A stretch of 49,558 nucleotides of DNA from a virus, in the IMG/VR virus record IMGVR_UViG_3300011013_000020, positions 1-49,558 of that record; one strand, given 5' to 3'. The notes below the pieces were generated by a model that saw only the letters and a list, made by a program, of their open reading frames with translations, was not told the DNA's origin and made no database searches. A program made the position numbers and the translations under genes. Positions 1 to 49,558 of the stretch are shown here, one piece after another (position 1 is the stretch's first letter; every line of letters begins with the position of its first letter).

Positions 1-1369
1 CATAGGCGTGATCGGGGACCAGCGACCGGCGACGACCGGAGGTCGCGGCCGAGGAGACACGCTGGCGCAGCGCCTCGTTCTGCGTCCGCAGGCGAGCGAG
101 CTCGTCGGCGTCGGCGGTGTCGATCGGGGTGCCCTCGATGGGCTCGGCGGTGCGGGCCTCGATGGCGTCCAGCCGCGTGGTCAGCGGCGACAGGGCCTCA
201 CCCATGATGGAGCGGATCTGCTCTGCGGTCAGCGACATGGCGTCCTCGGTGTCCTCGATGGGGTCAGCGACCGGACCACCATCGTTCGTCCGAGTATCAT
301 CGGCCTCGGGCGCGGTGTCCATCTCGGGCGCGGGATTGCCCGAGTCGGGGTTATCGGCCCCTCCGTCGATCTCGGCAGAAGCGCGAGCGGCCTTTGCGTC
401 AGCGACACGTGTTCCTGTGCCGTCATCGAGCGCCGTCCGAACCGCCGCCTGGGCCACCCCTCCCGTCGGGCGCATCTCCTCGGGGTCGTCGAGTACGCCG
501 ATGGCGCGGGCCAGCCGGGAGCGAATCGCCTGCAGACCCATCGCGTCCGGGTTCGCCGGAGAGCGAGTGACCGCGAGGTGATCGAGTTCCACCGCGAGGA
601 TGATGATCCGGAGGACTTCCCCGGTGTCCTCGTCCGAGATGATCCGGACATCAGTGAACCAGCCGCCGATGGAAAGGCCGATCGGCTGCTCGGCCTTGAC
701 CCGCTCGCGCAGTTGCGCGCCCTGCTCAAACTGGACGTAGACGCCCGCCTGGACGTAGAGCAGGTAGCCGGGCTCCAGTGGCTCGGAGGGGTTCGCGACC
801 TCGGCGCGCTCGATCCGCGCGCCGTTGGTTAGGCCGATCACCTCGTCCCACTCGACCACCGACCACCAGCCGTTGTGGCGCGGAGTCAGGGAGACACCAG
901 CGACGAACTGCGCCTCCATCTGATCCAGCGCGGACTTCGCCATCTCGGTGCCGTACCAGTCCTTGGAGGTTGAACTGGCAATGCCCTCGATCTGGTACGG
1001 ATCTTCGGCCGGCGGCTCGTCGCCCTCAGGAACCTCGCCTTCGTGTCGCTGAATCGGTCCGCTGACGCGGATCGACATCGGGGCGAACAGCGCGGCGGGG
1101 AGGCCGGGCATCCGTCCGCGCTCGGAACACGTCACGCTGGTGACGCGGTGAACCGTCAACGAACGGGACTCCCCATCCGGGATTAGCGACTCGACAGCAT
1201 CGAGCACCAGTCCATCAGGGAGCGACTGTAGTTCTGCATCGGCGTGGGATCGAGAGCCCCATACACGGGCGAGCCCGAGGTCCAGTCCGTCGATCAGGTC
1301 CGCCAGGGTCCGCTTCTGCATGGGAAACTCCGTCCCTCGGTTATAGATGGCGACCACACGGGGGTCCAT
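1..1369 (-). CDS. Prohead protease, HK97/U35-S78 type, 3' end cut by window edge
   Basis: The frame is open from ATG at 1369 to the window edge (456 codons, no stop), with a GGCGAGGAG ribosome site just upstream. Residues about 125-275 have the layout of phage prohead serine proteases: an early IEGIAS strand, His165 in LTPRHNGWW, Ser233 in GLSIGGW, and the typical ending ELDHLAVTRSPANPDA. By family knowledge this enzyme matures the capsid by cleaving scaffold and capsid proteins. Residues about 320-456 are acidic and then helical (AEQIRSIMGEAL onward), so the C-terminal part may serve as scaffold; that is inference. It follows the portal gene by 28 bases, the usual head-gene order. The major capsid gene would be expected beyond the left edge. 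Confidence 0.85.
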   Translation of the reverse strand, partial: MDPRVVAIYNRGTEFPMQKRTLADLIDGLDLGLARVWGSRSHADAELQSLPDGLVLDAVESLIPDGESRSLTVHRVTSVTCSERGRMPGLPAALFAPMSIRVSGPIQRHEGEVPEGDEPPAEDPYQIEGIASSTSKDWYGTEMAKSALDQMEAQFVAGVSLTPRHNGWWSVVEWDEVIGLTNGARIERAEVANPSEPLEPGYLLYVQAGVYVQFEQGAQLRERVKAEQPIGLSIGGWFTDVRIISDEDTGEVLRIIILAVELDHLAVTRSPANPDAMGLQAIRSRLARAIGVLDDPEEMRPTGGVAQAAVRTALDDGTGTRVADAKAARASAEIDGGADNPDSGNPAPEMDTAPEADDTRTNDGGPVADPIEDTEDAMSLTAEQIRSIMGEALSPLTTRLDAIEARTAEPIEGTPIDTADADELARLRTQNEALRQRVSSAATSGRRRSLVPDHAY

Positions 1370-1397
1370 TCTCCTCGCCGCCTAACCCGGCGCAGGA

Positions 1398-3833
1398 TCA
1401 GAGCGGTTCCCCCGTGTTCCCGCCGCCGAGCAGTACCGCGGTGCCGTCCGCTACCTCGGCATCGCGCCAGTAGACCAGCACGCATCGATCGCGTCCGCCG
1501 CACTCTGTCGCCCCGCCGGGAACGGTCGGCAGGTTCCGCACCAGCATGAATCCGCGCGATCCGAGATCGGTGCAGGTGCCGCACATTCGGGTATCCCCGA
1601 CGCTCACCCACTCGACCTTCCAAATCTCCTGCTCGCCGGTCTCCTTGGAGGATGCCGCTTCCGCTATCTGCTTCGCGGCCTCGTCGTTCGCGAGCTCCAC
1701 CAGCTTGCCGCTCCAGTTCGCGATCCGATGCTCGTTCGCCTGGAAGGATGACGCTGCCGCGGTCAGCAGATCCTCTGCGTCCATTCCAGGCTCTACGTCA
1801 TCCGGAATCGCCACGGACGCCGCTCTCCCAGCGATGCGCGTCCGGCCTACCGCGGCGAGAATGGCGCGGATTCTGTTCCGCACGTTCTCCAGCGGGCCGT
1901 CGTCCCCGAGCAGATACCCCATCGCTCGGCGCTGGTAGGCGTCGGCGATCTCTCGCGCTTCGCCGAGTGGGTCCACGCCAGTCAGATCGCGAGCGAATTC
2001 CCAGGCGAGATCCACCGCCGCCCGGTATTGCTCGGCGGTTTCCGCCTCCCATCGATCCGCGAGGCGCGCCAGCGTGATCCCGAGATCTGCGGTCAGGTTC
2101 GCCGCCTCGCCCGCGCTGATCTCCTCGTCTGCATAGGCTGCGGACAGCGAAGCCAAGAAGTCGTCCTGCGCCTCCCTCCAGATCGGCGTGACGGTGCGCT
2201 GGTATCGGCTGACGGCAGCGGCGAGGTCTGCGAGCGGAAGGGTTCGGTAGCCCTTAAACCGCCCGGCGGGCTGCCAGTCGGAGGGTAGGTCGTCGCCGGA
2301 ACCGGGGGCTCGCTGGTGGTGCGAGCATCCCGGATCGCACTGGTGCTCGTAGCCGACGGACTCCTCCACCTCTCCCGGCGCGGCATCACCACTATCAGGT
2401 AGGTCGTCATCGGGATCGTCGTCATCGGGATCCTCGCCCTCAGGATCATCGTCCTCGGGGTCCGGCGGGTCATCGTCGAGCGCGGGTTCATCTGGGGTCG
2501 GTGGCGGCCCGAGCGGGTGAACCTGCCCGGTGGTCGTGAGGATGTCCGCGTCCTCCTTCGGAGCCCACCCCCGCCGCGCGCGCACCTCGTTTCGACTGGC
2601 GATCCCGCCGTCGATCAGCTTTCGATCCGCTTCGGCGAGATCCTTCTCCTCCTGCGGCGTCAGGTCGCGGGTGAAGTCGAAAGCGAAGCGCACCAGCCCG
2701 CGCCATTCCTCGGGGATCAGCAGTGGAAGCACCTGGGTGGTCAGGATTTCCTGCAACAACTCCAGGATCGGTCGGAGGAGATGTGACGCCGAGGCGTCCA
2801 GCTGGACCTGTGCGGATGCGCGCGGCATCCCGTCGGTCAGGCCCATTTCCACGGGGAAGACGCCGAATGCTCGGTAGATCGACCGCCGAATCTGGTCGGC
2901 GATCTCCCCCATCGTGATCTCCTTCGGGGAGTGGTCGAGCTTCACCCACTCCGCGGTGCCCGCTCCCGGCTTCGGGAAGTGGAGCACCCGCATCTTGTGA
3001 TCATTGCCCTTGTCCTTGATGAACGACTGGATCGTGTCCTCGGCCGCTCTCCCGGCCACCCCGGTCAGGAACAAGATCCCCGGTGGGATCTCCGATGCGT
3101 CCAGCGTCATCATCGCCCGCTCGGAATAGCGGAGGATCCCGATCACCTCGTTCAGCAACGCCTCCAGAATCGGCAGCCCGCGTGCCGTCGTCGTGTTGGG
3201 GAACAGGTTGAAGTAGATCAGATCGTCAGGTACGAAGGCGACCGCCTTCCCGTTCACGCGCTGCTCAAACTCCGACACATCGCCGTGCTCGTCGCCCAAT
3301 GGCCAGAAGTCGTCAGAGCGCCGGACGACCAACTCCTGCAGGAACTGCTCGTTCTCCTCGCGGACCTTCTCCACCGCGCCAGCGTCGTACAGCAGCAGGT
3401 CGTTGACTAGCATCGTGGTCCACTGCTGCCAGGTCTTCCCCTTCATCGGGGCGCGGAGCCAGCGTGCAGCCTCGCGCGCGACCTCCAGGCCCTCGGTCAG
3501 CCGCTCGGGTTCCTCCTCGGGATCCACCGCGCCTTCGATCACCACGACGCTCCAGTCCGTTGTGGAGACTCGCCGGGTGATCGAGTCCACCGACGCGCGC
3601 ACGTCCGGCACGCGCCAATACATCTGCCAGATGTTCTCGGTCGTTAGGTTCCGGTGGGGGTCGGCCGTGCGAAGGCCAGCGGCACCCGCAGCGGTTTCGA
3701 ATTCCCGATAGGCCGGGTGGTTCCCTCGCCCACCACGTTGGTCCTGCGCCGACGCACGCCGGGATAGAAAACCACCCACCTGAGGTGCGGGCTTCGGGCC
3801 GACTCGGATCACCGGGGTATCGAGAACGCGCAT
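1398..3833 (-). CDS. Portal protein fused to Mu F-like head morphogenesis domain
   Basis: 811 residues, start ATG at 3833 with GGAGG upstream. Residues about 60-430 match phage portal proteins in character: NIWQMYWRVPDVRASVDSI near the start, then SIYRAFGVFPVEMGL and repeated helical segments. A very acidic Asp/Glu/Pro linker follows at about 445-490. The C-terminal 300 residues look like a minor head (Mu gpF/SPP1 gp7) domain, ending with a cysteine pattern (GDTRMCGTCTDLGSRGF ... CGGRDRCVLVYW) typical of that domain. The portal forms the ring through which DNA enters the capsid; the F-like domain belongs to the head-tail vertex. In many phages these are two adjacent genes, here one uninterrupted frame. 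The order portal then protease supports the call. Confidence 0.88.
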   Translation of the reverse strand: MRVLDTPVIRVGPKPAPQVGGFLSRRASAQDQRGGRGNHPAYREFETAAGAAGLRTADPHRNLTTENIWQMYWRVPDVRASVDSITRRVSTTDWSVVVIEGAVDPEEEPERLTEGLEVAREAARWLRAPMKGKTWQQWTTMLVNDLLLYDAGAVEKVREENEQFLQELVVRRSDDFWPLGDEHGDVSEFEQRVNGKAVAFVPDDLIYFNLFPNTTTARGLPILEALLNEVIGILRYSERAMMTLDASEIPPGILFLTGVAGRAAEDTIQSFIKDKGNDHKMRVLHFPKPGAGTAEWVKLDHSPKEITMGEIADQIRRSIYRAFGVFPVEMGLTDGMPRASAQVQLDASASHLLRPILELLQEILTTQVLPLLIPEEWRGLVRFAFDFTRDLTPQEEKDLAEADRKLIDGGIASRNEVRARRGWAPKEDADILTTTGQVHPLGPPPTPDEPALDDDPPDPEDDDPEGEDPDDDDPDDDLPDSGDAAPGEVEESVGYEHQCDPGCSHHQRAPGSGDDLPSDWQPAGRFKGYRTLPLADLAAAVSRYQRTVTPIWREAQDDFLASLSAAYADEEISAGEAANLTADLGITLARLADRWEAETAEQYRAAVDLAWEFARDLTGVDPLGEAREIADAYQRRAMGYLLGDDGPLENVRNRIRAILAAVGRTRIAGRAASVAIPDDVEPGMDAEDLLTAAASSFQANEHRIANWSGKLVELANDEAAKQIAEAASSKETGEQEIWKVEWVSVGDTRMCGTCTDLGSRGFMLVRNLPTVPGGATECGGRDRCVLVYWRDAEVADGTAVLLGGGNTGEPL

Positions 3834-3902
3834 CGCCGCCTCCGTGGGGCTCCAGTCTAACGCAGGCCTCGCGCGCCCTCGCGCGGTGAACCCTTCGGAG
3901 GA

Positions 3903-4178
3903 TCAGCCGCGTCGGGCTCTCCACGCGAAGGTGACCCTGAATGGGTAGTGCGGGATCGCCGCCATTTCCGCGACGACAGACACCCCTGCCACCGCTGGTG
4001 GTGTTGTCTCCAGCGCCTCGCCGACAGCCGCGATCGAGGGGTAGTTGAAGGCCGCGAAGCAATAGCGGCCCTCGAGGTCGAAGCCAGAAAGCGAGCCGCC
4101 CCGCTCCCGAGCAACGGGGAGCAGGGCGTCCAGAACGCGATGATCGTGACGGTAGAGTGGGCGGGGCAGGGGGCGCAC
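3903..4178 (-). CDS. Hypothetical protein, 91 aa, between portal and fibre genes
   Basis: GTG start at 4178. The reading frame gives a sensible globular sequence (LSGFDLEGRYCFAAFNYPSIAAVGEAL ... IPHYPFRVTFAWRARRG), unlike the other frames here, which are rich in Arg and Ser. No family is recognised. It ends 69 bases before the portal start and begins 27 bases after the stop of the fibre-like gene, so it is probably part of the structural operon. Confidence 0.6.
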   Translation of the reverse strand: MRPLPRPLYRHDHRVLDALLPVARERGGSLSGFDLEGRYCFAAFNYPSIAAVGEALETTPPAVAGVSVVAEMAAIPHYPFRVTFAWRARRG

Positions 4179-4205
4179 TCGCCCATTTTACCCCGGCCCG
4201 ATCAC

Positions 4206-5507
4206 TCAGGGCATGTACTGCCAGTTGGCGCCGTCGGAGTAGATCCCGAAGCCCTGGCTGTCGAGCAGCGCCTGGGTGGCAGCGCCGTCGATGGTCTCGG
4301 CGGCGTTGCCGTCCACCGTCGTAGTGCCAGTCGCGGCCTTGGCCTTGCGGATCCAGAACACCTTGCCGACGTTCCCGACCGCGGTGGGCAGGGTGATCGT
4401 GAAGGTTCCTGAGCCGCACTCGATGATGTCATCGGTGATCAGCGCGGTGTAGGCTCCGGTCTTGACCTGGCGGGTGAGCTTGATGCCCGCGAAGGTCTGC
4501 GCACCGGTGTAGGCCCGCGAGCCGTCGGCCTTGGAGTACTCGGTGTGGTAGTCGCCCGAGGCGTGGGTGCCGTGGGCGTGGGCGTGGTCGCTGGCGCTGA
4601 CGAGGTTGCTCGATCCGGCGGATCCAGCGGCGGCGACTGCGGCCGGCGTGGCCGCGGAGATCTGGAAGGACATGAACAGCGACCAGGTGACCGGATCGGT
4701 GTTCAGCGTCGTGGGGGCGGTCGTGACGACGTACCACTTGTGGGACTGGTTGGCGCCCTCCTCGATGTCGACGGGCATCGAGCCCTTCGACAGCTCGGCG
4801 GCCGTGCTGGCGTCCGCGGAGCGGGTGAGGATGTAGGGCGAGCCAACGGCGCCCTTGTCGGTGACATCGTAGATGCCGTTGTACTTCTCGTTGGCTCCGC
4901 TCTCGGAGCGGACCAGGATGCGGTCGCCGTCAGCGGTAGCCACACCATCCACCGTCAGCGCGCCGTTGGCGTCCGCGGTGAGGACGGAACCGGCCGGCGT
5001 GTAGGCCGGGAGAGCGGCGTCGGTGGCGAGGCGCACCGAGTCCTTGATGTCGAGCCCTTCCTTCGCGGCGTCGACCGCGTTCTGGTCCACGGCTCCGATG
5101 GAGGCGCGGAAGGTCGCGGCGTCAGCGTCGTTGAGGATGCCGCGGACGAACGCGGAGAGATCCGCCAGGGCGGCGGTTCCGAGGCCCGTGAAGTAGGGCA
5201 GCTTGTCGGCGGCGCTGGTGAGGCCGGCGAGGGCCTTCAGCTCGGCGTCGGCCGGGATCTGCACCACCTCTCCGTTGGAGTCGAGCGAGGCCACGCCGCT
5301 GTTGGCGGCCTTCTCGGAACCCTGGAGGGCGGTGTTGGAGGTGGTACCGTAGACCTGCCACGCTCCGTTGATCTTGCTGGACCCGTCGAGCGAGGCAACG
5401 CCCGAGGCGGCCCCCTTCTCAGAGTCGGCGATCGCGGTGTCGCCACTGCCCGAAGACAGCTTGACGACGCCGGGGAGGGCGGTGGTGGCGATGGGGAAGC
5501 GAAGCAT
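4206..5507 (-). CDS. Tail fibre/receptor-binding-like structural protein
   Basis: 433 residues, ATG at 5507 with GAGG upstream. The first 80 residues carry two copies of a fibre-type repeat (SEKGAASGVASLDGSSKI and SEKAANSGVASLDSNGEVV), a pattern common in phage tail fibres and appendages. The middle holds a beta-rich block (DGDRILVRSESGANEKYNGIYDV) and a His-rich stretch (SASDHAHAHGTHASGDYHTEY) of the kind found in trimeric fibre collars. The C-terminal 90 residues (CGSGTFTITLPTAVGNVGKVFWIRK) resemble fibre tip domains. The likely role is host recognition on the outside of the virion. Which bacterial structure it binds cannot be told. Confidence 0.78.
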   Translation of the reverse strand: MLRFPIATTALPGVVKLSSGSGDTAIADSEKGAASGVASLDGSSKINGAWQVYGTTSNTALQGSEKAANSGVASLDSNGEVVQIPADAELKALAGLTSAADKLPYFTGLGTAALADLSAFVRGILNDADAATFRASIGAVDQNAVDAAKEGLDIKDSVRLATDAALPAYTPAGSVLTADANGALTVDGVATADGDRILVRSESGANEKYNGIYDVTDKGAVGSPYILTRSADASTAAELSKGSMPVDIEEGANQSHKWYVVTTAPTTLNTDPVTWSLFMSFQISAATPAAVAAAGSAGSSNLVSASDHAHAHGTHASGDYHTEYSKADGSRAYTGAQTFAGIKLTRQVKTGAYTALITDDIIECGSGTFTITLPTAVGNVGKVFWIRKAKAATGTTTVDGNAAETIDGAATQALLDSQGFGIYSDGANWQYMP

Positions 5508-5590
5508 GGAGCAGACCTCAGAGCGATGTGATGGCTGGCGGCTCGCAGTCTAAACCCGCTCGCTCGCGCTCGTCTACCAGGTGCCCCGGC

Positions 5591-6316
5591 TTACCCGCCG
5601 ACGTGTACCCAGTTCGTCCCGGTGCTCTGGAACGGCGCGCCCTGCCACTGGTAGGTGAACTCCACGCTCGGGCTGCCCTGGATGCGCTGGCCTGCGTTCG
5701 CGGGATCGACCCGCACGATGACCTTGTTCCCGCTGCCGTCCGACTTGTAGATCACCACGATCCGGCCGACCTTCGCCGCGGCGTCTGGGAGATCGATCGT
5801 GCGGTCCCCGCCCGTCGAGTCCACCGCCACCGTGTAGTCGGTGGAGCCGATCGCGTAGTTGGCCGCGACCGACTTCCACCCGCGGGTCACTTGGCCCGGG
5901 ACCGGGGAGGAGTTGTCCTTCTCAAACAGGAGCGACGTCGTCCCGAGGATGTAGCCGCCGATGGGAAAGTCGGTCGTCAGCCGGTAGGACTGCTCGCCGT
6001 CGTTCCCACCCTGGGCGATCCGAACTTCCATCGTGTCCAAGACGTCCGCGTTCCCAGACATATCCGCGGCGCGCACCAGCGCGTTCCCCGCCCCTTTGAA
6101 CAGGTAGATTCCAGACGCGGCCCCCTGGTTTGGGACGAGTATCCGGGCGTCTATGGGGATTGTCGTCTTCCCATCGTAGAGCGCAGCGTTCAACGCCGGA
6201 TCCTCGGCTGCCGCGATCGTGATCGTTCCCTGCACCGCTACAAGGCAGGGCCGCCGCGCGGGTCGTTTCCGGAGAGCTCTGCGGACTGCGCCGCCTGCGC
6301 CGATCTGGGTGGGCAT
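5591..6316 (-). CDS. Structural protein with fibre-type C-terminal domain
   Basis: 241 residues, ATG at 6316 with AAGGAG at good spacing. The C-terminal half (GGDRTIDLPDAAAKVGRIVVIYKSDGSGNKVIV) is the same kind of beta-rich domain as the end of the neighbouring fibre-like protein (TFTITLPTAVGNVGKVFWIRK), which suggests both are appendage proteins. The N-terminal half is beta-rich and not recognised. It lies 83 bases upstream of the fibre-like gene. A role as tail appendage or baseplate component is inferred from this similarity and position. Confidence 0.7.
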   Translation of the reverse strand: MPTQIGAGGAVRRALRKRPARRPCLVAVQGTITIAAAEDPALNAALYDGKTTIPIDARILVPNQGAASGIYLFKGAGNALVRAADMSGNADVLDTMEVRIAQGGNDGEQSYRLTTDFPIGGYILGTTSLLFEKDNSSPVPGQVTRGWKSVAANYAIGSTDYTVAVDSTGGDRTIDLPDAAAKVGRIVVIYKSDGSGNKVIVRVDPANAGQRIQGSPSVEFTYQWQGAPFQSTGTNWVHVGG

Positions 6317-6332
6317 CAGCTACTCCTTCAGC

Positions 6333-6626
6333 TCAGGAGGCGTCGATCCACTCGACCGTCCAGCGGACGGCAGAGGAGAAGGCGATCGTCGGGTTGCGAA
6401 GCATCCCCTGGGGGTTGAGCACCAACGAGCCGTCCGCGTCCAAGTTGATCACGTCGTCGGAGTTGATCTGGACCGTGCCGGCTTCATCGATCGACTCAAC
6501 GGCGATCGAATGAACGTAGTTGGGGCCGTCGCTACTCAGATCGAGGGTGCCCCCTGTCCCGTGCTGGTAGTTCCAGACTCCGAAGAAGCGCCGGAGATAC
6601 CGGAAGACCAGATCCATCACCGTCAT
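6333..6626 (-). CDS. Small probable structural protein, 97 aa
   Basis: ATG at 6626, stop 16 bases before the next gene. The sequence has a beta-rich, fibre-like composition (LDLSSDGPNYVHSIAVESID ... VQINSDDVINLDADGSLVLNP) after a short aromatic-rich N-terminus. No named family is recognised. Its place between terminase and two fibre-like genes suggests a virion protein. Confidence 0.65.
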   Translation of the reverse strand: MTVMDLVFRYLRRFFGVWNYQHGTGGTLDLSSDGPNYVHSIAVESIDEAGTVQINSDDVINLDADGSLVLNPQGMLRNPTIAFSSAVRWTVEWIDAS

Positions 6627-6697
6627 TGAACACCCCGACTCGCAGGCGCCATGATAGCGCGTCCGCTGGGCCCAAGTATCCCAAGGCGGGGAAACGG

Positions 6698-8398
6698 TCA
6701 GGACACAAAGCCTCCTCCCGAGTTCGCCATGTCGGAGGCGAGGCGCGAGTAGCTGTCCGAGAATCGGTAGTGATCTGGCGGACCCTTCGACCAGATGAAG
6801 CGGTTTCCTTTCGGGGAGAGCATCCTCACCGGGGCCTGCATCTGGTCGAAGAAGTCCGGGATCAAGTCGGAGTCGGACGGCAGCACCCGCCGCCCTTGGA
6901 CGATCTCCTCATGGGTCGCATCCAGCAGCTGGGTCCGATCTGCGCGGATCACCTGAGCCTGGTAGTCGACGCGAAGCCCGTATTCGTCTGCGCCCACGCG
7001 CTCGGTCGGGAAGAAGTCGCAGAGCCAGACGATGCAATCAGGATGATCGTTCAGCGCCCATTCCTTCAACTCGCGCGCCTTCCGTGTCTCTGGCTTGGAG
7101 TCGATCACGCAGACGCTGACCTGGTAGCGCTTGATGATGTCGCGCAGGGCTGCGAACGAGGAGACAGCGCAGATGAACGCCGCGCGCCGGTAGGTCGATT
7201 TTAAATCCTCGTCGTAGTGGATCACGTCCACCGTGACGTTGAGCACCGCGCCGACATCGACTCCCATTACGACGAGCTCGTCCGCGTACTTCTCTCCACC
7301 ATCCCAGTCATTCATCTCGCCCGTGCAGCACGCTTTCAGCGCGCCGTGCGTGAGCTTCGCTGCGGCGTCCTCATAGGGTAGGCCGAGCACCGAGGAATAG
7401 AACGCTGCCAGCTTGATCTTCGACCTTTGCGCCGGCACCCACTCCTCGGTCCACAACTGGTAGATGCGGTCGCTCAGGTCGTCTAGTCTGGACATCCGAT
7501 AGGAGCGCCGTCGGCCGGGAGAAGCCGCGATCCATGCTGCGCCGGCGGCGATGCGGTTGAACGGCTCCTCGCATCGCCGGCAGGTAGGGCGGATGTCCGG
7601 CCCAGTCGGGTCTGCGACCAGATCCGCGGCGCGCGAGCGATCTCGGAGCGCCCAGCGCCCATCGTCCTCGCGGCGCACGAAGTTCGCGAACCAGTCCAGC
7701 GGCTGGCGTTCCCCGCAGTGGTCGCACCGCCAATGAAACTGCCGCCGATCGCCGGCGTTGAACGCCTCGGAAATCCCGAACCGCGGGATGCTCGGGTTCC
7801 CCACCCGGAACATCTGCGGGTAGGGGCTGTGCCTCAGGCGATCCCGCGCCTTAGCGACGTTCCTTTCTCCGCGGGTGAGGCACCGATCGAACTCGTCGAT
7901 CGTGATGATGTCGGTCGAAAACTCCACGAAGTCACCGGGCGAATTCGCACCGAGGAACAGGAGCATCCCATCCCCGAACCGCTTCACCTTCAGGTTCTCG
8001 GCAGCCTTCTTCCGACCACGCTCGCGGAGCACACCACCAGCGCGATCTCGGTACGAAGGGATGCCGTCCAGCAGCGGGTCGATCCGCGACTGGACGAACC
8101 GGTTTCGTAGGTCGTGGGTCGGCATTACCAGCGCGGCGATTCGGCTCTTCCATCCGGCCGCGTGGAGATGTAGAAGCGTGATCAACTCCGAGAGCCCGGT
8201 CTGCACCGCCTTCTGTATGTCCGCGCCATCCAGGGTCGGAAAGTCCGCGTACATCTCGACCAAAGAGGGCTTGTCGCGGAAGGACATCGGCTCGCGTCGG
8301 AGATTCCGATGCGTAGTCGCTGCCAACTCGATCAGCGGGTAGTCGCCTTTGAGGGCGAGCCACGACTGTGCTGACCGCAACGCGGCGGCGTCGATCAT
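6698..8398 (-). CDS. terL: Terminase large subunit, GpA-like
   Basis: 566 residues from ATG at 8398; the frame is open further upstream, but that part would overlap the next gene and is Arg-rich, so the internal start is preferred. An ATPase part shows a variant Walker A region (KAVQTGLSE, about 63-71) and Walker B IITIDEFD (about 164-171). Four cysteines in two CxxC pairs (CDHC at about 225, CRRC at about 273) form the zinc ribbon usual in the GpA family. The nuclease part starts with MGVDVG (Asp381), where GpA proteins have GVDVQ. The enzyme pumps DNA into the prohead and cuts it. A candidate small subunit lies 6.5 kb away at 14967, an unusual separation. Confidence 0.88.
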   Translation of the reverse strand: MIDAAALRSAQSWLALKGDYPLIELAATTHRNLRREPMSFRDKPSLVEMYADFPTLDGADIQKAVQTGLSELITLLHLHAAGWKSRIAALVMPTHDLRNRFVQSRIDPLLDGIPSYRDRAGGVLRERGRKKAAENLKVKRFGDGMLLFLGANSPGDFVEFSTDIITIDEFDRCLTRGERNVAKARDRLRHSPYPQMFRVGNPSIPRFGISEAFNAGDRRQFHWRCDHCGERQPLDWFANFVRREDDGRWALRDRSRAADLVADPTGPDIRPTCRRCEEPFNRIAAGAAWIAASPGRRRSYRMSRLDDLSDRIYQLWTEEWVPAQRSKIKLAAFYSSVLGLPYEDAAAKLTHGALKACCTGEMNDWDGGEKYADELVVMGVDVGAVLNVTVDVIHYDEDLKSTYRRAAFICAVSSFAALRDIIKRYQVSVCVIDSKPETRKARELKEWALNDHPDCIVWLCDFFPTERVGADEYGLRVDYQAQVIRADRTQLLDATHEEIVQGRRVLPSDSDLIPDFFDQMQAPVRMLSPKGNRFIWSKGPPDHYRFSDSYSRLASDMANSGGGFVS

Positions 8399-8421
8399 CC
8401 GAGCCCGCTGATTTCCGGGGA

Positions 8422-8688
8422 TCACCCGCCCCGCTCCCGATCGAGAAGCCAGCGCGCCGCGTCCAGCAACTCCGGGCTGGTTCGCTCGATGGTCACGCCG
8501 ACCGGAACGAGGAGCGCCCCTGCGCCGTAGGATCTCAGGGCGGCTTGGGCCCAATGGGCGAGCGATCGCTGCTCCTCTCCAGTCAGGCCCGCCGGGTAGC
8601 GGATCATGAAAAGGTCGCCGGGCTTTGGGTTCAATAGCTCCGTGAGCCTCGCGATGTCCTCCGCCGAGATGGGGAAGTCTCCAGACAT
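8422..8688 (-). CDS. Hypothetical protein, 88 aa
   Basis: ATG at 8688, overlapping the stop of the preceding gene by one base, and ending 24 bases before the terminase start. The sequence (ISAEDIARLTELLNPKPGDLFMIRYPAGLT ... ELLDAARWLLDRERGG) looks like a compact alpha/beta protein. No family recognised. The tight coupling to the terminase gene suggests co-expression. Confidence 0.65.
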   Translation of the reverse strand: MSGDFPISAEDIARLTELLNPKPGDLFMIRYPAGLTGEEQRSLAHWAQAALRSYGAGALLVPVGVTIERTSPELLDAARWLLDRERGG

Positions 8689-9380
8689 CAGAACCCTCCC
8701 ACGGACTTACCGGCGGCGACGATCGCGGGGTTCTCCGGGACCGGCGTGCGGCCCATGACCATCAGCACGAAGTAGGGGCGACCGGCCCCGTCCTCGTACT
8801 GGTCGATCACCAGCCCCGCGCCATGAACCACGGCGCGTCGAGTGGTCGAAGCGACGGCGCGATCCCGAAGGGACCGCAGTAGTTCGACCGACACGATCAA
8901 CCGGAAATCTCGCGGATCGTCTTCCCCTCCGACCATCCGACGACTCACCAAGTTGTGACCATCTGGAAGGCGGCGCGGCGGCTCCGTGAAGCGACCGCTC
9001 GCCCTCTTCGGATCTCCTACGCTGGCCCGGAGGAGTGGCGGGATCTCTGCTTCAGGCGCGGCCCCCTCCAGGGTGAGCATCTGGTAGACGTGTCCACCGC
9101 TGATTCGGCAGGTATCCACCATGATCCCCGCCGTCCGGATCTCGGCGCGCTGGGTCGGGGACTTCTCTGCGACGCCGAGCAGGAAGTCGAGTATCCCCGC
9201 GCTGACGACCAGCCGGATGTCCTGTCCGGTGGTCGGCCCGCCGATGGTCGTTCGCTTCACGCAGCGATCCACCCCGGGCATCTGCAGAGGCGCGCCGTCG
9301 TACTCAACAGGCGCGCGGGGAGCGAGCCCGTGTTCTGCTCGTCGGCCGAGTAGATCGGGGAGCGGCGGGGCGTCAGGCAT
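8688..9380 (-). CDS. Unknown protein with two tandem copies of one domain
   Basis: 230 residues, ATG at 9380 with GGAGAG upstream. Two stretches align with each other: about 55-112 (DIRLVVSAGILDFLLGVAEK ... AGIMVDTCRISGGHVYQML) and about 157-215 (DFRLIVSVELLRSLRDRAVA ... AGLVIDQYEDGAGRPYFVL). Each unit runs strand, helix, Arg-Ala-rich turn, then two strands, followed by Pro-Glu. This is an internal duplication. The domain resembles JAB/MPN-type folds in outline, but no metal-binding HxH motif is present, so no function is proposed. A degenerate copy of the boundary element lies 17-37 bases upstream. Confidence 0.68.
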   Translation of the reverse strand: MPDAPPLPDLLGRRAEHGLAPRAPVEYDGAPLQMPGVDRCVKRTTIGGPTTGQDIRLVVSAGILDFLLGVAEKSPTQRAEIRTAGIMVDTCRISGGHVYQMLTLEGAAPEAEIPPLLRASVGDPKRASGRFTEPPRRLPDGHNLVSRRMVGGEDDPRDFRLIVSVELLRSLRDRAVASTTRRAVVHGAGLVIDQYEDGAGRPYFVLMVMGRTPVPENPAIVAAGKSVGGF

Positions 9381-9396
9381 CGAATCTCTCCTGTCT

Positions 9397-9417
9397 GCTC
9401 GGGTAGTACCCCTGAGC
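9397..9417 (-). repeat. Boundary element, degenerate copy
   Basis: On the minus strand GCTCAGGGGTACTACCCGAG..., agreeing with the element in CAGGGGTA but not in the GATC end. GCTC/GAGC and GGG/CCC can pair around it. It sits about 17 bases upstream of the start at 9380, the same relation as the clear copies. Confidence 0.4.
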
Positions 9418-9419
9418 CG

Positions 9420-10370
9420 TCAGGAGGACACCAGCCCCTGCGCCATCAGGGAGCGCGCGATCGCGCAGGACACCGGGGGACAGACCGAGTTGCCTACCCG
9501 CGCGATCTGCTGGCGGTACTTCCCCACCAGTTTGTAGTCCTCAGGAAACCCGGTCAGAACCAGCGCCTCGTTGGGGGCGAGGTACCTTCGTTCCCAGTGC
9601 ATGATCATGTTGATCTTGGGGATCGTCGGGGACGGTTTCCGGGGGTCGATCAGAATCCGATTGAACTCCGTGTCCCGTTTCAGCCCGAGCCGGCGGAACA
9701 CCTTCATCCCGTTCTCTCCAGGGCGGGCGTGCTTCAGGAACAAACGAACGCTCGGCGCGGTCACGGGCGGCGTGATTGGGTCCGGGATGACGCCAGCCAA
9801 AGCGCGGCCCGCAGATACGAAATGCCGATGGGTCGCCTCGGGCAAATCCGGACGGCGCTCGCGCGAGCCAACGAAGAAAACCCGCGGCCGCAACTGGGCG
9901 ACACCAAACCAGGTCGCCCGCGCCAGCCCGGCGTTGACGTGGTAGCCCAGCGACTCCAGCGACTCGATCACCTCAAAGGCGACCTTCTTCATCTTCCCGC
10001 GGATCATCCCCGCGACGTTCTCCAGCACGACGCACTTCGGCTGGATCTCGCGAACCAGCCGCATCTGCTGCTGGAACAGAGCGTTCCTCGGATCGTCCAA
10101 TACTCGGCGTCCGCTGGTGCTGAACCCCTGACAGGGCGGCGAGCCATCAAGCAGATCGAGTTCTCCGCGCGCGATCCCGAGGGTGTTCATCACCTCCTCA
10201 GCGGTCAGTTTGCAGATGTCCGTGTGGAAGATGGTCGTGTTCGGGTGGTTCTCGCGGTAGCACGCCACCGCGTTCCCTTCCCACTCCACCGCGCCGAGCA
10301 CCTCCGCGCCCGCCATCTTGTACCCGGTCGAACTGCCGCCGCAACCCGAGAACGTCGATACAACCTTCAT
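9420..10370 (-). CDS. DNA (cytosine-5)-methyltransferase
   Basis: 316 residues with the motifs of C5 methyltransferases in order: FSGCGGSS (AdoMet binding, about 7-14), SPPCQGFS with the catalytic Cys (about 78-85), the ENV motif (LENVAGM), QLRPRVF (motif VIII), and GNSVCPP near the end (motif X). All key residues are present, so it should be active. The target recognition region lies between about 190 and 260; its target sequence cannot be predicted. It overlaps the upstream ParB-like gene by four bases (ATGA). In phages such enzymes usually protect DNA from host restriction; no cognate nuclease is seen here. Confidence 0.93.
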   Translation of the reverse strand: MKVVSTFSGCGGSSTGYKMAGAEVLGAVEWEGNAVACYRENHPNTTIFHTDICKLTAEEVMNTLGIARGELDLLDGSPPCQGFSTSGRRVLDDPRNALFQQQMRLVREIQPKCVVLENVAGMIRGKMKKVAFEVIESLESLGYHVNAGLARATWFGVAQLRPRVFFVGSRERRPDLPEATHRHFVSAGRALAGVIPDPITPPVTAPSVRLFLKHARPGENGMKVFRRLGLKRDTEFNRILIDPRKPSPTIPKINMIMHWERRYLAPNEALVLTGFPEDYKLVGKYRQQIARVGNSVCPPVSCAIARSLMAQGLVSS

Positions 10371-10885
10371 TTCTTGAAGGTCTTCTTACAGTGCGGACAG
10401 GTGAGCGTAGTGGTCCGCGGGGTGTAGCCGTCGCCTTTGTTCATCCCCTTCCAGACATCCGTGATCGTGATGTCGTCCAGAAGCGCGTTCACCTCCGTGT
10501 CCGACCAGCCGAGATCGTCGATCGACTCACCAACGGTCTGCAAATCGCCGAGCACATGTGCCAGTTTGTCGCCATCCCAACTCGCGAGCTCTCCGAGGCG
10601 GTTGTCTGCCAGCGCGAGCGCCCGCGCTTCCTCTGCAGACAGATCGAGGAAGCGAACCGGCACTTCCTCCATCTTCAACAGCTTCGCGGCCTCCAGCCGA
10701 GTGTGCCCGGCGATCACCATCCCGTCTTCGCGCCGAGCGATGATGACCGCGCCGAATCCGAACCGCTTGATCGACTCCGAGATCGGGCGAATCGCCTCGC
10801 GGTTCAGCCTCGGGTTGTCCTCCCACGGCGTCAGCCTGGAGATCGGAACCATCTCTGCAACGGCGGTGGCCTGCGGCTCTGACAT
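10367..10885 (-). CDS. ParB-like protein with C-terminal zinc knuckle
   Basis: 172 residues, ATG at 10885 with GGAGG upstream. Residues about 10-90 are a ParB/Srx-type N-terminal domain: PISRLTPWEDNPRLN, SIKRFGFGAVIIARR, and GHTRLEAAKLL in place of the usual GERR motif. The C-terminus has CPHCKKTF, half of a zinc knuckle. Stand-alone ParB-like proteins next to methyltransferase genes are common in phages, where they may guide the methylase or act as nucleases or regulators; which applies here is unknown. The four-base overlap with the methyltransferase gene points to coupled translation. Confidence 0.82.
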   Translation of the reverse strand: MSEPQATAVAEMVPISRLTPWEDNPRLNREAIRPISESIKRFGFGAVIIARREDGMVIAGHTRLEAAKLLKMEEVPVRFLDLSAEEARALALADNRLGELASWDGDKLAHVLGDLQTVGESIDDLGWSDTEVNALLDDITITDVWKGMNKGDGYTPRTTTLTCPHCKKTFKK

Positions 10886-10900
10886 CGGACCTCCACCCCG

Positions 10901-10928
10901 AGGGTATCGTGGAAGGAATACCTGTCAA
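10901..10928 (-). promoter_or_regulatory. Candidate sigma-70-like promoter for the parB/C5-methyltransferase pair
   Basis: Minus strand: a perfect TTGACA (10923-10928 on the plus strand as TGTCAA), a 16-base spacer, then TACCCT (10901-10906), about 16 bases before the ParB-like start at 10885. The -35 is exact and the -10 is weak. This is the best -35 match seen in an intergenic region. Confidence 0.5.
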
Positions 10929-10949
10929 GCGAGGAGGAAAGATAAACAG

Positions 10950-11041
10950 AGGGAGGGCGGGTGACGGGGATCCATCTGGGGGATCGACCCGAACGATGGG
11001 CGGAACCCACGGCGAGAGCAAGGACGCATCCCGCCCTCCCT
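10950..11041 (-). other. 12-bp inverted repeat enclosing 68 bases in intergenic DNA
   Basis: AGGGAGGGCGGG at 10950-10961 is the exact reverse complement of CCCGCCCTCCCT at 11030-11041. The enclosed 68 bases contain no open gene. The pair lies between the stop of the methyltransferase-like gene at 11051 and the promoter-like site for the ParB-like gene. It could close a structured RNA or act as a terminator of the upstream transcript, but there is no T-run after it in the minus direction. Confidence 0.45.
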
Positions 11042-11048
11042 GCTGATC

Positions 11049-11057
11049 ATCTACCCC
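11049..11057 (-). repeat. Boundary element copy
   Basis: GGGGTAGAT on the minus strand; its TAG is the stop codon of the gene ending at 11051. It is 163 bases from the next start, farther than usual. Confidence 0.6.
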
Positions 11058-12238
11058 GACGGCCGCAGATCGTGATCTGCGGGTGTGTTGAAGGACATCA
11101 ACGACATCGCGCGCCGGACTCGACTAGCCTCCGGGTGCCCATCCCGGATGAAGCCATCGAACCCAAGCAGGCTCGCGCCGAAGGGTTGCCACCCCTTCGA
11201 CATTATCTCCGACGTCAAGATCCCGGACTGGCGATTGGAGAGACCGGTCACCACGAGTACCGCCTCTCGCTGATGGAGGAGCCGGTCGTAGTCCTCCATC
11301 CTCGGGACGACGCGCCTCGCCGATCCAGGGTTCGCGATGTGAAGCAGTCCGATCGTCCCTTTGCCCCAGCCACCGACTCGCAGCGCATCGGCGACCCCGG
11401 TGATTCGCGCAGCGTTACGAACGGGATCGACTATGCCCGCGTGCCTCGGTTCAACGAACACTCTCGGGCCTTCCGAGTAGCCGAGCCCACCGAGCAGCCG
11501 GTGACGGTTCACCGCACCCAATACGATCGCGAGCACTCCTCGTGGGGTGAAGTCACCCACGGTCACCACCTCCCCGCAGTCGCAAAGGTGCGCCAACGAG
11601 TAGAGCAGAGCGCAGACCTGTGGCGATGGTTCCCCGCTGATCCGAGCCAGCGCGCGCGCGTCCGCCACCCGGACGGAAAGCCCCGTCGCCATCGTGGGGA
11701 CGAGTTCAGCGGCTACGCAGGTCCGAAGGCCAGGTCCGTCCGCTCCCGGCGCGCCACGGTACTCGGCGTCCAACCATCGAATCTCCAACCTCTGAGCACG
11801 CGCGGCGTGCTCGATGATCGACGTGATCATGTGGGCGCTGGCGTTCGAGTAGAACCCTGGGACCGGGGTGGCCATGTGTTCATGCGGTCGCGCTCCGGGA
11901 CCAGCGCAAGTCACGACGATCAGCCCACCGCCGGGGGCGAGGGCGGCGATCCCAGCATCGAGCGTGTCCACCCGGAACGGGTCGTGCTCCAGCACCTGTA
12001 GGCAGAGGAAGCAGTCAGCGTCGATCGCGCCCGGCCAGTCGAGTACTCCTCGGACTACCTGATCGACGCCCGGTCCCGGTCGGACATCTAGACCGAGGTA
12101 ACTCGCGCGCAGAAACAACGGGCGCGGATCGTGATCGTGCATGATCAGCGATCCAACCTCCAGAACAGACCGAGGCGCGCGTCCGAATCTGGACAGCGCG
12201 CCCCTCAGAAAGGACTCGACTTCAGGGTGCAGCGGCAT
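11051..12238 (-). CDS. SAM-dependent methyltransferase-like protein with a second Rossmann-like domain
   Basis: 395 residues. The N-terminal 160 residues look like a class I methyltransferase: RSVLEVGSL (motif I), YLGLDVRPGPGVDQVV (acidic end of strand 2), ADCFLCLQVLEHD (motif IV area) and LAPGGGLIVVT, as in Methyltransf_11 proteins. The second half (CDCGEVVTVGDFTPRGVLAIVLGA ... GTIGLLHI) has another glycine-rich strand-helix pattern resembling cephalosporin-hydroxylase-like or degenerate methyltransferase folds. The substrate is unknown. The start codon at 12238 lies inside a 21-bp palindrome (12233-12253). The stop TAG lies in a boundary element. Confidence 0.7.
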   Translation of the reverse strand: MPLHPEVESFLRGALSRFGRAPRSVLEVGSLIMHDHDPRPLFLRASYLGLDVRPGPGVDQVVRGVLDWPGAIDADCFLCLQVLEHDPFRVDTLDAGIAALAPGGGLIVVTCAGPGARPHEHMATPVPGFYSNASAHMITSIIEHAARAQRLEIRWLDAEYRGAPGADGPGLRTCVAAELVPTMATGLSVRVADARALARISGEPSPQVCALLYSLAHLCDCGEVVTVGDFTPRGVLAIVLGAVNRHRLLGGLGYSEGPRVFVEPRHAGIVDPVRNAARITGVADALRVGGWGKGTIGLLHIANPGSARRVVPRMEDYDRLLHQREAVLVVTGLSNRQSGILTSEIMSKGWQPFGASLLGFDGFIRDGHPEASRVRRAMSLMSFNTPADHDLRPSG

Positions 12239-12253
12239 GGAGCCTCCATGCCG
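12233..12253 (-). promoter_or_regulatory. 21-bp palindrome over the start codon at 12238
   Basis: CGGCATGGAG, one central base, then CTCCATGCCG: ten perfect base pairs. The palindrome includes the start codon of the downstream methyltransferase-like gene, and the boundary element follows within four bases. It may be an operator or a hairpin that hides the start codon. Confidence 0.5.
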
Positions 12254-12256
12254 GAC

Positions 12257-12265
12257 ATCTACCCC
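12257..12265 (-). repeat. Boundary element copy
   Basis: GGGGTAGAT on the minus strand, 18 bases before the start at 12238. Its TAG is the stop of the preceding gene (12259-12261). Confidence 0.65.
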
Positions 12266-12510
12266 TCGTGGTCGGCCTCCGTGACCACCCCCGTCCAGTA
12301 CGTCAACAGATGGCCGATCCGATCCCTCGCGATCTCGCGATCCGCTACCAACCCGATGGACTCCTCCACGATGTCCTGCACGCAGGTGGTGAGCACCAAC
12401 ATCTGAGCAGCGCAGATATCGCGCGCGCCGTCAGCGTGACGAATCCGCAACACCTCCAACCGATCGATCGCGCCCACGGTATCGGACAGGCGAGGGCTCG
12501 CGGCTACCAT
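12259..12510 (-). CDS. Hypothetical protein, 83 aa
   Basis: ATG at 12510 overlaps the end of the upstream gene (GGATGGTAG, where TGG-TAG ends one gene and ATG starts this one). The product (DTVGAIDRLEVLRIRHADGARDICAAQML ... HLLTYWTGVVTEADHEG) appears helical, with two cysteines. No family recognised. A longer start at 12588 exists but would run through the preceding gene. Confidence 0.6.
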   Translation of the reverse strand: MVAASPRLSDTVGAIDRLEVLRIRHADGARDICAAQMLVLTTCVQDIVEESIGLVADREIARDRIGHLLTYWTGVVTEADHEG

Positions 12511-12833
12511 CCCCGGCTCCCGTCGTCGTAGGCGCGTTCGCTCATCGCCTGCGCCTCGTCCCACACCATCTCGACGATAGCTGCGCAAACGGGGCAGTCC
12601 TTCGCCGCCGCGGTCACCGCGCTGATCTCGCCCTCAATTTCGATCGAGGGCACGGTGTCGTCGTCGTTTGTATCCCACACCATGATGACGAAATCGCCAT
12701 CCTGCTCGGGCTGGTCGTCGTCGTCGTACATCGAGAAGGGGGCGGGCTCAAAGCTGAGGGAATGGAAGTCGTAGTCCATCGCCTTGAAGGCATCGGCGGT
12801 GATTCCGAGGAGTGCTGCGGGGAGGGTGAACAT
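12504..12833 (-). CDS. Acidic hypothetical protein with CxxC, 109 aa
   Basis: Start ATG at 12833 chosen because the sequence changes there to a normal protein (FTLPAALLGITADAFKAMDY) and because CGCGAGAGC lies just upstream, as before three neighbouring genes. It is rich in Asp and Glu (MYDDDDQPEQDGDF) and has one CPVC pair at about 83-86. No family recognised. It belongs to the minus arm of the divergent island. Confidence 0.65.
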   Translation of the reverse strand: MFTLPAALLGITADAFKAMDYDFHSLSFEPAPFSMYDDDDQPEQDGDFVIMVWDTNDDDTVPSIEIEGEISAVTAAAKDCPVCAAIVEMVWDEAQAMSERAYDDGSRGW

Positions 12834-12861
12834 GTGTTGCTCTCGCGGTTCGGGTGGTGGT

Positions 12862-13164
12862 TTAGATGCTGTCGGGCCGGAAGAAGTAAGCGACCTCGCC
12901 ATAGGCGCTCTCGATGTCGTCGATCATCTCCGGATTGGTCATCGTTTCGCCGCCGCCATCGGGCTCCCAACCGGTGTCCTCAAAGAGCGCGTCGACCTCG
13001 ATCCATGCGTCTTGGGTCCACTCCATGCCCTCGGCCTCGGTGCGGTCAGCGCAGAAGCGGAGGGTGACCTCCAGATCATTCTCGCCGTCCGGCTTGATGG
13101 TCATCGAGAGCAGCCCAAGGCGCTCGCGGAGAGAGGTGGAGATGGAGTCGGTGGTGAAGTTCAT
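12862..13164 (-). CDS. Acidic hypothetical protein, 100 aa
   Basis: Start ATG at 13164, preceded by CGCGAGAGC. The product is acidic (DGENDLEVTLRFCADRTEAEGMEWTQDAWIEVDALFEDTGW) and unrelated to known families by eye. It is the first gene of the minus arm leaving the AT-rich divergent region. An upstream extension to 13326 is possible but would cover the promoter region and has a different composition. Confidence 0.65.
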   Translation of the reverse strand: MNFTTDSISTSLRERLGLLSMTIKPDGENDLEVTLRFCADRTEAEGMEWTQDAWIEVDALFEDTGWEPDGGGETMTNPEMIDDIESAYGEVAYFFRPDSI

Positions 13165-13433
13165 TGTGCTCTCGCGGTTCGGGTTGCTCGTTACCCTATT
13201 AATATAGCCCGTTGTAATAGCGCGTAAGCTAGACGGGACGCTTTTTCCTAAGTATCTGGACGCGGGAGAGAATGGGCGAGGACTCAACGAGAAACCAGTC
13301 CCTCGCAAGCCAAATGCAAGAAACACCTATACTTTGGAAAAGGGCGCCACCAGGGGGCTTGGTTATCCTCACGGCGGACTATACTATATAAGAACGCAGC
13401 GACAAAAACCGCTGACCAACCTGGAGCGAGAGC
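13165..13433. promoter_or_regulatory. AT-rich divergent promoter region, 269 bp without a gene
   Basis: This gap separates genes leaving in both directions and is the most AT-rich stretch noticed. Plus strand: TTGGTT at 13359-13364, 15 bases, TATACT at 13380-13385, continuing as TATACTATATA; another TATACT lies at 13328-13333. Minus strand: a TATATT box (13201-13206 on the plus strand as AATATA) about 37 bases upstream of the start at 13164. These are candidates by eye only. I see no terminator or RNA gene in it. Confidence 0.6.
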
Positions 13434-13883
13434 ATGGCCCGAAACCTCAACAGCGAAATCACCTCCCCCAACGCGGCGATGGAAATCATCTCCCAGCTCA
13501 CCCTCGCGGTGCGCCGCAGCCCCACGACGGTCGCCCGCAGCATCGCGACGACCCTCTGCGAGCCCGCCGGCAAGTTGGACGAGTCGATCGAGATCGGTAC
13601 TCGCGGGCTCGACACGATCGCCCACACCGCGAAGGAGGCTGGTCGCAAGCTCACCTCCGCGGGTCGGCTGGCCTATGACCTCGCCCTCCTCGGCGACGCG
13701 CTGATGGGCATCGTTCTGGATCGCGATGACCTCGGCGATGTCACGAACAACCGCCTCGCGGAGTACGCGGCGGGTTTCTTCCTGCAGGCCTCGCAGGCGG
13801 TCCAGTTCGCGCCGACTGACGACTGGGCCCGACTCGCCACGATCCGGGTCCTCACCCGCCATCAGAGCAATACCCCCGCGTAG
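13434..13883 (+). CDS. Hypothetical helical protein, 149 aa, plus-strand operon
   Basis: ATG at 13434 directly after GGAGCGAGAGC. The protein is mostly helical (NAAMEIISQLTLAVRRSPTTVARSIATTL ... NNRLAEYAAGFFLQASQAVQF). No family recognised. It is the first of two plus-strand genes driven from the 13.4 kb promoter region, and a strong hairpin follows its stop. Confidence 0.7.
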   Translation: MARNLNSEITSPNAAMEIISQLTLAVRRSPTTVARSIATTLCEPAGKLDESIEIGTRGLDTIAHTAKEAGRKLTSAGRLAYDLALLGDALMGIVLDRDDLGDVTNNRLAEYAAGFFLQASQAVQFAPTDDWARLATIRVLTRHQSNTPA

Positions 13884-13889
13884 CCCCTC

Positions 13890-13915
13890 GCCGGGGCGGT
13901 TGAGGCCGCCCCGGC
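13890..13915 (+). other. Strong hairpin between two co-directional genes
   Basis: GCCGGGGCGG, loop TTGAGG, CCGCCCCGGC: ten perfect GC-rich pairs seven bases after a stop codon. No T-run follows, so it is not a standard terminator; it may reduce expression of the next gene or protect the first message end. Confidence 0.6.
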
Positions 13916-13953
13916 CCTCTCCTCGACCACACCACCAACAAGCCGAGAGCACT

Positions 13954-14823
13954 ATGTCCCTCCCCACGATCACGAACCGCGAAGCCCTCCTTTCCATCAC
14001 CGACGAACAGATCACCGACATGAAGCGCGCGGGTCTGCGCCTCCTCTGCCGCGCCACCCTCGCCGACTACCCGCGGAACACTCTGGACTCCGCGGGTCGG
14101 ATGCGCGACATGCTGACCGCGGCTCGCTCGCGCCTGCAGGACGAGGCCGATGGTTTTCAGCCCGCCGAGCCTGCCGCCTTCGATGTGGACCCCACGATGA
14201 CCACCGATATCGCTGACACCGAGGACGACCTCACCAACGATATCGCGGACTTCTCGCAGGAAATGGCGGATGCGCGCGAACGGCTGGAGAACACGCCGGC
14301 CTCCGAGCAGCCCACTCCCCTCGCCGAGGTGGCGGTCGAGCCCGCCGAGGACACCTCAGACGAGCCCGCCGTGATCGATCCCTCTCCGATCCACACCGAC
14401 ACCGACACCGACGAGGGCCCCGGCGACGGAGACACCGACGGCGCGGACGACGCCAACACCTCGGACAACGACGATGCTCGCGACTGCGTGGGCGGCGGCG
14501 ACTGCGATGGCACGCCGGCCACGACCCCGAAGAAGCGCGCTACGAAGAAGCCGAAGGCGGCTCGGCCCAAGCGGCCGTCGAAGTGGGACGCCATCGCCTC
14601 CCAGCTGTGGGGCCTGCGCGAGTCCGATGAGGCGACCGAGATCGTCGTGACGATGGATCAGATGATCGAGGCCGGGATCTCCGCGTCCTACCGCTCGCAC
14701 CGCTCGGCCTGGACCGGGAAGAACCCCTCCTTCAAGGCGTTCGATCGCATCGGCGTTCAGCCCCGGCTGTTGAAGGATCGCGAGTCCGGCGAGATGGTTC
14801 TCTCCCTCCGCCAGAACGGCTGA
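13954..14823 (+). CDS. Acidic/basic two-part protein, possible DNA-binding, 289 aa
   Basis: Start ATG at 13954 (MSLPTITNREALL), preceded by CCGAGAGCA like its divergent neighbours; the frame is open upstream but there it is an Arg/Ser-rich shadow of the previous gene. Residues 1-60 are helical. About 65-185 is very acidic (repeated Asp-Thr-Asp and Glu). Then comes a basic Lys/Ala/Pro stretch (PKKRATKKPKAARPKRPSK, about 192-210), followed by a globular end (KWDAIASQLWGLRESDEATEIVVTM). Histone-like tails and nucleoid proteins have such Lys-Ala-Pro runs, so DNA binding is a reasonable guess, not shown. Confidence 0.72.
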   Translation: MSLPTITNREALLSITDEQITDMKRAGLRLLCRATLADYPRNTLDSAGRMRDMLTAARSRLQDEADGFQPAEPAAFDVDPTMTTDIADTEDDLTNDIADFSQEMADARERLENTPASEQPTPLAEVAVEPAEDTSDEPAVIDPSPIHTDTDTDEGPGDGDTDGADDANTSDNDDARDCVGGGDCDGTPATTPKKRATKKPKAARPKRPSKWDAIASQLWGLRESDEATEIVVTMDQMIEAGISASYRSHRSAWTGKNPSFKAFDRIGVQPRLLKDRESGEMVLSLRQNG

Positions 14824-14850
14824 TCGTCAAGAGCGGCGTGCAGTTCTGAC

Positions 14851-14880
14851 AAAGGCGGCTTTTGGGCCGCCTTCTCGCGT
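14851..14880 (+). terminator. Intrinsic-terminator-like hairpin after the plus-strand operon
   Basis: AAGGCGGC (14852-14859), loop TTTTGG, GCCGCCTT (14866-14873), then CTCGCGTTT. Eight pairs; the trailing T content is modest. It lies 29 bases after the stop at 14823, where the plus-strand operon meets minus-strand transcription. Confidence 0.65.
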
Positions 14881-14905
14881 TTCACGGCAGGACTTGAGGT
14901 AGCTC

Positions 14906-14967
14906 CTCGCCCCGGGCGAGCACTCGCCGATCGGCGGACACGTCAACCCCGACGTGCAGATCTGCAC
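14906..14967. other. Two palindromes at the convergent junction
   Basis: CTCGCCC-C-GGGCGAG at 14906-14920 and the perfect 14-bp palindrome GTGCAGATCTGCAC at 14954-14967, which touches the stop of the minus-strand gene ending at 14967. They could be terminators for the minus strand or protein-binding sites near the small-terminase-like gene. Confidence 0.4.
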
Positions 14968-16010
14968 TACGCCGTCTTCTGCCCCGCGATATCGACAACC
15001 CGCCCGGCAGCCCGAGCCTGTTCCAGTTCGACGGCCAGGTGCTCGCGGCCCTGCTCCTCATGATCTCGGAGCGCCCGGAGAATCACACCCAGCTCCTCAT
15101 GGTCGCGCTGGAGCGCCGGCAGCAGACTCTCACCCGACGCGCGCGCCATCCTGATCCGCACGCTCTCCTGCGGACCGACGCGCTCCTCCTCGTCGTACCC
15201 CATCAGCGCCTGATCGAGATCGATCAATCCCTGGAGATCTCGCCCGGAGAACTTGATCTTCCCGGTCTGGAGCTGTCGGGCATAGACCCCGATGGAGGCG
15301 CGAACCAGCTTCCGGTATTCCTCAACTCGCTGGGCCCGACGATCCGGATCGACCCGGATACCGCGCGCGTCCTTCGGGTCGACAGTCGGCTCCTCGCCCA
15401 CGATTTCGCTGGTCAGGCGGGACGCCTCTCGCTGCTCTGGCGAGGGCTCCGGTTCGGGAGGCGCTTCCGCGCGCGGCTCAGGCGGGTCTTTGCCGTAGGC
15501 CCAGTTCTCCAGTCCGTAGCTGAACCTCCGCGGTTGCGGTCGCCTCGCCGGAGCGACGCCGATCAGGTCGGCAGACAGATCCTCCAGGCCCTCCAGGGCA
15601 GCCCGCATCGCAGAGTTCCGCTCGTAGTCCGTGGGGTCCCCGCTGGTGCTCAGCCTGGAGCGGATCATGGCGAGAGGGGTGACCAGCCCGGTGATCTGCA
15701 TGTTGGGCTGCACGATTCCGATAGCCCTGACGCCGTGAGGATCGCAGTAGTGCTCCAGGAAGGTGCGGAACGCGATGCCGTCAGATCCGGAGTGTACGCC
15801 TACGAGTCGGACGCGTTCCTTCCACTGGAACCGCTCCTTGTTGTTGCGGACCACCTTCCGTGAACAGCCGAAGGCCCGCGCTGTGAGGGCCTTTACGCGG
15901 TTCATCGGGTCCTGCATGGCCCACAGCAGAAACATCCTGTACTCGCGTTCAGACTCTCCGGGGAAGCGGGGGAGGAATCCGTCGCCGGGAGGAGGAGTCT
16001 GCGGAGGCAT
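14967..16010 (-). CDS. Probable terminase small subunit-like DNA-binding protein
   Basis: 347 residues, ATG at 16010 (GGTGAG upstream). Near the N-terminus, residues about 25-65 (LLWAMQDPMNRVKALTARAFGCSRKVVRNNKERFQWKERV, in part) have the helix-turn-helix followed by a basic Trp-containing segment seen in phage small terminases and similar phage HTH proteins. A Pro/Glu-rich linker lies at about 175-200, and the C-terminal third is helical and charged. Small terminases recognise the packaging site and hand DNA to the large subunit. The call rests on the N-terminal pattern only; a general HTH regulator is the alternative. Confidence 0.5.
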   Translation of the reverse strand: MPPQTPPPGDGFLPRFPGESEREYRMFLLWAMQDPMNRVKALTARAFGCSRKVVRNNKERFQWKERVRLVGVHSGSDGIAFRTFLEHYCDPHGVRAIGIVQPNMQITGLVTPLAMIRSRLSTSGDPTDYERNSAMRAALEGLEDLSADLIGVAPARRPQPRRFSYGLENWAYGKDPPEPRAEAPPEPEPSPEQREASRLTSEIVGEEPTVDPKDARGIRVDPDRRAQRVEEYRKLVRASIGVYARQLQTGKIKFSGRDLQGLIDLDQALMGYDEEERVGPQESVRIRMARASGESLLPALQRDHEELGVILRALRDHEEQGREHLAVELEQARAAGRVVDIAGQKTA

Positions 16011-16047
16011 CGCTCACCAGTCGATAGTTATTCTGCTCGGTGCGAGC

Positions 16048-16058
16048 CTATCGTATCG
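16048..16058 (-). promoter_or_regulatory. Candidate -10 box TACGAT upstream of the small-terminase-like gene
   Basis: The gap 16011-16088 contains, on the minus strand, GCGATACGATAGG about 38-48 bases before the start at 16010. TACGAT matches four of six -10 positions; no -35 is evident. The same ATACGAT string recurs in the gap at 33574-33588. Confidence 0.3.
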
Positions 16059-16088
16059 CAACCGGCCCAGGCCCACCATAGGGCCGGG

Positions 16089-16394
16089 CTACTGCTCTCC
16101 GGGGACGGTGCGTTCGTTGAGCACCCCGAAGTCGTAGGTCTGGAGCTTCACCCCCTTGGGGCGAGGGCCTGTCCCGATTCTGGAGGGGTCGCCCACCGTG
16201 AGCGGCATCGTCACCCACACCTCGGAGGGCCAACATCCGTGCTTCTGGAGGTATGCGGCGGCGGCGTCCTCGATCTGCTGGTTGTGTCGCTCCAGCGAGC
16301 GGCGGTAGAGGCGATCGAGTCCGTCGTTGAAGGTGGACAGGTCGCGGTCGAACCTCGACTTCCCGAGGTTCGGGCGGTCGGGTTGATCGGTCAT
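16089..16394 (-). CDS. Hypothetical protein, 101 aa
   Basis: ATG at 16394, overlapping the upstream stop (TGATG). The product has a charged helical first half (RFDRDLSTFNDGLDRLYRRSLERHNQQI) and a beta-rich second half (WPSEVWVTMPLTVGDPSRIG). No family recognised. It ends just before the promoter-like gap of the next gene. Confidence 0.7.
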   Translation of the reverse strand: MTDQPDRPNLGKSRFDRDLSTFNDGLDRLYRRSLERHNQQIEDAAAAYLQKHGCWPSEVWVTMPLTVGDPSRIGTGPRPKGVKLQTYDFGVLNERTVPGEQ

Positions 16395-17479
16395 CAGGGG
16401 ATTCTCATCCTCAGTCGGACCTGGCTCAACTCGAGGCGCGCGGAGTCGAGCGCGCGGTGGGCGTCGCGGTGGCTCTGCTCGGCCTGTTCCATCTCGGAGG
16501 TCGCCTGATCCAGATCCATCTCCACCCGCGCCTTGTCCACGTCGGCCTGGGCCGCGCCTGCGAGCGCGCGCTGGTGCGCCTCGATCGCTGCTGCATATCG
16601 GGTAGACGCGCTCTCCAGCGTGGCGCTCGCATCCACGACCGACTGGATCGTGTCCAGGATGCTGTCGGGCTTCGGGGCCGGGGTCGGGCCGGGGTCTTTG
16701 GTCAGGGCTAGGGTCATGTCGGGCTCCGGGGCCGGCCCGATCTCAGATGCCGGTTCTGGTGGGGGTTCTGGTGGGCCGGGTGCGCGGACCTCGGGCACAA
16801 CGAGGCCGGGAGTTGGCTCGTCTGGTGCTTGGCACGGCATCGTGGGAACGACAAGCGACGGTGCGGGCCGGGCCTTCTCGGGAGGGGCCGACCCGACAGT
16901 CGGGTCCATCAGATCGGGGGTCGATGAAGGCCGGACCACCGTGCGCGGCCGGCTCGGGTGTAGCGGCTCGCGACGGCTCACCGCGGTGTTGAGGGTGGAC
17001 AGGCTCTCCTTCGGGTCGCGCCCGGGATCGCCGGGGAAGTCTCGGGGCCCCGGCCATCGACCGGTGATCGTCTTCAGGCGCCGAGCGAAGCTGTAGTGGT
17101 CTCGACAGTAGCCGCGCGTCCGCGAGGATTCGGCGCAGCCATCCGCAGCGCATTTCGGCGGCCCCTCTTGGATCCGGCGCATTACCTCTGGCACCGAGGG
17201 CCAGGCCTTGTCGGGGGACTCGTTCTTCATCCCCCGAGCCACGTTGTAGTGCGTCCCGCAATAGCCACGAGCGTTGTGTCGCTTCGTGCAGTCCTTGATC
17301 TGGCAGATTCTCGCCACCTCATCACCTCCGCTCGCGTCTGCGAGGTCGCTTGGCCCCTTCCCGATCAGATCAGGATCGGGCTCCATTTCGGCCTGATGAA
17401 CCCGGCAATAGCCCGGCGTCTGAACGCGCTTATTACACGTCATCCACCGACACTTCTTCGGGTCTTTACTCCAGTACAT
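16394..17479 (-). CDS. Triple zinc-knuckle protein with Pro-rich linker and coiled coil
   Basis: 361 residues, ATG at 17479 with AAGGA upstream. Three similar metal-binding units lie at about 10-30, 58-82 and 109-130, each of pattern C-x4-C-x8-9-GYC-x2-H (CRWMTC..GYCRVH, CQIKDC..GYCGTHY, CAADGC..GYCRDHY). A long Pro/Glu-rich linker (about 150-265) follows, then a helical heptad-like C-terminus (about 270-350). The same finger type occurs in the protein at 39575. In eukaryotic WRKY19-like and bacterial/phage proteins this pattern binds zinc; nucleic-acid binding is likely but not shown. Confidence 0.72.
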   Translation of the reverse strand: MYWSKDPKKCRWMTCNKRVQTPGYCRVHQAEMEPDPDLIGKGPSDLADASGGDEVARICQIKDCTKRHNARGYCGTHYNVARGMKNESPDKAWPSVPEVMRRIQEGPPKCAADGCAESSRTRGYCRDHYSFARRLKTITGRWPGPRDFPGDPGRDPKESLSTLNTAVSRREPLHPSRPRTVVRPSSTPDLMDPTVGSAPPEKARPAPSLVVPTMPCQAPDEPTPGLVVPEVRAPGPPEPPPEPASEIGPAPEPDMTLALTKDPGPTPAPKPDSILDTIQSVVDASATLESASTRYAAAIEAHQRALAGAAQADVDKARVEMDLDQATSEMEQAEQSHRDAHRALDSARLELSQVRLRMRIP

Positions 17480-17483
17480 CAGC

Positions 17484-17501
17484 GGTCCTTTTACCTTGGC
17501 C
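17484..17501 (-). repeat. Boundary element, degenerate copy
   Basis: Minus strand GGCCAAGGTAAAAGGACC: the CCAAGG-TA part matches the element, and TAA (17491-17493) is the stop of the HNH gene. It lies just upstream of the start at 17479. Confidence 0.3.
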
Positions 17502-18162
17502 GATCAACTCCTTCCGAAGCAAGGCGCTCAGGCGCATACCGTTGCAGGATTTCAACAGCCCAAATCACTGTGTCGTCAACCCGACGACCGGTTGGGTGCC
17601 CCCCAACCCAGAGTTCCAGATTCTCGGGCCGGTTGTCATCCCTGACCCCGTTCAAATGATGGACTTGTTCATCCGAGAAAACCGGTCGACCAATGACCTG
17701 CGCCATCACCATTCGGTGCTCCAGCGCATACCCGCTTTGATTGGCGTGCGGATCATCTGGTGCCCAGACTCGGACATATCCTGAGGGTTTTCGAATTCGA
17801 CCACCCTTCCACCTTGGATTCTCTGGTCCGCGCCAACTCCTACACTCACCACACCCTTTCTGTTTTCCTCTATTGAGAGTACCGGTTCCGACATACCGAG
17901 TCCTTCCGCACCTACAAGAGCACTCCCATTTGCCACGCTTCTCCCCCGACTCTATTCTTCGGATAACTGTAAGATCCCCGAAAACTTTTCCACGCAAGTC
18001 ATGTCGGCGACCTACGCGAATACAACCACATGACTTGATTTTTCGAGAACGGCTTCGCGTGATATTTCGCTCAGTGCCGCACCTGCACCGATAGGTGACA
18101 AGCACCTCTCCAGAAGGAGAGCGCCCAGCGTCATTACAGACGATCCGTATTTGTGATTCCAT
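17491..18162 (-). CDS. HNH endonuclease, homing type
   Basis: 223 residues from ATG at 18162. The N-terminal half has zinc-binding repeats typical of phage homing nucleases (YRCRCGTERNI ... KSCGC and WECSCRCGRTRYV ... CGEC). The C-terminal half is an HNH_3 domain: EHRMVMAQVIGRPVFSDEQVHH (HH catalytic pair), LNGVRDDNRPENLELW, then GHPTGRRVDD. Such enzymes nick or cut DNA at an unoccupied site and spread by repair. The gene begins inside a truncated DUF3310 reading frame (18134-18262), which supports insertion as a mobile gene. The frame is open to 18216, but the shorter start excludes the overlap. Confidence 0.87.
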   Translation of the reverse strand: MESQIRIVCNDAGRSPSGEVLVTYRCRCGTERNITRSRSRKIKSCGCIRVGRRHDLRGKVFGDLTVIRRIESGEKRGKWECSCRCGRTRYVGTGTLNRGKQKGCGECRSWRGPENPRWKGGRIRKPSGYVRVWAPDDPHANQSGYALEHRMVMAQVIGRPVFSDEQVHHLNGVRDDNRPENLELWVGGHPTGRRVDDTVIWAVEILQRYAPERLASEGVDRPR

Positions 18163-18262
18163 ACCGTAAGGGTATCGTAGACCGCTGGTATTTGCGCGGG
18201 TTCTTCTCGCCCCCATAGTGGTCGGGGTGATTGACGAGCTCGACGGGTAGTTTCTCGGTCAC
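18134..18262 (-). pseudogene. Truncated DUF3310 gene, N-terminal remnant
   Basis: GTG at 18262 with a strong AGGAGG site opens a 42-codon frame. Its first 22 residues (ELVNHPDHYGGEKNP) match the start of DUF3310 phage proteins, which read roughly V-x-HPxHYxxxxxP-x-EAI. After NPRKYQ the family pattern is lost and the frame ends at 18134 within the HNH gene. The rest of the family (the helical part) is not found on either side. The simplest reading is a gene cut by the HNH insertion. Confidence 0.65.
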
Positions 18263-18288
18263 GGTGCCTCCTGCAGCTGTTCGCCTCG

Positions 18289-18297
18289 GATCTACCC
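18289..18297 (-). repeat. Boundary element copy
   Basis: GGGTAGATC on the minus strand, preceded by TCCAA. Its TAG is the stop of the gene ending at 18292. It is 26 bases before the GTG start at 18262. Confidence 0.75.
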
Positions 18298-18816
18298 TTG
18301 GACCGGTCCGGGGTTGCTTGATGCCAGCCCGTCAAGCCATCGATCCTCTGCCGGGTACTCACCCCCGGTCTGCTGACGCTCTACCTCGGCAACCGCCCAC
18401 TTCGCGGCGGCGCGCGGCGTCTTGAATCCGCCGGACACGACGAGCGGCCGCGCGCCGTCCCGATCCAGGGAGCGCCACTCGATCGGCTCGATCACGCTCC
18501 ACCGGTTCCACGCTTTCCGTAGCACCACCAGCGGACAGAGCGGCTTCTCCGCGCGGCCCGTCATAGGATCATCGTCCAGCCAGTGCCACGCGACCGGGAG
18601 ATCGGTCGGGTAGGCGACTCGCTGGTGTTGGGCATCGCCGGCATGGGGCTGCACCTCGTCACCGGCGCCGCCTTCCCCGCAGCCCACGCAGTTGAAAGGG
18701 GAGTCCTCCGGGCCGCCGTTGATTCCGCGAAGGATCGGCGCGCTCATTCCGCTCGGCTTCGCGCCACTGCTCGACTGATCTGCCACAGTCCCCCCTGTCG
18801 TCAGATGGTCCTCCAT
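18292..18816 (-). CDS. Hypothetical protein, 174 aa, with N-terminal cysteine pair
   Basis: Start ATG at 18816 (MEDHLTTGG) lies 11 bases after the upstream stop; the longer frame to 18897 would overlap that gene. A CVGC pair stands at about 43-46. The middle (VAWHWLDDDPMTGRAEKPLCPLVVLRKAWNRW) and the end (GFKTPRAAAKWAVAEVERQ) look globular. It ends PVQG and stops in a boundary element. No family recognised. Confidence 0.62.
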   Translation of the reverse strand: MEDHLTTGGTVADQSSSGAKPSGMSAPILRGINGGPEDSPFNCVGCGEGGAGDEVQPHAGDAQHQRVAYPTDLPVAWHWLDDDPMTGRAEKPLCPLVVLRKAWNRWSVIEPIEWRSLDRDGARPLVVSGGFKTPRAAAKWAVAEVERQQTGGEYPAEDRWLDGLASSNPGPVQG

Positions 18817-18826
18817 TCCTACCCCA

Positions 18827-19504
18827 TCACGACGAGGCGAGGGGGTTCCAGTCCCACTCAGTCCGAGGGCCGCCGGGCCAGCCCGATTCGGGGACATGCG
18901 ACCGGAAGACGAGCAGCAGATGTCCGCCGGGCGGCTGGTCGGCGCGGGTGCCGTCGGGCCGCAGGAAGCGGAAGCGTCGGCCGATCAGGATCTCGTCGGC
19001 GCGTACCAGCCAGGGTTTCATCCAGACGGCGTCCAGCGACTGCGGCAGTAGCGCGAGCACCGTCGGGCCGCGGCGCGACTCCTCCCACGCCTTCTGCACG
19101 AACCGACCCGTGCCGATGAACGGATTGAATTCGCGGGTGGGGTGCTGCTCCTTCGCCCACTTCGGGACGCCGCGCGGACCCCAGGGTGGGTTGATGTAGA
19201 TGGTTCGAATTTTGCTTGGATCGATGTCTGGCGCTGGACCATATGCATCACCACTCTGAAACCGATGTCCGCGCCGCCAGTCTTGGAACAGACAGTCCTG
19301 CTCGGCGGTGAACCAGCGCGCCGCGATGGCGTTCGCGTCCTCTGCGGCGGCGTCCACGTCGATCGTGCCGAAGCGCGCCTCGATGGCGGCGACGAGCTCG
19401 GGCGGCGTCCTCCATCGCATCTTCTCGGTGACTGGGTAACCAGATCGTGCGACGATCAGCTGGCCTGGGGCGTCGGTCGCTCGCCCGTGTCTGTTGTGGC
19501 TCAT
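18827..19504 (-). CDS. DNA N6-adenine methyltransferase, phage Dam-like
   Basis: 225 residues from ATG at 19504, overlapping the upstream stop by four bases (ATGA). It has the phage Dam-like (Phage_N6A_Met) layout: RWRTPPELVAAIEARFG at about 30-46, DVDAAAEDANAIAARWFT, the catalytic NPPW at about 105-108, and the later ALLPQSLDAVWMKPWL. The predicted activity is adenine methylation with S-adenosylmethionine. Together with the C5 enzyme at 9420 the phage would carry two types of DNA methylation. The frame is open to 20176 but only the last 225 codons have protein-like sequence. Confidence 0.85.
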   Translation of the reverse strand: MSHNRHGRATDAPGQLIVARSGYPVTEKMRWRTPPELVAAIEARFGTIDVDAAAEDANAIAARWFTAEQDCLFQDWRRGHRFQSGDAYGPAPDIDPSKIRTIYINPPWGPRGVPKWAKEQHPTREFNPFIGTGRFVQKAWEESRRGPTVLALLPQSLDAVWMKPWLVRADEILIGRRFRFLRPDGTRADQPPGGHLLLVFRSHVPESGWPGGPRTEWDWNPLASS

Positions 19505-20460
19505 GGGTCCTTGCTCCTCTCCTTGATGGGAACCCACTCGGTTCCCGTAGAAATCACCGGCACTGTGGTGTTGGGCTGCAGACCACCAGCGTTGATCGTA
19601 TCGATCAGCTCCTGGGTCAGCGCGGCCTTGCTCGCCTGCTTGATCTGGTTCGCGGCATTGCCGAGGGCGTGGTTGAGCGCCCCCATCGACTGCGTGAGCG
19701 TCGCGATCGAGCGCGTCATCCGATCTGTCGCGAGGGTCTGATCTCTCGCCGGCCTCGGGCCGGATTCGCTGTCGGTGACGGCTGCTCGGGCTGCTCGGAG
19801 TGACTGTTCCGCCGACGCGCGCGCCGGGTTCAGGTAGGGCTCGGCGATCCGCTTCAACTCGCTCGGGAGCCCCGGCATCATCGCGAACCGGACTTGGTCT
19901 CCCTGGGTACTGGTGATCACGAACCGCTCGGGGTTGATCTTCGATGTCCCAGGGGTCGAGCGCGCGAGCTGATCCGGCTTCACGGCTGACGCTGCCGCGT
20001 AGTGGACGGTGAGTCTTCCGGCGCGGCCCTCCGCTGTCAGGCCGGTCACCAGCGGTGACAGTTTGAAGTGGCGCAGCGCCTCCATCGCCTCGTCTGCGGT
20101 CAGGTTGATCCACGCCGCCCCCGACCCGAAGGTGATGTGGTTCCATGCCTCGATCTCTCGGACCCACCGAGCCCACACGGCGGCCGGTAACTCGACCCCC
20201 ACATCCAGCCGCTCAGGCGGCCACGCGATTTTACGGCTGTTCGGCCTCATTAGTACTCCGTCTGGATCGCCTTCCCAAAGCCCGTCCTGGGCGGGATCTG
20301 GAGATCCCCGAACCAGAACCTTTTGTCCGGGCGTGATCCGGACCTTTAGATTTCGGTCGGGATCTCCTTTCTTCGGCAAGATGACCGTCACTGGTCGATC
20401 CTTTGGATCGGCGTTTACGATGCTCGTCCCGAACGAGATGTTGGTCAGCCCCACCGTCAC
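19501..20460 (-). CDS. Hypothetical protein, 319 aa
   Basis: GTG at 20460 is preferred because AAGGAG stands six bases before it; an in-frame ATG at 20475 lies right against the boundary element and lacks such a site. The N-terminal 90 residues are beta-rich (VTVILPKKGDPDRNLKVRITPGQKVLVRG). A middle part follows (ITFGSGAAWINLTADEAMEALRHFKLSP) and the last 100 residues are helical (SIATLTQSMGALNHALGNAANQI). No family recognised. It couples to the Dam-like gene downstream. Confidence 0.7.
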   Translation of the reverse strand: MTVGLTNISFGTSIVNADPKDRPVTVILPKKGDPDRNLKVRITPGQKVLVRGSPDPAQDGLWEGDPDGVLMRPNSRKIAWPPERLDVGVELPAAVWARWVREIEAWNHITFGSGAAWINLTADEAMEALRHFKLSPLVTGLTAEGRAGRLTVHYAAASAVKPDQLARSTPGTSKINPERFVITSTQGDQVRFAMMPGLPSELKRIAEPYLNPARASAEQSLRAARAAVTDSESGPRPARDQTLATDRMTRSIATLTQSMGALNHALGNAANQIKQASKAALTQELIDTINAGGLQPNTTVPVISTGTEWVPIKERSKDP

Positions 20461-21085
20461 CCTTGCTCCTTCCATCTGGATCTACCCTTGAGGCCTGCTG
20501 GCGGTGTCCGCGCCGGACCGTCCAACTTTTCCGGAGCGCCGCCATCTCGGCCGCGCGTTCCAACTCTGCCGCCAATTCACGCCGTGCGGCGGCCATTCGA
20601 TCGGCCCGCTTCCGCTCTCGTATTTGCTGAGATTCCCGGCCCGGAATGTAGTCTGCGTCGATCCGCTGTGCGTGGGCGCGCGCGACCGCCTCCACCCATT
20701 CCAGCGCCGCTTTTCCGTCAAATGACTGGTCGCCGGCGAACACCTGCTCCCGGAGCACTTTGGGTGGGGTGAGTCTCAACAAGAAGCCGACCAACCCCCC
20801 GGCTGGGTGCCTTGCTGCGCGCGAAGCACACTCCGTCGCCAAGGGGTGAGGCGCGCATGTCCGACCGTAGAGCCGGATCGGTACGGGTCGGTTCGACCCC
20901 CTACCGGTGGCGAACACCCGGATCACGAAAGACCGATCCGGACTCCATGCTGAGATCAGCAAGTCCCCCGAGACAGCCGATACCAGCCAGGACTCGGGTA
21001 GTTCTCGTCTCAGATGAGCCGATCCCTGGTGTCGAACCCGCTCCGCAGGGGCGAGAGTCTGCCGCTTAGGTTGCGAGCGCGACAC
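20231..21085 (-). CDS. Hypothetical protein, 3' end uncertain, probable frameshift
   Basis: ATG at 21085 opens a frame of 284 codons. Residues 1-185 look real (SWLVSAVSGDLLISAWSPDRSFVIRVFATG ... helical, Arg/Glu/Ala-rich ELAAELERAAEMAALRK). After that the sequence turns Arg/Ser/Gly-rich and runs 230 bases into the next gene. At a run of four A on the coding strand (plus-strand CTTTTCC, 20526-20532) the loss of one base would give an end at TAG 20482 (RPQG, stop inside a boundary element, as for other genes here). A shift the other way would stop at 20457, overlapping the next GTG. The gene probably ended near 20482. Family unknown. Confidence 0.5.
   Translation of the reverse strand: MSRSQPKRQTLAPAERVRHQGSAHLRRELPESWLVSAVSGDLLISAWSPDRSFVIRVFATGRGSNRPVPIRLYGRTCAPHPLATECASRAARHPAGGLVGFLLRLTPPKVLREQVFAGDQSFDGKAALEWVEAVARAHAQRIDADYIPGRESQQIRERKRADRMAAARRELAAELERAAEMAALRKSWTVRRGHRQQASRVDPDGRSKGDGGADQHLVRDEHRKRRSKGSTSDGHLAEERRSRPKSKGPDHARTKGSGSGISRSRPGRALGRRSRRSTNEAEQP
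20479..20487 (-). repeat. Boundary element copy
   Basis: GGGTAGATC on the minus strand, preceded by CTCAA, 18 bases before the GTG start at 20460. Confidence 0.75.
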
Positions 21086-21383
21086 CGATCCCTACCACCA
21101 CCAGAGCGGCTACGCCGAACCCGGCCATCGCGGCGGCGGCAATCGTGATCCAGATCTGCAGACGAGACACAGATAGGCCGCTCGTCCGCACCTCCGATAT
21201 CTCTGTTTCAACCACCTCGTCGGGTGGTTCCATCACGAACGCGAGCCGCGTCTTTCCGCGCTCCTCGACCGGCATGGATGCGACTACCCGGTACCCCTGG
21301 GCCCGGAGAGCTCCAAGTTGTGGAGACTGAACCGCCTTCTGCAGATCCTCCATCCCGACGGACACGACCTCGTAGAGTTTCAT
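21066..21383 (-). CDS. Small membrane protein, 105 aa
   Basis: ATG at 21383 overlaps the end of the DinG-like gene by four bases. The first 70 residues are soluble (YEVVSVGMEDLQKAVQSPQLGALRAQGYRVV). The C-terminus has one membrane helix (IWITIAAAAMAGFGVAALVVV, about 77-100), so this looks like a tail-anchored protein facing the cytoplasm. Function unknown. Its end overlaps the next start by 20 bases. Confidence 0.7.
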   Translation of the reverse strand: MKLYEVVSVGMEDLQKAVQSPQLGALRAQGYRVVASMPVEERGKTRLAFVMEPPDEVVETEISEVRTSGLSVSRLQIWITIAAAAMAGFGVAALVVVGIGVALAT

Positions 21384-23476
21384 CGGCGGCTCCTCCGCAG
21401 CGCCCGACCTCGGGGTCGAGCCGTTCGCTGAATACCTCGGAGCGGCTGCCCCGCGATCGCTCGGCCCACATCATCCATATCGTGAGACAACGGGAACGGG
21501 GGCAGCGCGGCCCTGAGTAGCTTGGACATCGACCCGCGGACGATCCGGCGATCGAGAAGCACGACCGCGCCTCGGTCCGTAGATGATCGAATCAGCCGGC
21601 CAGACGCCTGAGCGAGCACCATACAGGCGCGTGGCAACGATCGCGCCCAAAACGAACTGCTGGCATTTGATCGCTCTGCTACGAGTTCACCGATAGCATC
21701 TTCCAACGGATCGCCCGGCGGGGTGAACGGTACCCGGTCCACAACGACACAGGACAACGACTCGCCTGGAACATCGAGGCCCTGGAAGAACGATCGCGTC
21801 CCGATCAACACCCCGCTGGTCTGCTCGGTAAACCAGCGGATCAATTCCGCTCGCCCGGCCGATCCCTGCGATCTCACGGGAAAACCCGAATCCTCGATTG
21901 CCAGGGTGTAGAGGTCCATCATCCGACGAGATGTCGACAATACCAAGGTCCGACCTTGGGCCGAATGAACCGCCGCCCTCACCGCGAGCGGGGCCCATCG
22001 CTGCCACGCCCGATAGTCCTTTGGATCAGGCGCATCTCTGGGAACGACGATCACGCCGCACTTCGGGAGATCGTAGGGCGACGGTAAGTCCATCCCGTCC
22101 CCGACCTTGTCGGAGGAGACGCCCATGCTTGCGCGGATGTAGTCGAATGCGCCGCCAGCCGTCAAAGTCGCCGATGCGATCACTGCGGCAGGGTAATCGT
22201 CGATCATCTTCTTGATAATGGGGCCAACATCTGCGGGGCTAGCCTTCGCCGTGAGGTGGGTGCCTCGCCGAGATCGGCGCACATCCACCCATGTCGCCCA
22301 GGGACCGGCGACGTTGAGGGAGGACCCCTCCGGGGGGCGACCATTCAGCAGCGCGACCAACTTCCCGTGGAGATTGGAGCAGGTCGTCGCTACCTTGATC
22401 GCTCGCCCCTGTTCCTCAGGATCGGGAATTCGTTTGCAGGCATCGAACACGGCCTTCGCGGCGTCGCGAATCAGGTTCAGCCGCTCAGGCTTGATCGTCC
22501 CGCCGTCCCACCGCTCCCCGAGTGCTACCGAGTACATGGGGGAGCGGCCGCGCGCCTGCGGGTCTCGCTCTGCCAGAATCTCCAGCGCCTGGAACACCTC
22601 CATCGCCGGGGCGACTACTTCAGACTGCGCTCGCTTCCGTCCGATTAGCCTCTCCAACTTGGTCCCCAGGTCAGCGATCCCCTTCTGGCTCACGTCCAGC
22701 GAGCGCATCTTCCTCACGCACGACTCCAACTCATGCCCTTCATCCACTGCGAGCAGAACAGAGGACATCACCGGCAACAGGGGGAGGATGTAGTGGTTGA
22801 GCACCACGACGTGCGCCCGCTCTACGCCAGCATGAGCTGACTCCGCGAAGCAGGTAGGTCCACTGACCGGACGGAAGAATCGGCACTTGTCGCCGATGCA
22901 GTCTCGCCCCATGACGCTGACCTCGCGCCACGCCGCTCCGGGATCCCAATCCAAATCCTCTCGATCTCCGGAGCAGCCCGGCGATTGTGACCAGTCGCGG
23001 AGCCGCTGGATCCGCCGATCGGTCGAACCGAGCAGATCTGTGGACTCCAGCGACAGCCGGCAGAGGTAGTTCTGCCGACCCTTGATCCCCACCGCTCGGA
23101 CATTCGCTCCCAGCACTCGCGCGATCACAGGGATGTCCTTGTTGAGCATCTGGCCCTGCAGAGCAATGTTCGCCGTGGAAACTACCACCTTCCCGGGTGT
23201 TTTCGCGCCGGGAGGTCGGCGACCCGCTCGCCAATCCACCTCGGCGCGAAACGCCGCGATGATTCCCGGAATCAGGTAGGCGGCTCCTTTCCCCGTTCCG
23301 GTCGGGGCCTGCACCATCGACCACCCGCCGGAGTCGATCCGGCGAGCGACCTCGAGGGCCATCGTCCGCTGTGAAGGTCGTAGTTCAAGCCCGGCCGCAC
23401 GGAGCGGGCCGCCGGATCCAAACACGATCTCGGTGGCCCGCTCAACACTCGCCGCGCCCATGATGTCTCGTCGCAT
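21380..23476 (-). CDS. DinG/XPD-like superfamily 2 helicase
   Basis: 698 residues, ATG at 23476 with AGGAGG upstream. Walker A APTGTGKG is at about 57-64, motif II is DEGH at about 245-248, and late motifs include ASATLTAGG, GTRSFFQGLDVPG and QASGRLIRSSTDRGAVVLLD. Between motifs I and II lie five cysteines (about 139, 168, 193, 198, 209), consistent with the four-Cys iron-sulfur cluster of the XPD/DinG group. These enzymes unwind DNA, DNA-RNA hybrids or D-loops from 5' to 3'. The expected role is replication or recombination of phage DNA. Length and motif order match the family. Confidence 0.9.
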   Translation of the reverse strand: MRRDIMGAASVERATEIVFGSGGPLRAAGLELRPSQRTMALEVARRIDSGGWSMVQAPTGTGKGAAYLIPGIIAAFRAEVDWRAGRRPPGAKTPGKVVVSTANIALQGQMLNKDIPVIARVLGANVRAVGIKGRQNYLCRLSLESTDLLGSTDRRIQRLRDWSQSPGCSGDREDLDWDPGAAWREVSVMGRDCIGDKCRFFRPVSGPTCFAESAHAGVERAHVVVLNHYILPLLPVMSSVLLAVDEGHELESCVRKMRSLDVSQKGIADLGTKLERLIGRKRAQSEVVAPAMEVFQALEILAERDPQARGRSPMYSVALGERWDGGTIKPERLNLIRDAAKAVFDACKRIPDPEEQGRAIKVATTCSNLHGKLVALLNGRPPEGSSLNVAGPWATWVDVRRSRRGTHLTAKASPADVGPIIKKMIDDYPAAVIASATLTAGGAFDYIRASMGVSSDKVGDGMDLPSPYDLPKCGVIVVPRDAPDPKDYRAWQRWAPLAVRAAVHSAQGRTLVLSTSRRMMDLYTLAIEDSGFPVRSQGSAGRAELIRWFTEQTSGVLIGTRSFFQGLDVPGESLSCVVVDRVPFTPPGDPLEDAIGELVAERSNASSSFWARSLPRACMVLAQASGRLIRSSTDRGAVVLLDRRIVRGSMSKLLRAALPPFPLSHDMDDVGRAIAGQPLRGIQRTARPRGRALRRSRR

Positions 23477-23487
23477 TCTCGCCTCCT

Positions 23488-23510
23488 GCCCAGTGGATCT
23501 ACCCCTGGGC
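23488..23510 (-). repeat. Boundary element copy with hairpin flanks
   Basis: GCCCAG-GGGTAGATCCA-CTGGGC on the minus strand: six pairs closing an 11-base loop that holds the conserved core. It ends 11 bases before the DinG-like start. Confidence 0.8.
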
Positions 23511-23517
23511 GGCGCGA

Positions 23518-24489
23518 TTACGACTCGTTGGCCCGCGCCTCCCGATCCTGCTTCACCACATCGATCTTCGCGGCGCGATTGGTGACCGCGGACGAGAGCA
23601 ACCAGGACTCACCCGGCGTCGGGTTGCCGACGTGGATCTCCCCGAGGGCCTGAATGACAGCGGCGATCGAGGGAGTCGTATCGAACTTCTTGGCTTTCTT
23701 GATGTAGCCGTCCAGCATCTTCTCGACGGTCTGCCCCTTGTTGGGCACCACGTTGATCGAGGACTGAATCTCGGTCAGGCCCAGCGTGAAGGTCGAGGAC
23801 TCAGCCACGGTATCTCCGCCGAGCCCGCGAAGGCGAACGCGACGGCCGTTCTCGTCCGACTCGATCGCCTCCACGATCCCGGAGACCCGCATCTTCCGGG
23901 CCTCATCGCGCCCGATGGCGAACTGACCGACCCGCGGAAGCGGGGTCGCTCGATGCGCATTGATCTCCGTGACCGTCGCGCCGAGCAGGCTCTGCTGGTC
24001 CTTCGCCATCGTCACGCCGACGTGCTCCTGCAGGGCGCGGGTCAGGCCGCCGACGTGATCCGGTGTCAGCCCGAAGACGCGCGCCTTCACCTCAAAGGAG
24101 GCCGCGCGCTTGCTGGTCTTGAACTGCGCGTGGATCACCTGGCAGGGAACCCCCGACAGAACCACTCGCCCGCCGCCGCTCTGGCCGTCGGTCGCAATCG
24201 TGAGAGTCAGGTGTCGAGAATCGTCCTGGTACTTGGACTTGGAGTTGCTGTCCACCAGCACGGGGTCGTCGTCATCGCGGCTGTCCCGATCGGCATAGGC
24301 CGCGCCCGCGCCGGGGATCATCGACTCCAGATCGCGAGCCTCGCCCGCAGTACGGATCGGCCAGTACATGAACAGGTCGAGCTGTACGCCGGCGGCTTCG
24401 CTACCGGTCTTTCGCACGCCCGAGAAGGTGCGGAGGATGGCTACTCCCTCCGACTCTCCGAGGTTGAGGTTGAGCAGGGTGGTATTCAT
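23518..24489 (-). CDS. Hypothetical protein, 323 aa, replication region
   Basis: Start ATG at 24489 (MNTTLLNLNLGESEGVAIL), with GGAGAA upstream. It has a beta-rich N-terminal part (GVQLDLFMYWPI ... HLTLTIATDGQSGGGRVVLSGVPCQVI), a middle domain (FGLTPDHVGGLTRALQEHVGV) and a helical end (SIAAVIQALGEIHVGNPTPGESW). It sits between the primase-helicase and DinG-like genes, so a DNA-metabolism role is likely by context. No family is recognised. Confidence 0.68.
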   Translation of the reverse strand: MNTTLLNLNLGESEGVAILRTFSGVRKTGSEAAGVQLDLFMYWPIRTAGEARDLESMIPGAGAAYADRDSRDDDDPVLVDSNSKSKYQDDSRHLTLTIATDGQSGGGRVVLSGVPCQVIHAQFKTSKRAASFEVKARVFGLTPDHVGGLTRALQEHVGVTMAKDQQSLLGATVTEINAHRATPLPRVGQFAIGRDEARKMRVSGIVEAIESDENGRRVRLRGLGGDTVAESSTFTLGLTEIQSSINVVPNKGQTVEKMLDGYIKKAKKFDTTPSIAAVIQALGEIHVGNPTPGESWLLSSAVTNRAAKIDVVKQDREARANES

Positions 24490-24516
24490 CGAGTTCTCCT
24501 TCCGTGGGGGTCGTTG

Positions 24517-24536
24517 GGAGCCTAACCCTGGGCTCC
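24517..24536 (-). repeat. Boundary element, variant copy with hairpin
   Basis: GGAGCC-CAGGGTTA-GGCTCC on the minus strand: six pairs and an eight-base loop. The TAG spanning loop and stem is the stop of the gene ending at 24522. The core differs (GGGTTAGGC). Confidence 0.6.
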
Positions 24537-26579
24537 GCGTTTTCTGTTCGGTGCGCAAGATGCTGGGTCTACGGTGACATCGCCGCGCTGGAGCGTCGGT
24601 AGTCCCTCAGGGGCGTCTGCGTAGTGGAGCGCCACCGGATCGAAGGGAAGCACCACCTCGGTCCCCGACTTCCCAAACTCAGATCGCACCTTGTCCAGAA
24701 AAATCTTGGTGCTGCAATAGGGGGATTTCTTCGTGACCTTCTGTGGGACGAGAACCAGTCCATCGCTGGCATCCTGTCGAATCGCGGACGCACCCTTGAG
24801 GTCCGTCAACATCGGCCGGCGACGCTGGGAGACATAGGCGTTGCTGGGGTGGCAAATCAGCCAGATCATCACCTCCTCAGTGTTCGCGAGAATCGCGAGC
24901 GCGCGGATCACCTTGTCCGTTGCTCGCCGCTCGTCCTGCTCATCCTCTGGGATCAGAAATCCGAGATGGTCGATCAGGAACCAACGACATCCGTGACGAC
25001 GGATCGAATACCTCACCGCGTCGATTGCCGCCTGGAACCCCTGGTGTCCGTAGATGTCGAGGAGCCAAAGCGGTCTGCCGGCGAGCTCAACCAGTGACGC
25101 GCGCCGCTCCTCCTTCGTCCCCTTCGTGAAATCGCCCTTCATCTCCATGCGGAGCAGTTTTTGCACGGTCCCGATGGGCTTCTGCTCGTAGCTGGTGACC
25201 ATCACACCCACGCCCATCTTCGCCAACGACCAGCCAATCCAGGTGGAGAACGTCGTCTTCCCGCAACCAGTGTCCCCGGTCACTACGGTTAGACCAGGGC
25301 GTAGGCCCGCGAGCTTGTCATTCAGCCGCCGCGACGGCGTGGGTATCCCCCGGAGCCGATCCGGATTTTCGATCAGATCCTCCAGCGGATCGATGTAGTG
25401 GTCGGCCTTGCGGAAGGTCGACGCGACCATCGGGGAGGCGTTGACCATCGCCAGATTGATCCGCTCTCTCGGGATGCCGGTTCGCAGACACTCGCCCAGG
25501 TCGTTCTCGGGGAACCGGAGGCGTGAGCAGCGATAGCGCCCCAGCTTGGTCGCGAGTTTTTCTGATCCGTCGTTACCGGGCTCGTCGTCGTCCATCCCCA
25601 GCAGAAATGACTGGTAGGGCTCCAGCTGATCCAGCCACTCCTCCTTGAAGGTCGCAGCTCCCGCGGTCCCCGTGACCACGTTCCCCTGCAGCCCGTACTC
25701 CCACGCGGCGATCACATCGAGCTCGCCCTCCAGCACCAGCACTGGACAGGTGCGATCTTCTACGAGTAGGTGAGAGCCGAACAGCGGGAGCGGCCTCCCT
25801 GTACATGGGCGATACCGCTTCTGCACCCGACCGGTCATCTCCCCGCCTCGATCCTTGCAGCGATCGCAGCCCTTCCCGCGCTCAGCCGTGGCGGGGTCGG
25901 GGCAGCAGTAGAGGCAGGGGCCATCGACCGACCTGAACCGGCAATTCACGATCTTGCCGGTCGAATCCTTCATCGGGATCGAGATGTACTCCTCGCGGAT
26001 CTCTCCATCCTTCCTGATGAAGTGCGCGCCCAGCCCCCAAGCCTCGATGGTTGTATCGGAGAAACCTCGGGCCCGCAGATACTGCAGCGCGCGCGCCCCG
26101 TCTTCGGACTTCAGCCGGTCAGGGCCGAGGGCGAGATCCTTCGAATTCCAGGCGAACCCCTGTCCGGACTTCGCGCGCCGAGCCGTTCGCTTCCCCGCCG
26201 CCCTCCCTGCTTCGCCGAGGTGAGCCGAGACATGCGAGGAGCGTGGCCCTGCGCCGCGACTTCGATCCGTCCATCCGCGAGCCGCGAACTCCTCCCGGAG
26301 TCTCGCCCGCCCCTCCTCGCCGAGTTCCTTGAATCGGGACCCGGCGATCTTCACCGCGCACAGGTCCACGATGTCCAGGGATTCGTCGCAGACGTGGCAT
26401 TTCAGCCCGCGCGCATTCCTGTTGAGCCCCATCGCGAGTCGCCGATCCCCGGCCGATCGTTTCTCGGCTCCGCAGAGCGGACAGGGTCCGACGCTACGCA
26501 TCCGTCCGCGCTGGAGTCCCAGCGCCGGCAGTACATCCGGGATCGTTCTCTTTTTCAGTCCGTCCAGCCAGCCAGCCAT
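24522..26579 (-). CDS. Primase-helicase, T7 gp4/Twinkle-like
   Basis: 685 residues, ATG at 26579. The N-terminus has a zinc-ribbon primase finger (CPLC at about 33-36, CHVC at about 61-64). A second cysteine cluster (CLYCCPDP ... GCDRCKD) lies near 240. A TOPRIM-type core follows (PVLVLEGELDVIAAWEYG, then LLGMDDDEPGND). The C-terminal half is a DnaB-type RecA fold with Walker A GDTGCGKTTF, VTSYEQKP, and FLIDHLGFLIP as motif H2. This joins primer synthesis and fork unwinding in one protein, as in phage T7. It ends GAQG and stops inside a boundary element. All parts look intact. Confidence 0.9.
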   Translation of the reverse strand: MAGWLDGLKKRTIPDVLPALGLQRGRMRSVGPCPLCGAEKRSAGDRRLAMGLNRNARGLKCHVCDESLDIVDLCAVKIAGSRFKELGEEGRARLREEFAARGWTDRSRGAGPRSSHVSAHLGEAGRAAGKRTARRAKSGQGFAWNSKDLALGPDRLKSEDGARALQYLRARGFSDTTIEAWGLGAHFIRKDGEIREEYISIPMKDSTGKIVNCRFRSVDGPCLYCCPDPATAERGKGCDRCKDRGGEMTGRVQKRYRPCTGRPLPLFGSHLLVEDRTCPVLVLEGELDVIAAWEYGLQGNVVTGTAGAATFKEEWLDQLEPYQSFLLGMDDDEPGNDGSEKLATKLGRYRCSRLRFPENDLGECLRTGIPRERINLAMVNASPMVASTFRKADHYIDPLEDLIENPDRLRGIPTPSRRLNDKLAGLRPGLTVVTGDTGCGKTTFSTWIGWSLAKMGVGVMVTSYEQKPIGTVQKLLRMEMKGDFTKGTKEERRASLVELAGRPLWLLDIYGHQGFQAAIDAVRYSIRRHGCRWFLIDHLGFLIPEDEQDERRATDKVIRALAILANTEEVMIWLICHPSNAYVSQRRRPMLTDLKGASAIRQDASDGLVLVPQKVTKKSPYCSTKIFLDKVRSEFGKSGTEVVLPFDPVALHYADAPEGLPTLQRGDVTVDPASCAPNRKRGAQG

Positions 26580-26605
26580 CGCGATTCGCCCCCGCGCTCG
26601 CTTCG

Positions 26606-26614
26606 GATCTACCC
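26606..26614 (-). repeat. Boundary element copy
   Basis: GGGTAGATC on the minus strand, preceded by GCGAA; TAG stops the gene ending at 26609. It lies 26 bases before the primase-helicase start. Confidence 0.75.
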
Positions 26615-26908
26615 TTCGCCGCCGTACTGCTGGCCGTCGTAGATCACGATCGTCTGCTCGTTCTTCTCAGCGACCCACGCCAGCGCCTCTCGCATGTGAG
26701 TTCGCAGGTGGGAACGGCGTAGCAGGTTCTCCAGCCCCAGGTAGGAGCGGCCGGGCTTCCGCATCCATCGCGGCCATCGATCACCGGAGAGGAAGACCCA
26801 CTGTATGTAGTCGTCCAGCCGGATCGCGCTGTATCCCCACGACATCGCGCGGGTCACCATCAAGATTCGTCTGTCCGTGACAGACCGGCGAAGCCCGCGA
26901 TCCTCCAT
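26609..26908 (-). CDS. Hypothetical basic protein, 99 aa
   Basis: ATG at 26908, directly after a perfect 9-bp hairpin. The product is basic and rich in Arg and Trp (RRILMVTRAMSWGYSAIRLDDYIQWVFLSGDRWPRWMRKP), with a helical second half. Nucleic-acid binding is possible but unproven. It stands between a RuvC-like gene and the primase-helicase gene. The much longer frame reaching 27982 is a shadow of the RuvC-like gene. Confidence 0.65.
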   Translation of the reverse strand: MEDRGLRRSVTDRRILMVTRAMSWGYSAIRLDDYIQWVFLSGDRWPRWMRKPGRSYLGLENLLRRSHLRTHMREALAWVAEKNEQTIVIYDGQQYGGEG

Positions 26909-26914
26909 GAGTGA

Positions 26915-26939
26915 GGCCCAGGTCAAGACTACCTGGGCC
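26915..26939 (-). repeat. Boundary element-like hairpin, strongest stem
   Basis: GGCCCAGGT-AGTCTTG-ACCTGGGCC on the minus strand: nine perfect pairs and a seven-base loop, with CCCAGG-TAG matching the element. TAG (26929-26931) is the stop of the RuvC-like gene. It ends six bases before the next start. Confidence 0.6.
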
Positions 26940-27633
26940 GCCAGGGCTCGCGCGCCAGGTCCATCCGCATGAAGCGCGGAGCCGCCCGCTTCTTCCGCCC
27001 CTTCCTCGCCCGTTTCGGGTGGGTGTTCAGCGCCCACTCGATCTGCTGGACTTCCGGGCAGGTGGAGTTGACGTTGAGCCTGACCCACTCGGCTACGCCC
27101 GCGGCGTCGGCCGCTTCCGCGCCGCCCCTGATCCGCTGGATCGCGACCCCCAGCCCCTGTATCCGGAGAGGCATCCCGCGCACTGCGGCCTCCTTCGCTG
27201 TGTCGCGGCCCGTGTTCGGGTTCAGCCCGAGCAGATCGTAGCGCCACACCGACGCGCGAACGAGCTCGCAGGACATCTCCTGCGCCAACGGCTCCAGCGG
27301 CGCTATCAGCCTCCCCGCCGTTCTCGCTGTCGCGAGCGCCGTCGCGGCGTTCCGCTGAACCTGCTGATCCTCGCACCCCAGCAGATACGCCCGGCCTCCG
27401 GTGATCGTCCTCGCTGACTCGCGGATCAACTCCGCCACCGCGACCATCGGCGCGACTCTCCGAGTGGGTCCGAGCTGTCCCATGATCAGCGACCGCACCT
27501 CCCACACCGGGAGCCCCGATCTCGTTCGCTTCTTCCACACCCACGCCGCCGCGCACCGCGCCGGCAGGCCCGGATACAGCAGCACCGCGCCCCCATTCGC
27601 GCCGGGATCTACCCCGAGAACGAAACATTCCAC
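26929..27633 (-). CDS. RuvC-like Holliday junction resolvase
   Basis: 234 residues, ATG at 27633 with GGAGGGAG upstream. Motifs of the RuvC/RNase H fold: FVLGVDPGANGG (first catalytic Asp at about 9), the CEDQQVQRNAATALATARTAGRL block with its Glu, and AEAADAAGVAEWVRL near the end with the last acidic residues. These enzymes cut branched DNA, resolving recombination intermediates or trimming DNA before packaging. The gene follows SSB-like, Sak4-like and nuclease genes, fitting a recombination module. The C-terminus is basic (HPKRARKGRKKRAAPRF). Confidence 0.85.
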   Translation of the reverse strand: MECFVLGVDPGANGGAVLLYPGLPARCAAAWVWKKRTRSGLPVWEVRSLIMGQLGPTRRVAPMVAVAELIRESARTITGGRAYLLGCEDQQVQRNAATALATARTAGRLIAPLEPLAQEMSCELVRASVWRYDLLGLNPNTGRDTAKEAAVRGMPLRIQGLGVAIQRIRGGAEAADAAGVAEWVRLNVNSTCPEVQQIEWALNTHPKRARKGRKKRAAPRFMRMDLAREPWRPR

Positions 27634-27649
27634 GCTCCCTCCAAACTGG

Positions 27650-27679
27650 GACGGCGGGAGCCCTGGAACCCCCGCCGTC
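27650..27679 (-). other. Hairpin in the leader of the RuvC-like gene
   Basis: GACGGCGGG and CCCGCCGTC form nine perfect pairs about 17 bases upstream of the start at 27633, in the 120-base gap after the SSB-like gene. There is no T-run in the minus direction. No gene is seen in the gap. Confidence 0.5.
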
Positions 27680-27753
27680 TTTCATGTAGGCCCCGCGGGG
27701 TCGTAATCCCCAACGTCCAGGCGCCGGGCGAGCGTGCGGATTTGCCTTGATTC

Positions 27754-28428
27754 TCAGATGGGCAGCGGCACACCGGCCCCGAGCGCGGCCAGTGCGGGGA
27801 GCAGCATCGCGCCAATCCACATGAAGGGGATATCGTCCGAGCTGTAGTTGGGCCGCTCGTTCCCACCCCCGCCGGACTGGCCGCCTCCGCTGCTGCTCGA
27901 CCGAGAACCGCGGGGGTTCTCCGCTCGCCAGTCCAGATAGCCCTCGTAGTTGGCCACCGCGGCCTCGATCACGGTATCCCACTGCGCTCCCGGCGAGCCG
28001 TTGAAGGGGTCGAAGAACTTGATCTCCGACCGCTCGCCCGTGCTGCCGTCCTGCTTGTCGTAGGACTCCACCTGCACGGTGCCTTCGAAGTAGCCCGAGT
28101 TCAGCACCCGCTCCACGTACTCGTCATCGAACACGGAGCCGGGGTCCTGGTGGCCGATGGCGTTGGCGAAGCGGCCGAAGAAGACCACCGCCTTCCGGGT
28201 CAGCGCGAAGTTGCGCTCCACCACCGCGCCCTCGTCGCCCACGTTCGCCTTGTCGACGAGGCAGACGCAGCGGACGGTGAGCATCTTGGTCCCCTTGCGG
28301 GAGTCCCACCGCTCGTAGCCGACGGGCGCGAGCACCTTCCGGCCGTCCTTGCAGTATCGGGTGCGGTTGCCCCCGCCGTTGTTCTGGTGATCCTCTGCGT
28401 TCGGATCGATCGTTCCATCCCAGGTCAT
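27754..28428 (-). CDS. SSB-like protein with DDIPF motif and hydrophobic tail
   Basis: 224 residues from ATG at 28428 (MTWDGTIDPNAEDHQNNGG). The body (VLAPVGYERWDSRKGTKMLTVRCVCLVD ... AVVFFGRFANAIGHQDP) looks like a DUF669/ssDNA-binding-like fold that accompanies Sak4-type recombinases in phages. A Ser/Gly linker (GSRSSSSGGGQSGGGGNE) leads to SSDDIPF, the acidic tip by which bacterial SSB calls in partner proteins. Unusually it is not the end: MWIGAMLLPALAALGAGVPLPI follows, a possible membrane helix. The likely role is coating single-stranded phage DNA and recruiting repair enzymes. Confidence 0.68.
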   Translation of the reverse strand: MTWDGTIDPNAEDHQNNGGGNRTRYCKDGRKVLAPVGYERWDSRKGTKMLTVRCVCLVDKANVGDEGAVVERNFALTRKAVVFFGRFANAIGHQDPGSVFDDEYVERVLNSGYFEGTVQVESYDKQDGSTGERSEIKFFDPFNGSPGAQWDTVIEAAVANYEGYLDWRAENPRGSRSSSSGGGQSGGGGNERPNYSSDDIPFMWIGAMLLPALAALGAGVPLPI

Positions 28429-28494
28429 CGTTGATCTCCTGATTCTCGTTCGTTCATGGTTTGAGGATGGTGGGAGCGCCACTCGCCCCCGGAT

Positions 28495-28503
28495 GATCTA
28501 CCC
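28495..28503 (-). repeat. Boundary element copy
   Basis: GGGTAGATC on the minus strand within CCCCG...CGGGG flanks (five pairs, 15-base loop). TAG stops the Sak4-like gene at 28498. It is 66 bases before the SSB-like start. Confidence 0.75.
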
Positions 28504-29331
28504 CTTCGGGGCAGAATTCGTGTTCGGGGTGGGACCGGCGGCGAGTTGCGCCAGCCAATCGTAGATGGGAGAGCTTAGCACCCCCCCGAGCGGCGGCGCC
28601 GGCTTGCACTGCGTCTTGGACGAACCCTCGACCATCGCCAGGCGCTGCGTCGCGCGAGCCTTCGCCGTCTTCCCCACCGCGCGCGGGCGAGAGCAGTAGC
28701 AGTAGGCAACCACGTTGAAATACTGCGCCGCCCCGCTCGGGAGCTTCGACCCCTGGAACATCGGCCGGATGTGCCGAATGGTCGCGTCTTCCCCGACGTG
28801 CTCAACCTCGACCTCGGCGAGCGCCGTCGCGGCGATGTGGACCCGGAGATTCCGGATCGTCCGGAGGAACCGCCGCATCCACTCGTTCAGCGTGCCCCAG
28901 TCCCCGATCGCCATCGCGGCCCGCTGTCCCTTCGTCTTCGGATCGTCGTCCAGCCGGCCCTGCTTCAACTCGAGGATCTTGTCCTTCATCATCTGCTGGA
29001 TCTCGGTGAGCCCATCGATCACCAGGACGTCAGCCTCCAGCACGCCGTTCTGGATCGCTACGATCACCTCGCGAACCTCGCCGATTGTCTTCGCGTAGTG
29101 GCGCACCTCGTCATCGCCATCGGCCCACTCGGGGAGGAGGATGTCGGGGTTCGCACATCGCGCGGTGTGGACGCCGTTGGCCTCGGTCAGCAGGCCGACC
29201 ACGCGGGTCTTTGATCCGGGCTCGCCGGACTGAGACACGCGCCAGGTCTTCCCGACGCCAGAATCGCCGTAGCAGAGGATCTTGAAGAAGGATGTCTGCG
29301 CGTCAGCCGCGCGCCGTATGGTGAAAGCCAT
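28498..29331 (-). CDS. Sak4-like RecA-fold recombinase ATPase (AAA_24)
   Basis: 277 residues. Walker A GDSGVGKT is at about 22-29 and Walker B DVLVIDGLTEI near 105; the chain continues with RFLRTIRNLRVHIAATALAEVEV, as in AAA_24/Sak4 phage proteins. Sak4 proteins anneal or exchange single strands with the help of a cognate SSB. Its neighbours fit exactly: a PD-(D/E)XK nuclease upstream (overlapping by one base) and the SSB-like gene downstream. It ends with a Pro/Thr-rich tail and APKG before a boundary element stop. Confidence 0.85.
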   Translation of the reverse strand: MAFTIRRAADAQTSFFKILCYGDSGVGKTWRVSQSGEPGSKTRVVGLLTEANGVHTARCANPDILLPEWADGDDEVRHYAKTIGEVREVIVAIQNGVLEADVLVIDGLTEIQQMMKDKILELKQGRLDDDPKTKGQRAAMAIGDWGTLNEWMRRFLRTIRNLRVHIAATALAEVEVEHVGEDATIRHIRPMFQGSKLPSGAAQYFNVVAYCYCSRPRAVGKTAKARATQRLAMVEGSSKTQCKPAPPLGGVLSSPIYDWLAQLAAGPTPNTNSAPKG

Positions 29332-30839
29332 CAGAATCCGGCCTCCTCGTTGGTGAGAGTGGTCAGGCTGGGTGACGCCGATGGCGAATCCGAGCCCGGT
29401 ATGTCGGGCGAGCCCGGCAGGTCATCGGGTGTCGTGAACACCCAGGTCTGTCCCTTCCCGATGGAGAATTTCTCCTCGGTCGGGTCGGTGTTGGAGCCGC
29501 ACGGCCCGAAGTAGGAGCAACCGCCTCGACCCATGCGGCACACGGGAACACGCGGGAATTCCAGGTTGATTTCCTCCGCGGAACCTGCGCGCGCCACCTG
29601 TCTCCATTGCCGCGCGATCCGAGCGGAGAGCCCATAGGATTCGTCGCGATATCGCCCGAGGTCCGAGGCCCCGAGGGCGAACGACTCACGCTGGTAGAGG
29701 CGCTGATCCCAGGTCTGTCGGCACCATCGAATGTGATCGAGGTACGGCTCCAGCGGCACATGCTGTCCGTCCGGCGTCGGCGTCGCGACCGCGATCGCGT
29801 CGCGGTACAACCAGCTCGGCGTGGTCTTGTTTTTCGCCGTAGACAGGCGCGGCACCTTCCACTCCAACCCCTGCTCGCGCTCCGGGGCTTTCTTCGACAG
29901 CTTCTGATCTTTCAGCCGCGCCGGCGCGGACTGGAGTTGTGAGGAGGCGACATCGAACAGGACACCGACGACCGGCCCGGAGAATGGAAGAAGGCCCGCG
30001 TCGATCGACCGCTCCAGCAGATCGGTGTAGCCCGTGGTCTGTGGGTCGACGCTGACGCCTCGGATGTACCCGAGGGGATCCTTTGACGACTTGAACTCAA
30101 CCACCCACAGCGCGCCCGTCCGACGATGCTGGAGTACAGCGTCCAGTCGTCCGACCTGGTACCAGGGCCAGGAAACCGTGACGCCCGCGGCGGGCTTCCC
30201 CTCTGCCCATTCGCCGGGCAACGGCATTCGGTAGCCCTGCTCCGTGCGAAGCAGGTACATCCGAGGCTTGTAAGGGCGACCAGTCAGCGGGTGATGGACC
30301 TGAGCGCACAGCGAGAGCTCGACGCCCACCACTCGATAGTCGACGGACGGTCCCACACCGTAGACCTCAAAGTAGCCGCGGAGAGCTCGACGCAACACGA
30401 TCGCATCGCGCTCCGCTTCCTCGAGATCCATCCGGTTTCTCGCGACGGCATGGCCCCACTCGTCCAAGGTCCGAGCATAAGCGCACAGCCCTGTTTCTCG
30501 ACACCTCGCGCACCGCGCGCCATCGCAGAACAGACAGGGCTGGCGCTGTTCGCCGCCCTCCCCGTAGTCCGCACCGAGCACCGACCGGAGCGGATACGGT
30601 TCGTCGCGCTCCATCCACCAGGTGTAGACCTCCTCCATACAGTCGGCCCAGGCCCGACCGTAGGACAGAGGGCGCGGAGTCCGGTTTGATTCCAACCGCA
30701 TCGCGCGGCGATAGAACCACTTCCGCGGACAGGCGAAGTCAGATCGCTCGCTGTTCGTGAAGGTGAACGCGCGGGCTGGTAGCCCTGGAATCTCGCCCTC
30801 GTATCGTGGCACCCGAAGCGCCAGCGGAATCGCTGCCAT
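29331..30839 (-). CDS. PD-(D/E)XK nuclease, Cas4/RecB-like
   Basis: 502 residues, ATG at 30839 with AAGGAGG upstream. The nuclease core shows VGRLDAVLQHRRTGALWVV followed by EFKSSKD (catalytic Asp and Glu-x-Lys), then PQTTGYTDLL. Cysteines near 30 (DFACPRKWFYRR) and about 430-450 (CRMGRGGCSYFGPC) are placed as in Cas4/AddB-type nucleases that hold a 4Fe-4S cluster, together with a central CLFCDGARCARC cluster. The expected role is 5' or end resection of DNA to feed the Sak4 recombinase. Both genes are translationally coupled. Confidence 0.82.
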   Translation of the reverse strand: MAAIPLALRVPRYEGEIPGLPARAFTFTNSERSDFACPRKWFYRRAMRLESNRTPRPLSYGRAWADCMEEVYTWWMERDEPYPLRSVLGADYGEGGEQRQPCLFCDGARCARCRETGLCAYARTLDEWGHAVARNRMDLEEAERDAIVLRRALRGYFEVYGVGPSVDYRVVGVELSLCAQVHHPLTGRPYKPRMYLLRTEQGYRMPLPGEWAEGKPAAGVTVSWPWYQVGRLDAVLQHRRTGALWVVEFKSSKDPLGYIRGVSVDPQTTGYTDLLERSIDAGLLPFSGPVVGVLFDVASSQLQSAPARLKDQKLSKKAPEREQGLEWKVPRLSTAKNKTTPSWLYRDAIAVATPTPDGQHVPLEPYLDHIRWCRQTWDQRLYQRESFALGASDLGRYRDESYGLSARIARQWRQVARAGSAEEINLEFPRVPVCRMGRGGCSYFGPCGSNTDPTEEKFSIGKGQTWVFTTPDDLPGSPDIPGSDSPSASPSLTTLTNEEAGF

Positions 30840-30860
30840 GCGGCCTCCTTGCTCACCCGG

Positions 30861-30869
30861 GATCTACCC
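30861..30869 (-). repeat. Boundary element copy
   Basis: GGGTAGATC on the minus strand; CGGG and CCCG can pair around GGTAGAT. It is 21 bases before the nuclease start at 30839. Confidence 0.75.
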
Positions 30870-30923
30870 CCGAGGCCGAGAAAAAGAAGCGCAGTAGCCG
30901 CTTTCGGACATAACACGTCCGGC

Positions 30924-32666
30924 TCAACTCCTGCTCAACAGGCCCTCAGCGATCGCCCGATCTCCAGAGTCGAGAGCGCGCACGACCGCCATCGCAAGGT
31001 CGGTGGAAACAGGCCGATCTACCGGCAGGCACTCCGGACCGTATGCTTCTCGATACGCAGCAGCGCGGCGCAGCCATCGCCGGCGACTTCCTGGATAGCG
31101 ATCCACCAGATCGAGAACCACCGGCACCTCGTGCCCGGTGGGCCGGCTACATCTGCCGGCGCGCTGCTGCGCTGTTCCTGAGTGCGCTCCATCCGAGCCG
31201 ATCACCATCAGATCGAGCGCGGGCACATCCAGCCCCTCGTCGGCGAGTTGTGTCGCGACCATCGACTGGTACTCGCGAGCTCGGAACCGAGCGATCGCGC
31301 CCTGTCGATCGCCGCGCGCCGTCGCAGACGTGAGCCCTCGCGCTCGTACTCCGCGCGAAATCTGGCCCTGGGTGATCTCTCGGACGGCGGGCTTCCTCGT
31401 CGCCAGGGTGAGGGCGAGCCGCCCAACCTCAACGCCTGCGACGACGAGATCCACCATCAGATCGACTCGCGCCAGATCCGACATACACTCCGTCGTCACC
31501 TGGGCCTGGATGGTCGCCCCCAGCGAAATCTGCTGGTCTTTCGGGAAGACGTGTCGACACGACACCGAGCGCCGGCCCTTTCGCTTGCAGTGCAAGACGC
31601 CTCGCCTCAGCGCGAGTTTGTCGGCCCGTGATGCGATTGTCTGCTCAGCGCGTTTCTTCCGCCGCGCCGACTTGCTCTCCGCGCAATCGGGACAGGTGAT
31701 CATCCACTCGCGCGTCGCTGGCGATGGCGTGTAGTTCGTGAGCACCGGCACGATCAAGGGTCGTCTGAGGTAGCCGAGATCGATCAACTCCAGCGCCGAC
31801 ATCGAGAAGATGATCGGACCGATCAGCGCGCCCAGCAGGAAGCCGAACCCATCAGCGCGCTCGGGCGTCGCCGACAGGCCGATCCTGTATCGAGCGGGGC
31901 TCGCGCGGATCACATCGGCGAACAGGTCCGCGGGGCTTCGATGGGCCTCGTCCACCAGCAGGAAGCCTGCTGATGCGACCATCTCGCGGTAGCCCTCGAG
32001 GTTTCGCTGGATCGTCTGCACCATCCCGATGCAGACCTCGCCCGGCGCGAGCGGCCGCGGATCGTGGTTTCCACCTCCGACCACTCGCGGAGCCATCCCG
32101 ACGCCGAACACGAACCGGATCGCGCTGACCCACTGATCGAGCAGATCCTCTGTATGGACGAGTACCAGCGCGGCCTCTCCGCTTGCCTTGATCGCCGCGG
32201 CCCCGGAAATCGTCTTTCCACCGCCGCAAGGCAACACGACGACCCCCTGCCGCCGATCAAGAATGCTGCGAACGAGGCGGGGCTGGTATTCCTCGCGGAG
32301 CGTCAACCTGTCGCCCCCGACCTGCTCGATCGACATCGGGCCCGACTCGTTCGATCTCACCTGGATGTCCCACACGATCGGGATCTTTTCGGCGGCCACC
32401 GCAGCGCGAAGCTCGGACAGATAGCCTCGCGGGATGCTGATCCGCCCATCGTCGCGGCGAAGTAGCCGCACCGTGTCCGTCCGCGGATCCGCTCGTCGCC
32501 CCTGTTGGCGCGCGCGGACGTAGGAAGGGTTGATGTGTGTCGTCGCCCTCAACAGGCGCTCCACGATCCGACGCAGGACTCGGCCACCCCGCGGCGGCTC
32601 GACTCCATCAGGTGGATCTGGATCTACGAAGGACAGGTCTTCCGCGACTCGGACGACGATCTCCAC
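30924..32666 (-). CDS. SF2 DNA helicase (ResIII/XPB-like) with zinc insert
   Basis: 580 residues. GTG at 32666 overlaps the upstream TAG by one base (TAGTG) with GAGGAG just before it; the longer frame to 32801 would cover the upstream gene. Motif I is LPCGGGKT, motif II DEAH, motif III SATPERADG, and motif VI QQRAGRCSRP. Between the two RecA domains is an insert with cysteines (ITCPDCAESKSARRKK ... HCKRKGRRSVSC). The order fits DEAD/H SF2 helicases such as phage UvsW or XPB-like proteins, which remodel branched DNA. All key motifs are present. Confidence 0.88.
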   Translation of the reverse strand: MEIVVRVAEDLSFVDPDPPDGVEPPRGGRVLRRIVERLLRATTHINPSYVRARQQGRRADPRTDTVRLLRRDDGRISIPRGYLSELRAAVAAEKIPIVWDIQVRSNESGPMSIEQVGGDRLTLREEYQPRLVRSILDRRQGVVVLPCGGGKTISGAAAIKASGEAALVLVHTEDLLDQWVSAIRFVFGVGMAPRVVGGGNHDPRPLAPGEVCIGMVQTIQRNLEGYREMVASAGFLLVDEAHRSPADLFADVIRASPARYRIGLSATPERADGFGFLLGALIGPIIFSMSALELIDLGYLRRPLIVPVLTNYTPSPATREWMITCPDCAESKSARRKKRAEQTIASRADKLALRRGVLHCKRKGRRSVSCRHVFPKDQQISLGATIQAQVTTECMSDLARVDLMVDLVVAGVEVGRLALTLATRKPAVREITQGQISRGVRARGLTSATARGDRQGAIARFRAREYQSMVATQLADEGLDVPALDLMVIGSDGAHSGTAQQRAGRCSRPTGHEVPVVLDLVDRYPGSRRRWLRRAAAYREAYGPECLPVDRPVSTDLAMAVVRALDSGDRAIAEGLLSRS

Positions 32667-32962
32667 TACAGCTCCTCGGGCGCGTTCCTCCTCTGAAGCC
32701 GCGCGCCTTCCGGGGTCAACTTCACGTCGAACTCTGTCTCCTGCATGAGCCAGTAGATCGCCGCCCACGGAGGCCGGCGGTTGTCGCTCCCCGTGGACCA
32801 CTGCGAGAGCTTCTGCGGGCTCACTTTGATCTGCAGGTACCTCGTCAGCACCTCGGCCAAATCACAGTAGCGCCGACCCTCCCCCTGATTGACCCACTGC
32901 TCCCGGAGCGACCAGAAGATCGCATTCACGGGCGGGGTTCGGGGAAGGGAGGCTTCCGTCAT
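32666..32962 (-). CDS. Small HTH-like protein, 98 aa
   Basis: ATG at 32962, overlapping the sigma-like gene stop by one base. The centre (CDLAEVLTRYLQIKVSPQKLSQWSTG) reads as a helix-turn-helix of the type that tests phage repressor or replication proteins (helix, turn, SxxxLSQW). It lies between a sigma-like gene and a helicase gene. A transcriptional or replication regulator is plausible; no named family is certain. Confidence 0.6.
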   Translation of the reverse strand: MTEASLPRTPPVNAIFWSLREQWVNQGEGRRYCDLAEVLTRYLQIKVSPQKLSQWSTGSDNRRPPWAAIYWLMQETEFDVKLTPEGARLQRRNAPEEL

Positions 32963-33540
32963 CAGGCAGCAGATCCGAGATAGGCGGAGCCGAGTTCACG
33001 CAGTAGTAGATCCCGCTCCTTCAAGGTGCATCGGATCTGGCGTCGCACTTCTCGACTATCCCAGCCCTCGACCACCGAGAGCGCGGCCTTCACCTGCTTG
33101 GGGGTGCCGGTGGAGAGCATCGCGGGGAGCATCGTTTCGATGTTCACCTCCACGACCATCGCCTCCTCGGTGCCCCACCCGTTGTGGGCTTCCCACATCC
33201 CGTCGCCGTTGGCCGGGGTGAACGCGCTATCTGCGCCCGACTCCACTACAACGCCCATCGTGCACACCGGCTGCGTAGAGGTCGCGAGGTCCTGTCGGAC
33301 GTTCAGGCGTCGGAGTTCCTTGTCCCTGCGCGCGCGAGTGCGCCAGTAGATCCAGGTGACCGCTGAGCCGCGCTCAGGATCGAACTTGTGGGCGTGCTTC
33401 GCGATGTACTCGATCAGACGAGAGTGGAATTCCTCCAACTCCAGGCGACCGTCCCGCCACATCTGACGAGCCTTCGCGTAGATCTCGTCTGAATGGGCCA
33501 GGACGAAGGCCCAGTTTTCCGGGGAATAGGGGTAGGACAT
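32962..33540 (-). CDS. Sigma-70 region 2-like transcription factor
   Basis: 192 residues, ATG at 33540 with AGCAAGGAG upstream. Residues about 30-75 resemble sigma region 2: LIEYIAKHAHKFDPERGSAV then TWIYWRTRARRDKELRR, matching the FDPxxGxxFxTW pattern used for -10 recognition and core binding. The C-terminal part (TPKQVKAALSVVEGWDSREVRRQIRC) could be a divergent region 4 with a helix-turn-helix. A phage-coded sigma factor would redirect host polymerase to phage promoters. The expected full region 4 is not clear, so it may be an unusual or one-domain factor. Confidence 0.65.
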   Translation of the reverse strand: MSYPYSPENWAFVLAHSDEIYAKARQMWRDGRLELEEFHSRLIEYIAKHAHKFDPERGSAVTWIYWRTRARRDKELRRLNVRQDLATSTQPVCTMGVVVESGADSAFTPANGDGMWEAHNGWGTEEAMVVEVNIETMLPAMLSTGTPKQVKAALSVVEGWDSREVRRQIRCTLKERDLLLRELGSAYLGSAA

Positions 33541-33573
33541 GCTGTTCTCCTTGCTCTGTCCCGTCAGGGGACG

Positions 33574-33588
33574 ATCGTATCGTATCCC
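33574..33588 (-). promoter_or_regulatory. Tandem TACGAT boxes upstream of the sigma-like gene
   Basis: In the 57-base gap upstream of 33540 the minus strand reads ATACGATACGATCG, two overlapping -10-like boxes about 35-45 bases before the start. No good -35 is visible. The same string occurs at 16048-16058. Confidence 0.3.
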
Positions 33589-33597
33589 GCCAGCGGG

Positions 33598-34014
33598 TTA
33601 GTTGAACACCCGGATCGACGATATTTTTGTGGGCGCAATCTCGATTCCGCGTGGGCGGTCGCCGTGGTCGATGGCCCAAATCTCATAGAGTCGCCCGTAC
33701 ATCCAGTCCTCGAGTGGGGGTCCGCCACGCAGGACCCGCCAGAGGGCTACTCGGACGATGTCGAGGTGCTTCCCCTCGCTGGGCGCATGGCGCACGTAGA
33801 AGGCCTGCACCTTCGGGTGCAGCATGGACCAACGACCCGCCCAGGCCCGGAGCTGATTCACCTCGCGCCGTGTCACTCCCCCCTCACCCCGTAGAGCGTC
33901 GAGTAGTTGCTGCACCCGGCCTCCGACTGGAGCCCACCCCCCGAGGGGGGCGAGCGGCTGGATTTCAGCGAGCAGAGCATAGACGGTGATGATGTCCGGA
34001 GGCTCGCCCGTCAC
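33598..34014 (-). CDS. Hypothetical protein, 138 aa, downstream of vWA gene
   Basis: GTG at 34014 overlaps the TGA of the vWA gene (GTGA). The sequence is a believable helical protein (IITVYALLAEIQPLAPLGGWAPVGG ... KVQAFYVRHAPSEGKHLDIVRVALW). A longer frame to 34434 is a shadow of the vWA gene. The tight overlap suggests it works with the vWA/AAA pair. No family recognised. Confidence 0.65.
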   Translation of the reverse strand: MTGEPPDIITVYALLAEIQPLAPLGGWAPVGGRVQQLLDALRGEGGVTRREVNQLRAWAGRWSMLHPKVQAFYVRHAPSEGKHLDIVRVALWRVLRGGPPLEDWMYGRLYEIWAIDHGDRPRGIEIAPTKISSIRVFN

Positions 34015-35567
34015 GCGGGGAGCACGCGAGCGAGGTGCTTCGCGTCCGGGTCGAAGTCGATCGCAACGTCGCAGATCATCTCCATCGCTGGGGTGATGCT
34101 GCCGCCGCCCATCGCGATCCCGTAGATTCGCATCCCCGCCGCCTTCGCTTCTGTCATCGGCCCTTCGACCTGAGGGGGAACATGGGCCTGACCGTCTGTG
34201 ATGAAGACGAGATCCGGCCGCTCCTCTCCGTTGAGCACGCGCATCGCGAACATCAGCGGCGGCCCGAAGTTGGTCCCTCCACTGCACCCTCGCTGGATCA
34301 GCTCCAGCGCCATCCTCGGCAGATCGCCATGGACTCGCGACTCTTTTCCCGATCGGGGATTGCCTCGGTAGCACTGGCCCAACCGATCCATCCGATGAAT
34401 GCTCGTCAGTCCACCGTTGAAGCCGATCACCCACACGGGGCGACGAGCTCGCCGCGCGATCTGAACGCAGGCCAGCGTGATCCCGCGCGCGATGGCGTTG
34501 AAGGAGAGCGGGAGGCCCGCGCGCATGGAACTGGACTCATCCACCAGTACGACCAGGGCTCCGCGACCCATCGGCTCGTGTCCTTCCAAGCGATATTGCA
34601 GCGCCTGTCGATCTGCGATCGCCTTCAGGGCGAGCAGGCGCCGAACACCACCAGCCCGCAAAGTGGCGAGCTGAGAAGGGAGAATTCGCGCGAGATCTCC
34701 ACCGCGCTCGATGTCCACCACCTCCTCGTAGGAATCGCGTGTCCGGCGCACCTGAGCCTCGCGCAGCGAGATCCGCTCCAGTCGCCCGGCGAGGTCTACG
34801 ATCTTCTGGACATCAGGCTGGCGCTCCAACTCCTCCGCGAGCTTCATCCGAATCGGGTCGGGCTGATCCTGCATCGCCGGGGCGGCGGCGAGGCCCGGCG
34901 CGAGACCGGCGAGCCCAGCGCGCGCGGCCGATACTCGCTCCAACGCAGAAGCCGCAGCGGCGCGCGCGGCGGCGCGTGCACCGACCATCGGATCAACAGT
35001 GAATCCGGGCGCTTTCCCCTGCCCTTGTCCTGGCGACTGTCCCTGACCCTGTCCCGCGGACCGTCCCTGGCCGGGCGCCCCGGCTCCACCTCCAGGCTGA
35101 GCCTGTCCGGCCTGCTGCTTCTCGCGCTCCTCCTGTTCCTTCCGCTGACGCTCTGCCTCCTCGGCGAGATCACGCAGCCGAGGAGCCAGAGCCTCCAGCA
35201 TCTCGGCTGTCGCCAGCGCGGCCATGTCCGAATCGCCCTCAACGAGGGCCCGCAGAGACTGGAAATCCTCGATCTTGTCCAGGACGCCGTGAGCCAGCGG
35301 AGCCCATGGCGCGTCTGCCTCTGGCATCTCCAGCAGATTCGGATCGCCGTAGAGCCGCGCGAAGACATCCAGCCCGAACCGATCCCCGATCGCATCGGGC
35401 GCGACCCCGTCCAAGGAAATCTGCTCGGCGGCGTCCACGACATCCCCGATCGCACCCTGCAGACGCCGACCAGACCGGCGCGAATCAAACAAACGCTCCT
35501 GCCAACGGCTGGTGTCGTAGACCAAGGGATCGAGCCCCCGCTTCAAGGTGTAGCGATCGCGCCCCAT
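34011..35567 (-). CDS. von Willebrand A (vWA) domain protein, ViaA-like partner
   Basis: 518 residues. A helical N-terminal part (about 1-150) is followed by a Gly/Gln/Pro-rich linker (about 150-190) and a C-terminal vWA domain. The metal-site (MIDAS) residues are present: VDESSSM at about 342-348 (DxSxS), GGTNFGPPL (Thr) and FITDGQAH (Asp). In bacteria such proteins pair with MoxR-type ATPases (ViaA with RavA). Here the ATPase gene ends two bases upstream at 35569, giving the same pair. The likely job is as substrate adaptor in a chaperone-like machine; the phage target is unknown. Confidence 0.82.
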   Translation of the reverse strand: MGRDRYTLKRGLDPLVYDTSRWQERLFDSRRSGRRLQGAIGDVVDAAEQISLDGVAPDAIGDRFGLDVFARLYGDPNLLEMPEADAPWAPLAHGVLDKIEDFQSLRALVEGDSDMAALATAEMLEALAPRLRDLAEEAERQRKEQEEREKQQAGQAQPGGGAGAPGQGRSAGQGQGQSPGQGQGKAPGFTVDPMVGARAAARAAAASALERVSAARAGLAGLAPGLAAAPAMQDQPDPIRMKLAEELERQPDVQKIVDLAGRLERISLREAQVRRTRDSYEEVVDIERGGDLARILPSQLATLRAGGVRRLLALKAIADRQALQYRLEGHEPMGRGALVVLVDESSSMRAGLPLSFNAIARGITLACVQIARRARRPVWVIGFNGGLTSIHRMDRLGQCYRGNPRSGKESRVHGDLPRMALELIQRGCSGGTNFGPPLMFAMRVLNGEERPDLVFITDGQAHVPPQVEGPMTEAKAAGMRIYGIAMGGGSITPAMEMICDVAIDFDPDAKHLARVLPA

Positions 35568-35568
35568 C

Positions 35569-36723
35569 TCAGAGCCCCATCGCTTCGGCGACAGCGCGCT
35601 TGATCGAGGTCTCCATCTTCCCGATGTCTGAGATCACCTCCTGAATCTGCCAGCTCTGCTTCAGCGCCTCGGCCTCCGCCTTCAACGCCTGAAGCCGGCG
35701 ACGCGCCTCCAGCGCGGGCGCGGTTTCGATCTTCGACAGGTCCACCGTCTGAAACGCCTCCACCGCGGTGTCCCGGATCCGCAGCGCCTCGTTGAGATCG
35801 GGCGAGGCCTTACCCACCACGATCGAGGTGACGGTCGGAACATCCTCCGGGAGATCCCACAGGCAGTCCTTCAAGATGATCGCGTCGTCCGGCAGCGCCT
35901 CGGTCCGGCCGTTCAGCAGGGCGCGAGCCTGGATCAGACTCATGCCCACCTTGTATCGGCGATCAGAGGGAGCGATCCCCTTCTCGGAGAGCTCACGTCG
36001 AATCTCGATCACGACATCCACGACCTCATCGCCTACGACGACCTGAGCCGCCATCGCGCGCAAAGCGTCGAGATCTCCGGGCTCCAGCGCCGACACCGCG
36101 GGGGGCGTGGTGCCACTGCGGAGGAGCGCGCGAAAGTTGTCCTCGTCGTTGAGGTAGCGGACCCAGCGGCGCAGCACGAACCGATCGTAGAGCGCCGCGA
36201 GTCCGTCGTCCTGTGGGGTCTCGTTGCTCATGCCGAGGCAGAACTCCAGCGGGCAGTCGATCCGAGTGGTCCCGTTGTCAAATGCGCGCTCGTTGAGCAG
36301 CGTCAGCAGGTGGTTGAGGATCGCAGAGTTGGCCTTGAAGATCTCGTCCAGCACGGCGAACTGAACCTCGGGGAGATACTTCTCGATCTTCCGCTCGTAG
36401 CGATCTTCCTCCAGTCCGCGGAGGGAGTACGGGCCGAACAGCTCCTCGGGGACGGAGTGCTTCGTGAGCAGCCGGACGAAGATGCGATCGCGATCGATCC
36501 CGAGGCCGCGGGCGAGCATCATCGCGAGGTAGGTCTTCCCCGTGCCCGGAGGGCCCAAGAGCAAGAGGTGCTGCCCGGCGATCGCGGTAATCAGCGCGCA
36601 CTGCACCTCCTCCTTCCGCTCCAGAAGGGCGGCATCGAGAGAGGTCCGCAGCGCGCCGAGTCGGGCGAGCACTGCGAGGTCCGCGTCGGGTCGGACGGTG
36701 GTAGTCGAGGGGGGAAGGGTCAT
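35569..36723 (-). CDS. MoxR-family AAA+ ATPase, RavA-like
   Basis: 384 residues from ATG at 36723 with AGCAAGGAG upstream. Walker A GPPGTGKT is at about 57-64, Walker B AVLDEIFKANSAILN near 122-136, sensor 1 GMSNETP, and the RavA-type block EELFGPYSLRGLEEDRYE before it. The closest family by eye is RavA/MoxR. The C-terminus is a long helix (RRLQALKAEAEALKQSW). MoxR ATPases remodel or load cofactors into protein complexes together with a vWA partner, which is the next gene. The longer frame to 36915 overlaps the upstream gene and is rejected. Confidence 0.88.
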   Translation of the reverse strand: MTLPPSTTTVRPDADLAVLARLGALRTSLDAALLERKEEVQCALITAIAGQHLLLLGPPGTGKTYLAMMLARGLGIDRDRIFVRLLTKHSVPEELFGPYSLRGLEEDRYERKIEKYLPEVQFAVLDEIFKANSAILNHLLTLLNERAFDNGTTRIDCPLEFCLGMSNETPQDDGLAALYDRFVLRRWVRYLNDEDNFRALLRSGTTPPAVSALEPGDLDALRAMAAQVVVGDEVVDVVIEIRRELSEKGIAPSDRRYKVGMSLIQARALLNGRTEALPDDAIILKDCLWDLPEDVPTVTSIVVGKASPDLNEALRIRDTAVEAFQTVDLSKIETAPALEARRRLQALKAEAEALKQSWQIQEVISDIGKMETSIKRAVAEAMGL

Positions 36724-36766
36724 CTGTTCACTCCTTGCTCTGATCGGGCGGCGGCCCGTCGTCTTC

Positions 36767-36775
36767 GACCTACCC
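36767..36775 (-). repeat. Boundary element copy
   Basis: GGGTAGGTC on the minus strand, preceded by CCCAA, 43 bases before the RavA-like start. The upstream gene stops earlier, so the TAG is not a stop here. Confidence 0.7.
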
Positions 36776-36806
36776 TTGGGAGAAAAAAGACTGACCACGC
36801 AGGCGA

Positions 36807-37454
36807 CTATTCTTCTTGGGTCCACGGTCGGGAAACTCGCTCCTCGGGGTACATCCGCGGGATGTCTCGCGCCTCGATGTAGACCCGCTCGGGCTCTCCG
36901 CACGGATCGGCCCACTCACCTACCGGTCGCAGGCACGCCCACGACTCTCGACCGTAGGGTGTGTCCAGCGTGAAGCAGACCCCCTCCTCGTCCGGCCACG
37001 GCGGATCGATCTTCCCTGACAAGCCCAGGGACTCCCACATCGTCGCCGTTGCGAGGTCGCGCGCGCATCTCGGGAAGATCCCGCGGGCCAGTCGCAGCAC
37101 CCCGATCCCCAAGAGAAGGGCGCTCGGGATCGCCGACGCGTGCCGTACGATCAGGTGGTAGAAGTGGTTTCCGATGTCGACCTGGTGATGCTTCAGGTAC
37201 TCGAGCGAGTCATCGCTGATCGACACGGTGATCGGCGTCGAGATCACCTCCGCGTTGTGCCTCTGCCCGTTCACCCGGAACCCGAAGGCATGGAAGCCGA
37301 AATCAACTCGCGGATCCGACTCGTAGGTCTGCCGCGCTTCGCGGAGCGTCGCCAGAGCGAGATCCTGCATCACCAACGGCGGCGCGCGCTGATCGAACCC
37401 CGCAGGTACCGCCTTCACGGTGCTCGCCACCCGCTGCTTGTCCTGGAATCCCAT
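36807..37454 (-). CDS. Hypothetical protein, 215 aa, MoxR/vWA neighbourhood
   Basis: ATG at 37454 (MGFQDKQRVASTVKAV) with GAGGAGAT upstream. The protein seems alpha/beta (DPRVDFGFHAFGFRVNGQRHNAEV ... SDDSLEYLKHHQVDIGNHFYHLIVRHASAIPSALLLGIG, in part). No known motif. It stands between the DUF6744-like gene and the RavA-like gene, so it may belong to the same system. Confidence 0.65.
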   Translation of the reverse strand: MGFQDKQRVASTVKAVPAGFDQRAPPLVMQDLALATLREARQTYESDPRVDFGFHAFGFRVNGQRHNAEVISTPITVSISDDSLEYLKHHQVDIGNHFYHLIVRHASAIPSALLLGIGVLRLARGIFPRCARDLATATMWESLGLSGKIDPPWPDEEGVCFTLDTPYGRESWACLRPVGEWADPCGEPERVYIEARDIPRMYPEERVSRPWTQEE

Positions 37455-37464
37455 CGCGATCTCC

Positions 37465-38643
37465 TCAGGCGCTCGGCGCCGGCGTGCTCTCAACCATCGA
37501 CCCCGCGCACCAGAGCACGTTGCCGTCTTCCGTCTTCCCCTCGCGCCGGATCTCTCCACGCCGCTCCAGCTTTCGCAGGTACATCGCGAGGGTTTCTGAC
37601 TGGATCGTGACCTCATTCTCCAAGTCGTCCAGCGTGAAGGCTCCTCGCCGGGCGTAGAGGTTCCGCGCAACCCCGAGAGTCCGAAGCGCGCCGACCCCCA
37701 GGGGTTTCGTGTTCGGATTTGAGTGTGCGTCGATGTTCCCGTCGATCAACTCGCGAGCGCGAGCGCGGCTCGCCTCGATGGCTACGCTGATGTCGTCCAG
37801 TCGGATCTGCAGGGAGTCGGCGTAGAGGCTCGCTCGCTCTGCGAGATCCGTGTAGCGCGCGAGCGTAGACGCGATGGCGTCGGTGCGGATCTTCCGGGTG
37901 GACGCCTGCCAGTCCTCCAACTTGTCCTCGAGTGTGGAGAGCTCAGACCGGATCTCCGTCTGAACCCCGGACACCACCGCATATCGCGTGGATGACGTGG
38001 GGAGCAGATTCACGCAGTGCAGATCACTACTCCCGATCGCGCGAACGACTCGCTGCAGAGCGCCGAGGTCTGACATCGCGGCCTGCGGGACGTACCAGAT
38101 CCCGCTGCTCGCCTTCACCGAGAAGGCGCGGAGTCGCGAGAGCTCGCGGTGAATCACGTTCGGCCGGATGAAGGTGTGGTCCAGGAATTCGATCATCCCG
38201 TCGGCCATCGCCACGAACGCACGGACCATCGCGGTATCGGCGGAAACCGTCCACCGCCGAGTGGTGGTGTCCAGCACCACACTGTCCACCGTCCTCCAGT
38301 CCAACGCCTTGGAGCGCCCCTGTCCGCGGACGCGCCGACGCTGCAGACAGACCTTCACCACGTCGGAATCCTCGATCTTGACCACCTCGCCGCGGTAGCG
38401 GCGGCCGTCGTCGTCCTTCGACTTCCAGGCGCGTGCGGCGCGGCGGGCCTCGGTTGCCGGGTCTGGATCGGGGACGTCGATGCTCAAGCCCTCGCGATCG
38501 AGAATGCCTCGCAGCGCGGCGGGCCGGATCTTCGTTCCGTAGAGATCCCACCAGCAGAGCGCCCCGAGCCCATTTCTCGCTTCCTGCACGAAGCCGTCGA
38601 GCCCCGCGATTTCCGGGCCGGGACCTGTTCCATTCGTCGTCAT
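37465..38643 (-). CDS. Unknown protein with C-terminal winged-helix-like end, 392 aa
   Basis: ATG at 38643 with GGGAGAGG upstream. The N-terminal part (GALCWWDLYGTKIRPAALRGILDREGL ... TEARRAARAWKSK) recalls, from memory, DUF6744-type proteins that occur near MoxR/vWA genes in actinobacterial phages; this is not verified. A middle helical part (LSTLEDKLEDWQASTRKIRTDAIASTL) may form a coiled coil. The last 70 residues (RRGAFTLDDLENEVTIQSETLAMYLRKLERRGEI) look like a winged helix. A regulator or adaptor for the neighbouring ATPase is a guess. Confidence 0.62.
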   Translation of the reverse strand: MTTNGTGPGPEIAGLDGFVQEARNGLGALCWWDLYGTKIRPAALRGILDREGLSIDVPDPDPATEARRAARAWKSKDDDGRRYRGEVVKIEDSDVVKVCLQRRRVRGQGRSKALDWRTVDSVVLDTTTRRWTVSADTAMVRAFVAMADGMIEFLDHTFIRPNVIHRELSRLRAFSVKASSGIWYVPQAAMSDLGALQRVVRAIGSSDLHCVNLLPTSSTRYAVVSGVQTEIRSELSTLEDKLEDWQASTRKIRTDAIASTLARYTDLAERASLYADSLQIRLDDISVAIEASRARARELIDGNIDAHSNPNTKPLGVGALRTLGVARNLYARRGAFTLDDLENEVTIQSETLAMYLRKLERRGEIRREGKTEDGNVLWCAGSMVESTPAPSA

Positions 38644-38683
38644 CTGCCTCTCCCTCAACTCATTAGAGTGGATGTTCGCAGAT

Positions 38684-38694
38684 GATCTAATCCC
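38684..38694 (-). repeat. Boundary element, variant copy
   Basis: GGGATTAGATC on the minus strand (consensus GGGGTAGATC with two changes), 40 bases before the start at 38643. Confidence 0.45.
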
Positions 38695-38713
38695 GGCGGC
38701 GCGGTTTCTGTTC

Positions 38714-39019
38714 TCAGGTGGCCTCGGAAGCCGCGACATCGAGCAGGAGGTTCACCCTCCCATGTAGGGATTGCTGGGCCGCTTCGACCGCTTCGATCCG
38801 GTCGCTCAGAACAGCTACCTCGGCTTGCGCCGTCGCTTGGTGCGTGACCAACTCAGCCTTGATGGTCCCCAACACACCAGCCTGACGGTAGCAATCCAGC
38901 GCCCGCTCAGCGATGTCGCGTTCCTCGTCCGTCTGTGGCCAATCACATACGGTCAGATCCCCTGTTCGGTTGGCCTTGCTTAGCAGGGAACTCAACTCCT
39001 CCAGTCGCTCCAATCTCAT
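38714..39019 (-). CDS. Coiled-coil protein, 101 aa
   Basis: ATG at 39019 overlaps the upstream stop by four bases (ATGA). It is helical throughout (RLERLEELSSLLSKANR and AEVAVLSDRIEAVEAAQQSLHGRVNLLLDV), consistent with a coiled coil, with two cysteines. No specific function can be given. Confidence 0.62.
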   Translation of the reverse strand: MRLERLEELSSLLSKANRTGDLTVCDWPQTDEERDIAERALDCYRQAGVLGTIKAELVTHQATAQAEVAVLSDRIEAVEAAQQSLHGRVNLLLDVAASEAT

Positions 39020-39276
39020 ACGATCCTCGCCAGCCGCCCGCGTTGGGTTGGGCTCATTCGGTGGAGCAAGACCGCCAACCCATGAGGCGCCCCGCGCTCG
39101 ACCAGCCAATCTACATCACAGAAACAATCATGGCAGTTGCCATCAGCGAGCACGACATGGAATGCGCCCCATGCCGGTTTCTCGCGGCGGTACTGATCGA
39201 ACGCCTCGACCACCTCTGAGGTCAGTCGTACTCGCGGACCTGGCTGCTTCCAATTCGGAATGCGAGGGAGGGACAT
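39016..39276 (-). CDS. Small protein with cysteine cluster, 86 aa
   Basis: ATG at 39276 with GAGGAGG upstream. Begins MSLPRIPNWKQPGPRVRLTSEVVEAFDQYRR and has a His/Cys cluster, CHDCFCDVDW, near 48-57 that could bind a metal. No family recognised. It couples to the coiled-coil gene downstream. Confidence 0.65.
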   Translation of the reverse strand: MSLPRIPNWKQPGPRVRLTSEVVEAFDQYRREKPAWGAFHVVLADGNCHDCFCDVDWLVERGAPHGLAVLLHRMSPTQRGRLARIV

Positions 39277-39582
39277 TCAGTCCTCCTCTCTAGGTGGGGC
39301 CCAACCTTTGAGAGAGAGTCCGCGTACCGGGCCACGAAAAAAGCGGCCATCCGGCCCCTCGCCCAACTCGCACCACTCAATCACAGTGATCCGTCGATCT
39401 CGCAAGCCGCGAGCAACCGCGCGCAAATCCTCAGGCAATGTTCGCAGATCGATGTATAGGGACGGCAGGCCTCCGGCCGCGGCTCCGCGGAGTTGATCGA
39501 TCAGATGCGTCACCAATAGGTCCGGCGTAGCTTGCCCAATTGCCTCCAGGTACAGCCGGCGCAGATCATCGATCTCAGCCAT
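39277..39582 (-). CDS. Hypothetical protein, 101 aa
   Basis: Start ATG at 39582 with CAGGAGG upstream; it overlaps the end of the zinc-knuckle gene by eight bases. The product (RLYLEAIGQATPDLLVTHLIDQLRGAAAGGLPSLYIDLRTLP) is a normal alpha/beta sequence. The end PPREED touches the next start. No family recognised. A boundary element copy lies 21-29 bases upstream. Confidence 0.65.
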   Translation of the reverse strand: MAEIDDLRRLYLEAIGQATPDLLVTHLIDQLRGAAAGGLPSLYIDLRTLPEDLRAVARGLRDRRITVIEWCELGEGPDGRFFRGPVRGLSLKGWAPPREED

Positions 39583-40042
39583 CGTCGGTACCTCCTGGAG
39601 AGGACCTACCCCCCGCCGCCGTGTTCTTGCCGTCCCAAGGGCCGGGGAGCACCCGAGCATTTCCCCCTGGGGATACCCGAAGCACCCGGACCTCCAGCCC
39701 AATCACCGCGAGCCCGTGCGCCACGCCTTCACAGAAAGCGCGAAGTCCATCGGCACCATCGATCGGCTCCCACTCTCCTCGCACTTTGGCTTCCGTGAGG
39801 AAGGTCACCGGGCGAGGACCCCGCCCAACTTTCGGAGGGAGGCAGTCGTCGCGCTTCGCGCGGTAGTAGCAGCTGGAGCAGAGGCCCCGCCCATTCACGG
39901 GCTTCTTGCACCCCGATGTCGAACACCGTCCCGCCTGCAACAGACGAGCGATCCTCTGGTAGTGAAGCGTGCAGCGCCCGCGCGCATGAACGGGACGCCG
40001 ACACCCGAGCGCCGAGCACTCTCCTCGAGGTCGAGCGTTCAC
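39575..40042 (-). CDS. Double zinc-knuckle protein, 155 aa
   Basis: GTG at 40042 overlaps the upstream TGA (GTGA), the coupling used elsewhere here; an in-frame ATG at 40075 is the alternative. Two finger units stand at about 8-30 (CSALGCRRPVHARGRCTLHYQ) and 35-58 (CSTSGCKKPVNGRGLCSSCYY), the same C-x4-C-x8-9-G-x-C-x2-[HC] pattern as the three fingers of the protein at 16394. The C-terminal half (DGLRAFCEGVAHGLAVIGLEVRVLRV) is globular. Zinc and possibly nucleic-acid binding is expected. Confidence 0.65.
   Translation of the reverse strand: MNARPRGECSALGCRRPVHARGRCTLHYQRIARLLQAGRCSTSGCKKPVNGRGLCSSCYYRAKRDDCLPPKVGRGPRPVTFLTEAKVRGEWEPIDGADGLRAFCEGVAHGLAVIGLEVRVLRVSPGGNARVLPGPWDGKNTAAGGRSSPGGTDDG
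39603..39611 (-). repeat. Boundary element copy inside the 3' end of a gene
   Basis: GGGTAGGTC on the minus strand, read through as Gly-Arg-Ser in the zinc-knuckle gene, 20 bases before the start at 39582. Confidence 0.5.
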
Positions 40043-40311
40043 CGCGGAACCGCCTGGGACCGAAGAACCGCCCATCCTCCCGTGGAGATCCGGTAGTGCG
40101 CCCACCAGGAAGGACCGATGCTGCATGGTCCATCATGAGCCTCAAGCAACCCGCGACGCGCGAGCTCCGCGCAGACCTTCGCATTCCCTCCCGGCCCCGT
40201 AGGCCCTCCGAGAGGTACGGGGATCCATCGAGCCCTCTGCCCGTCGCCGAGGCGGGCGATCATCTCCGACGCCGCGAAGTGGACGAGCAGGTGAGCCTCG
40301 GCCGGGGTCAT
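40039..40311 (-). CDS. Hypothetical protein, 90 aa, possible winged helix
   Basis: ATG at 40311 overlaps a tiny upstream frame (ATGA). The sequence TPAEAHLLVHFAASEMIARLGDGQ ... AKVCAELARRGLLEAHDGP ... YRISTGGWAVL has the helix-helix-wing outline of small winged-helix proteins (ARRGLL then RISTGGWAVL). DNA binding is a possibility. No family assigned. Confidence 0.62.
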   Translation of the reverse strand: MTPAEAHLLVHFAASEMIARLGDGQRARWIPVPLGGPTGPGGNAKVCAELARRGLLEAHDGPCSIGPSWWAHYRISTGGWAVLRSQAVPR

Positions 40312-40379
40312 TGGGCGTTCCTGTCGGGCCTACCGCTCAGCTGGAACTCGCCGGAATCGTTGAGATTCTTGCCCATCAT
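40308..40379 (-). CDS. Possible tiny leader gene, 23 aa
   Basis: ATGATG at 40374-40379 preceded by GAGGGAGA opens a 23-codon frame (MMGKNLNDSGEFQLSGRPDRNAQ) that ends by four-base overlap with the start at 40311. The good ribosome site and overlap argue for translation; no function is known. It may only serve to couple translation. Confidence 0.4.
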   Translation of the reverse strand: MMGKNLNDSGEFQLSGRPDRNAQ

Positions 40380-40400
40380 CGTTCTCCCTCGATGTGCTGA

Positions 40401-40409
40401 GGTCTACCC
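40401..40409 (-). repeat. Boundary element copy
   Basis: GGGTAGACC on the minus strand within GAGG-GTAGA-CCTC, 21 bases before the tiny frame at 40379. CATCGAGGG occurs twice here, 24 bases apart. Confidence 0.6.
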
Positions 40410-40417
40410 TCGATGAG

Positions 40418-40753
40418 CTACTTCACGATCCGGAAGGCGTGATAGACCGAGCGGAACGCCGCCCGATCTACCCGCATGTGGACGCCAGCGTGGGTTTCCA
40501 CCTGCTCGCCCTCTCGGTTCGTCCGGTAGGTGCGGCTCACGCGCACCGCCTGAAGGCTGCTCGCGCGGACACGCCGCAGGAGGTGGGCAGCGACTGATCC
40601 GCGGCCCGCGTACACGGTCACGAAGTCGTCGCCGCGGCAGTCGGAGATCGAGCACTCGTCCTCGCGGCTACCGGTCACGCCGGCGAACTCTGCGATCAAC
40701 TCGTCCACGCGCTCCTGCGTTGGGTTCTGTTCCCATTCGGGTAGGGTCGGCAT
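40418..40753 (-). CDS. Hypothetical protein, 111 aa
   Basis: ATG at 40753 with AAGGAA upstream. Sequence (QERVDELIAEFAGVTGSREDECSISDCRGDDFVTVYAGRGSV, in part, then VHMRVDRAAFRSVYHAFRIVK) appears alpha/beta with two cysteines. No family recognised. It stands alone between two boundary elements. Confidence 0.68.
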   Translation of the reverse strand: MPTLPEWEQNPTQERVDELIAEFAGVTGSREDECSISDCRGDDFVTVYAGRGSVAAHLLRRVRASSLQAVRVSRTYRTNREGEQVETHAGVHMRVDRAAFRSVYHAFRIVK

Positions 40754-40795
40754 GTCTTTTCCTTGTTTCTCGCCGGGCGAGTATTCGCGCGGTCA

Positions 40796-40817
40796 CACCA
40801 GTGATCTACCCCTGGTG
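40796..40817 (-). repeat. Boundary element copy with hairpin flanks
   Basis: CACCAG-GGGTAGATCA-CTGGTG on the minus strand: six pairs, ten-base loop with the core. TAG stops the gene ending at 40806. It lies 42 bases before the start at 40753. Confidence 0.8.
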
Positions 40818-41354
40818 AATGAACCCGGCGTCACGAAGGAATGCCATCCCAACAGGGGACCCAAGCCACTGGATCACGGTGGCGACCAGTTCGGCATCTC
40901 GATTGGAGACCTCCGTGGGAAGAACGCCGTCGGCGACGGCGTAGGACAACATCCCGTGCGGCCTTCCAGGGATCGGGGTGTTCTTCTCCTCCCACAAATC
41001 CGCGAACATCTGCTCCATCGGGTTGGAGGCGAGCCGATAGCGCTTCTTTCCGCGATGCGGTGAAGAACCGACTTCTCGCGTTGGAAGCCGCCTCATCTCA
41101 GAACTGAGCGCGTGGCGCTTCGCCCACGATGCGAAGGATCGAAGGGTTGAGCGGTGCGAGAACCATGTCCCAACCGGCGGAGAAACCTCTACCACCTCCC
41201 CGCCGGGGGCGATGCGCCAAGACAGGTAGCCGACGCAATCGCAGTCCTCCTGTCCGCCATAAATTCTAAACTCCGCACCCGCGCCGATCACCTGTCGGAA
41301 CCGGCCTTTCTCGTTCGTGTAGATACCGCCCACCGCGATCAGTGACTTCTTCAT
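40806..41354 (-). CDS. Hypothetical protein, 182 aa
   Basis: Start ATG at 41354 (MKKSLIAVGGIYTNEKGRFRQVI) with GGGAGAAC upstream. The first 60 residues are beta-rich with a CDC pair and a short repeat-like GAEFRIYGGQ; the middle is basic (RSFASWAKRHALSSEMRRLPTR), and the end helical. It ends IHQG, with the stop in a boundary element. The family is unknown. Confidence 0.65.
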   Translation of the reverse strand: MKKSLIAVGGIYTNEKGRFRQVIGAGAEFRIYGGQEDCDCVGYLSWRIAPGGEVVEVSPPVGTWFSHRSTLRSFASWAKRHALSSEMRRLPTREVGSSPHRGKKRYRLASNPMEQMFADLWEEKNTPIPGRPHGMLSYAVADGVLPTEVSNRDAELVATVIQWLGSPVGMAFLRDAGFIHQG

Positions 41355-41378
41355 CGTCGTTCTCCCATGACCTTCACC

Positions 41379-41386
41379 ATCTACCC
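41379..41386 (-). repeat. Boundary element copy
   Basis: GGGTAGAT on the minus strand, preceded by CTCAG; TAG stops the gene ending at 41381. It is 24 bases before the start at 41354. Confidence 0.7.
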
Positions 41387-42892
41387 CTGAGCCAGCGTCC
41401 AGCGAACCACCGCGCGCTCGACCATCGGCGACGCCACGCGCTCGCCCTTCATCGCCTTCACCCTCACACGGAAGCCCGGCAGCCTGACGCACTGGCCGGG
41501 ACGCCACACCGCGGAATCCACCTCGCCGTCGAAACAGCCGGCCGCCCCGCGGATCACTTCCAGCACCGCCGAGGAGATGCGCGCGAGCTCTGCTCGGACT
41601 CGCTGATCCTGGTACATCGCCGCCTGTGACGCCCGCCCACCGTTCCACTCCCGGAGGATCCACACCACCTGCAGCCCATAGGTTGAGGTCTGGATCCCCA
41701 CCTCCGCGGCGCGCACCAGCCACGACCCCCGCGCGATCAGCTCGACCCCCGCGGCTACCGCCTCCCACCTCGTCCTCGTCATCGAGAGCGATCCGAAACC
41801 GTCCAGATCCGACAGCACCCGCCAGGTTCCGGTTTCCGTCACGATCTCCGTGAGCGGTCGTCGCCCACCGTTCGGCGTGTCCACCCAGTCACCTCGCCAC
41901 ACGCGCACATCTGCGATCCGCATCAGCCGATCCGGCAGCACCGTCCCCTCCAGATCTCCGCGCTCCTGGAGCCAAGCCTCCTCCCACGCCGCCGCCTCGC
42001 CCGCTGGGCCACCGAACTGCTGCGCCGCCCACCTGATCCGAGCCAGCCGAGATCGCGACGAGCTCACTCGGAGAGACATCGCGGTTCGACCCGGAGCCCA
42101 CTCGCGAAGTCGCCCGCACGCAAACAGACCGCGATCCCAGTCCGGCACTGCAGATCCCATCGACGACGCACAGACCACGCCATCGCCGCCCCGAGGCGCA
42201 TTATTGAGAGCACATGGACGAGAAGCGCGGGCAGCACTGATAACCAGACGACGCAGAGCGAGACGTCCACCGCCGAGTGGTTCCACGAGGAACACCGCCC
42301 CGGACCGCTGGCACGTGCCCACGCCAGTCGCCGCGTCCCACACGCCTGATGGACGCCGATCCCCGCGGTGGTGCGCCGAGCAGAGGCAGCGGAAGCGCCG
42401 GCTCGATCCTTTCGCCGGCACCGTGGTCACACCCACCCACTCCACCTGCGCGAAGTCGCAGCACGGATCGCGGAGCAAGCCCTCGAGGTGGGACCGCTCA
42501 GCTACTCGCCAGCAGGCCTCGACCATCGCCGGCGTGATGGTCATCCACCCGTGGCTTCGATCGCCCACCGGCAGATCGAAGCAGCGGCGGAAGATCCGCA
42601 GAGCGGCCCGGGCGGCCGGACGACCAACGCCGGCCCCGGCCATGACGTAGCGGACAGATATCTGGACGCGCGAACCGCGACGGCGCGCCAGTCGTGCGAG
42701 CGACGGCGCGAGATAGATCAGAGCCAGTTTTGTTGGCCCATTTGCGGACTGGATCGCCATCCACAGGCGGCGCTCGCCAGCATCAGCCGCGGAGCCAGCG
42801 TAGAAGCGCGGGCGAGCGTGACGGCTCGGGCCCCAACCCGGACCGAGATTGTCGGTTGATGGGCGGGGAGGCGCGGAGGCAGGTGATCGCAT
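41381..42892 (-). CDS. Unknown protein, 503 aa, with zinc-type Cys/His cluster
   Basis: ATG at 42892; no clear ribosome site, so the start is uncertain, and MAIQSANGP (residue 45) may be the true one. After a basic, helical N-terminus (PSLARLARRRGSRVQISVRYVMAG) with an HTH-like part (ARAALRIFRRCFDLPVGDRS) comes CLCSAHHRGDRRPSGVWD ... GTCQRSGAVFLV, recalling primase-type zinc folds. The C-terminal half is Trp-rich. Replication initiation or primase-like activity is a guess from this pattern. It ends LAQG at a boundary element stop. Confidence 0.6.
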   Translation of the reverse strand: MRSPASAPPRPSTDNLGPGWGPSRHARPRFYAGSAADAGERRLWMAIQSANGPTKLALIYLAPSLARLARRRGSRVQISVRYVMAGAGVGRPAARAALRIFRRCFDLPVGDRSHGWMTITPAMVEACWRVAERSHLEGLLRDPCCDFAQVEWVGVTTVPAKGSSRRFRCLCSAHHRGDRRPSGVWDAATGVGTCQRSGAVFLVEPLGGGRLALRRLVISAARASRPCALNNAPRGGDGVVCASSMGSAVPDWDRGLFACGRLREWAPGRTAMSLRVSSSRSRLARIRWAAQQFGGPAGEAAAWEEAWLQERGDLEGTVLPDRLMRIADVRVWRGDWVDTPNGGRRPLTEIVTETGTWRVLSDLDGFGSLSMTRTRWEAVAAGVELIARGSWLVRAAEVGIQTSTYGLQVVWILREWNGGRASQAAMYQDQRVRAELARISSAVLEVIRGAAGCFDGEVDSAVWRPGQCVRLPGFRVRVKAMKGERVASPMVERAVVRWTLAQG

Positions 42893-43036
42893 CGGAATCC
42901 GACCGCCGACGCGCAGGGAATCAACCTGCTCAACAGGCGACGGGGCTCGGGGTGATGATTCCCTACGATCTGCCCGGATGCGAAACGGGCTCGACCGATT
43001 ACCCCGTCGCCGGCTGGTGCCGGAACGGCTAATCTG

Positions 43037-43045
43037 GTTCTACCC
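43037..43045 (-). repeat. Boundary element copy
   Basis: GGGTAGAAC on the minus strand after a C/G-run, in the 175-base gap between 43067 and 42893. It is 144 bases from the annotated start at 42892. I see nothing else in this gap beyond a CCGGC-ACCA-GCCGG hairpin. Confidence 0.45.
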
Positions 43046-43067
43046 CCGGGGGGGCGAAGGGTCAACG

Positions 43068-43229
43068 CTAAGGAGATGTTTCCTGCCTGCTGCGGCTTCG
43101 AGAAACCTTCTCGGATCGAAGACGATCCGCATACCGGATATCCATCGCTGCAGGGCGAAACACGCACCGGAAGTTGTCGCAGGTGAATTCGGTAGCCCCA
43201 CGAAGGTGGGAGTTAGGTATCGTGGGCAT
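43068..43229 (-). CDS. Small hypothetical protein, 53 aa
   Basis: ATG at 43229 preceded by AACAAGGAG at ideal spacing, stop TAG at 43068. Product begins MPTIPNSHLRGATEFTCDN, contains two cysteines (TCDNFRC) and ends with a basic Ser/Arg tail. The strong ribosome site and the boundary element 21 bases upstream support a real gene. Function unknown. Confidence 0.6.
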   Translation of the reverse strand: MPTIPNSHLRGATEFTCDNFRCVFRPAAMDIRYADRLRSEKVSRSRSRQETSP

Positions 43230-43250
43230 GTGGGCTCCTTGTTTACGCTG

Positions 43251-43259
43251 GACCTACCC
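43251..43259 (-). repeat. Boundary element copy
   Basis: GGGTAGGTC on the minus strand, preceded by CCCAG, 21 bases before the start at 43229. Confidence 0.7.
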
Positions 43260-43276
43260 CTGGGCCGCTAAACAGA

Positions 43277-43358
43277 CGCAAGATCACCGCCGTACCCTCA
43301 TTGTCCCCCAGGGAGAGGGGATGGAGGTACAGCGGCGGTATGGACGGGGGATCTTGCG
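43277..43358. other. Large nested inverted repeat, candidate structured RNA or terminator
   Basis: CGCAAGATC (43277-43285) pairs with GATCTTGCG (43350-43358). Directly inside, ACCGCCG (43286-43292) pairs with CGGCGGT (43333-43339), then GTACC with GGTAC, then CCCC with GGGG. One side carries a ten-base bulge. It fills the gap between the gene ending at 43366 and the small gene at 43229. No T-run follows in either direction. Confidence 0.6.
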
Positions 43359-43365
43359 GTAGGCG

Positions 43366-43707
43366 TCAGAGCGCGTCGAACACAATCCGCCGGGTTCGTT
43401 CAGGGGTCAGGCCGTCAGGATGATGGGGGAGTCCGAGGAATGCCCGGCGAGCCTCTTTCCTGAGCGCCGCGTAGCCCTTCATCGCCTCCTTCAGCGTCAA
43501 CAGTTCAGCGACACCCATCAGGGCCCATCCGGCCGTTAGGTCAGCTTCTGCGCCCCATCCTGTCGATGCTTGGCCGAGGCCGGGGAGGTGGAAGCCGAAA
43601 GCCCCCGCTAGGTGGCCGTCGGAACGCAACACCAGCGCCTTTTCGTCCATAGTCTGTCGGCGAGCGACGACATGGGCGTCTGTTCGTCCGCAGGTGCAGT
43701 GTGACAT
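43366..43707 (-). CDS. Hypothetical protein, 113 aa, with N-terminal cysteines
   Basis: Start ATG at 43707 (MSHCTCGRTDAHVV) with AAAGGAG upstream. A CTC pair stands at the N-terminus. The remainder (GHLAGAFGFHLPGLGQASTGWGAEADLTAGWALMGVAELLTLKEAMKGY, in part) looks helical with Gly-rich segments. The frame is open to 44286, but that part is a shadow of the plus-strand gene. It is divergent from the gene at 43810. Function unknown. Confidence 0.65.
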   Translation of the reverse strand: MSHCTCGRTDAHVVARRQTMDEKALVLRSDGHLAGAFGFHLPGLGQASTGWGAEADLTAGWALMGVAELLTLKEAMKGYAALRKEARRAFLGLPHHPDGLTPERTRRIVFDAL

Positions 43708-43729
43708 GAAATCTCCTTTGCTCGATCTC

Positions 43730-43738
43730 GATCTACCC
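43730..43738 (-). repeat. Boundary element copy, minus orientation of a divergent pair
   Basis: GGGTAGATC on the minus strand, preceded by CCCAG, 22 bases before the minus-strand start at 43707. No minus-strand gene lies immediately upstream, so it cannot be a stop-codon effect. Confidence 0.8.
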
Positions 43739-43779
43739 CTGGGGGGCGCAGATCCGTGGCACGAATTCGCGCGAGTTGG

Positions 43780-43797
43780 CTCGGGGGTAGATCCGAG
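43780..43797 (+). repeat. Boundary element copy, plus orientation
   Basis: CTCGG-GGGTAGAT-CCGAG on the plus strand: five pairs around the core, 12 bases before the plus-strand start at 43810. It is the only clear copy seen in this orientation, and it precedes the only plus-strand gene in this half of the window. Confidence 0.8.
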
Positions 43798-43809
43798 ATT
43801 GGAGGATCG

Positions 43810-44211
43810 ATGCGCGGAGATTTTCAGGACAAGGACTTCACGGGCCGGCTGGTGCTGGCACCCAACGGTGACCCCGATTGGGATTGGTGGACGATCGAAC
43901 GAGCAGATCACGATGGCTCTCATGGGCTGGAGCCGCTCGGAGACATCGGACTCGCCTTCACCTACTCGGGCCGGATCACCAACGCCGACGTTGAAGGAAA
44001 CTCCGACGAGATGAAGGCGATCGCGGAAGCGATCCTTCGGGGTGAGTCGGAATCGTTCCGTCGTTGCGCGGCGTACAAACAGGGAGATCACTACCTGTTC
44101 AACAGCCCGCGTAATTCGATGTACTCGGCGCGCGTGCCGATGGCCGAGGCCCGGCGGTTCGCGGAGGCTGCGCTGCAGAAACTCGCGAAGCACGCAGAGG
44201 AGTCGCCGTGA
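43810..44211 (+). CDS. Hypothetical protein, 133 aa, plus strand
   Basis: ATG at 43810 preceded by GGAGGATCG. Sequence MRGDFQDKDFTGRLVLAPNGDPDWDWWTIERADHDG (in part), then a helical end (MAEARRFAEAALQKLAKHAEESP). It resembles small phage proteins with a beta-sheet followed by helices. Together with the next gene it forms a short plus-strand unit opposed to everything around it. No family assigned. Confidence 0.7.
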   Translation: MRGDFQDKDFTGRLVLAPNGDPDWDWWTIERADHDGSHGLEPLGDIGLAFTYSGRITNADVEGNSDEMKAIAEAILRGESESFRRCAAYKQGDHYLFNSPRNSMYSARVPMAEARRFAEAALQKLAKHAEESP

Positions 44212-44489
44212 CGCGGACCGGACCGTTCCAGCCCCGCTTCCGCGCGTTCGCCAACAGCCTCGGGGTTCATCCCTCCGAGGTTCCAACGGGGGCAGAGGGA
44301 AACATCGCCTTCATGGCGTGGATAGGTGCGAGCCTCCTCGACTACGCCGAGACCGAGGATCGGCCACGCACCCGTGAAGCCGCTCGGCGCAGCCGCTTGA
44401 GCTTCGCCATCAGCGCCCAGTGCTCGTCCTGCCACGCGAGCGAGTCCGCTCGGTCCTGCTCATGCTTCCCGGCGAATCTCTGCCGGTGA
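44208..44489 (+). CDS. Hypothetical protein, 93 aa, convergent overlap with a minus gene
   Basis: GTG at 44208 overlaps the stop of the previous gene (GTGA). The first 55 residues (PRFRAFANSLGVHPSEVPTGAEGNIAFMAWIGASLLDYAETED) look real. From about residue 45 on it overlaps, on the other strand, the gene at 44342-44566, and turns Arg/Ser/Cys-rich, so its tail may be a by-product of the opposite gene or an earlier stop may have been lost. Confidence 0.5.
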   Translation: MTRTGPFQPRFRAFANSLGVHPSEVPTGAEGNIAFMAWIGASLLDYAETEDRPRTREAARRSRLSFAISAQCSSCHASESARSCSCFPANLCR

Positions 44490-44566
44490 ACGTGCACCGA
44501 CGCCGAGAGAAGGGCTCGGATCGCCTGCTCTCGCTCAGCCTCGGCCAACTCGTCCCACATCGTCAC
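44342..44566 (-). CDS. Hypothetical helical protein, 74 aa
   Basis: ATG at 44566 overlaps the upstream stop by four bases (ATGA). The product (WDELAEAEREQAIRALLSASVHVHRQRFAGKHEQD ... WALMAKLKRLRRAA, in part) is clearly protein-like and helical. Its last 48 codons lie over the end of the plus-strand gene. No family recognised. Confidence 0.62.
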   Translation of the reverse strand: MTMWDELAEAEREQAIRALLSASVHVHRQRFAGKHEQDRADSLAWQDEHWALMAKLKRLRRAASRVRGRSSVSA

Positions 44567-45000
44567 TCCAGCACCCAGCGCGGAACCTCGTACTCCTCAA
44601 AGTCGCCGACGGAGAGGCGGTCGCCGATCTTCTTCCCGCCTAAGCGGATCACCGACCGCGGGATCCAGTGCTTCCCCTGGTCGCCGGCGTTCACGCGGAC
44701 AGCCTTCTCCCGCTCCTCGACCACCTCGCAGATCAAGGACACGCGATCCCAGTCTCGATCCGACAGCGTGCGCTTGCCGGCGGCGCGTCGCGGATCGACT
44801 ACCAGATCCGGAACGGTGGGCACCATCGGGGCCTCAACATCGCCAGGGAGGTCGGGACAACCGGCGTTGACCCACTGAGCCTGCGTCGACCCCACGCTTC
44901 GGCGGCGCTCGCGAATCAAAACGCTTTTCGTTGGGGAGGACTGCACCGTGCGGACGAGTTTCGCTGTCGCTCGCAGGTACGCCAGAGTCGTATGGTGCAT
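44563..45000 (-). CDS. Hypothetical protein, 145 aa
   Basis: ATG at 45000 with GGGAGG upstream. The C-terminal half (HWIPRSVIRLGGKKIGDRLSVGDFEEYEVPRWVLE) is beta-rich and ends in a pattern of charged and aromatic residues seen in small RNA- or nuclease-fold proteins, but no family can be fixed. Coupled to the 74-residue gene downstream. Confidence 0.68.
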   Translation of the reverse strand: MHHTTLAYLRATAKLVRTVQSSPTKSVLIRERRRSVGSTQAQWVNAGCPDLPGDVEAPMVPTVPDLVVDPRRAAGKRTLSDRDWDRVSLICEVVEEREKAVRVNAGDQGKHWIPRSVIRLGGKKIGDRLSVGDFEEYEVPRWVLE

Positions 45001-45035
45001 CGCTCACCTCCCGCGGCCGGAAAGCCACCGAGAAG

Positions 45036-45044
45036 CATCTACCC
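45036..45044 (-). repeat. Boundary element copy
   Basis: GGGTAGATG on the minus strand, preceded by CCCAG; TAG stops the gene ending at 45039. It is 35 bases before the start at 45000. Confidence 0.7.
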
Positions 45045-45257
45045 CTGGGAGAGCAGAAACACCCCGAGCCCACCACCTACCGCTCGTTGGAATGCCTCGT
45101 AGATGGTTCTCCGTTCCCCGTGTCCTCGCTGAGAAACCCCTTGACGGGGATGGTTGGCTGTCGACTTCTCCCCGAGAAACAGGGTCAGGATGCAGAAGCA
45201 CTTACGGATGAAGTGCATTCGACGGCCGCAGTAGTCGCAGCGGCGGCACCGTTTCAT
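45039..45257 (-). CDS. Small zinc-finger-like protein, 72 aa
   Basis: Start ATG at 45257 (MKRCRRCDYCGRRMHFIRKC), eight bases after the upstream stop, with AAGGCG upstream. The N-terminus holds five cysteines in 22 residues (CRRCDYCG ... KCFC), a likely metal site. It ends SQG with the stop in a boundary element. An upstream in-frame GTG/ATG region reaching 45341 is Arg-rich and not preferred. Confidence 0.6.
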   Translation of the reverse strand: MKRCRRCDYCGRRMHFIRKCFCILTLFLGEKSTANHPRQGVSQRGHGERRTIYEAFQRAVGGGLGVFLLSQG

Positions 45258-45264
45258 CAGCGCC

Positions 45265-45453
45265 TTATTTCGTCTTCTCTGCCCCGCTCGTCGTATGGTT
45301 CGTGCTCTTTGGTTTCGTTGCCGTTGTCGTCCCACACGCACCTCGCGGGCGCGATCTACCCGCGGAGCAGGTCCGAATGATCAGGACCGTCAGGAGCACC
45401 AGCGCCGGCACGTCGATCCAGAGGACGGCATCACGACCCGGAATCGTGCCCAT
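45265..45453 (-). CDS. Small single-helix membrane protein, 62 aa
   Basis: ATG at 45453 overlaps the end of the upstream gene by 23 bases. One membrane helix (AVLWIDVPALVLLTVLIIRT, about 9-28) is followed by a basic, Thr/Lys-rich tail, an arrangement like small holin-associated or spanin-like proteins. Function unproven. A boundary element copy is contained in its 3' half. Confidence 0.6.
   Translation of the reverse strand: MGTIPGRDAVLWIDVPALVLLTVLIIRTCSAGRSRPRGACGTTTATKPKSTNHTTSGAEKTK
45344..45364 (-). repeat. Boundary element copy with hairpin
   Basis: CGCGGG-TAGATCGCG-CCCGCG on the minus strand: six pairs. It is read through in the 62-residue gene (no in-frame stop) and lies about 95 bases before the start at 45257. 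Confidence 0.55.
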
Positions 45454-45754
45454 CCGTGGTAGGGGCGTCAGCGTCGCTCGACACCTTCAGCACCTCGCGG
45501 AACTGCGAATGGCCCCACACGGCGAGCGCGCCGGCCGTGACGCCGTGGAGCACCAGATCCGCGGTCACAACCTCGCCGCTCTCGAGTATCCCCCAGATGG
45601 TCCGCACGAACACGGCGACGAGCATCGCGATCGCCGGCGTCGCCTTCCGTAGCCAGCCCCAACCATCCGGAGTCCATCGGCGAAGAAGGGCCGTGAGAGC
45701 CCAAGCGATCACCGCGACGAGAGGATCGGCAGCATCCATTCCAGCCATCGTCAT
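45431..45754 (-). CDS. Holin-like membrane protein, 107 aa
   Basis: Start ATG at 45754 (MTMAGMDAADPL) overlaps the preceding tiny gene by four bases (ATGA). Three hydrophobic stretches (PLVAVIAWALTALLRR, PAIAMLVAVFVRTIWGIL, LVLHGVTAGALAVWG) and a charged C-terminus fit a three-helix phage holin, which would make pores for lysis. No endolysin is seen next to it, so the call rests on topology and on the run of small membrane genes. Confidence 0.55.
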   Translation of the reverse strand: MTMAGMDAADPLVAVIAWALTALLRRWTPDGWGWLRKATPAIAMLVAVFVRTIWGILESGEVVTADLVLHGVTAGALAVWGHSQFREVLKVSSDADAPTTDGHDSGS

Positions 45755-45855
45755 TCGATCTCCCATCCGATTAGCGCCGGTAGCATGTAGGCTATCGTGA
45801 CCGCCACCACCCCATCCATCAGCATCTCAGGGGAGAAGAGGTTCAGGATGGTCAT
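45751..45855 (-). CDS. Tiny membrane protein, 34 aa
   Basis: ATG at 45855 and TGA at 45751 overlap both neighbours by four bases (ATGA on each side), which strongly suggests translation. Product MTILNLFSPEMLMDGVV followed by AVTIAYMLPALIGWEIE is one membrane helix. It could be a lysis regulator or small holin partner; unknown. Confidence 0.62.
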   Translation of the reverse strand: MTILNLFSPEMLMDGVVAVTIAYMLPALIGWEIE

Positions 45856-46274
45856 TGGTCGCGGCACTCCACGGAGTCCACCCCGTCCTTCTTCGCCGAC
45901 TTGCAGGCCAAGTAGAGGACCGTGTTCATCTGTCCGCTCATGGTGCCAACCGTCTCCGCGAGGTTTCGGAACTCTTCTCGCGTCGGAGAATCGCCATGAG
46001 CGGCCTGATCATGCGAGGCCAGGATCACGTGGATCTGATCCTCGGTCAACCCATCTATCGGCGACGAAACAGCCACCGTTGTTGCCGGCCTTCCGACCAT
46101 ATGCCCACCGCCGGCCAGAACCGCGCCGAATAGCATCGCGAATCCCCACTTCATAGCTGGGATCGCGTAGGGGACCAGCGCCGAGCCAATGCCGGCGATG
46201 AATGTGGCTTGGGCTTGAGCCTGGGCTTGCGTCACACCGGGCGAGGTGGCCGCGGGCGGTGGAAGATCCGGCAC
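45852..46274 (-). CDS. Membrane protein with one or two helices, 140 aa
   Basis: GTG at 46274 (MPDLPPPAATS), next to the previous stop. After a Gln/Ala stretch comes a hydrophobic region (TFIAGIGSALVPYAIPAMKWGFAMLFGAVLAGGG, in part, about 24-57), then a soluble end with a helix (TREEFRNLAETVGTMSGQMNTVLYLACKS). Topology and position beside a holin-like gene fit a lysis or tail-membrane role. No family assigned. Confidence 0.6.
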   Translation of the reverse strand: MPDLPPPAATSPGVTQAQAQAQATFIAGIGSALVPYAIPAMKWGFAMLFGAVLAGGGHMVGRPATTVAVSSPIDGLTEDQIHVILASHDQAAHGDSPTREEFRNLAETVGTMSGQMNTVLYLACKSAKKDGVDSVECRDQ

Positions 46275-46275
46275 A

Positions 46276-46818
46276 TCAACTCCTGGGGGAGCGGAGTTCG
46301 TTCACTCTTTCACGCAGCCGCACCGACCGCTTCGCCAGGAACGCGGAAAGGCGCGGGCGCGAGTCAGCCAGATCCTCGGCCCGCCGCTGTAGACGCGCGG
46401 ATCGGCCGGCCTTACGGGCGGCGCGGGCCTCGCGACTCAGCGCGGAGGTGGCCCACTCGCGCGCCTTGGCAACGAGCTCGCGGCCGATGGTGCCGAGGGT
46501 GCCGATCACGCGATCCCAAAAAGGGCCATCCAGCGCCTCCAAGGTGAGGCCGATCGGGCCGCCGGGGATCACGTTGAAGTCCCACAGATCATCGAGCAGG
46601 TCGCCGATGCGATCCGCGAGGTCATCTTGGATCTCGTCCATCTCCTCGGCGAACCGCTCGCCCATGTCGGTGGCGTCGATCTGGCCCGTGATCACCTCGC
46701 GGGCGATCTCAGTCGCGGCGGCGATCGCGGCGGCTTCAGCAGCGCGAACCACCTCCTCGATGGCGGCCTGGGCCGCTTCGGGGGTGACGGTCGGTTTCAG
46801 GCTGATCAGATCGGACAT
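46276..46818 (-). CDS. Helical hypothetical protein, 180 aa
   Basis: Start ATG at 46818 (MSDLISLKPTVTPEAAQAAI). It is Ala-rich and helical throughout, acidic in the first half (ATDMGERFAEEMDEIQDDLADRIGDLLDDLWDF, in part) and strongly basic in the last third (SREARAARKAGRSARLQRRAEDL). It could be a virion-associated or DNA-contacting protein near the tail genes; no family recognised. Confidence 0.65.
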   Translation of the reverse strand: MSDLISLKPTVTPEAAQAAIEEVVRAAEAAAIAAATEIAREVITGQIDATDMGERFAEEMDEIQDDLADRIGDLLDDLWDFNVIPGGPIGLTLEALDGPFWDRVIGTLGTIGRELVAKAREWATSALSREARAARKAGRSARLQRRAEDLADSRPRLSAFLAKRSVRLRERVNELRSPRS

Positions 46819-46904
46819 CGCATACCCCAGGCTTTCTCGATGGTATCTCAGACCGAGTCGGCCAACATGACGTGCTACCCGATAACCCGGGCCAGGGAAA
46901 CACC

Positions 46905-48536
46905 TTACGATCTCAGCGTGGTGAGCCGCTTTCTCCCTGGGTATACGCGGAGTCCGATCACGCACCAACCCCGTTTCCAGTAGATCCGCTGGACCACCGC
47001 GCGCTCCGCGACCCATCCGAAATCAGGGTCCGAGAACCAGCCACGATCGCCCAACTCGATGAACAGCGCCACCCACGGGAACGCTGACCACTCCACGTAG
47101 TAGGAGGGCACCGAGAGGTGGGCGACCATCCAGTCGATCACATAGTCGGCATGGGCTTGGGTCGCGATGAACCGCGACTCCATAGTCTCGGCGGCGCGTG
47201 GCCCGACCTGGCCCTCGGAGAGCAGGCAGAGAGGATCGTTCGCGGGTTCGCGAGTCACCACCCCACGGAAGGTGTTGTTCCTGCCGTCGTAGTCGTAGCG
47301 GACGGTGAACCGGTTGAAGACCTCCTCCTTCGGCACCTCCTGCACGAAGGACACGCGATCCACCAGCGGGTACTGACCCGCGGTCAGGTCGAACGAGGTC
47401 AGCGGTGAGCGGTAGTCGGTGACGACCGGCCCGTACTTCCCGCCGCGCCACGCCATCGACACCATCGGGAAGCTGGCGCAGATCGTGCTTTCGATGATGG
47501 AGAGCACGCCCGCCTCGTCCGATGCTGAGCTGGCGTTGATCACCACGCGCGGGACGATTCGGGGGATCTTCGATCGGGCCTTTGCGAACATCGGCGCGTT
47601 GACGCCCTGGACTCCGAGGGAGGAGTAGCCCTCGATCAACGACTGGATCACGGCGATCAGATCGCGCTGTGTCCCCGTGGACACATCCACCTGCACGGTG
47701 TCGTTCTCCTCCCAGGTGCTCACCGAGAAGGAGATCTTCGTGTACTGCGTGCCGAGGTCGTCCGTCGCATTGGACGTCGTGAGCAGCAGCGCGTGGGTGT
47801 CGCCGTTGATGTAGGAGGCGTCCACCGTGATGTCATGCCCGTGGGCGGCGAGCCAGTCCGGCGCCGTCGTGCTGGTGTCCAAGCGCAGCAACTCCACGCC
47901 GATCCCGGCGTTCATGATCAGCGGGTACCGCTCGCCGAGCCAATCATCCGGCGGCGCGGCGTGGCGATCCGTCCCAAGCACCCAAGGAGGGAAGATCAGG
48001 TCCACCGTGATCTTCGGATCCTCGAGTTCAACCTCCATCTCCTCGTCGCCGAGGCCGAAGGCGATCCCCCCGACCATCTCGCCCCGAAGGAGCACGATCC
48101 GCTGATCGTAGTCGCCGCCATCCAGCTGCAGGCAGACCTCGCCGTAGCCACAGAGCATTCGGCCGCTCGATACGATCCCGGCCGGATCAACCAGCGATGC
48201 CAGGAGCGAAAACGACATCGAGCGGACCTCCGATGGGCCGCTCCCGATCTGGTAGCCCCACTCCACATCGGGCTCCGCGGAGAGCTCCGGGGTGTAGGTG
48301 TAGACCCGGCTGGTTGTCGCCGAGGTCGTCACCAGCGGCTCCGTCGCGAGACGGACTACGGTGTCGCCCCCGAAGACCAGATCCACAGTGATCCGGGCCT
48401 GCCGCAGCGCGGGGTCGGCGCGGATCGCCGTCAACCACTGCGGGCCGAGCCAGCCCGCGGGGCCGCGATCGCCAACACGAAAAGCGTCCAGCGCGCGGAG
48501 GTGATGCCGGCTCGCTTCAAACGTCTGGTCCGACAT
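46905..48536 (-). CDS. Tail/baseplate-like structural protein, 543 aa
   Basis: ATG at 48536 overlaps the upstream stop by one base. Sequence features are those of distal tail or hub proteins: beta-rich N-terminus (ARITVDLVFGGDTVVRLATEPL ... YTYTPELSAEPDVEWGYQIGSG), repeated Thr/Ser/Asp-rich strands, and a C-terminal domain (FNRFTVRYDYDGRNNTFRGVVTREP) followed by an aromatic end. It has the length and composition of minor tail or baseplate proteins, but no specific family is fixed by eye. Confidence 0.62.
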   Translation of the reverse strand: MSDQTFEASRHHLRALDAFRVGDRGPAGWLGPQWLTAIRADPALRQARITVDLVFGGDTVVRLATEPLVTTSATTSRVYTYTPELSAEPDVEWGYQIGSGPSEVRSMSFSLLASLVDPAGIVSSGRMLCGYGEVCLQLDGGDYDQRIVLLRGEMVGGIAFGLGDEEMEVELEDPKITVDLIFPPWVLGTDRHAAPPDDWLGERYPLIMNAGIGVELLRLDTSTTAPDWLAAHGHDITVDASYINGDTHALLLTTSNATDDLGTQYTKISFSVSTWEENDTVQVDVSTGTQRDLIAVIQSLIEGYSSLGVQGVNAPMFAKARSKIPRIVPRVVINASSASDEAGVLSIIESTICASFPMVSMAWRGGKYGPVVTDYRSPLTSFDLTAGQYPLVDRVSFVQEVPKEEVFNRFTVRYDYDGRNNTFRGVVTREPANDPLCLLSEGQVGPRAAETMESRFIATQAHADYVIDWMVAHLSVPSYYVEWSAFPWVALFIELGDRGWFSDPDFGWVAERAVVQRIYWKRGWCVIGLRVYPGRKRLTTLRS

Positions 48537-49558
48537 CAGACCTCCTCGACCACCTGCAGAGACAGATCCCCGGTCGCGCGCCAGTTCCCGTCAGCGTCCT
48601 GGAACCAGCCCGCTTGATCGAGCTGTCCGCCGGTCGAGATGTACCCGTAGAACAGGCTCCCCGGCACGTCCTGATGGTTCAGGCAGAGCGCGATCGGCCG
48701 CACGTCGTACTGCGCGAATTCGCGGGCGAGGTGACGGAAGCCCTCGCGGAATCGCTGGGAGAAGTCGCCGATCAACCGGGCCTGGAGCGTCCGCTGGGCG
48801 GGGCCTTCTTGGTACGCCCAGCGGACACCGGACTTGCTCCGATAGGCGGTGGTGTTCGGCTGCTGGTTGTCCTTCCAGGACCAGTCCAGCGGCGGGTCGA
48901 AGTCGAGCGCCGGCCCAGCGATGATGGCTCCGCAGGTGTGCTTGCCCTGAGCGATCTCCTCGTCGGGGAAGACCACTCGACAGAAGCGGTGTCCCACCTC
49001 CTCGCCGTAGTGCAGCGCCATCCGATCCACCCACATCTCGACCGTGTCGCCCGCGCTGATCAGGTAGGTCGAGTAGTCGGTGTCCGTGTTGAGCTCGGAC
49101 GTGAGGTGGACCCAAGCTCCCGCGGAGTGCTTGCGGACGAGGAACGTCTTCCCCACCGGGGCCGATGTCGCGCCAGCGGTCACTCGCAGGTAGGCCCCAG
49201 CGAATTCGCCTGGCACGATGGCGCGATCTCCAGACTTCAACTCGATCCGCTGGCCGTCCACGCGAGACACCTGCCCCTCGTAGATCACCGCGCTTAGACC
49301 GTAGGTGGAGAGCGGCGAGGTCCAGACGTCGGCGTCGGAGTACTCCACCGTCGCCGAGCGGCTGCGCGTCCCGATCAGCGCGATTGCCTCATGGCTCGAC
49401 CGACGGCCCGCGCCGTAGTCGATCACGATCGCCTGCTGGGTCTGCCCGGCGGCCTGCCAGTAGATCCGCGGCGTCGGCACAAACAGGTTCTCCTTCGCGT
49501 GCGCCTTCTGTACAGACCCGGAGAAGGTGTCTCCCTTCATTCCGCCGCCGCCGCCCCA
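48536..49558 (-). CDS. Tail-associated structural protein, possibly cut at the window edge
   Basis: Frame open from the right edge; an ATG at 49540 (MKGDTFSGSVQKAHAKENL) gives 334 residues, but the six preceding codons in the window are open too (WGGGG), so the true start may lie beyond it. It is beta-rich with a central VDRMALHYGEEVGHRFCRVVFPDEEI and an end DADGNWRATGDLSLQVVEEV. Together with the next gene it looks like a pair of distal tail proteins. In tailed phages such genes usually follow the tape measure, which would lie outside the window. Confidence 0.6.
   Translation of the reverse strand, partial: WGGGGGMKGDTFSGSVQKAHAKENLFVPTPRIYWQAAGQTQQAIVIDYGAGRRSSHEAIALIGTRSRSATVEYSDADVWTSPLSTYGLSAVIYEGQVSRVDGQRIELKSGDRAIVPGEFAGAYLRVTAGATSAPVGKTFLVRKHSAGAWVHLTSELNTDTDYSTYLISAGDTVEMWVDRMALHYGEEVGHRFCRVVFPDEEIAQGKHTCGAIIAGPALDFDPPLDWSWKDNQQPNTTAYRSKSGVRWAYQEGPAQRTLQARLIGDFSQRFREGFRHLAREFAQYDVRPIALCLNHQDVPGSLFYGYISTGGQLDQAGWFQDADGNWRATGDLSLQVVEEV

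Follow-up and report, generated by a model that had tools for sequence, protein, structure and literature searches.

A dispersed gene-boundary element in an uncultured tailed phage is probably an extended -10 promoter, with a phage ECF-like sigma factor as its likely reader

The virus sequence analyzed here (49,558 nt, referred to as the window) carries a short element, GGGTAGATC, at about twenty gene boundaries. We consider it probable that this element forms the extended -10 of about 20 promoters, likely read by an ECF-like sigma factor that the phage itself encodes. When judged against related phage genomes, an extended -10 promoter element is its most likely identity. The core would consist of GGG followed by the hexamer TAGATC, and each promoter would front one gene or a short operon in the replication and regulatory region of this uncultured tailed phage. 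The motif, its placement, a two-box counterpart in a relative, and the sigma gene with its predicted fold are direct observations; promoter activity, its reader and its timing are what we infer.

Allowing up to one mismatch, GGGTAGATC occurs 47 times in the window, compared with 11.5 occurrences expected from dinucleotide shuffles (sd 3.5, maximum 21), and 12 of the copies are exact (11 on the minus strand, one on the plus strand at 43785). A position weight matrix derived from the motif copies (consensus C-C-(A/C)-(A/G)-GGGTAGAT(C/G)), trained on the same sites that it then scored, returned 20 strong gene-strand copies (score ≥12) against 3 on the opposite strand. Eighteen of these 20 fall within the 11.5% of the genome outside called coding sequences (binomial p = 2e-15), being intergenic or overlapping a stop codon only. 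An unseeded motif search of 52 gene-upstream regions yielded GGGTAGAT as the top seed, present in 14 regions versus 0.9 expected. A preliminary description had reported a dispersed element at about 20 gene boundaries, in gene orientation and mostly between genes, and had suggested a motif search and counts in both orientations and in coding DNA; these analyses show that the element is real and not equally frequent in coding DNA or on the opposite strand. Its listed coordinates are correct to within 1 base, and to its listing we add two missed copies, at 27606-27614 and, inside a coding frame, at 40465-40473. Among the loose copies it proposed, that at 24521 (GGGTTAGGC) is plausible, that at 9397 corresponds to GGGTACTAC at 9403-9411, and those at 17484 and 26915 are unsupported. 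The copy at 38684 (GATTAGATC) gains support from the closest relative, which has GGGGTAGAAA at the orthologous boundary. The reported absence from head and tail genes holds for strong copies, which are confined to 11048-45361; three weak GGGTA versions do occur there (9411, 5596 and 4193).

On the minus strand, predicted promoter cores reading GGGTAGATC lie at 18289-18297, 20479-20487 (18 nt before the start at 20460), 23496-23504 (19 nt before the helicase gene 21380-23476), 26606-26614 (26 nt before the primase/helicase gene 24522-26579), 27606-27614, 28495-28503 (before gene 27754-28428), 30861-30869 (21 nt before the PD-(D/E)XK exonuclease gene 29331-30839), 40803-40811 (49 nt before the start at 40753) and 43730-43738 (22 nt before the start at 43707), with a further core copy at 45353-45361. 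The same strand carries predicted cores of the form GGGTAGATG at 11048-11056, 12256-12264 (17 nt before the start at 12238), 41378-41386 (23 nt before the start at 41354) and 45036-45044 (35 nt before the start at 45000), and of the form GGGTAGGTC at 36767-36775 (43 nt before the MoxR-like ATPase gene 35569-36723), 39603-39611 (20 nt before the start at 39582) and 43251-43259 (21 nt before the ATG at 43229). Also on this strand are a predicted core GGGTAGACC at 40401-40409, followed by gggag and ATG, and a core copy GGGTAGAAC at 43037-43045. The only exact plus-strand copy (43785-43793) precedes a plus-strand gene (43810-44211) by 16 nt; together with the copy at 43730-43738 to its left, which faces the divergent gene, it makes up a back-to-back pair. 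As a separate observation, absent from the preliminary description, at least six copies have a TAG that doubles as the stop codon of the gene before them, among them those at 12264 (gene 12259-12510), 18297 (gene 18292-18816), 26614, 28503 (a Sak4-like gene), 40811 and 41386.

From the end of the core to the start codon the distance is 16-66 nt (median 21.5), with a separate Shine-Dalgarno sequence in between, and the minimum of 16 nt fits the order of -10, start site and Shine-Dalgarno expected of a promoter. If data on phiEco32 and 7-11 are a guide, the transcription start would lie 6-9 bp past the element, and the resulting leader would be short and contain its own Shine-Dalgarno sequence. 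Copies placed in leaders, in gene orientation and near start codons would also suit an element acting in translation or at the RNA level, be it a start-associated sequence, a protein-binding loop or a processing site. We regard this as very unlikely, given the variable distance to the start codon and the intervening Shine-Dalgarno sequence; in addition, a leader starting at the element would not include the fixed CTT(G/C) box found in the closest relative (see below). The RNA loop considered in the preliminary description is likewise disfavored, as 18 copies yielded neither consensus pairs nor a consensus RNA structure, and no Rfam match to the element was found. The start-associated sequences of cluster K mycobacteriophages, named there as a parallel, do resemble the element in layout, with a similar copy number, one orientation, a location in the non-structural region and an upstream stop codon sometimes inside (PMC3203893). 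They differ in position and content: the 13-bp cluster K sequence (GGGATAGGAGCCC) contains AGGAG and occupies the ribosome-binding position (PMC3203893), whereas the window element lies upstream of the Shine-Dalgarno sequence at variable distance and thus does not qualify as a start-associated sequence.

Relatives of the phage were located with a 74-aa MoxR fragment; earlier single-protein searches, in which the chosen peptides were unconserved, had returned none. The closest relative (G001) shares 55-58% identity in its large proteins, and alignment searches with primase, TerL and helicase found none nearer. Isolated phages gave no DNA match to the half of the window that was compared, with best identities of ~22% for TerL and ~25% for primase, and a scan of genome contigs produced distant matches only, the best in a Myxococcales MAG. 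A scan of IMG/VR for the motif combined with a Shine-Dalgarno sequence and a start codon gave seven matches with one strong copy each, which we attribute to chance; the weaker matches in L007 were repeat-gene matches.

Scanning relatives, as the preliminary description had proposed, revealed that the element continues at the same boundaries in G001 in the form CTT(G/C)-N17-GGGTA. When the spacing was varied from 8 to 30, 11 matches were obtained at exactly 17 and at most 3 at any other value, with 0 matches on the opposite strand at 17. All 11 copies precede genes and lie outside coding sequences (P about 4e-12). The TTG-to-TA distance of 23 bases matches TTGACA-N17-TATAAT, and sigma-70-type promoters have a spacing of 17 between their -35 and -10 boxes. 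The boundaries common to both genomes are those of the MoxR gene (CTTG-N17-GGGTAAGTG in G001), the DUF6744 gene 37465-38643 (CTTG-N17-GGGTAGAAA, the counterpart of the weak minus-strand copy at 38684-38692 in the window), the exonuclease gene (CTTC-N17-GGGTAGAAG), gene 27754-28428 (CTTC-N17-GGGTAGATC), the primase gene (GGGTACACC), the helicase gene 21380-23476 (CTTC-N17-GGGTATCCC) and gene 19501-20460 (GGGTACACC). In another relative (L067), gene boundaries show a TTGACA/TTGAC-type -35 with a TATAAC/TATAAT -10, so that the -10 forms can be arranged from TATAAC/TATAAT (L067) through GGGGTACAAC at such boundaries in L097 and GGGTAGAAG/GGGTACACC in G001 to GGGTAGATC in the window. For these intergenic boxes, reading by eye outperformed unseeded seeds, and the top seeds in three relatives (G002, G003 and G005) looked like composition effects.

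The 17-spaced partner box of G001, together with the -35 and -10 boxes of the relatives, makes an extended -10 the most likely identity of GGGTAGATC and favors the promoter element among the readings of the preliminary description. As expected of promoters, the window has a conserved -10 box upstream of genes and in gene orientation; a -35 box at fixed spacing is present in G001 (11 matches versus 0) and was not found in the window, where column counts and k-mer tests showed no enrichment of a second conserved box or a fixed -35 spacing. At column -21, the G shared by 13 of 20 copies is probably a chance effect. A -35 box is typical of sigma promoters, yet it is missing from extended -10 and phiEco32-type promoters. 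In the window, then, it is the extended -10 form and the comparison with relatives, of which G001 is the one close relative found, that support the promoter reading.

The same comparison bears on whether the element could be an operator of the stoperator type, an asymmetric site at which a phage repressor blocks transcription at many boundaries. Its asymmetry, its single orientation with transcription, its short intergenic locations and its about 20-25 copies do recall the layout of L5 stoperators (PMC9283540). We nevertheless think such a role highly unlikely: its sequence differs from that of L5, the 17-bp partner box at fixed spacing in G001 and the TATAA-type sequences in L067 would be unexpected for a repressor site, and neither a repressor nor an integrase was found among the scanned proteins (covering part of the small ORFs), which also counts against the regulator-binding site proposed in the preliminary description.

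A plausible reader of the putative promoters is encoded at 32962-33540 on the minus strand. This 192-aa protein matches Sigma70_r2 (4.6e-5, narrowly missing the Pfam cut-off) and, in PDB profile searches, RpoE/ECF SigE (8e-6); its region 4 gave no Pfam match by sequence. In the predicted structure, sigma2 and sigma4 (helices 134-191) both reach pLDDT >90, joined by a disordered linker (90-133) with no sigma3, so that the model conforms to a two-domain ECF-like sigma factor. The nearest folds are the ECF sigmas SigK, SigH, SigL and sigmaE, although with weak Foldseek E-values (4e-3 at best) because the two-domain arrangement is flexible. Sigma homologues are present in the window and ten relatives. 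We propose that host RNA polymerase, equipped with this sigma factor, would read the GGGTAGATC promoters, while the sigma gene itself may be driven from a different, more host-like candidate promoter (33574-33606, minus strand; TTCAAC-N16-TACGAT, TACGAT being repeated 5 bp further along).

Alternatively, the -10 could be read by a host sigma, housekeeping or alternative, with the phage sigma serving another promoter class. L067 and G005/G007 carry boxes nearer ordinary sigma-70 forms despite a sigma homologue, which would allow promoters of this class to be read by a host sigma; the TTGACA-TATAAT-like promoters at L067 boundaries and the resemblance of the G001 -35 box CTTG to the sigma-70 TTG point the same way. 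We consider this rather doubtful, as sigma-70 -10 elements need a final T and TAGATC shows it in none of the 20 copies, which speaks against host sigma-70; the differing promoter of the sigma gene and the conservation of the phage sigma across the family also weigh against it.

If the phage sigma is the reader, the lineage of the window may have lost the -35 box and acquired a longer and stricter -10, in step with a loss of positive charge in the region-4 recognition helix. The net charge of this helix is 0 in the window and +3 to +9 in 10 of 10 homologues, a contrast of one lineage with ten, and region 4 still folds with high confidence, which leaves some doubt about whether -35 recognition has been lost. 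Taken with this charge loss, the series from TTGACA-N17-TATAAC through CTT(G/C)-N17-GGGTA to the single-box GGGTAGATC raises the tentative possibility that a sigma factor and about twenty promoters shifted specificity jointly. If true, the series would be a natural record of such a change. Because its members have two-box or one-box forms in front of shared genes, the family makes sigma/promoter co-evolution directly testable. If our main reading is right, an unannotated phage family, for which the searches turned up no close relative in culture, would gain a transcription map from sequence alone, with about 20 promoters and the sigma factor that probably reads them.

The nearest precedent appears to be the contrast between phiEco32 and 7-11, the only comparable pair that we found in the literature, in which related phages with different sigma factors use one-box and two-box promoters, respectively (PMC8948821). 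The middle and late promoters of phiEco32, six of which were mapped, contain the single element tAATGTAtA and depend on the sigma factor gp36 (PMC8948821). Like the about 20 predicted promoters of the window, they have one highly conserved box without a -35, scattered ahead of genes and oriented with them, and their reader is a phage-encoded sigma, as we propose here; the sequence differs, the phage is unrelated, and gp36 has no recognizable region 4, whereas the window sigma keeps a folded region 4 in its predicted structure. The experimentally mapped late promoters of 7-11 are bipartite (GTAAtg-(16)-aCTA) and read by gp47 (PMC8948821), a sigma with a region 4; they share two boxes at fixed spacing with the predicted CTT(G/C)-N17-GGGTA promoters of G001, in other sequences.

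Twelve exact copies of GGGTAGATC occur in the window, and allowing up to one mismatch raises the count to 47, compared with 11.5 expected from shuffled sequences (maximum 21). The preliminary description had proposed a dispersed element at gene boundaries, and an unseeded motif search confirmed it by recovering GGGTAGAT in 14 of 52 upstream regions (0.9 expected). A weight matrix with the consensus C-C-(A/C)-(A/G)-GGGTAGAT(C/G), trained on these same sites, yielded at a score ≥12 20 matches on the gene strand versus 3 on the other, with 18 of the 20 outside called CDS, where non-CDS makes up 11.5% of the genome (p 2e-15); the gene-orientation bias and scarcity in coding DNA described earlier are thus borne out. 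The element is present where boundaries in the window leave intergenic room and absent where genes overlap, and in at least six copies its own TAG also terminates the preceding reading frame. The one exact plus-strand copy, at 43785, belongs to 43810-44211, a gene on the same strand, and forms a back-to-back pair with the copy at 43738 that serves the divergent gene, which ties the element to gene starts rather than to upstream-gene ends. Distances to the start codon are 16–66 nt (median 21.5) in the window and 16–74 nt (median 25) in its closest relative, G001; the minimum suits the room needed for a -10 element, start site and Shine-Dalgarno sequence.

The window (49,558 bases, 65% G+C, an entire IMG/VR virus record) carries 53 of its 56 called genes on the minus strand. 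Encoded proteins include TerL, portal, methyltransferases, helicases, a primase/helicase, a Sak4-like protein, a PD-(D/E)XK exonuclease, a sigma-like factor, and vWA and MoxR-like proteins; tRNA and Rfam searches of the window gave zero matches. One of the two DNA methyltransferases (9420-10370 and 18827-19504) is of the Dam type. The MoxR-like AAA ATPase and vWA pair (34011-36723) lies in the replication region, and these genes adjoin in most relatives.

Using a 74-aa MoxR fragment as query, we found 35 relatives in IMG/VR. G001 (L013, L048-L051; 64 kb) is syntenic with the window along most of the genome, at 58% identity in TerL and 55% in both portal and primase; primase identity is 40–47% in G002, G003, G005, G007, L019, L022, L067, L097 and more. 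In the primase match of L117 (10001-13060; Myxococcales MAG JABSQV010000130.1), 671 residues align over 3,060 bases, ~1 kb more than expected, with an intein, intron or insertion as candidates.

The association with particular boundaries extends to G001, where the element is kept before seven matching genes: MoxR, DUF6744, exonuclease, primase, 27754-28428, helicase 21380-23476 and 19501-20460 (window coordinates). G001 sites picked by their GGGTA core also conserve a C at -21 and a T at -20. On its gene strand, CTT(G/C)-N17-GGGTA occurs 11 times, compared with at most three copies for any other spacing from 8 to 30 and none with a 17-base spacing on the opposite strand; all 11 lie outside CDS and upstream of genes (~0.5 expected, P 4e-12). 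The TTG-to-TA distance of 23 equals that in TTGACA-N17-TATAAT. Elsewhere in G001, two similar 30-base promoter-like sequences, CTTGCC..CTA(A/T)CCCACCACCGGGTAA, precede the vWA and sigma genes (45288 and 47672) and possibly form a subclass for regulatory genes; CTAACCC, present in one of them, recurs in the candidate promoter of the window's sigma gene. Directly behind one promoter copy of G001 (~43400-43440), the presumed leader contains a long and seemingly perfect hairpin, GAAGGGGGTGGGGGC-TTCG-GCCTCCACCCCCTTC.

Several gene boundaries of L067 (53% G+C) show TTGACA-N17/18 followed by TATAAC, TATAAT or TATAAG, together with a single CCCCAGGGCTATAAAT similar to the window's CCCCCCAGGGGTAGATC; L097 has GGGGTACAAC immediately 5' of Shine-Dalgarno sequences, and G005, G007, L019 and L022 have CTTGCG...CTAACCG...GGTTA...GTCAGCAG in common at comparable boundaries. 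Taken as a series, these boxes put GGGTAGATC, on sequence comparison, at the -10 position. In the last four relatives the long dispersed form, CTTGCG...CTAACCG-N6/7-CGGTTA...GTCAGCAG, precedes many genes (e.g. L019 ~3350, 4598, 5871); its TAACCG/CGGTTA inverted repeat and the presumed -10 overlap each other, and operator and promoter may therefore be superposed.

We infer that the element sites initiate transcription, and that the genes behind them are of the early or middle class. Their probable reader is the phage sigma factor (32962-33540, minus strand), although a host sigma may fill this role. This protein matches Sigma70_r2 just below the Pfam cut-off (4.6e-5) and RpoE/ECF SigE in a PDB profile search (8e-6). 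Its structure model comprises sigma2 (7-87) and sigma4 (134-191), each with pLDDT >90, joined by a disordered linker; the closest folds are the ECF sigmas SigK, SigH, SigL and sigmaE, with weak E-values. Homologues were found in ten relatives. The region-4 recognition helix has a net charge of 0 in the window versus +3 to +9 in the other ten, and arginine replaces the turn glycine of most homologues. The uncharged helix, seen in one lineage, agrees with the window's missing -35 box, which was probably lost in that lineage. Upstream of the sigma gene itself lies a different promoter-like sequence, TTCAAC-N16-TACGAT, and no GGGTAGATC element, as a cascade would need.

The likeness of the element to cluster K SAS (PMC3203893) and L5 stoperators (PMC9283540) is confined to layout. 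A closer parallel comes from phiEco32, whose sigma gp36 has no region 4 and reads the single element tAATGTAtA, and phage 7-11, whose gp47 has region 4 and reads GTAAtg-(16)-aCTA; their promoters occupy similar genome positions, with starts 6–9 bp away (PMC8948821). The window and G001 would seem to form another one-box/two-box pair of this kind.
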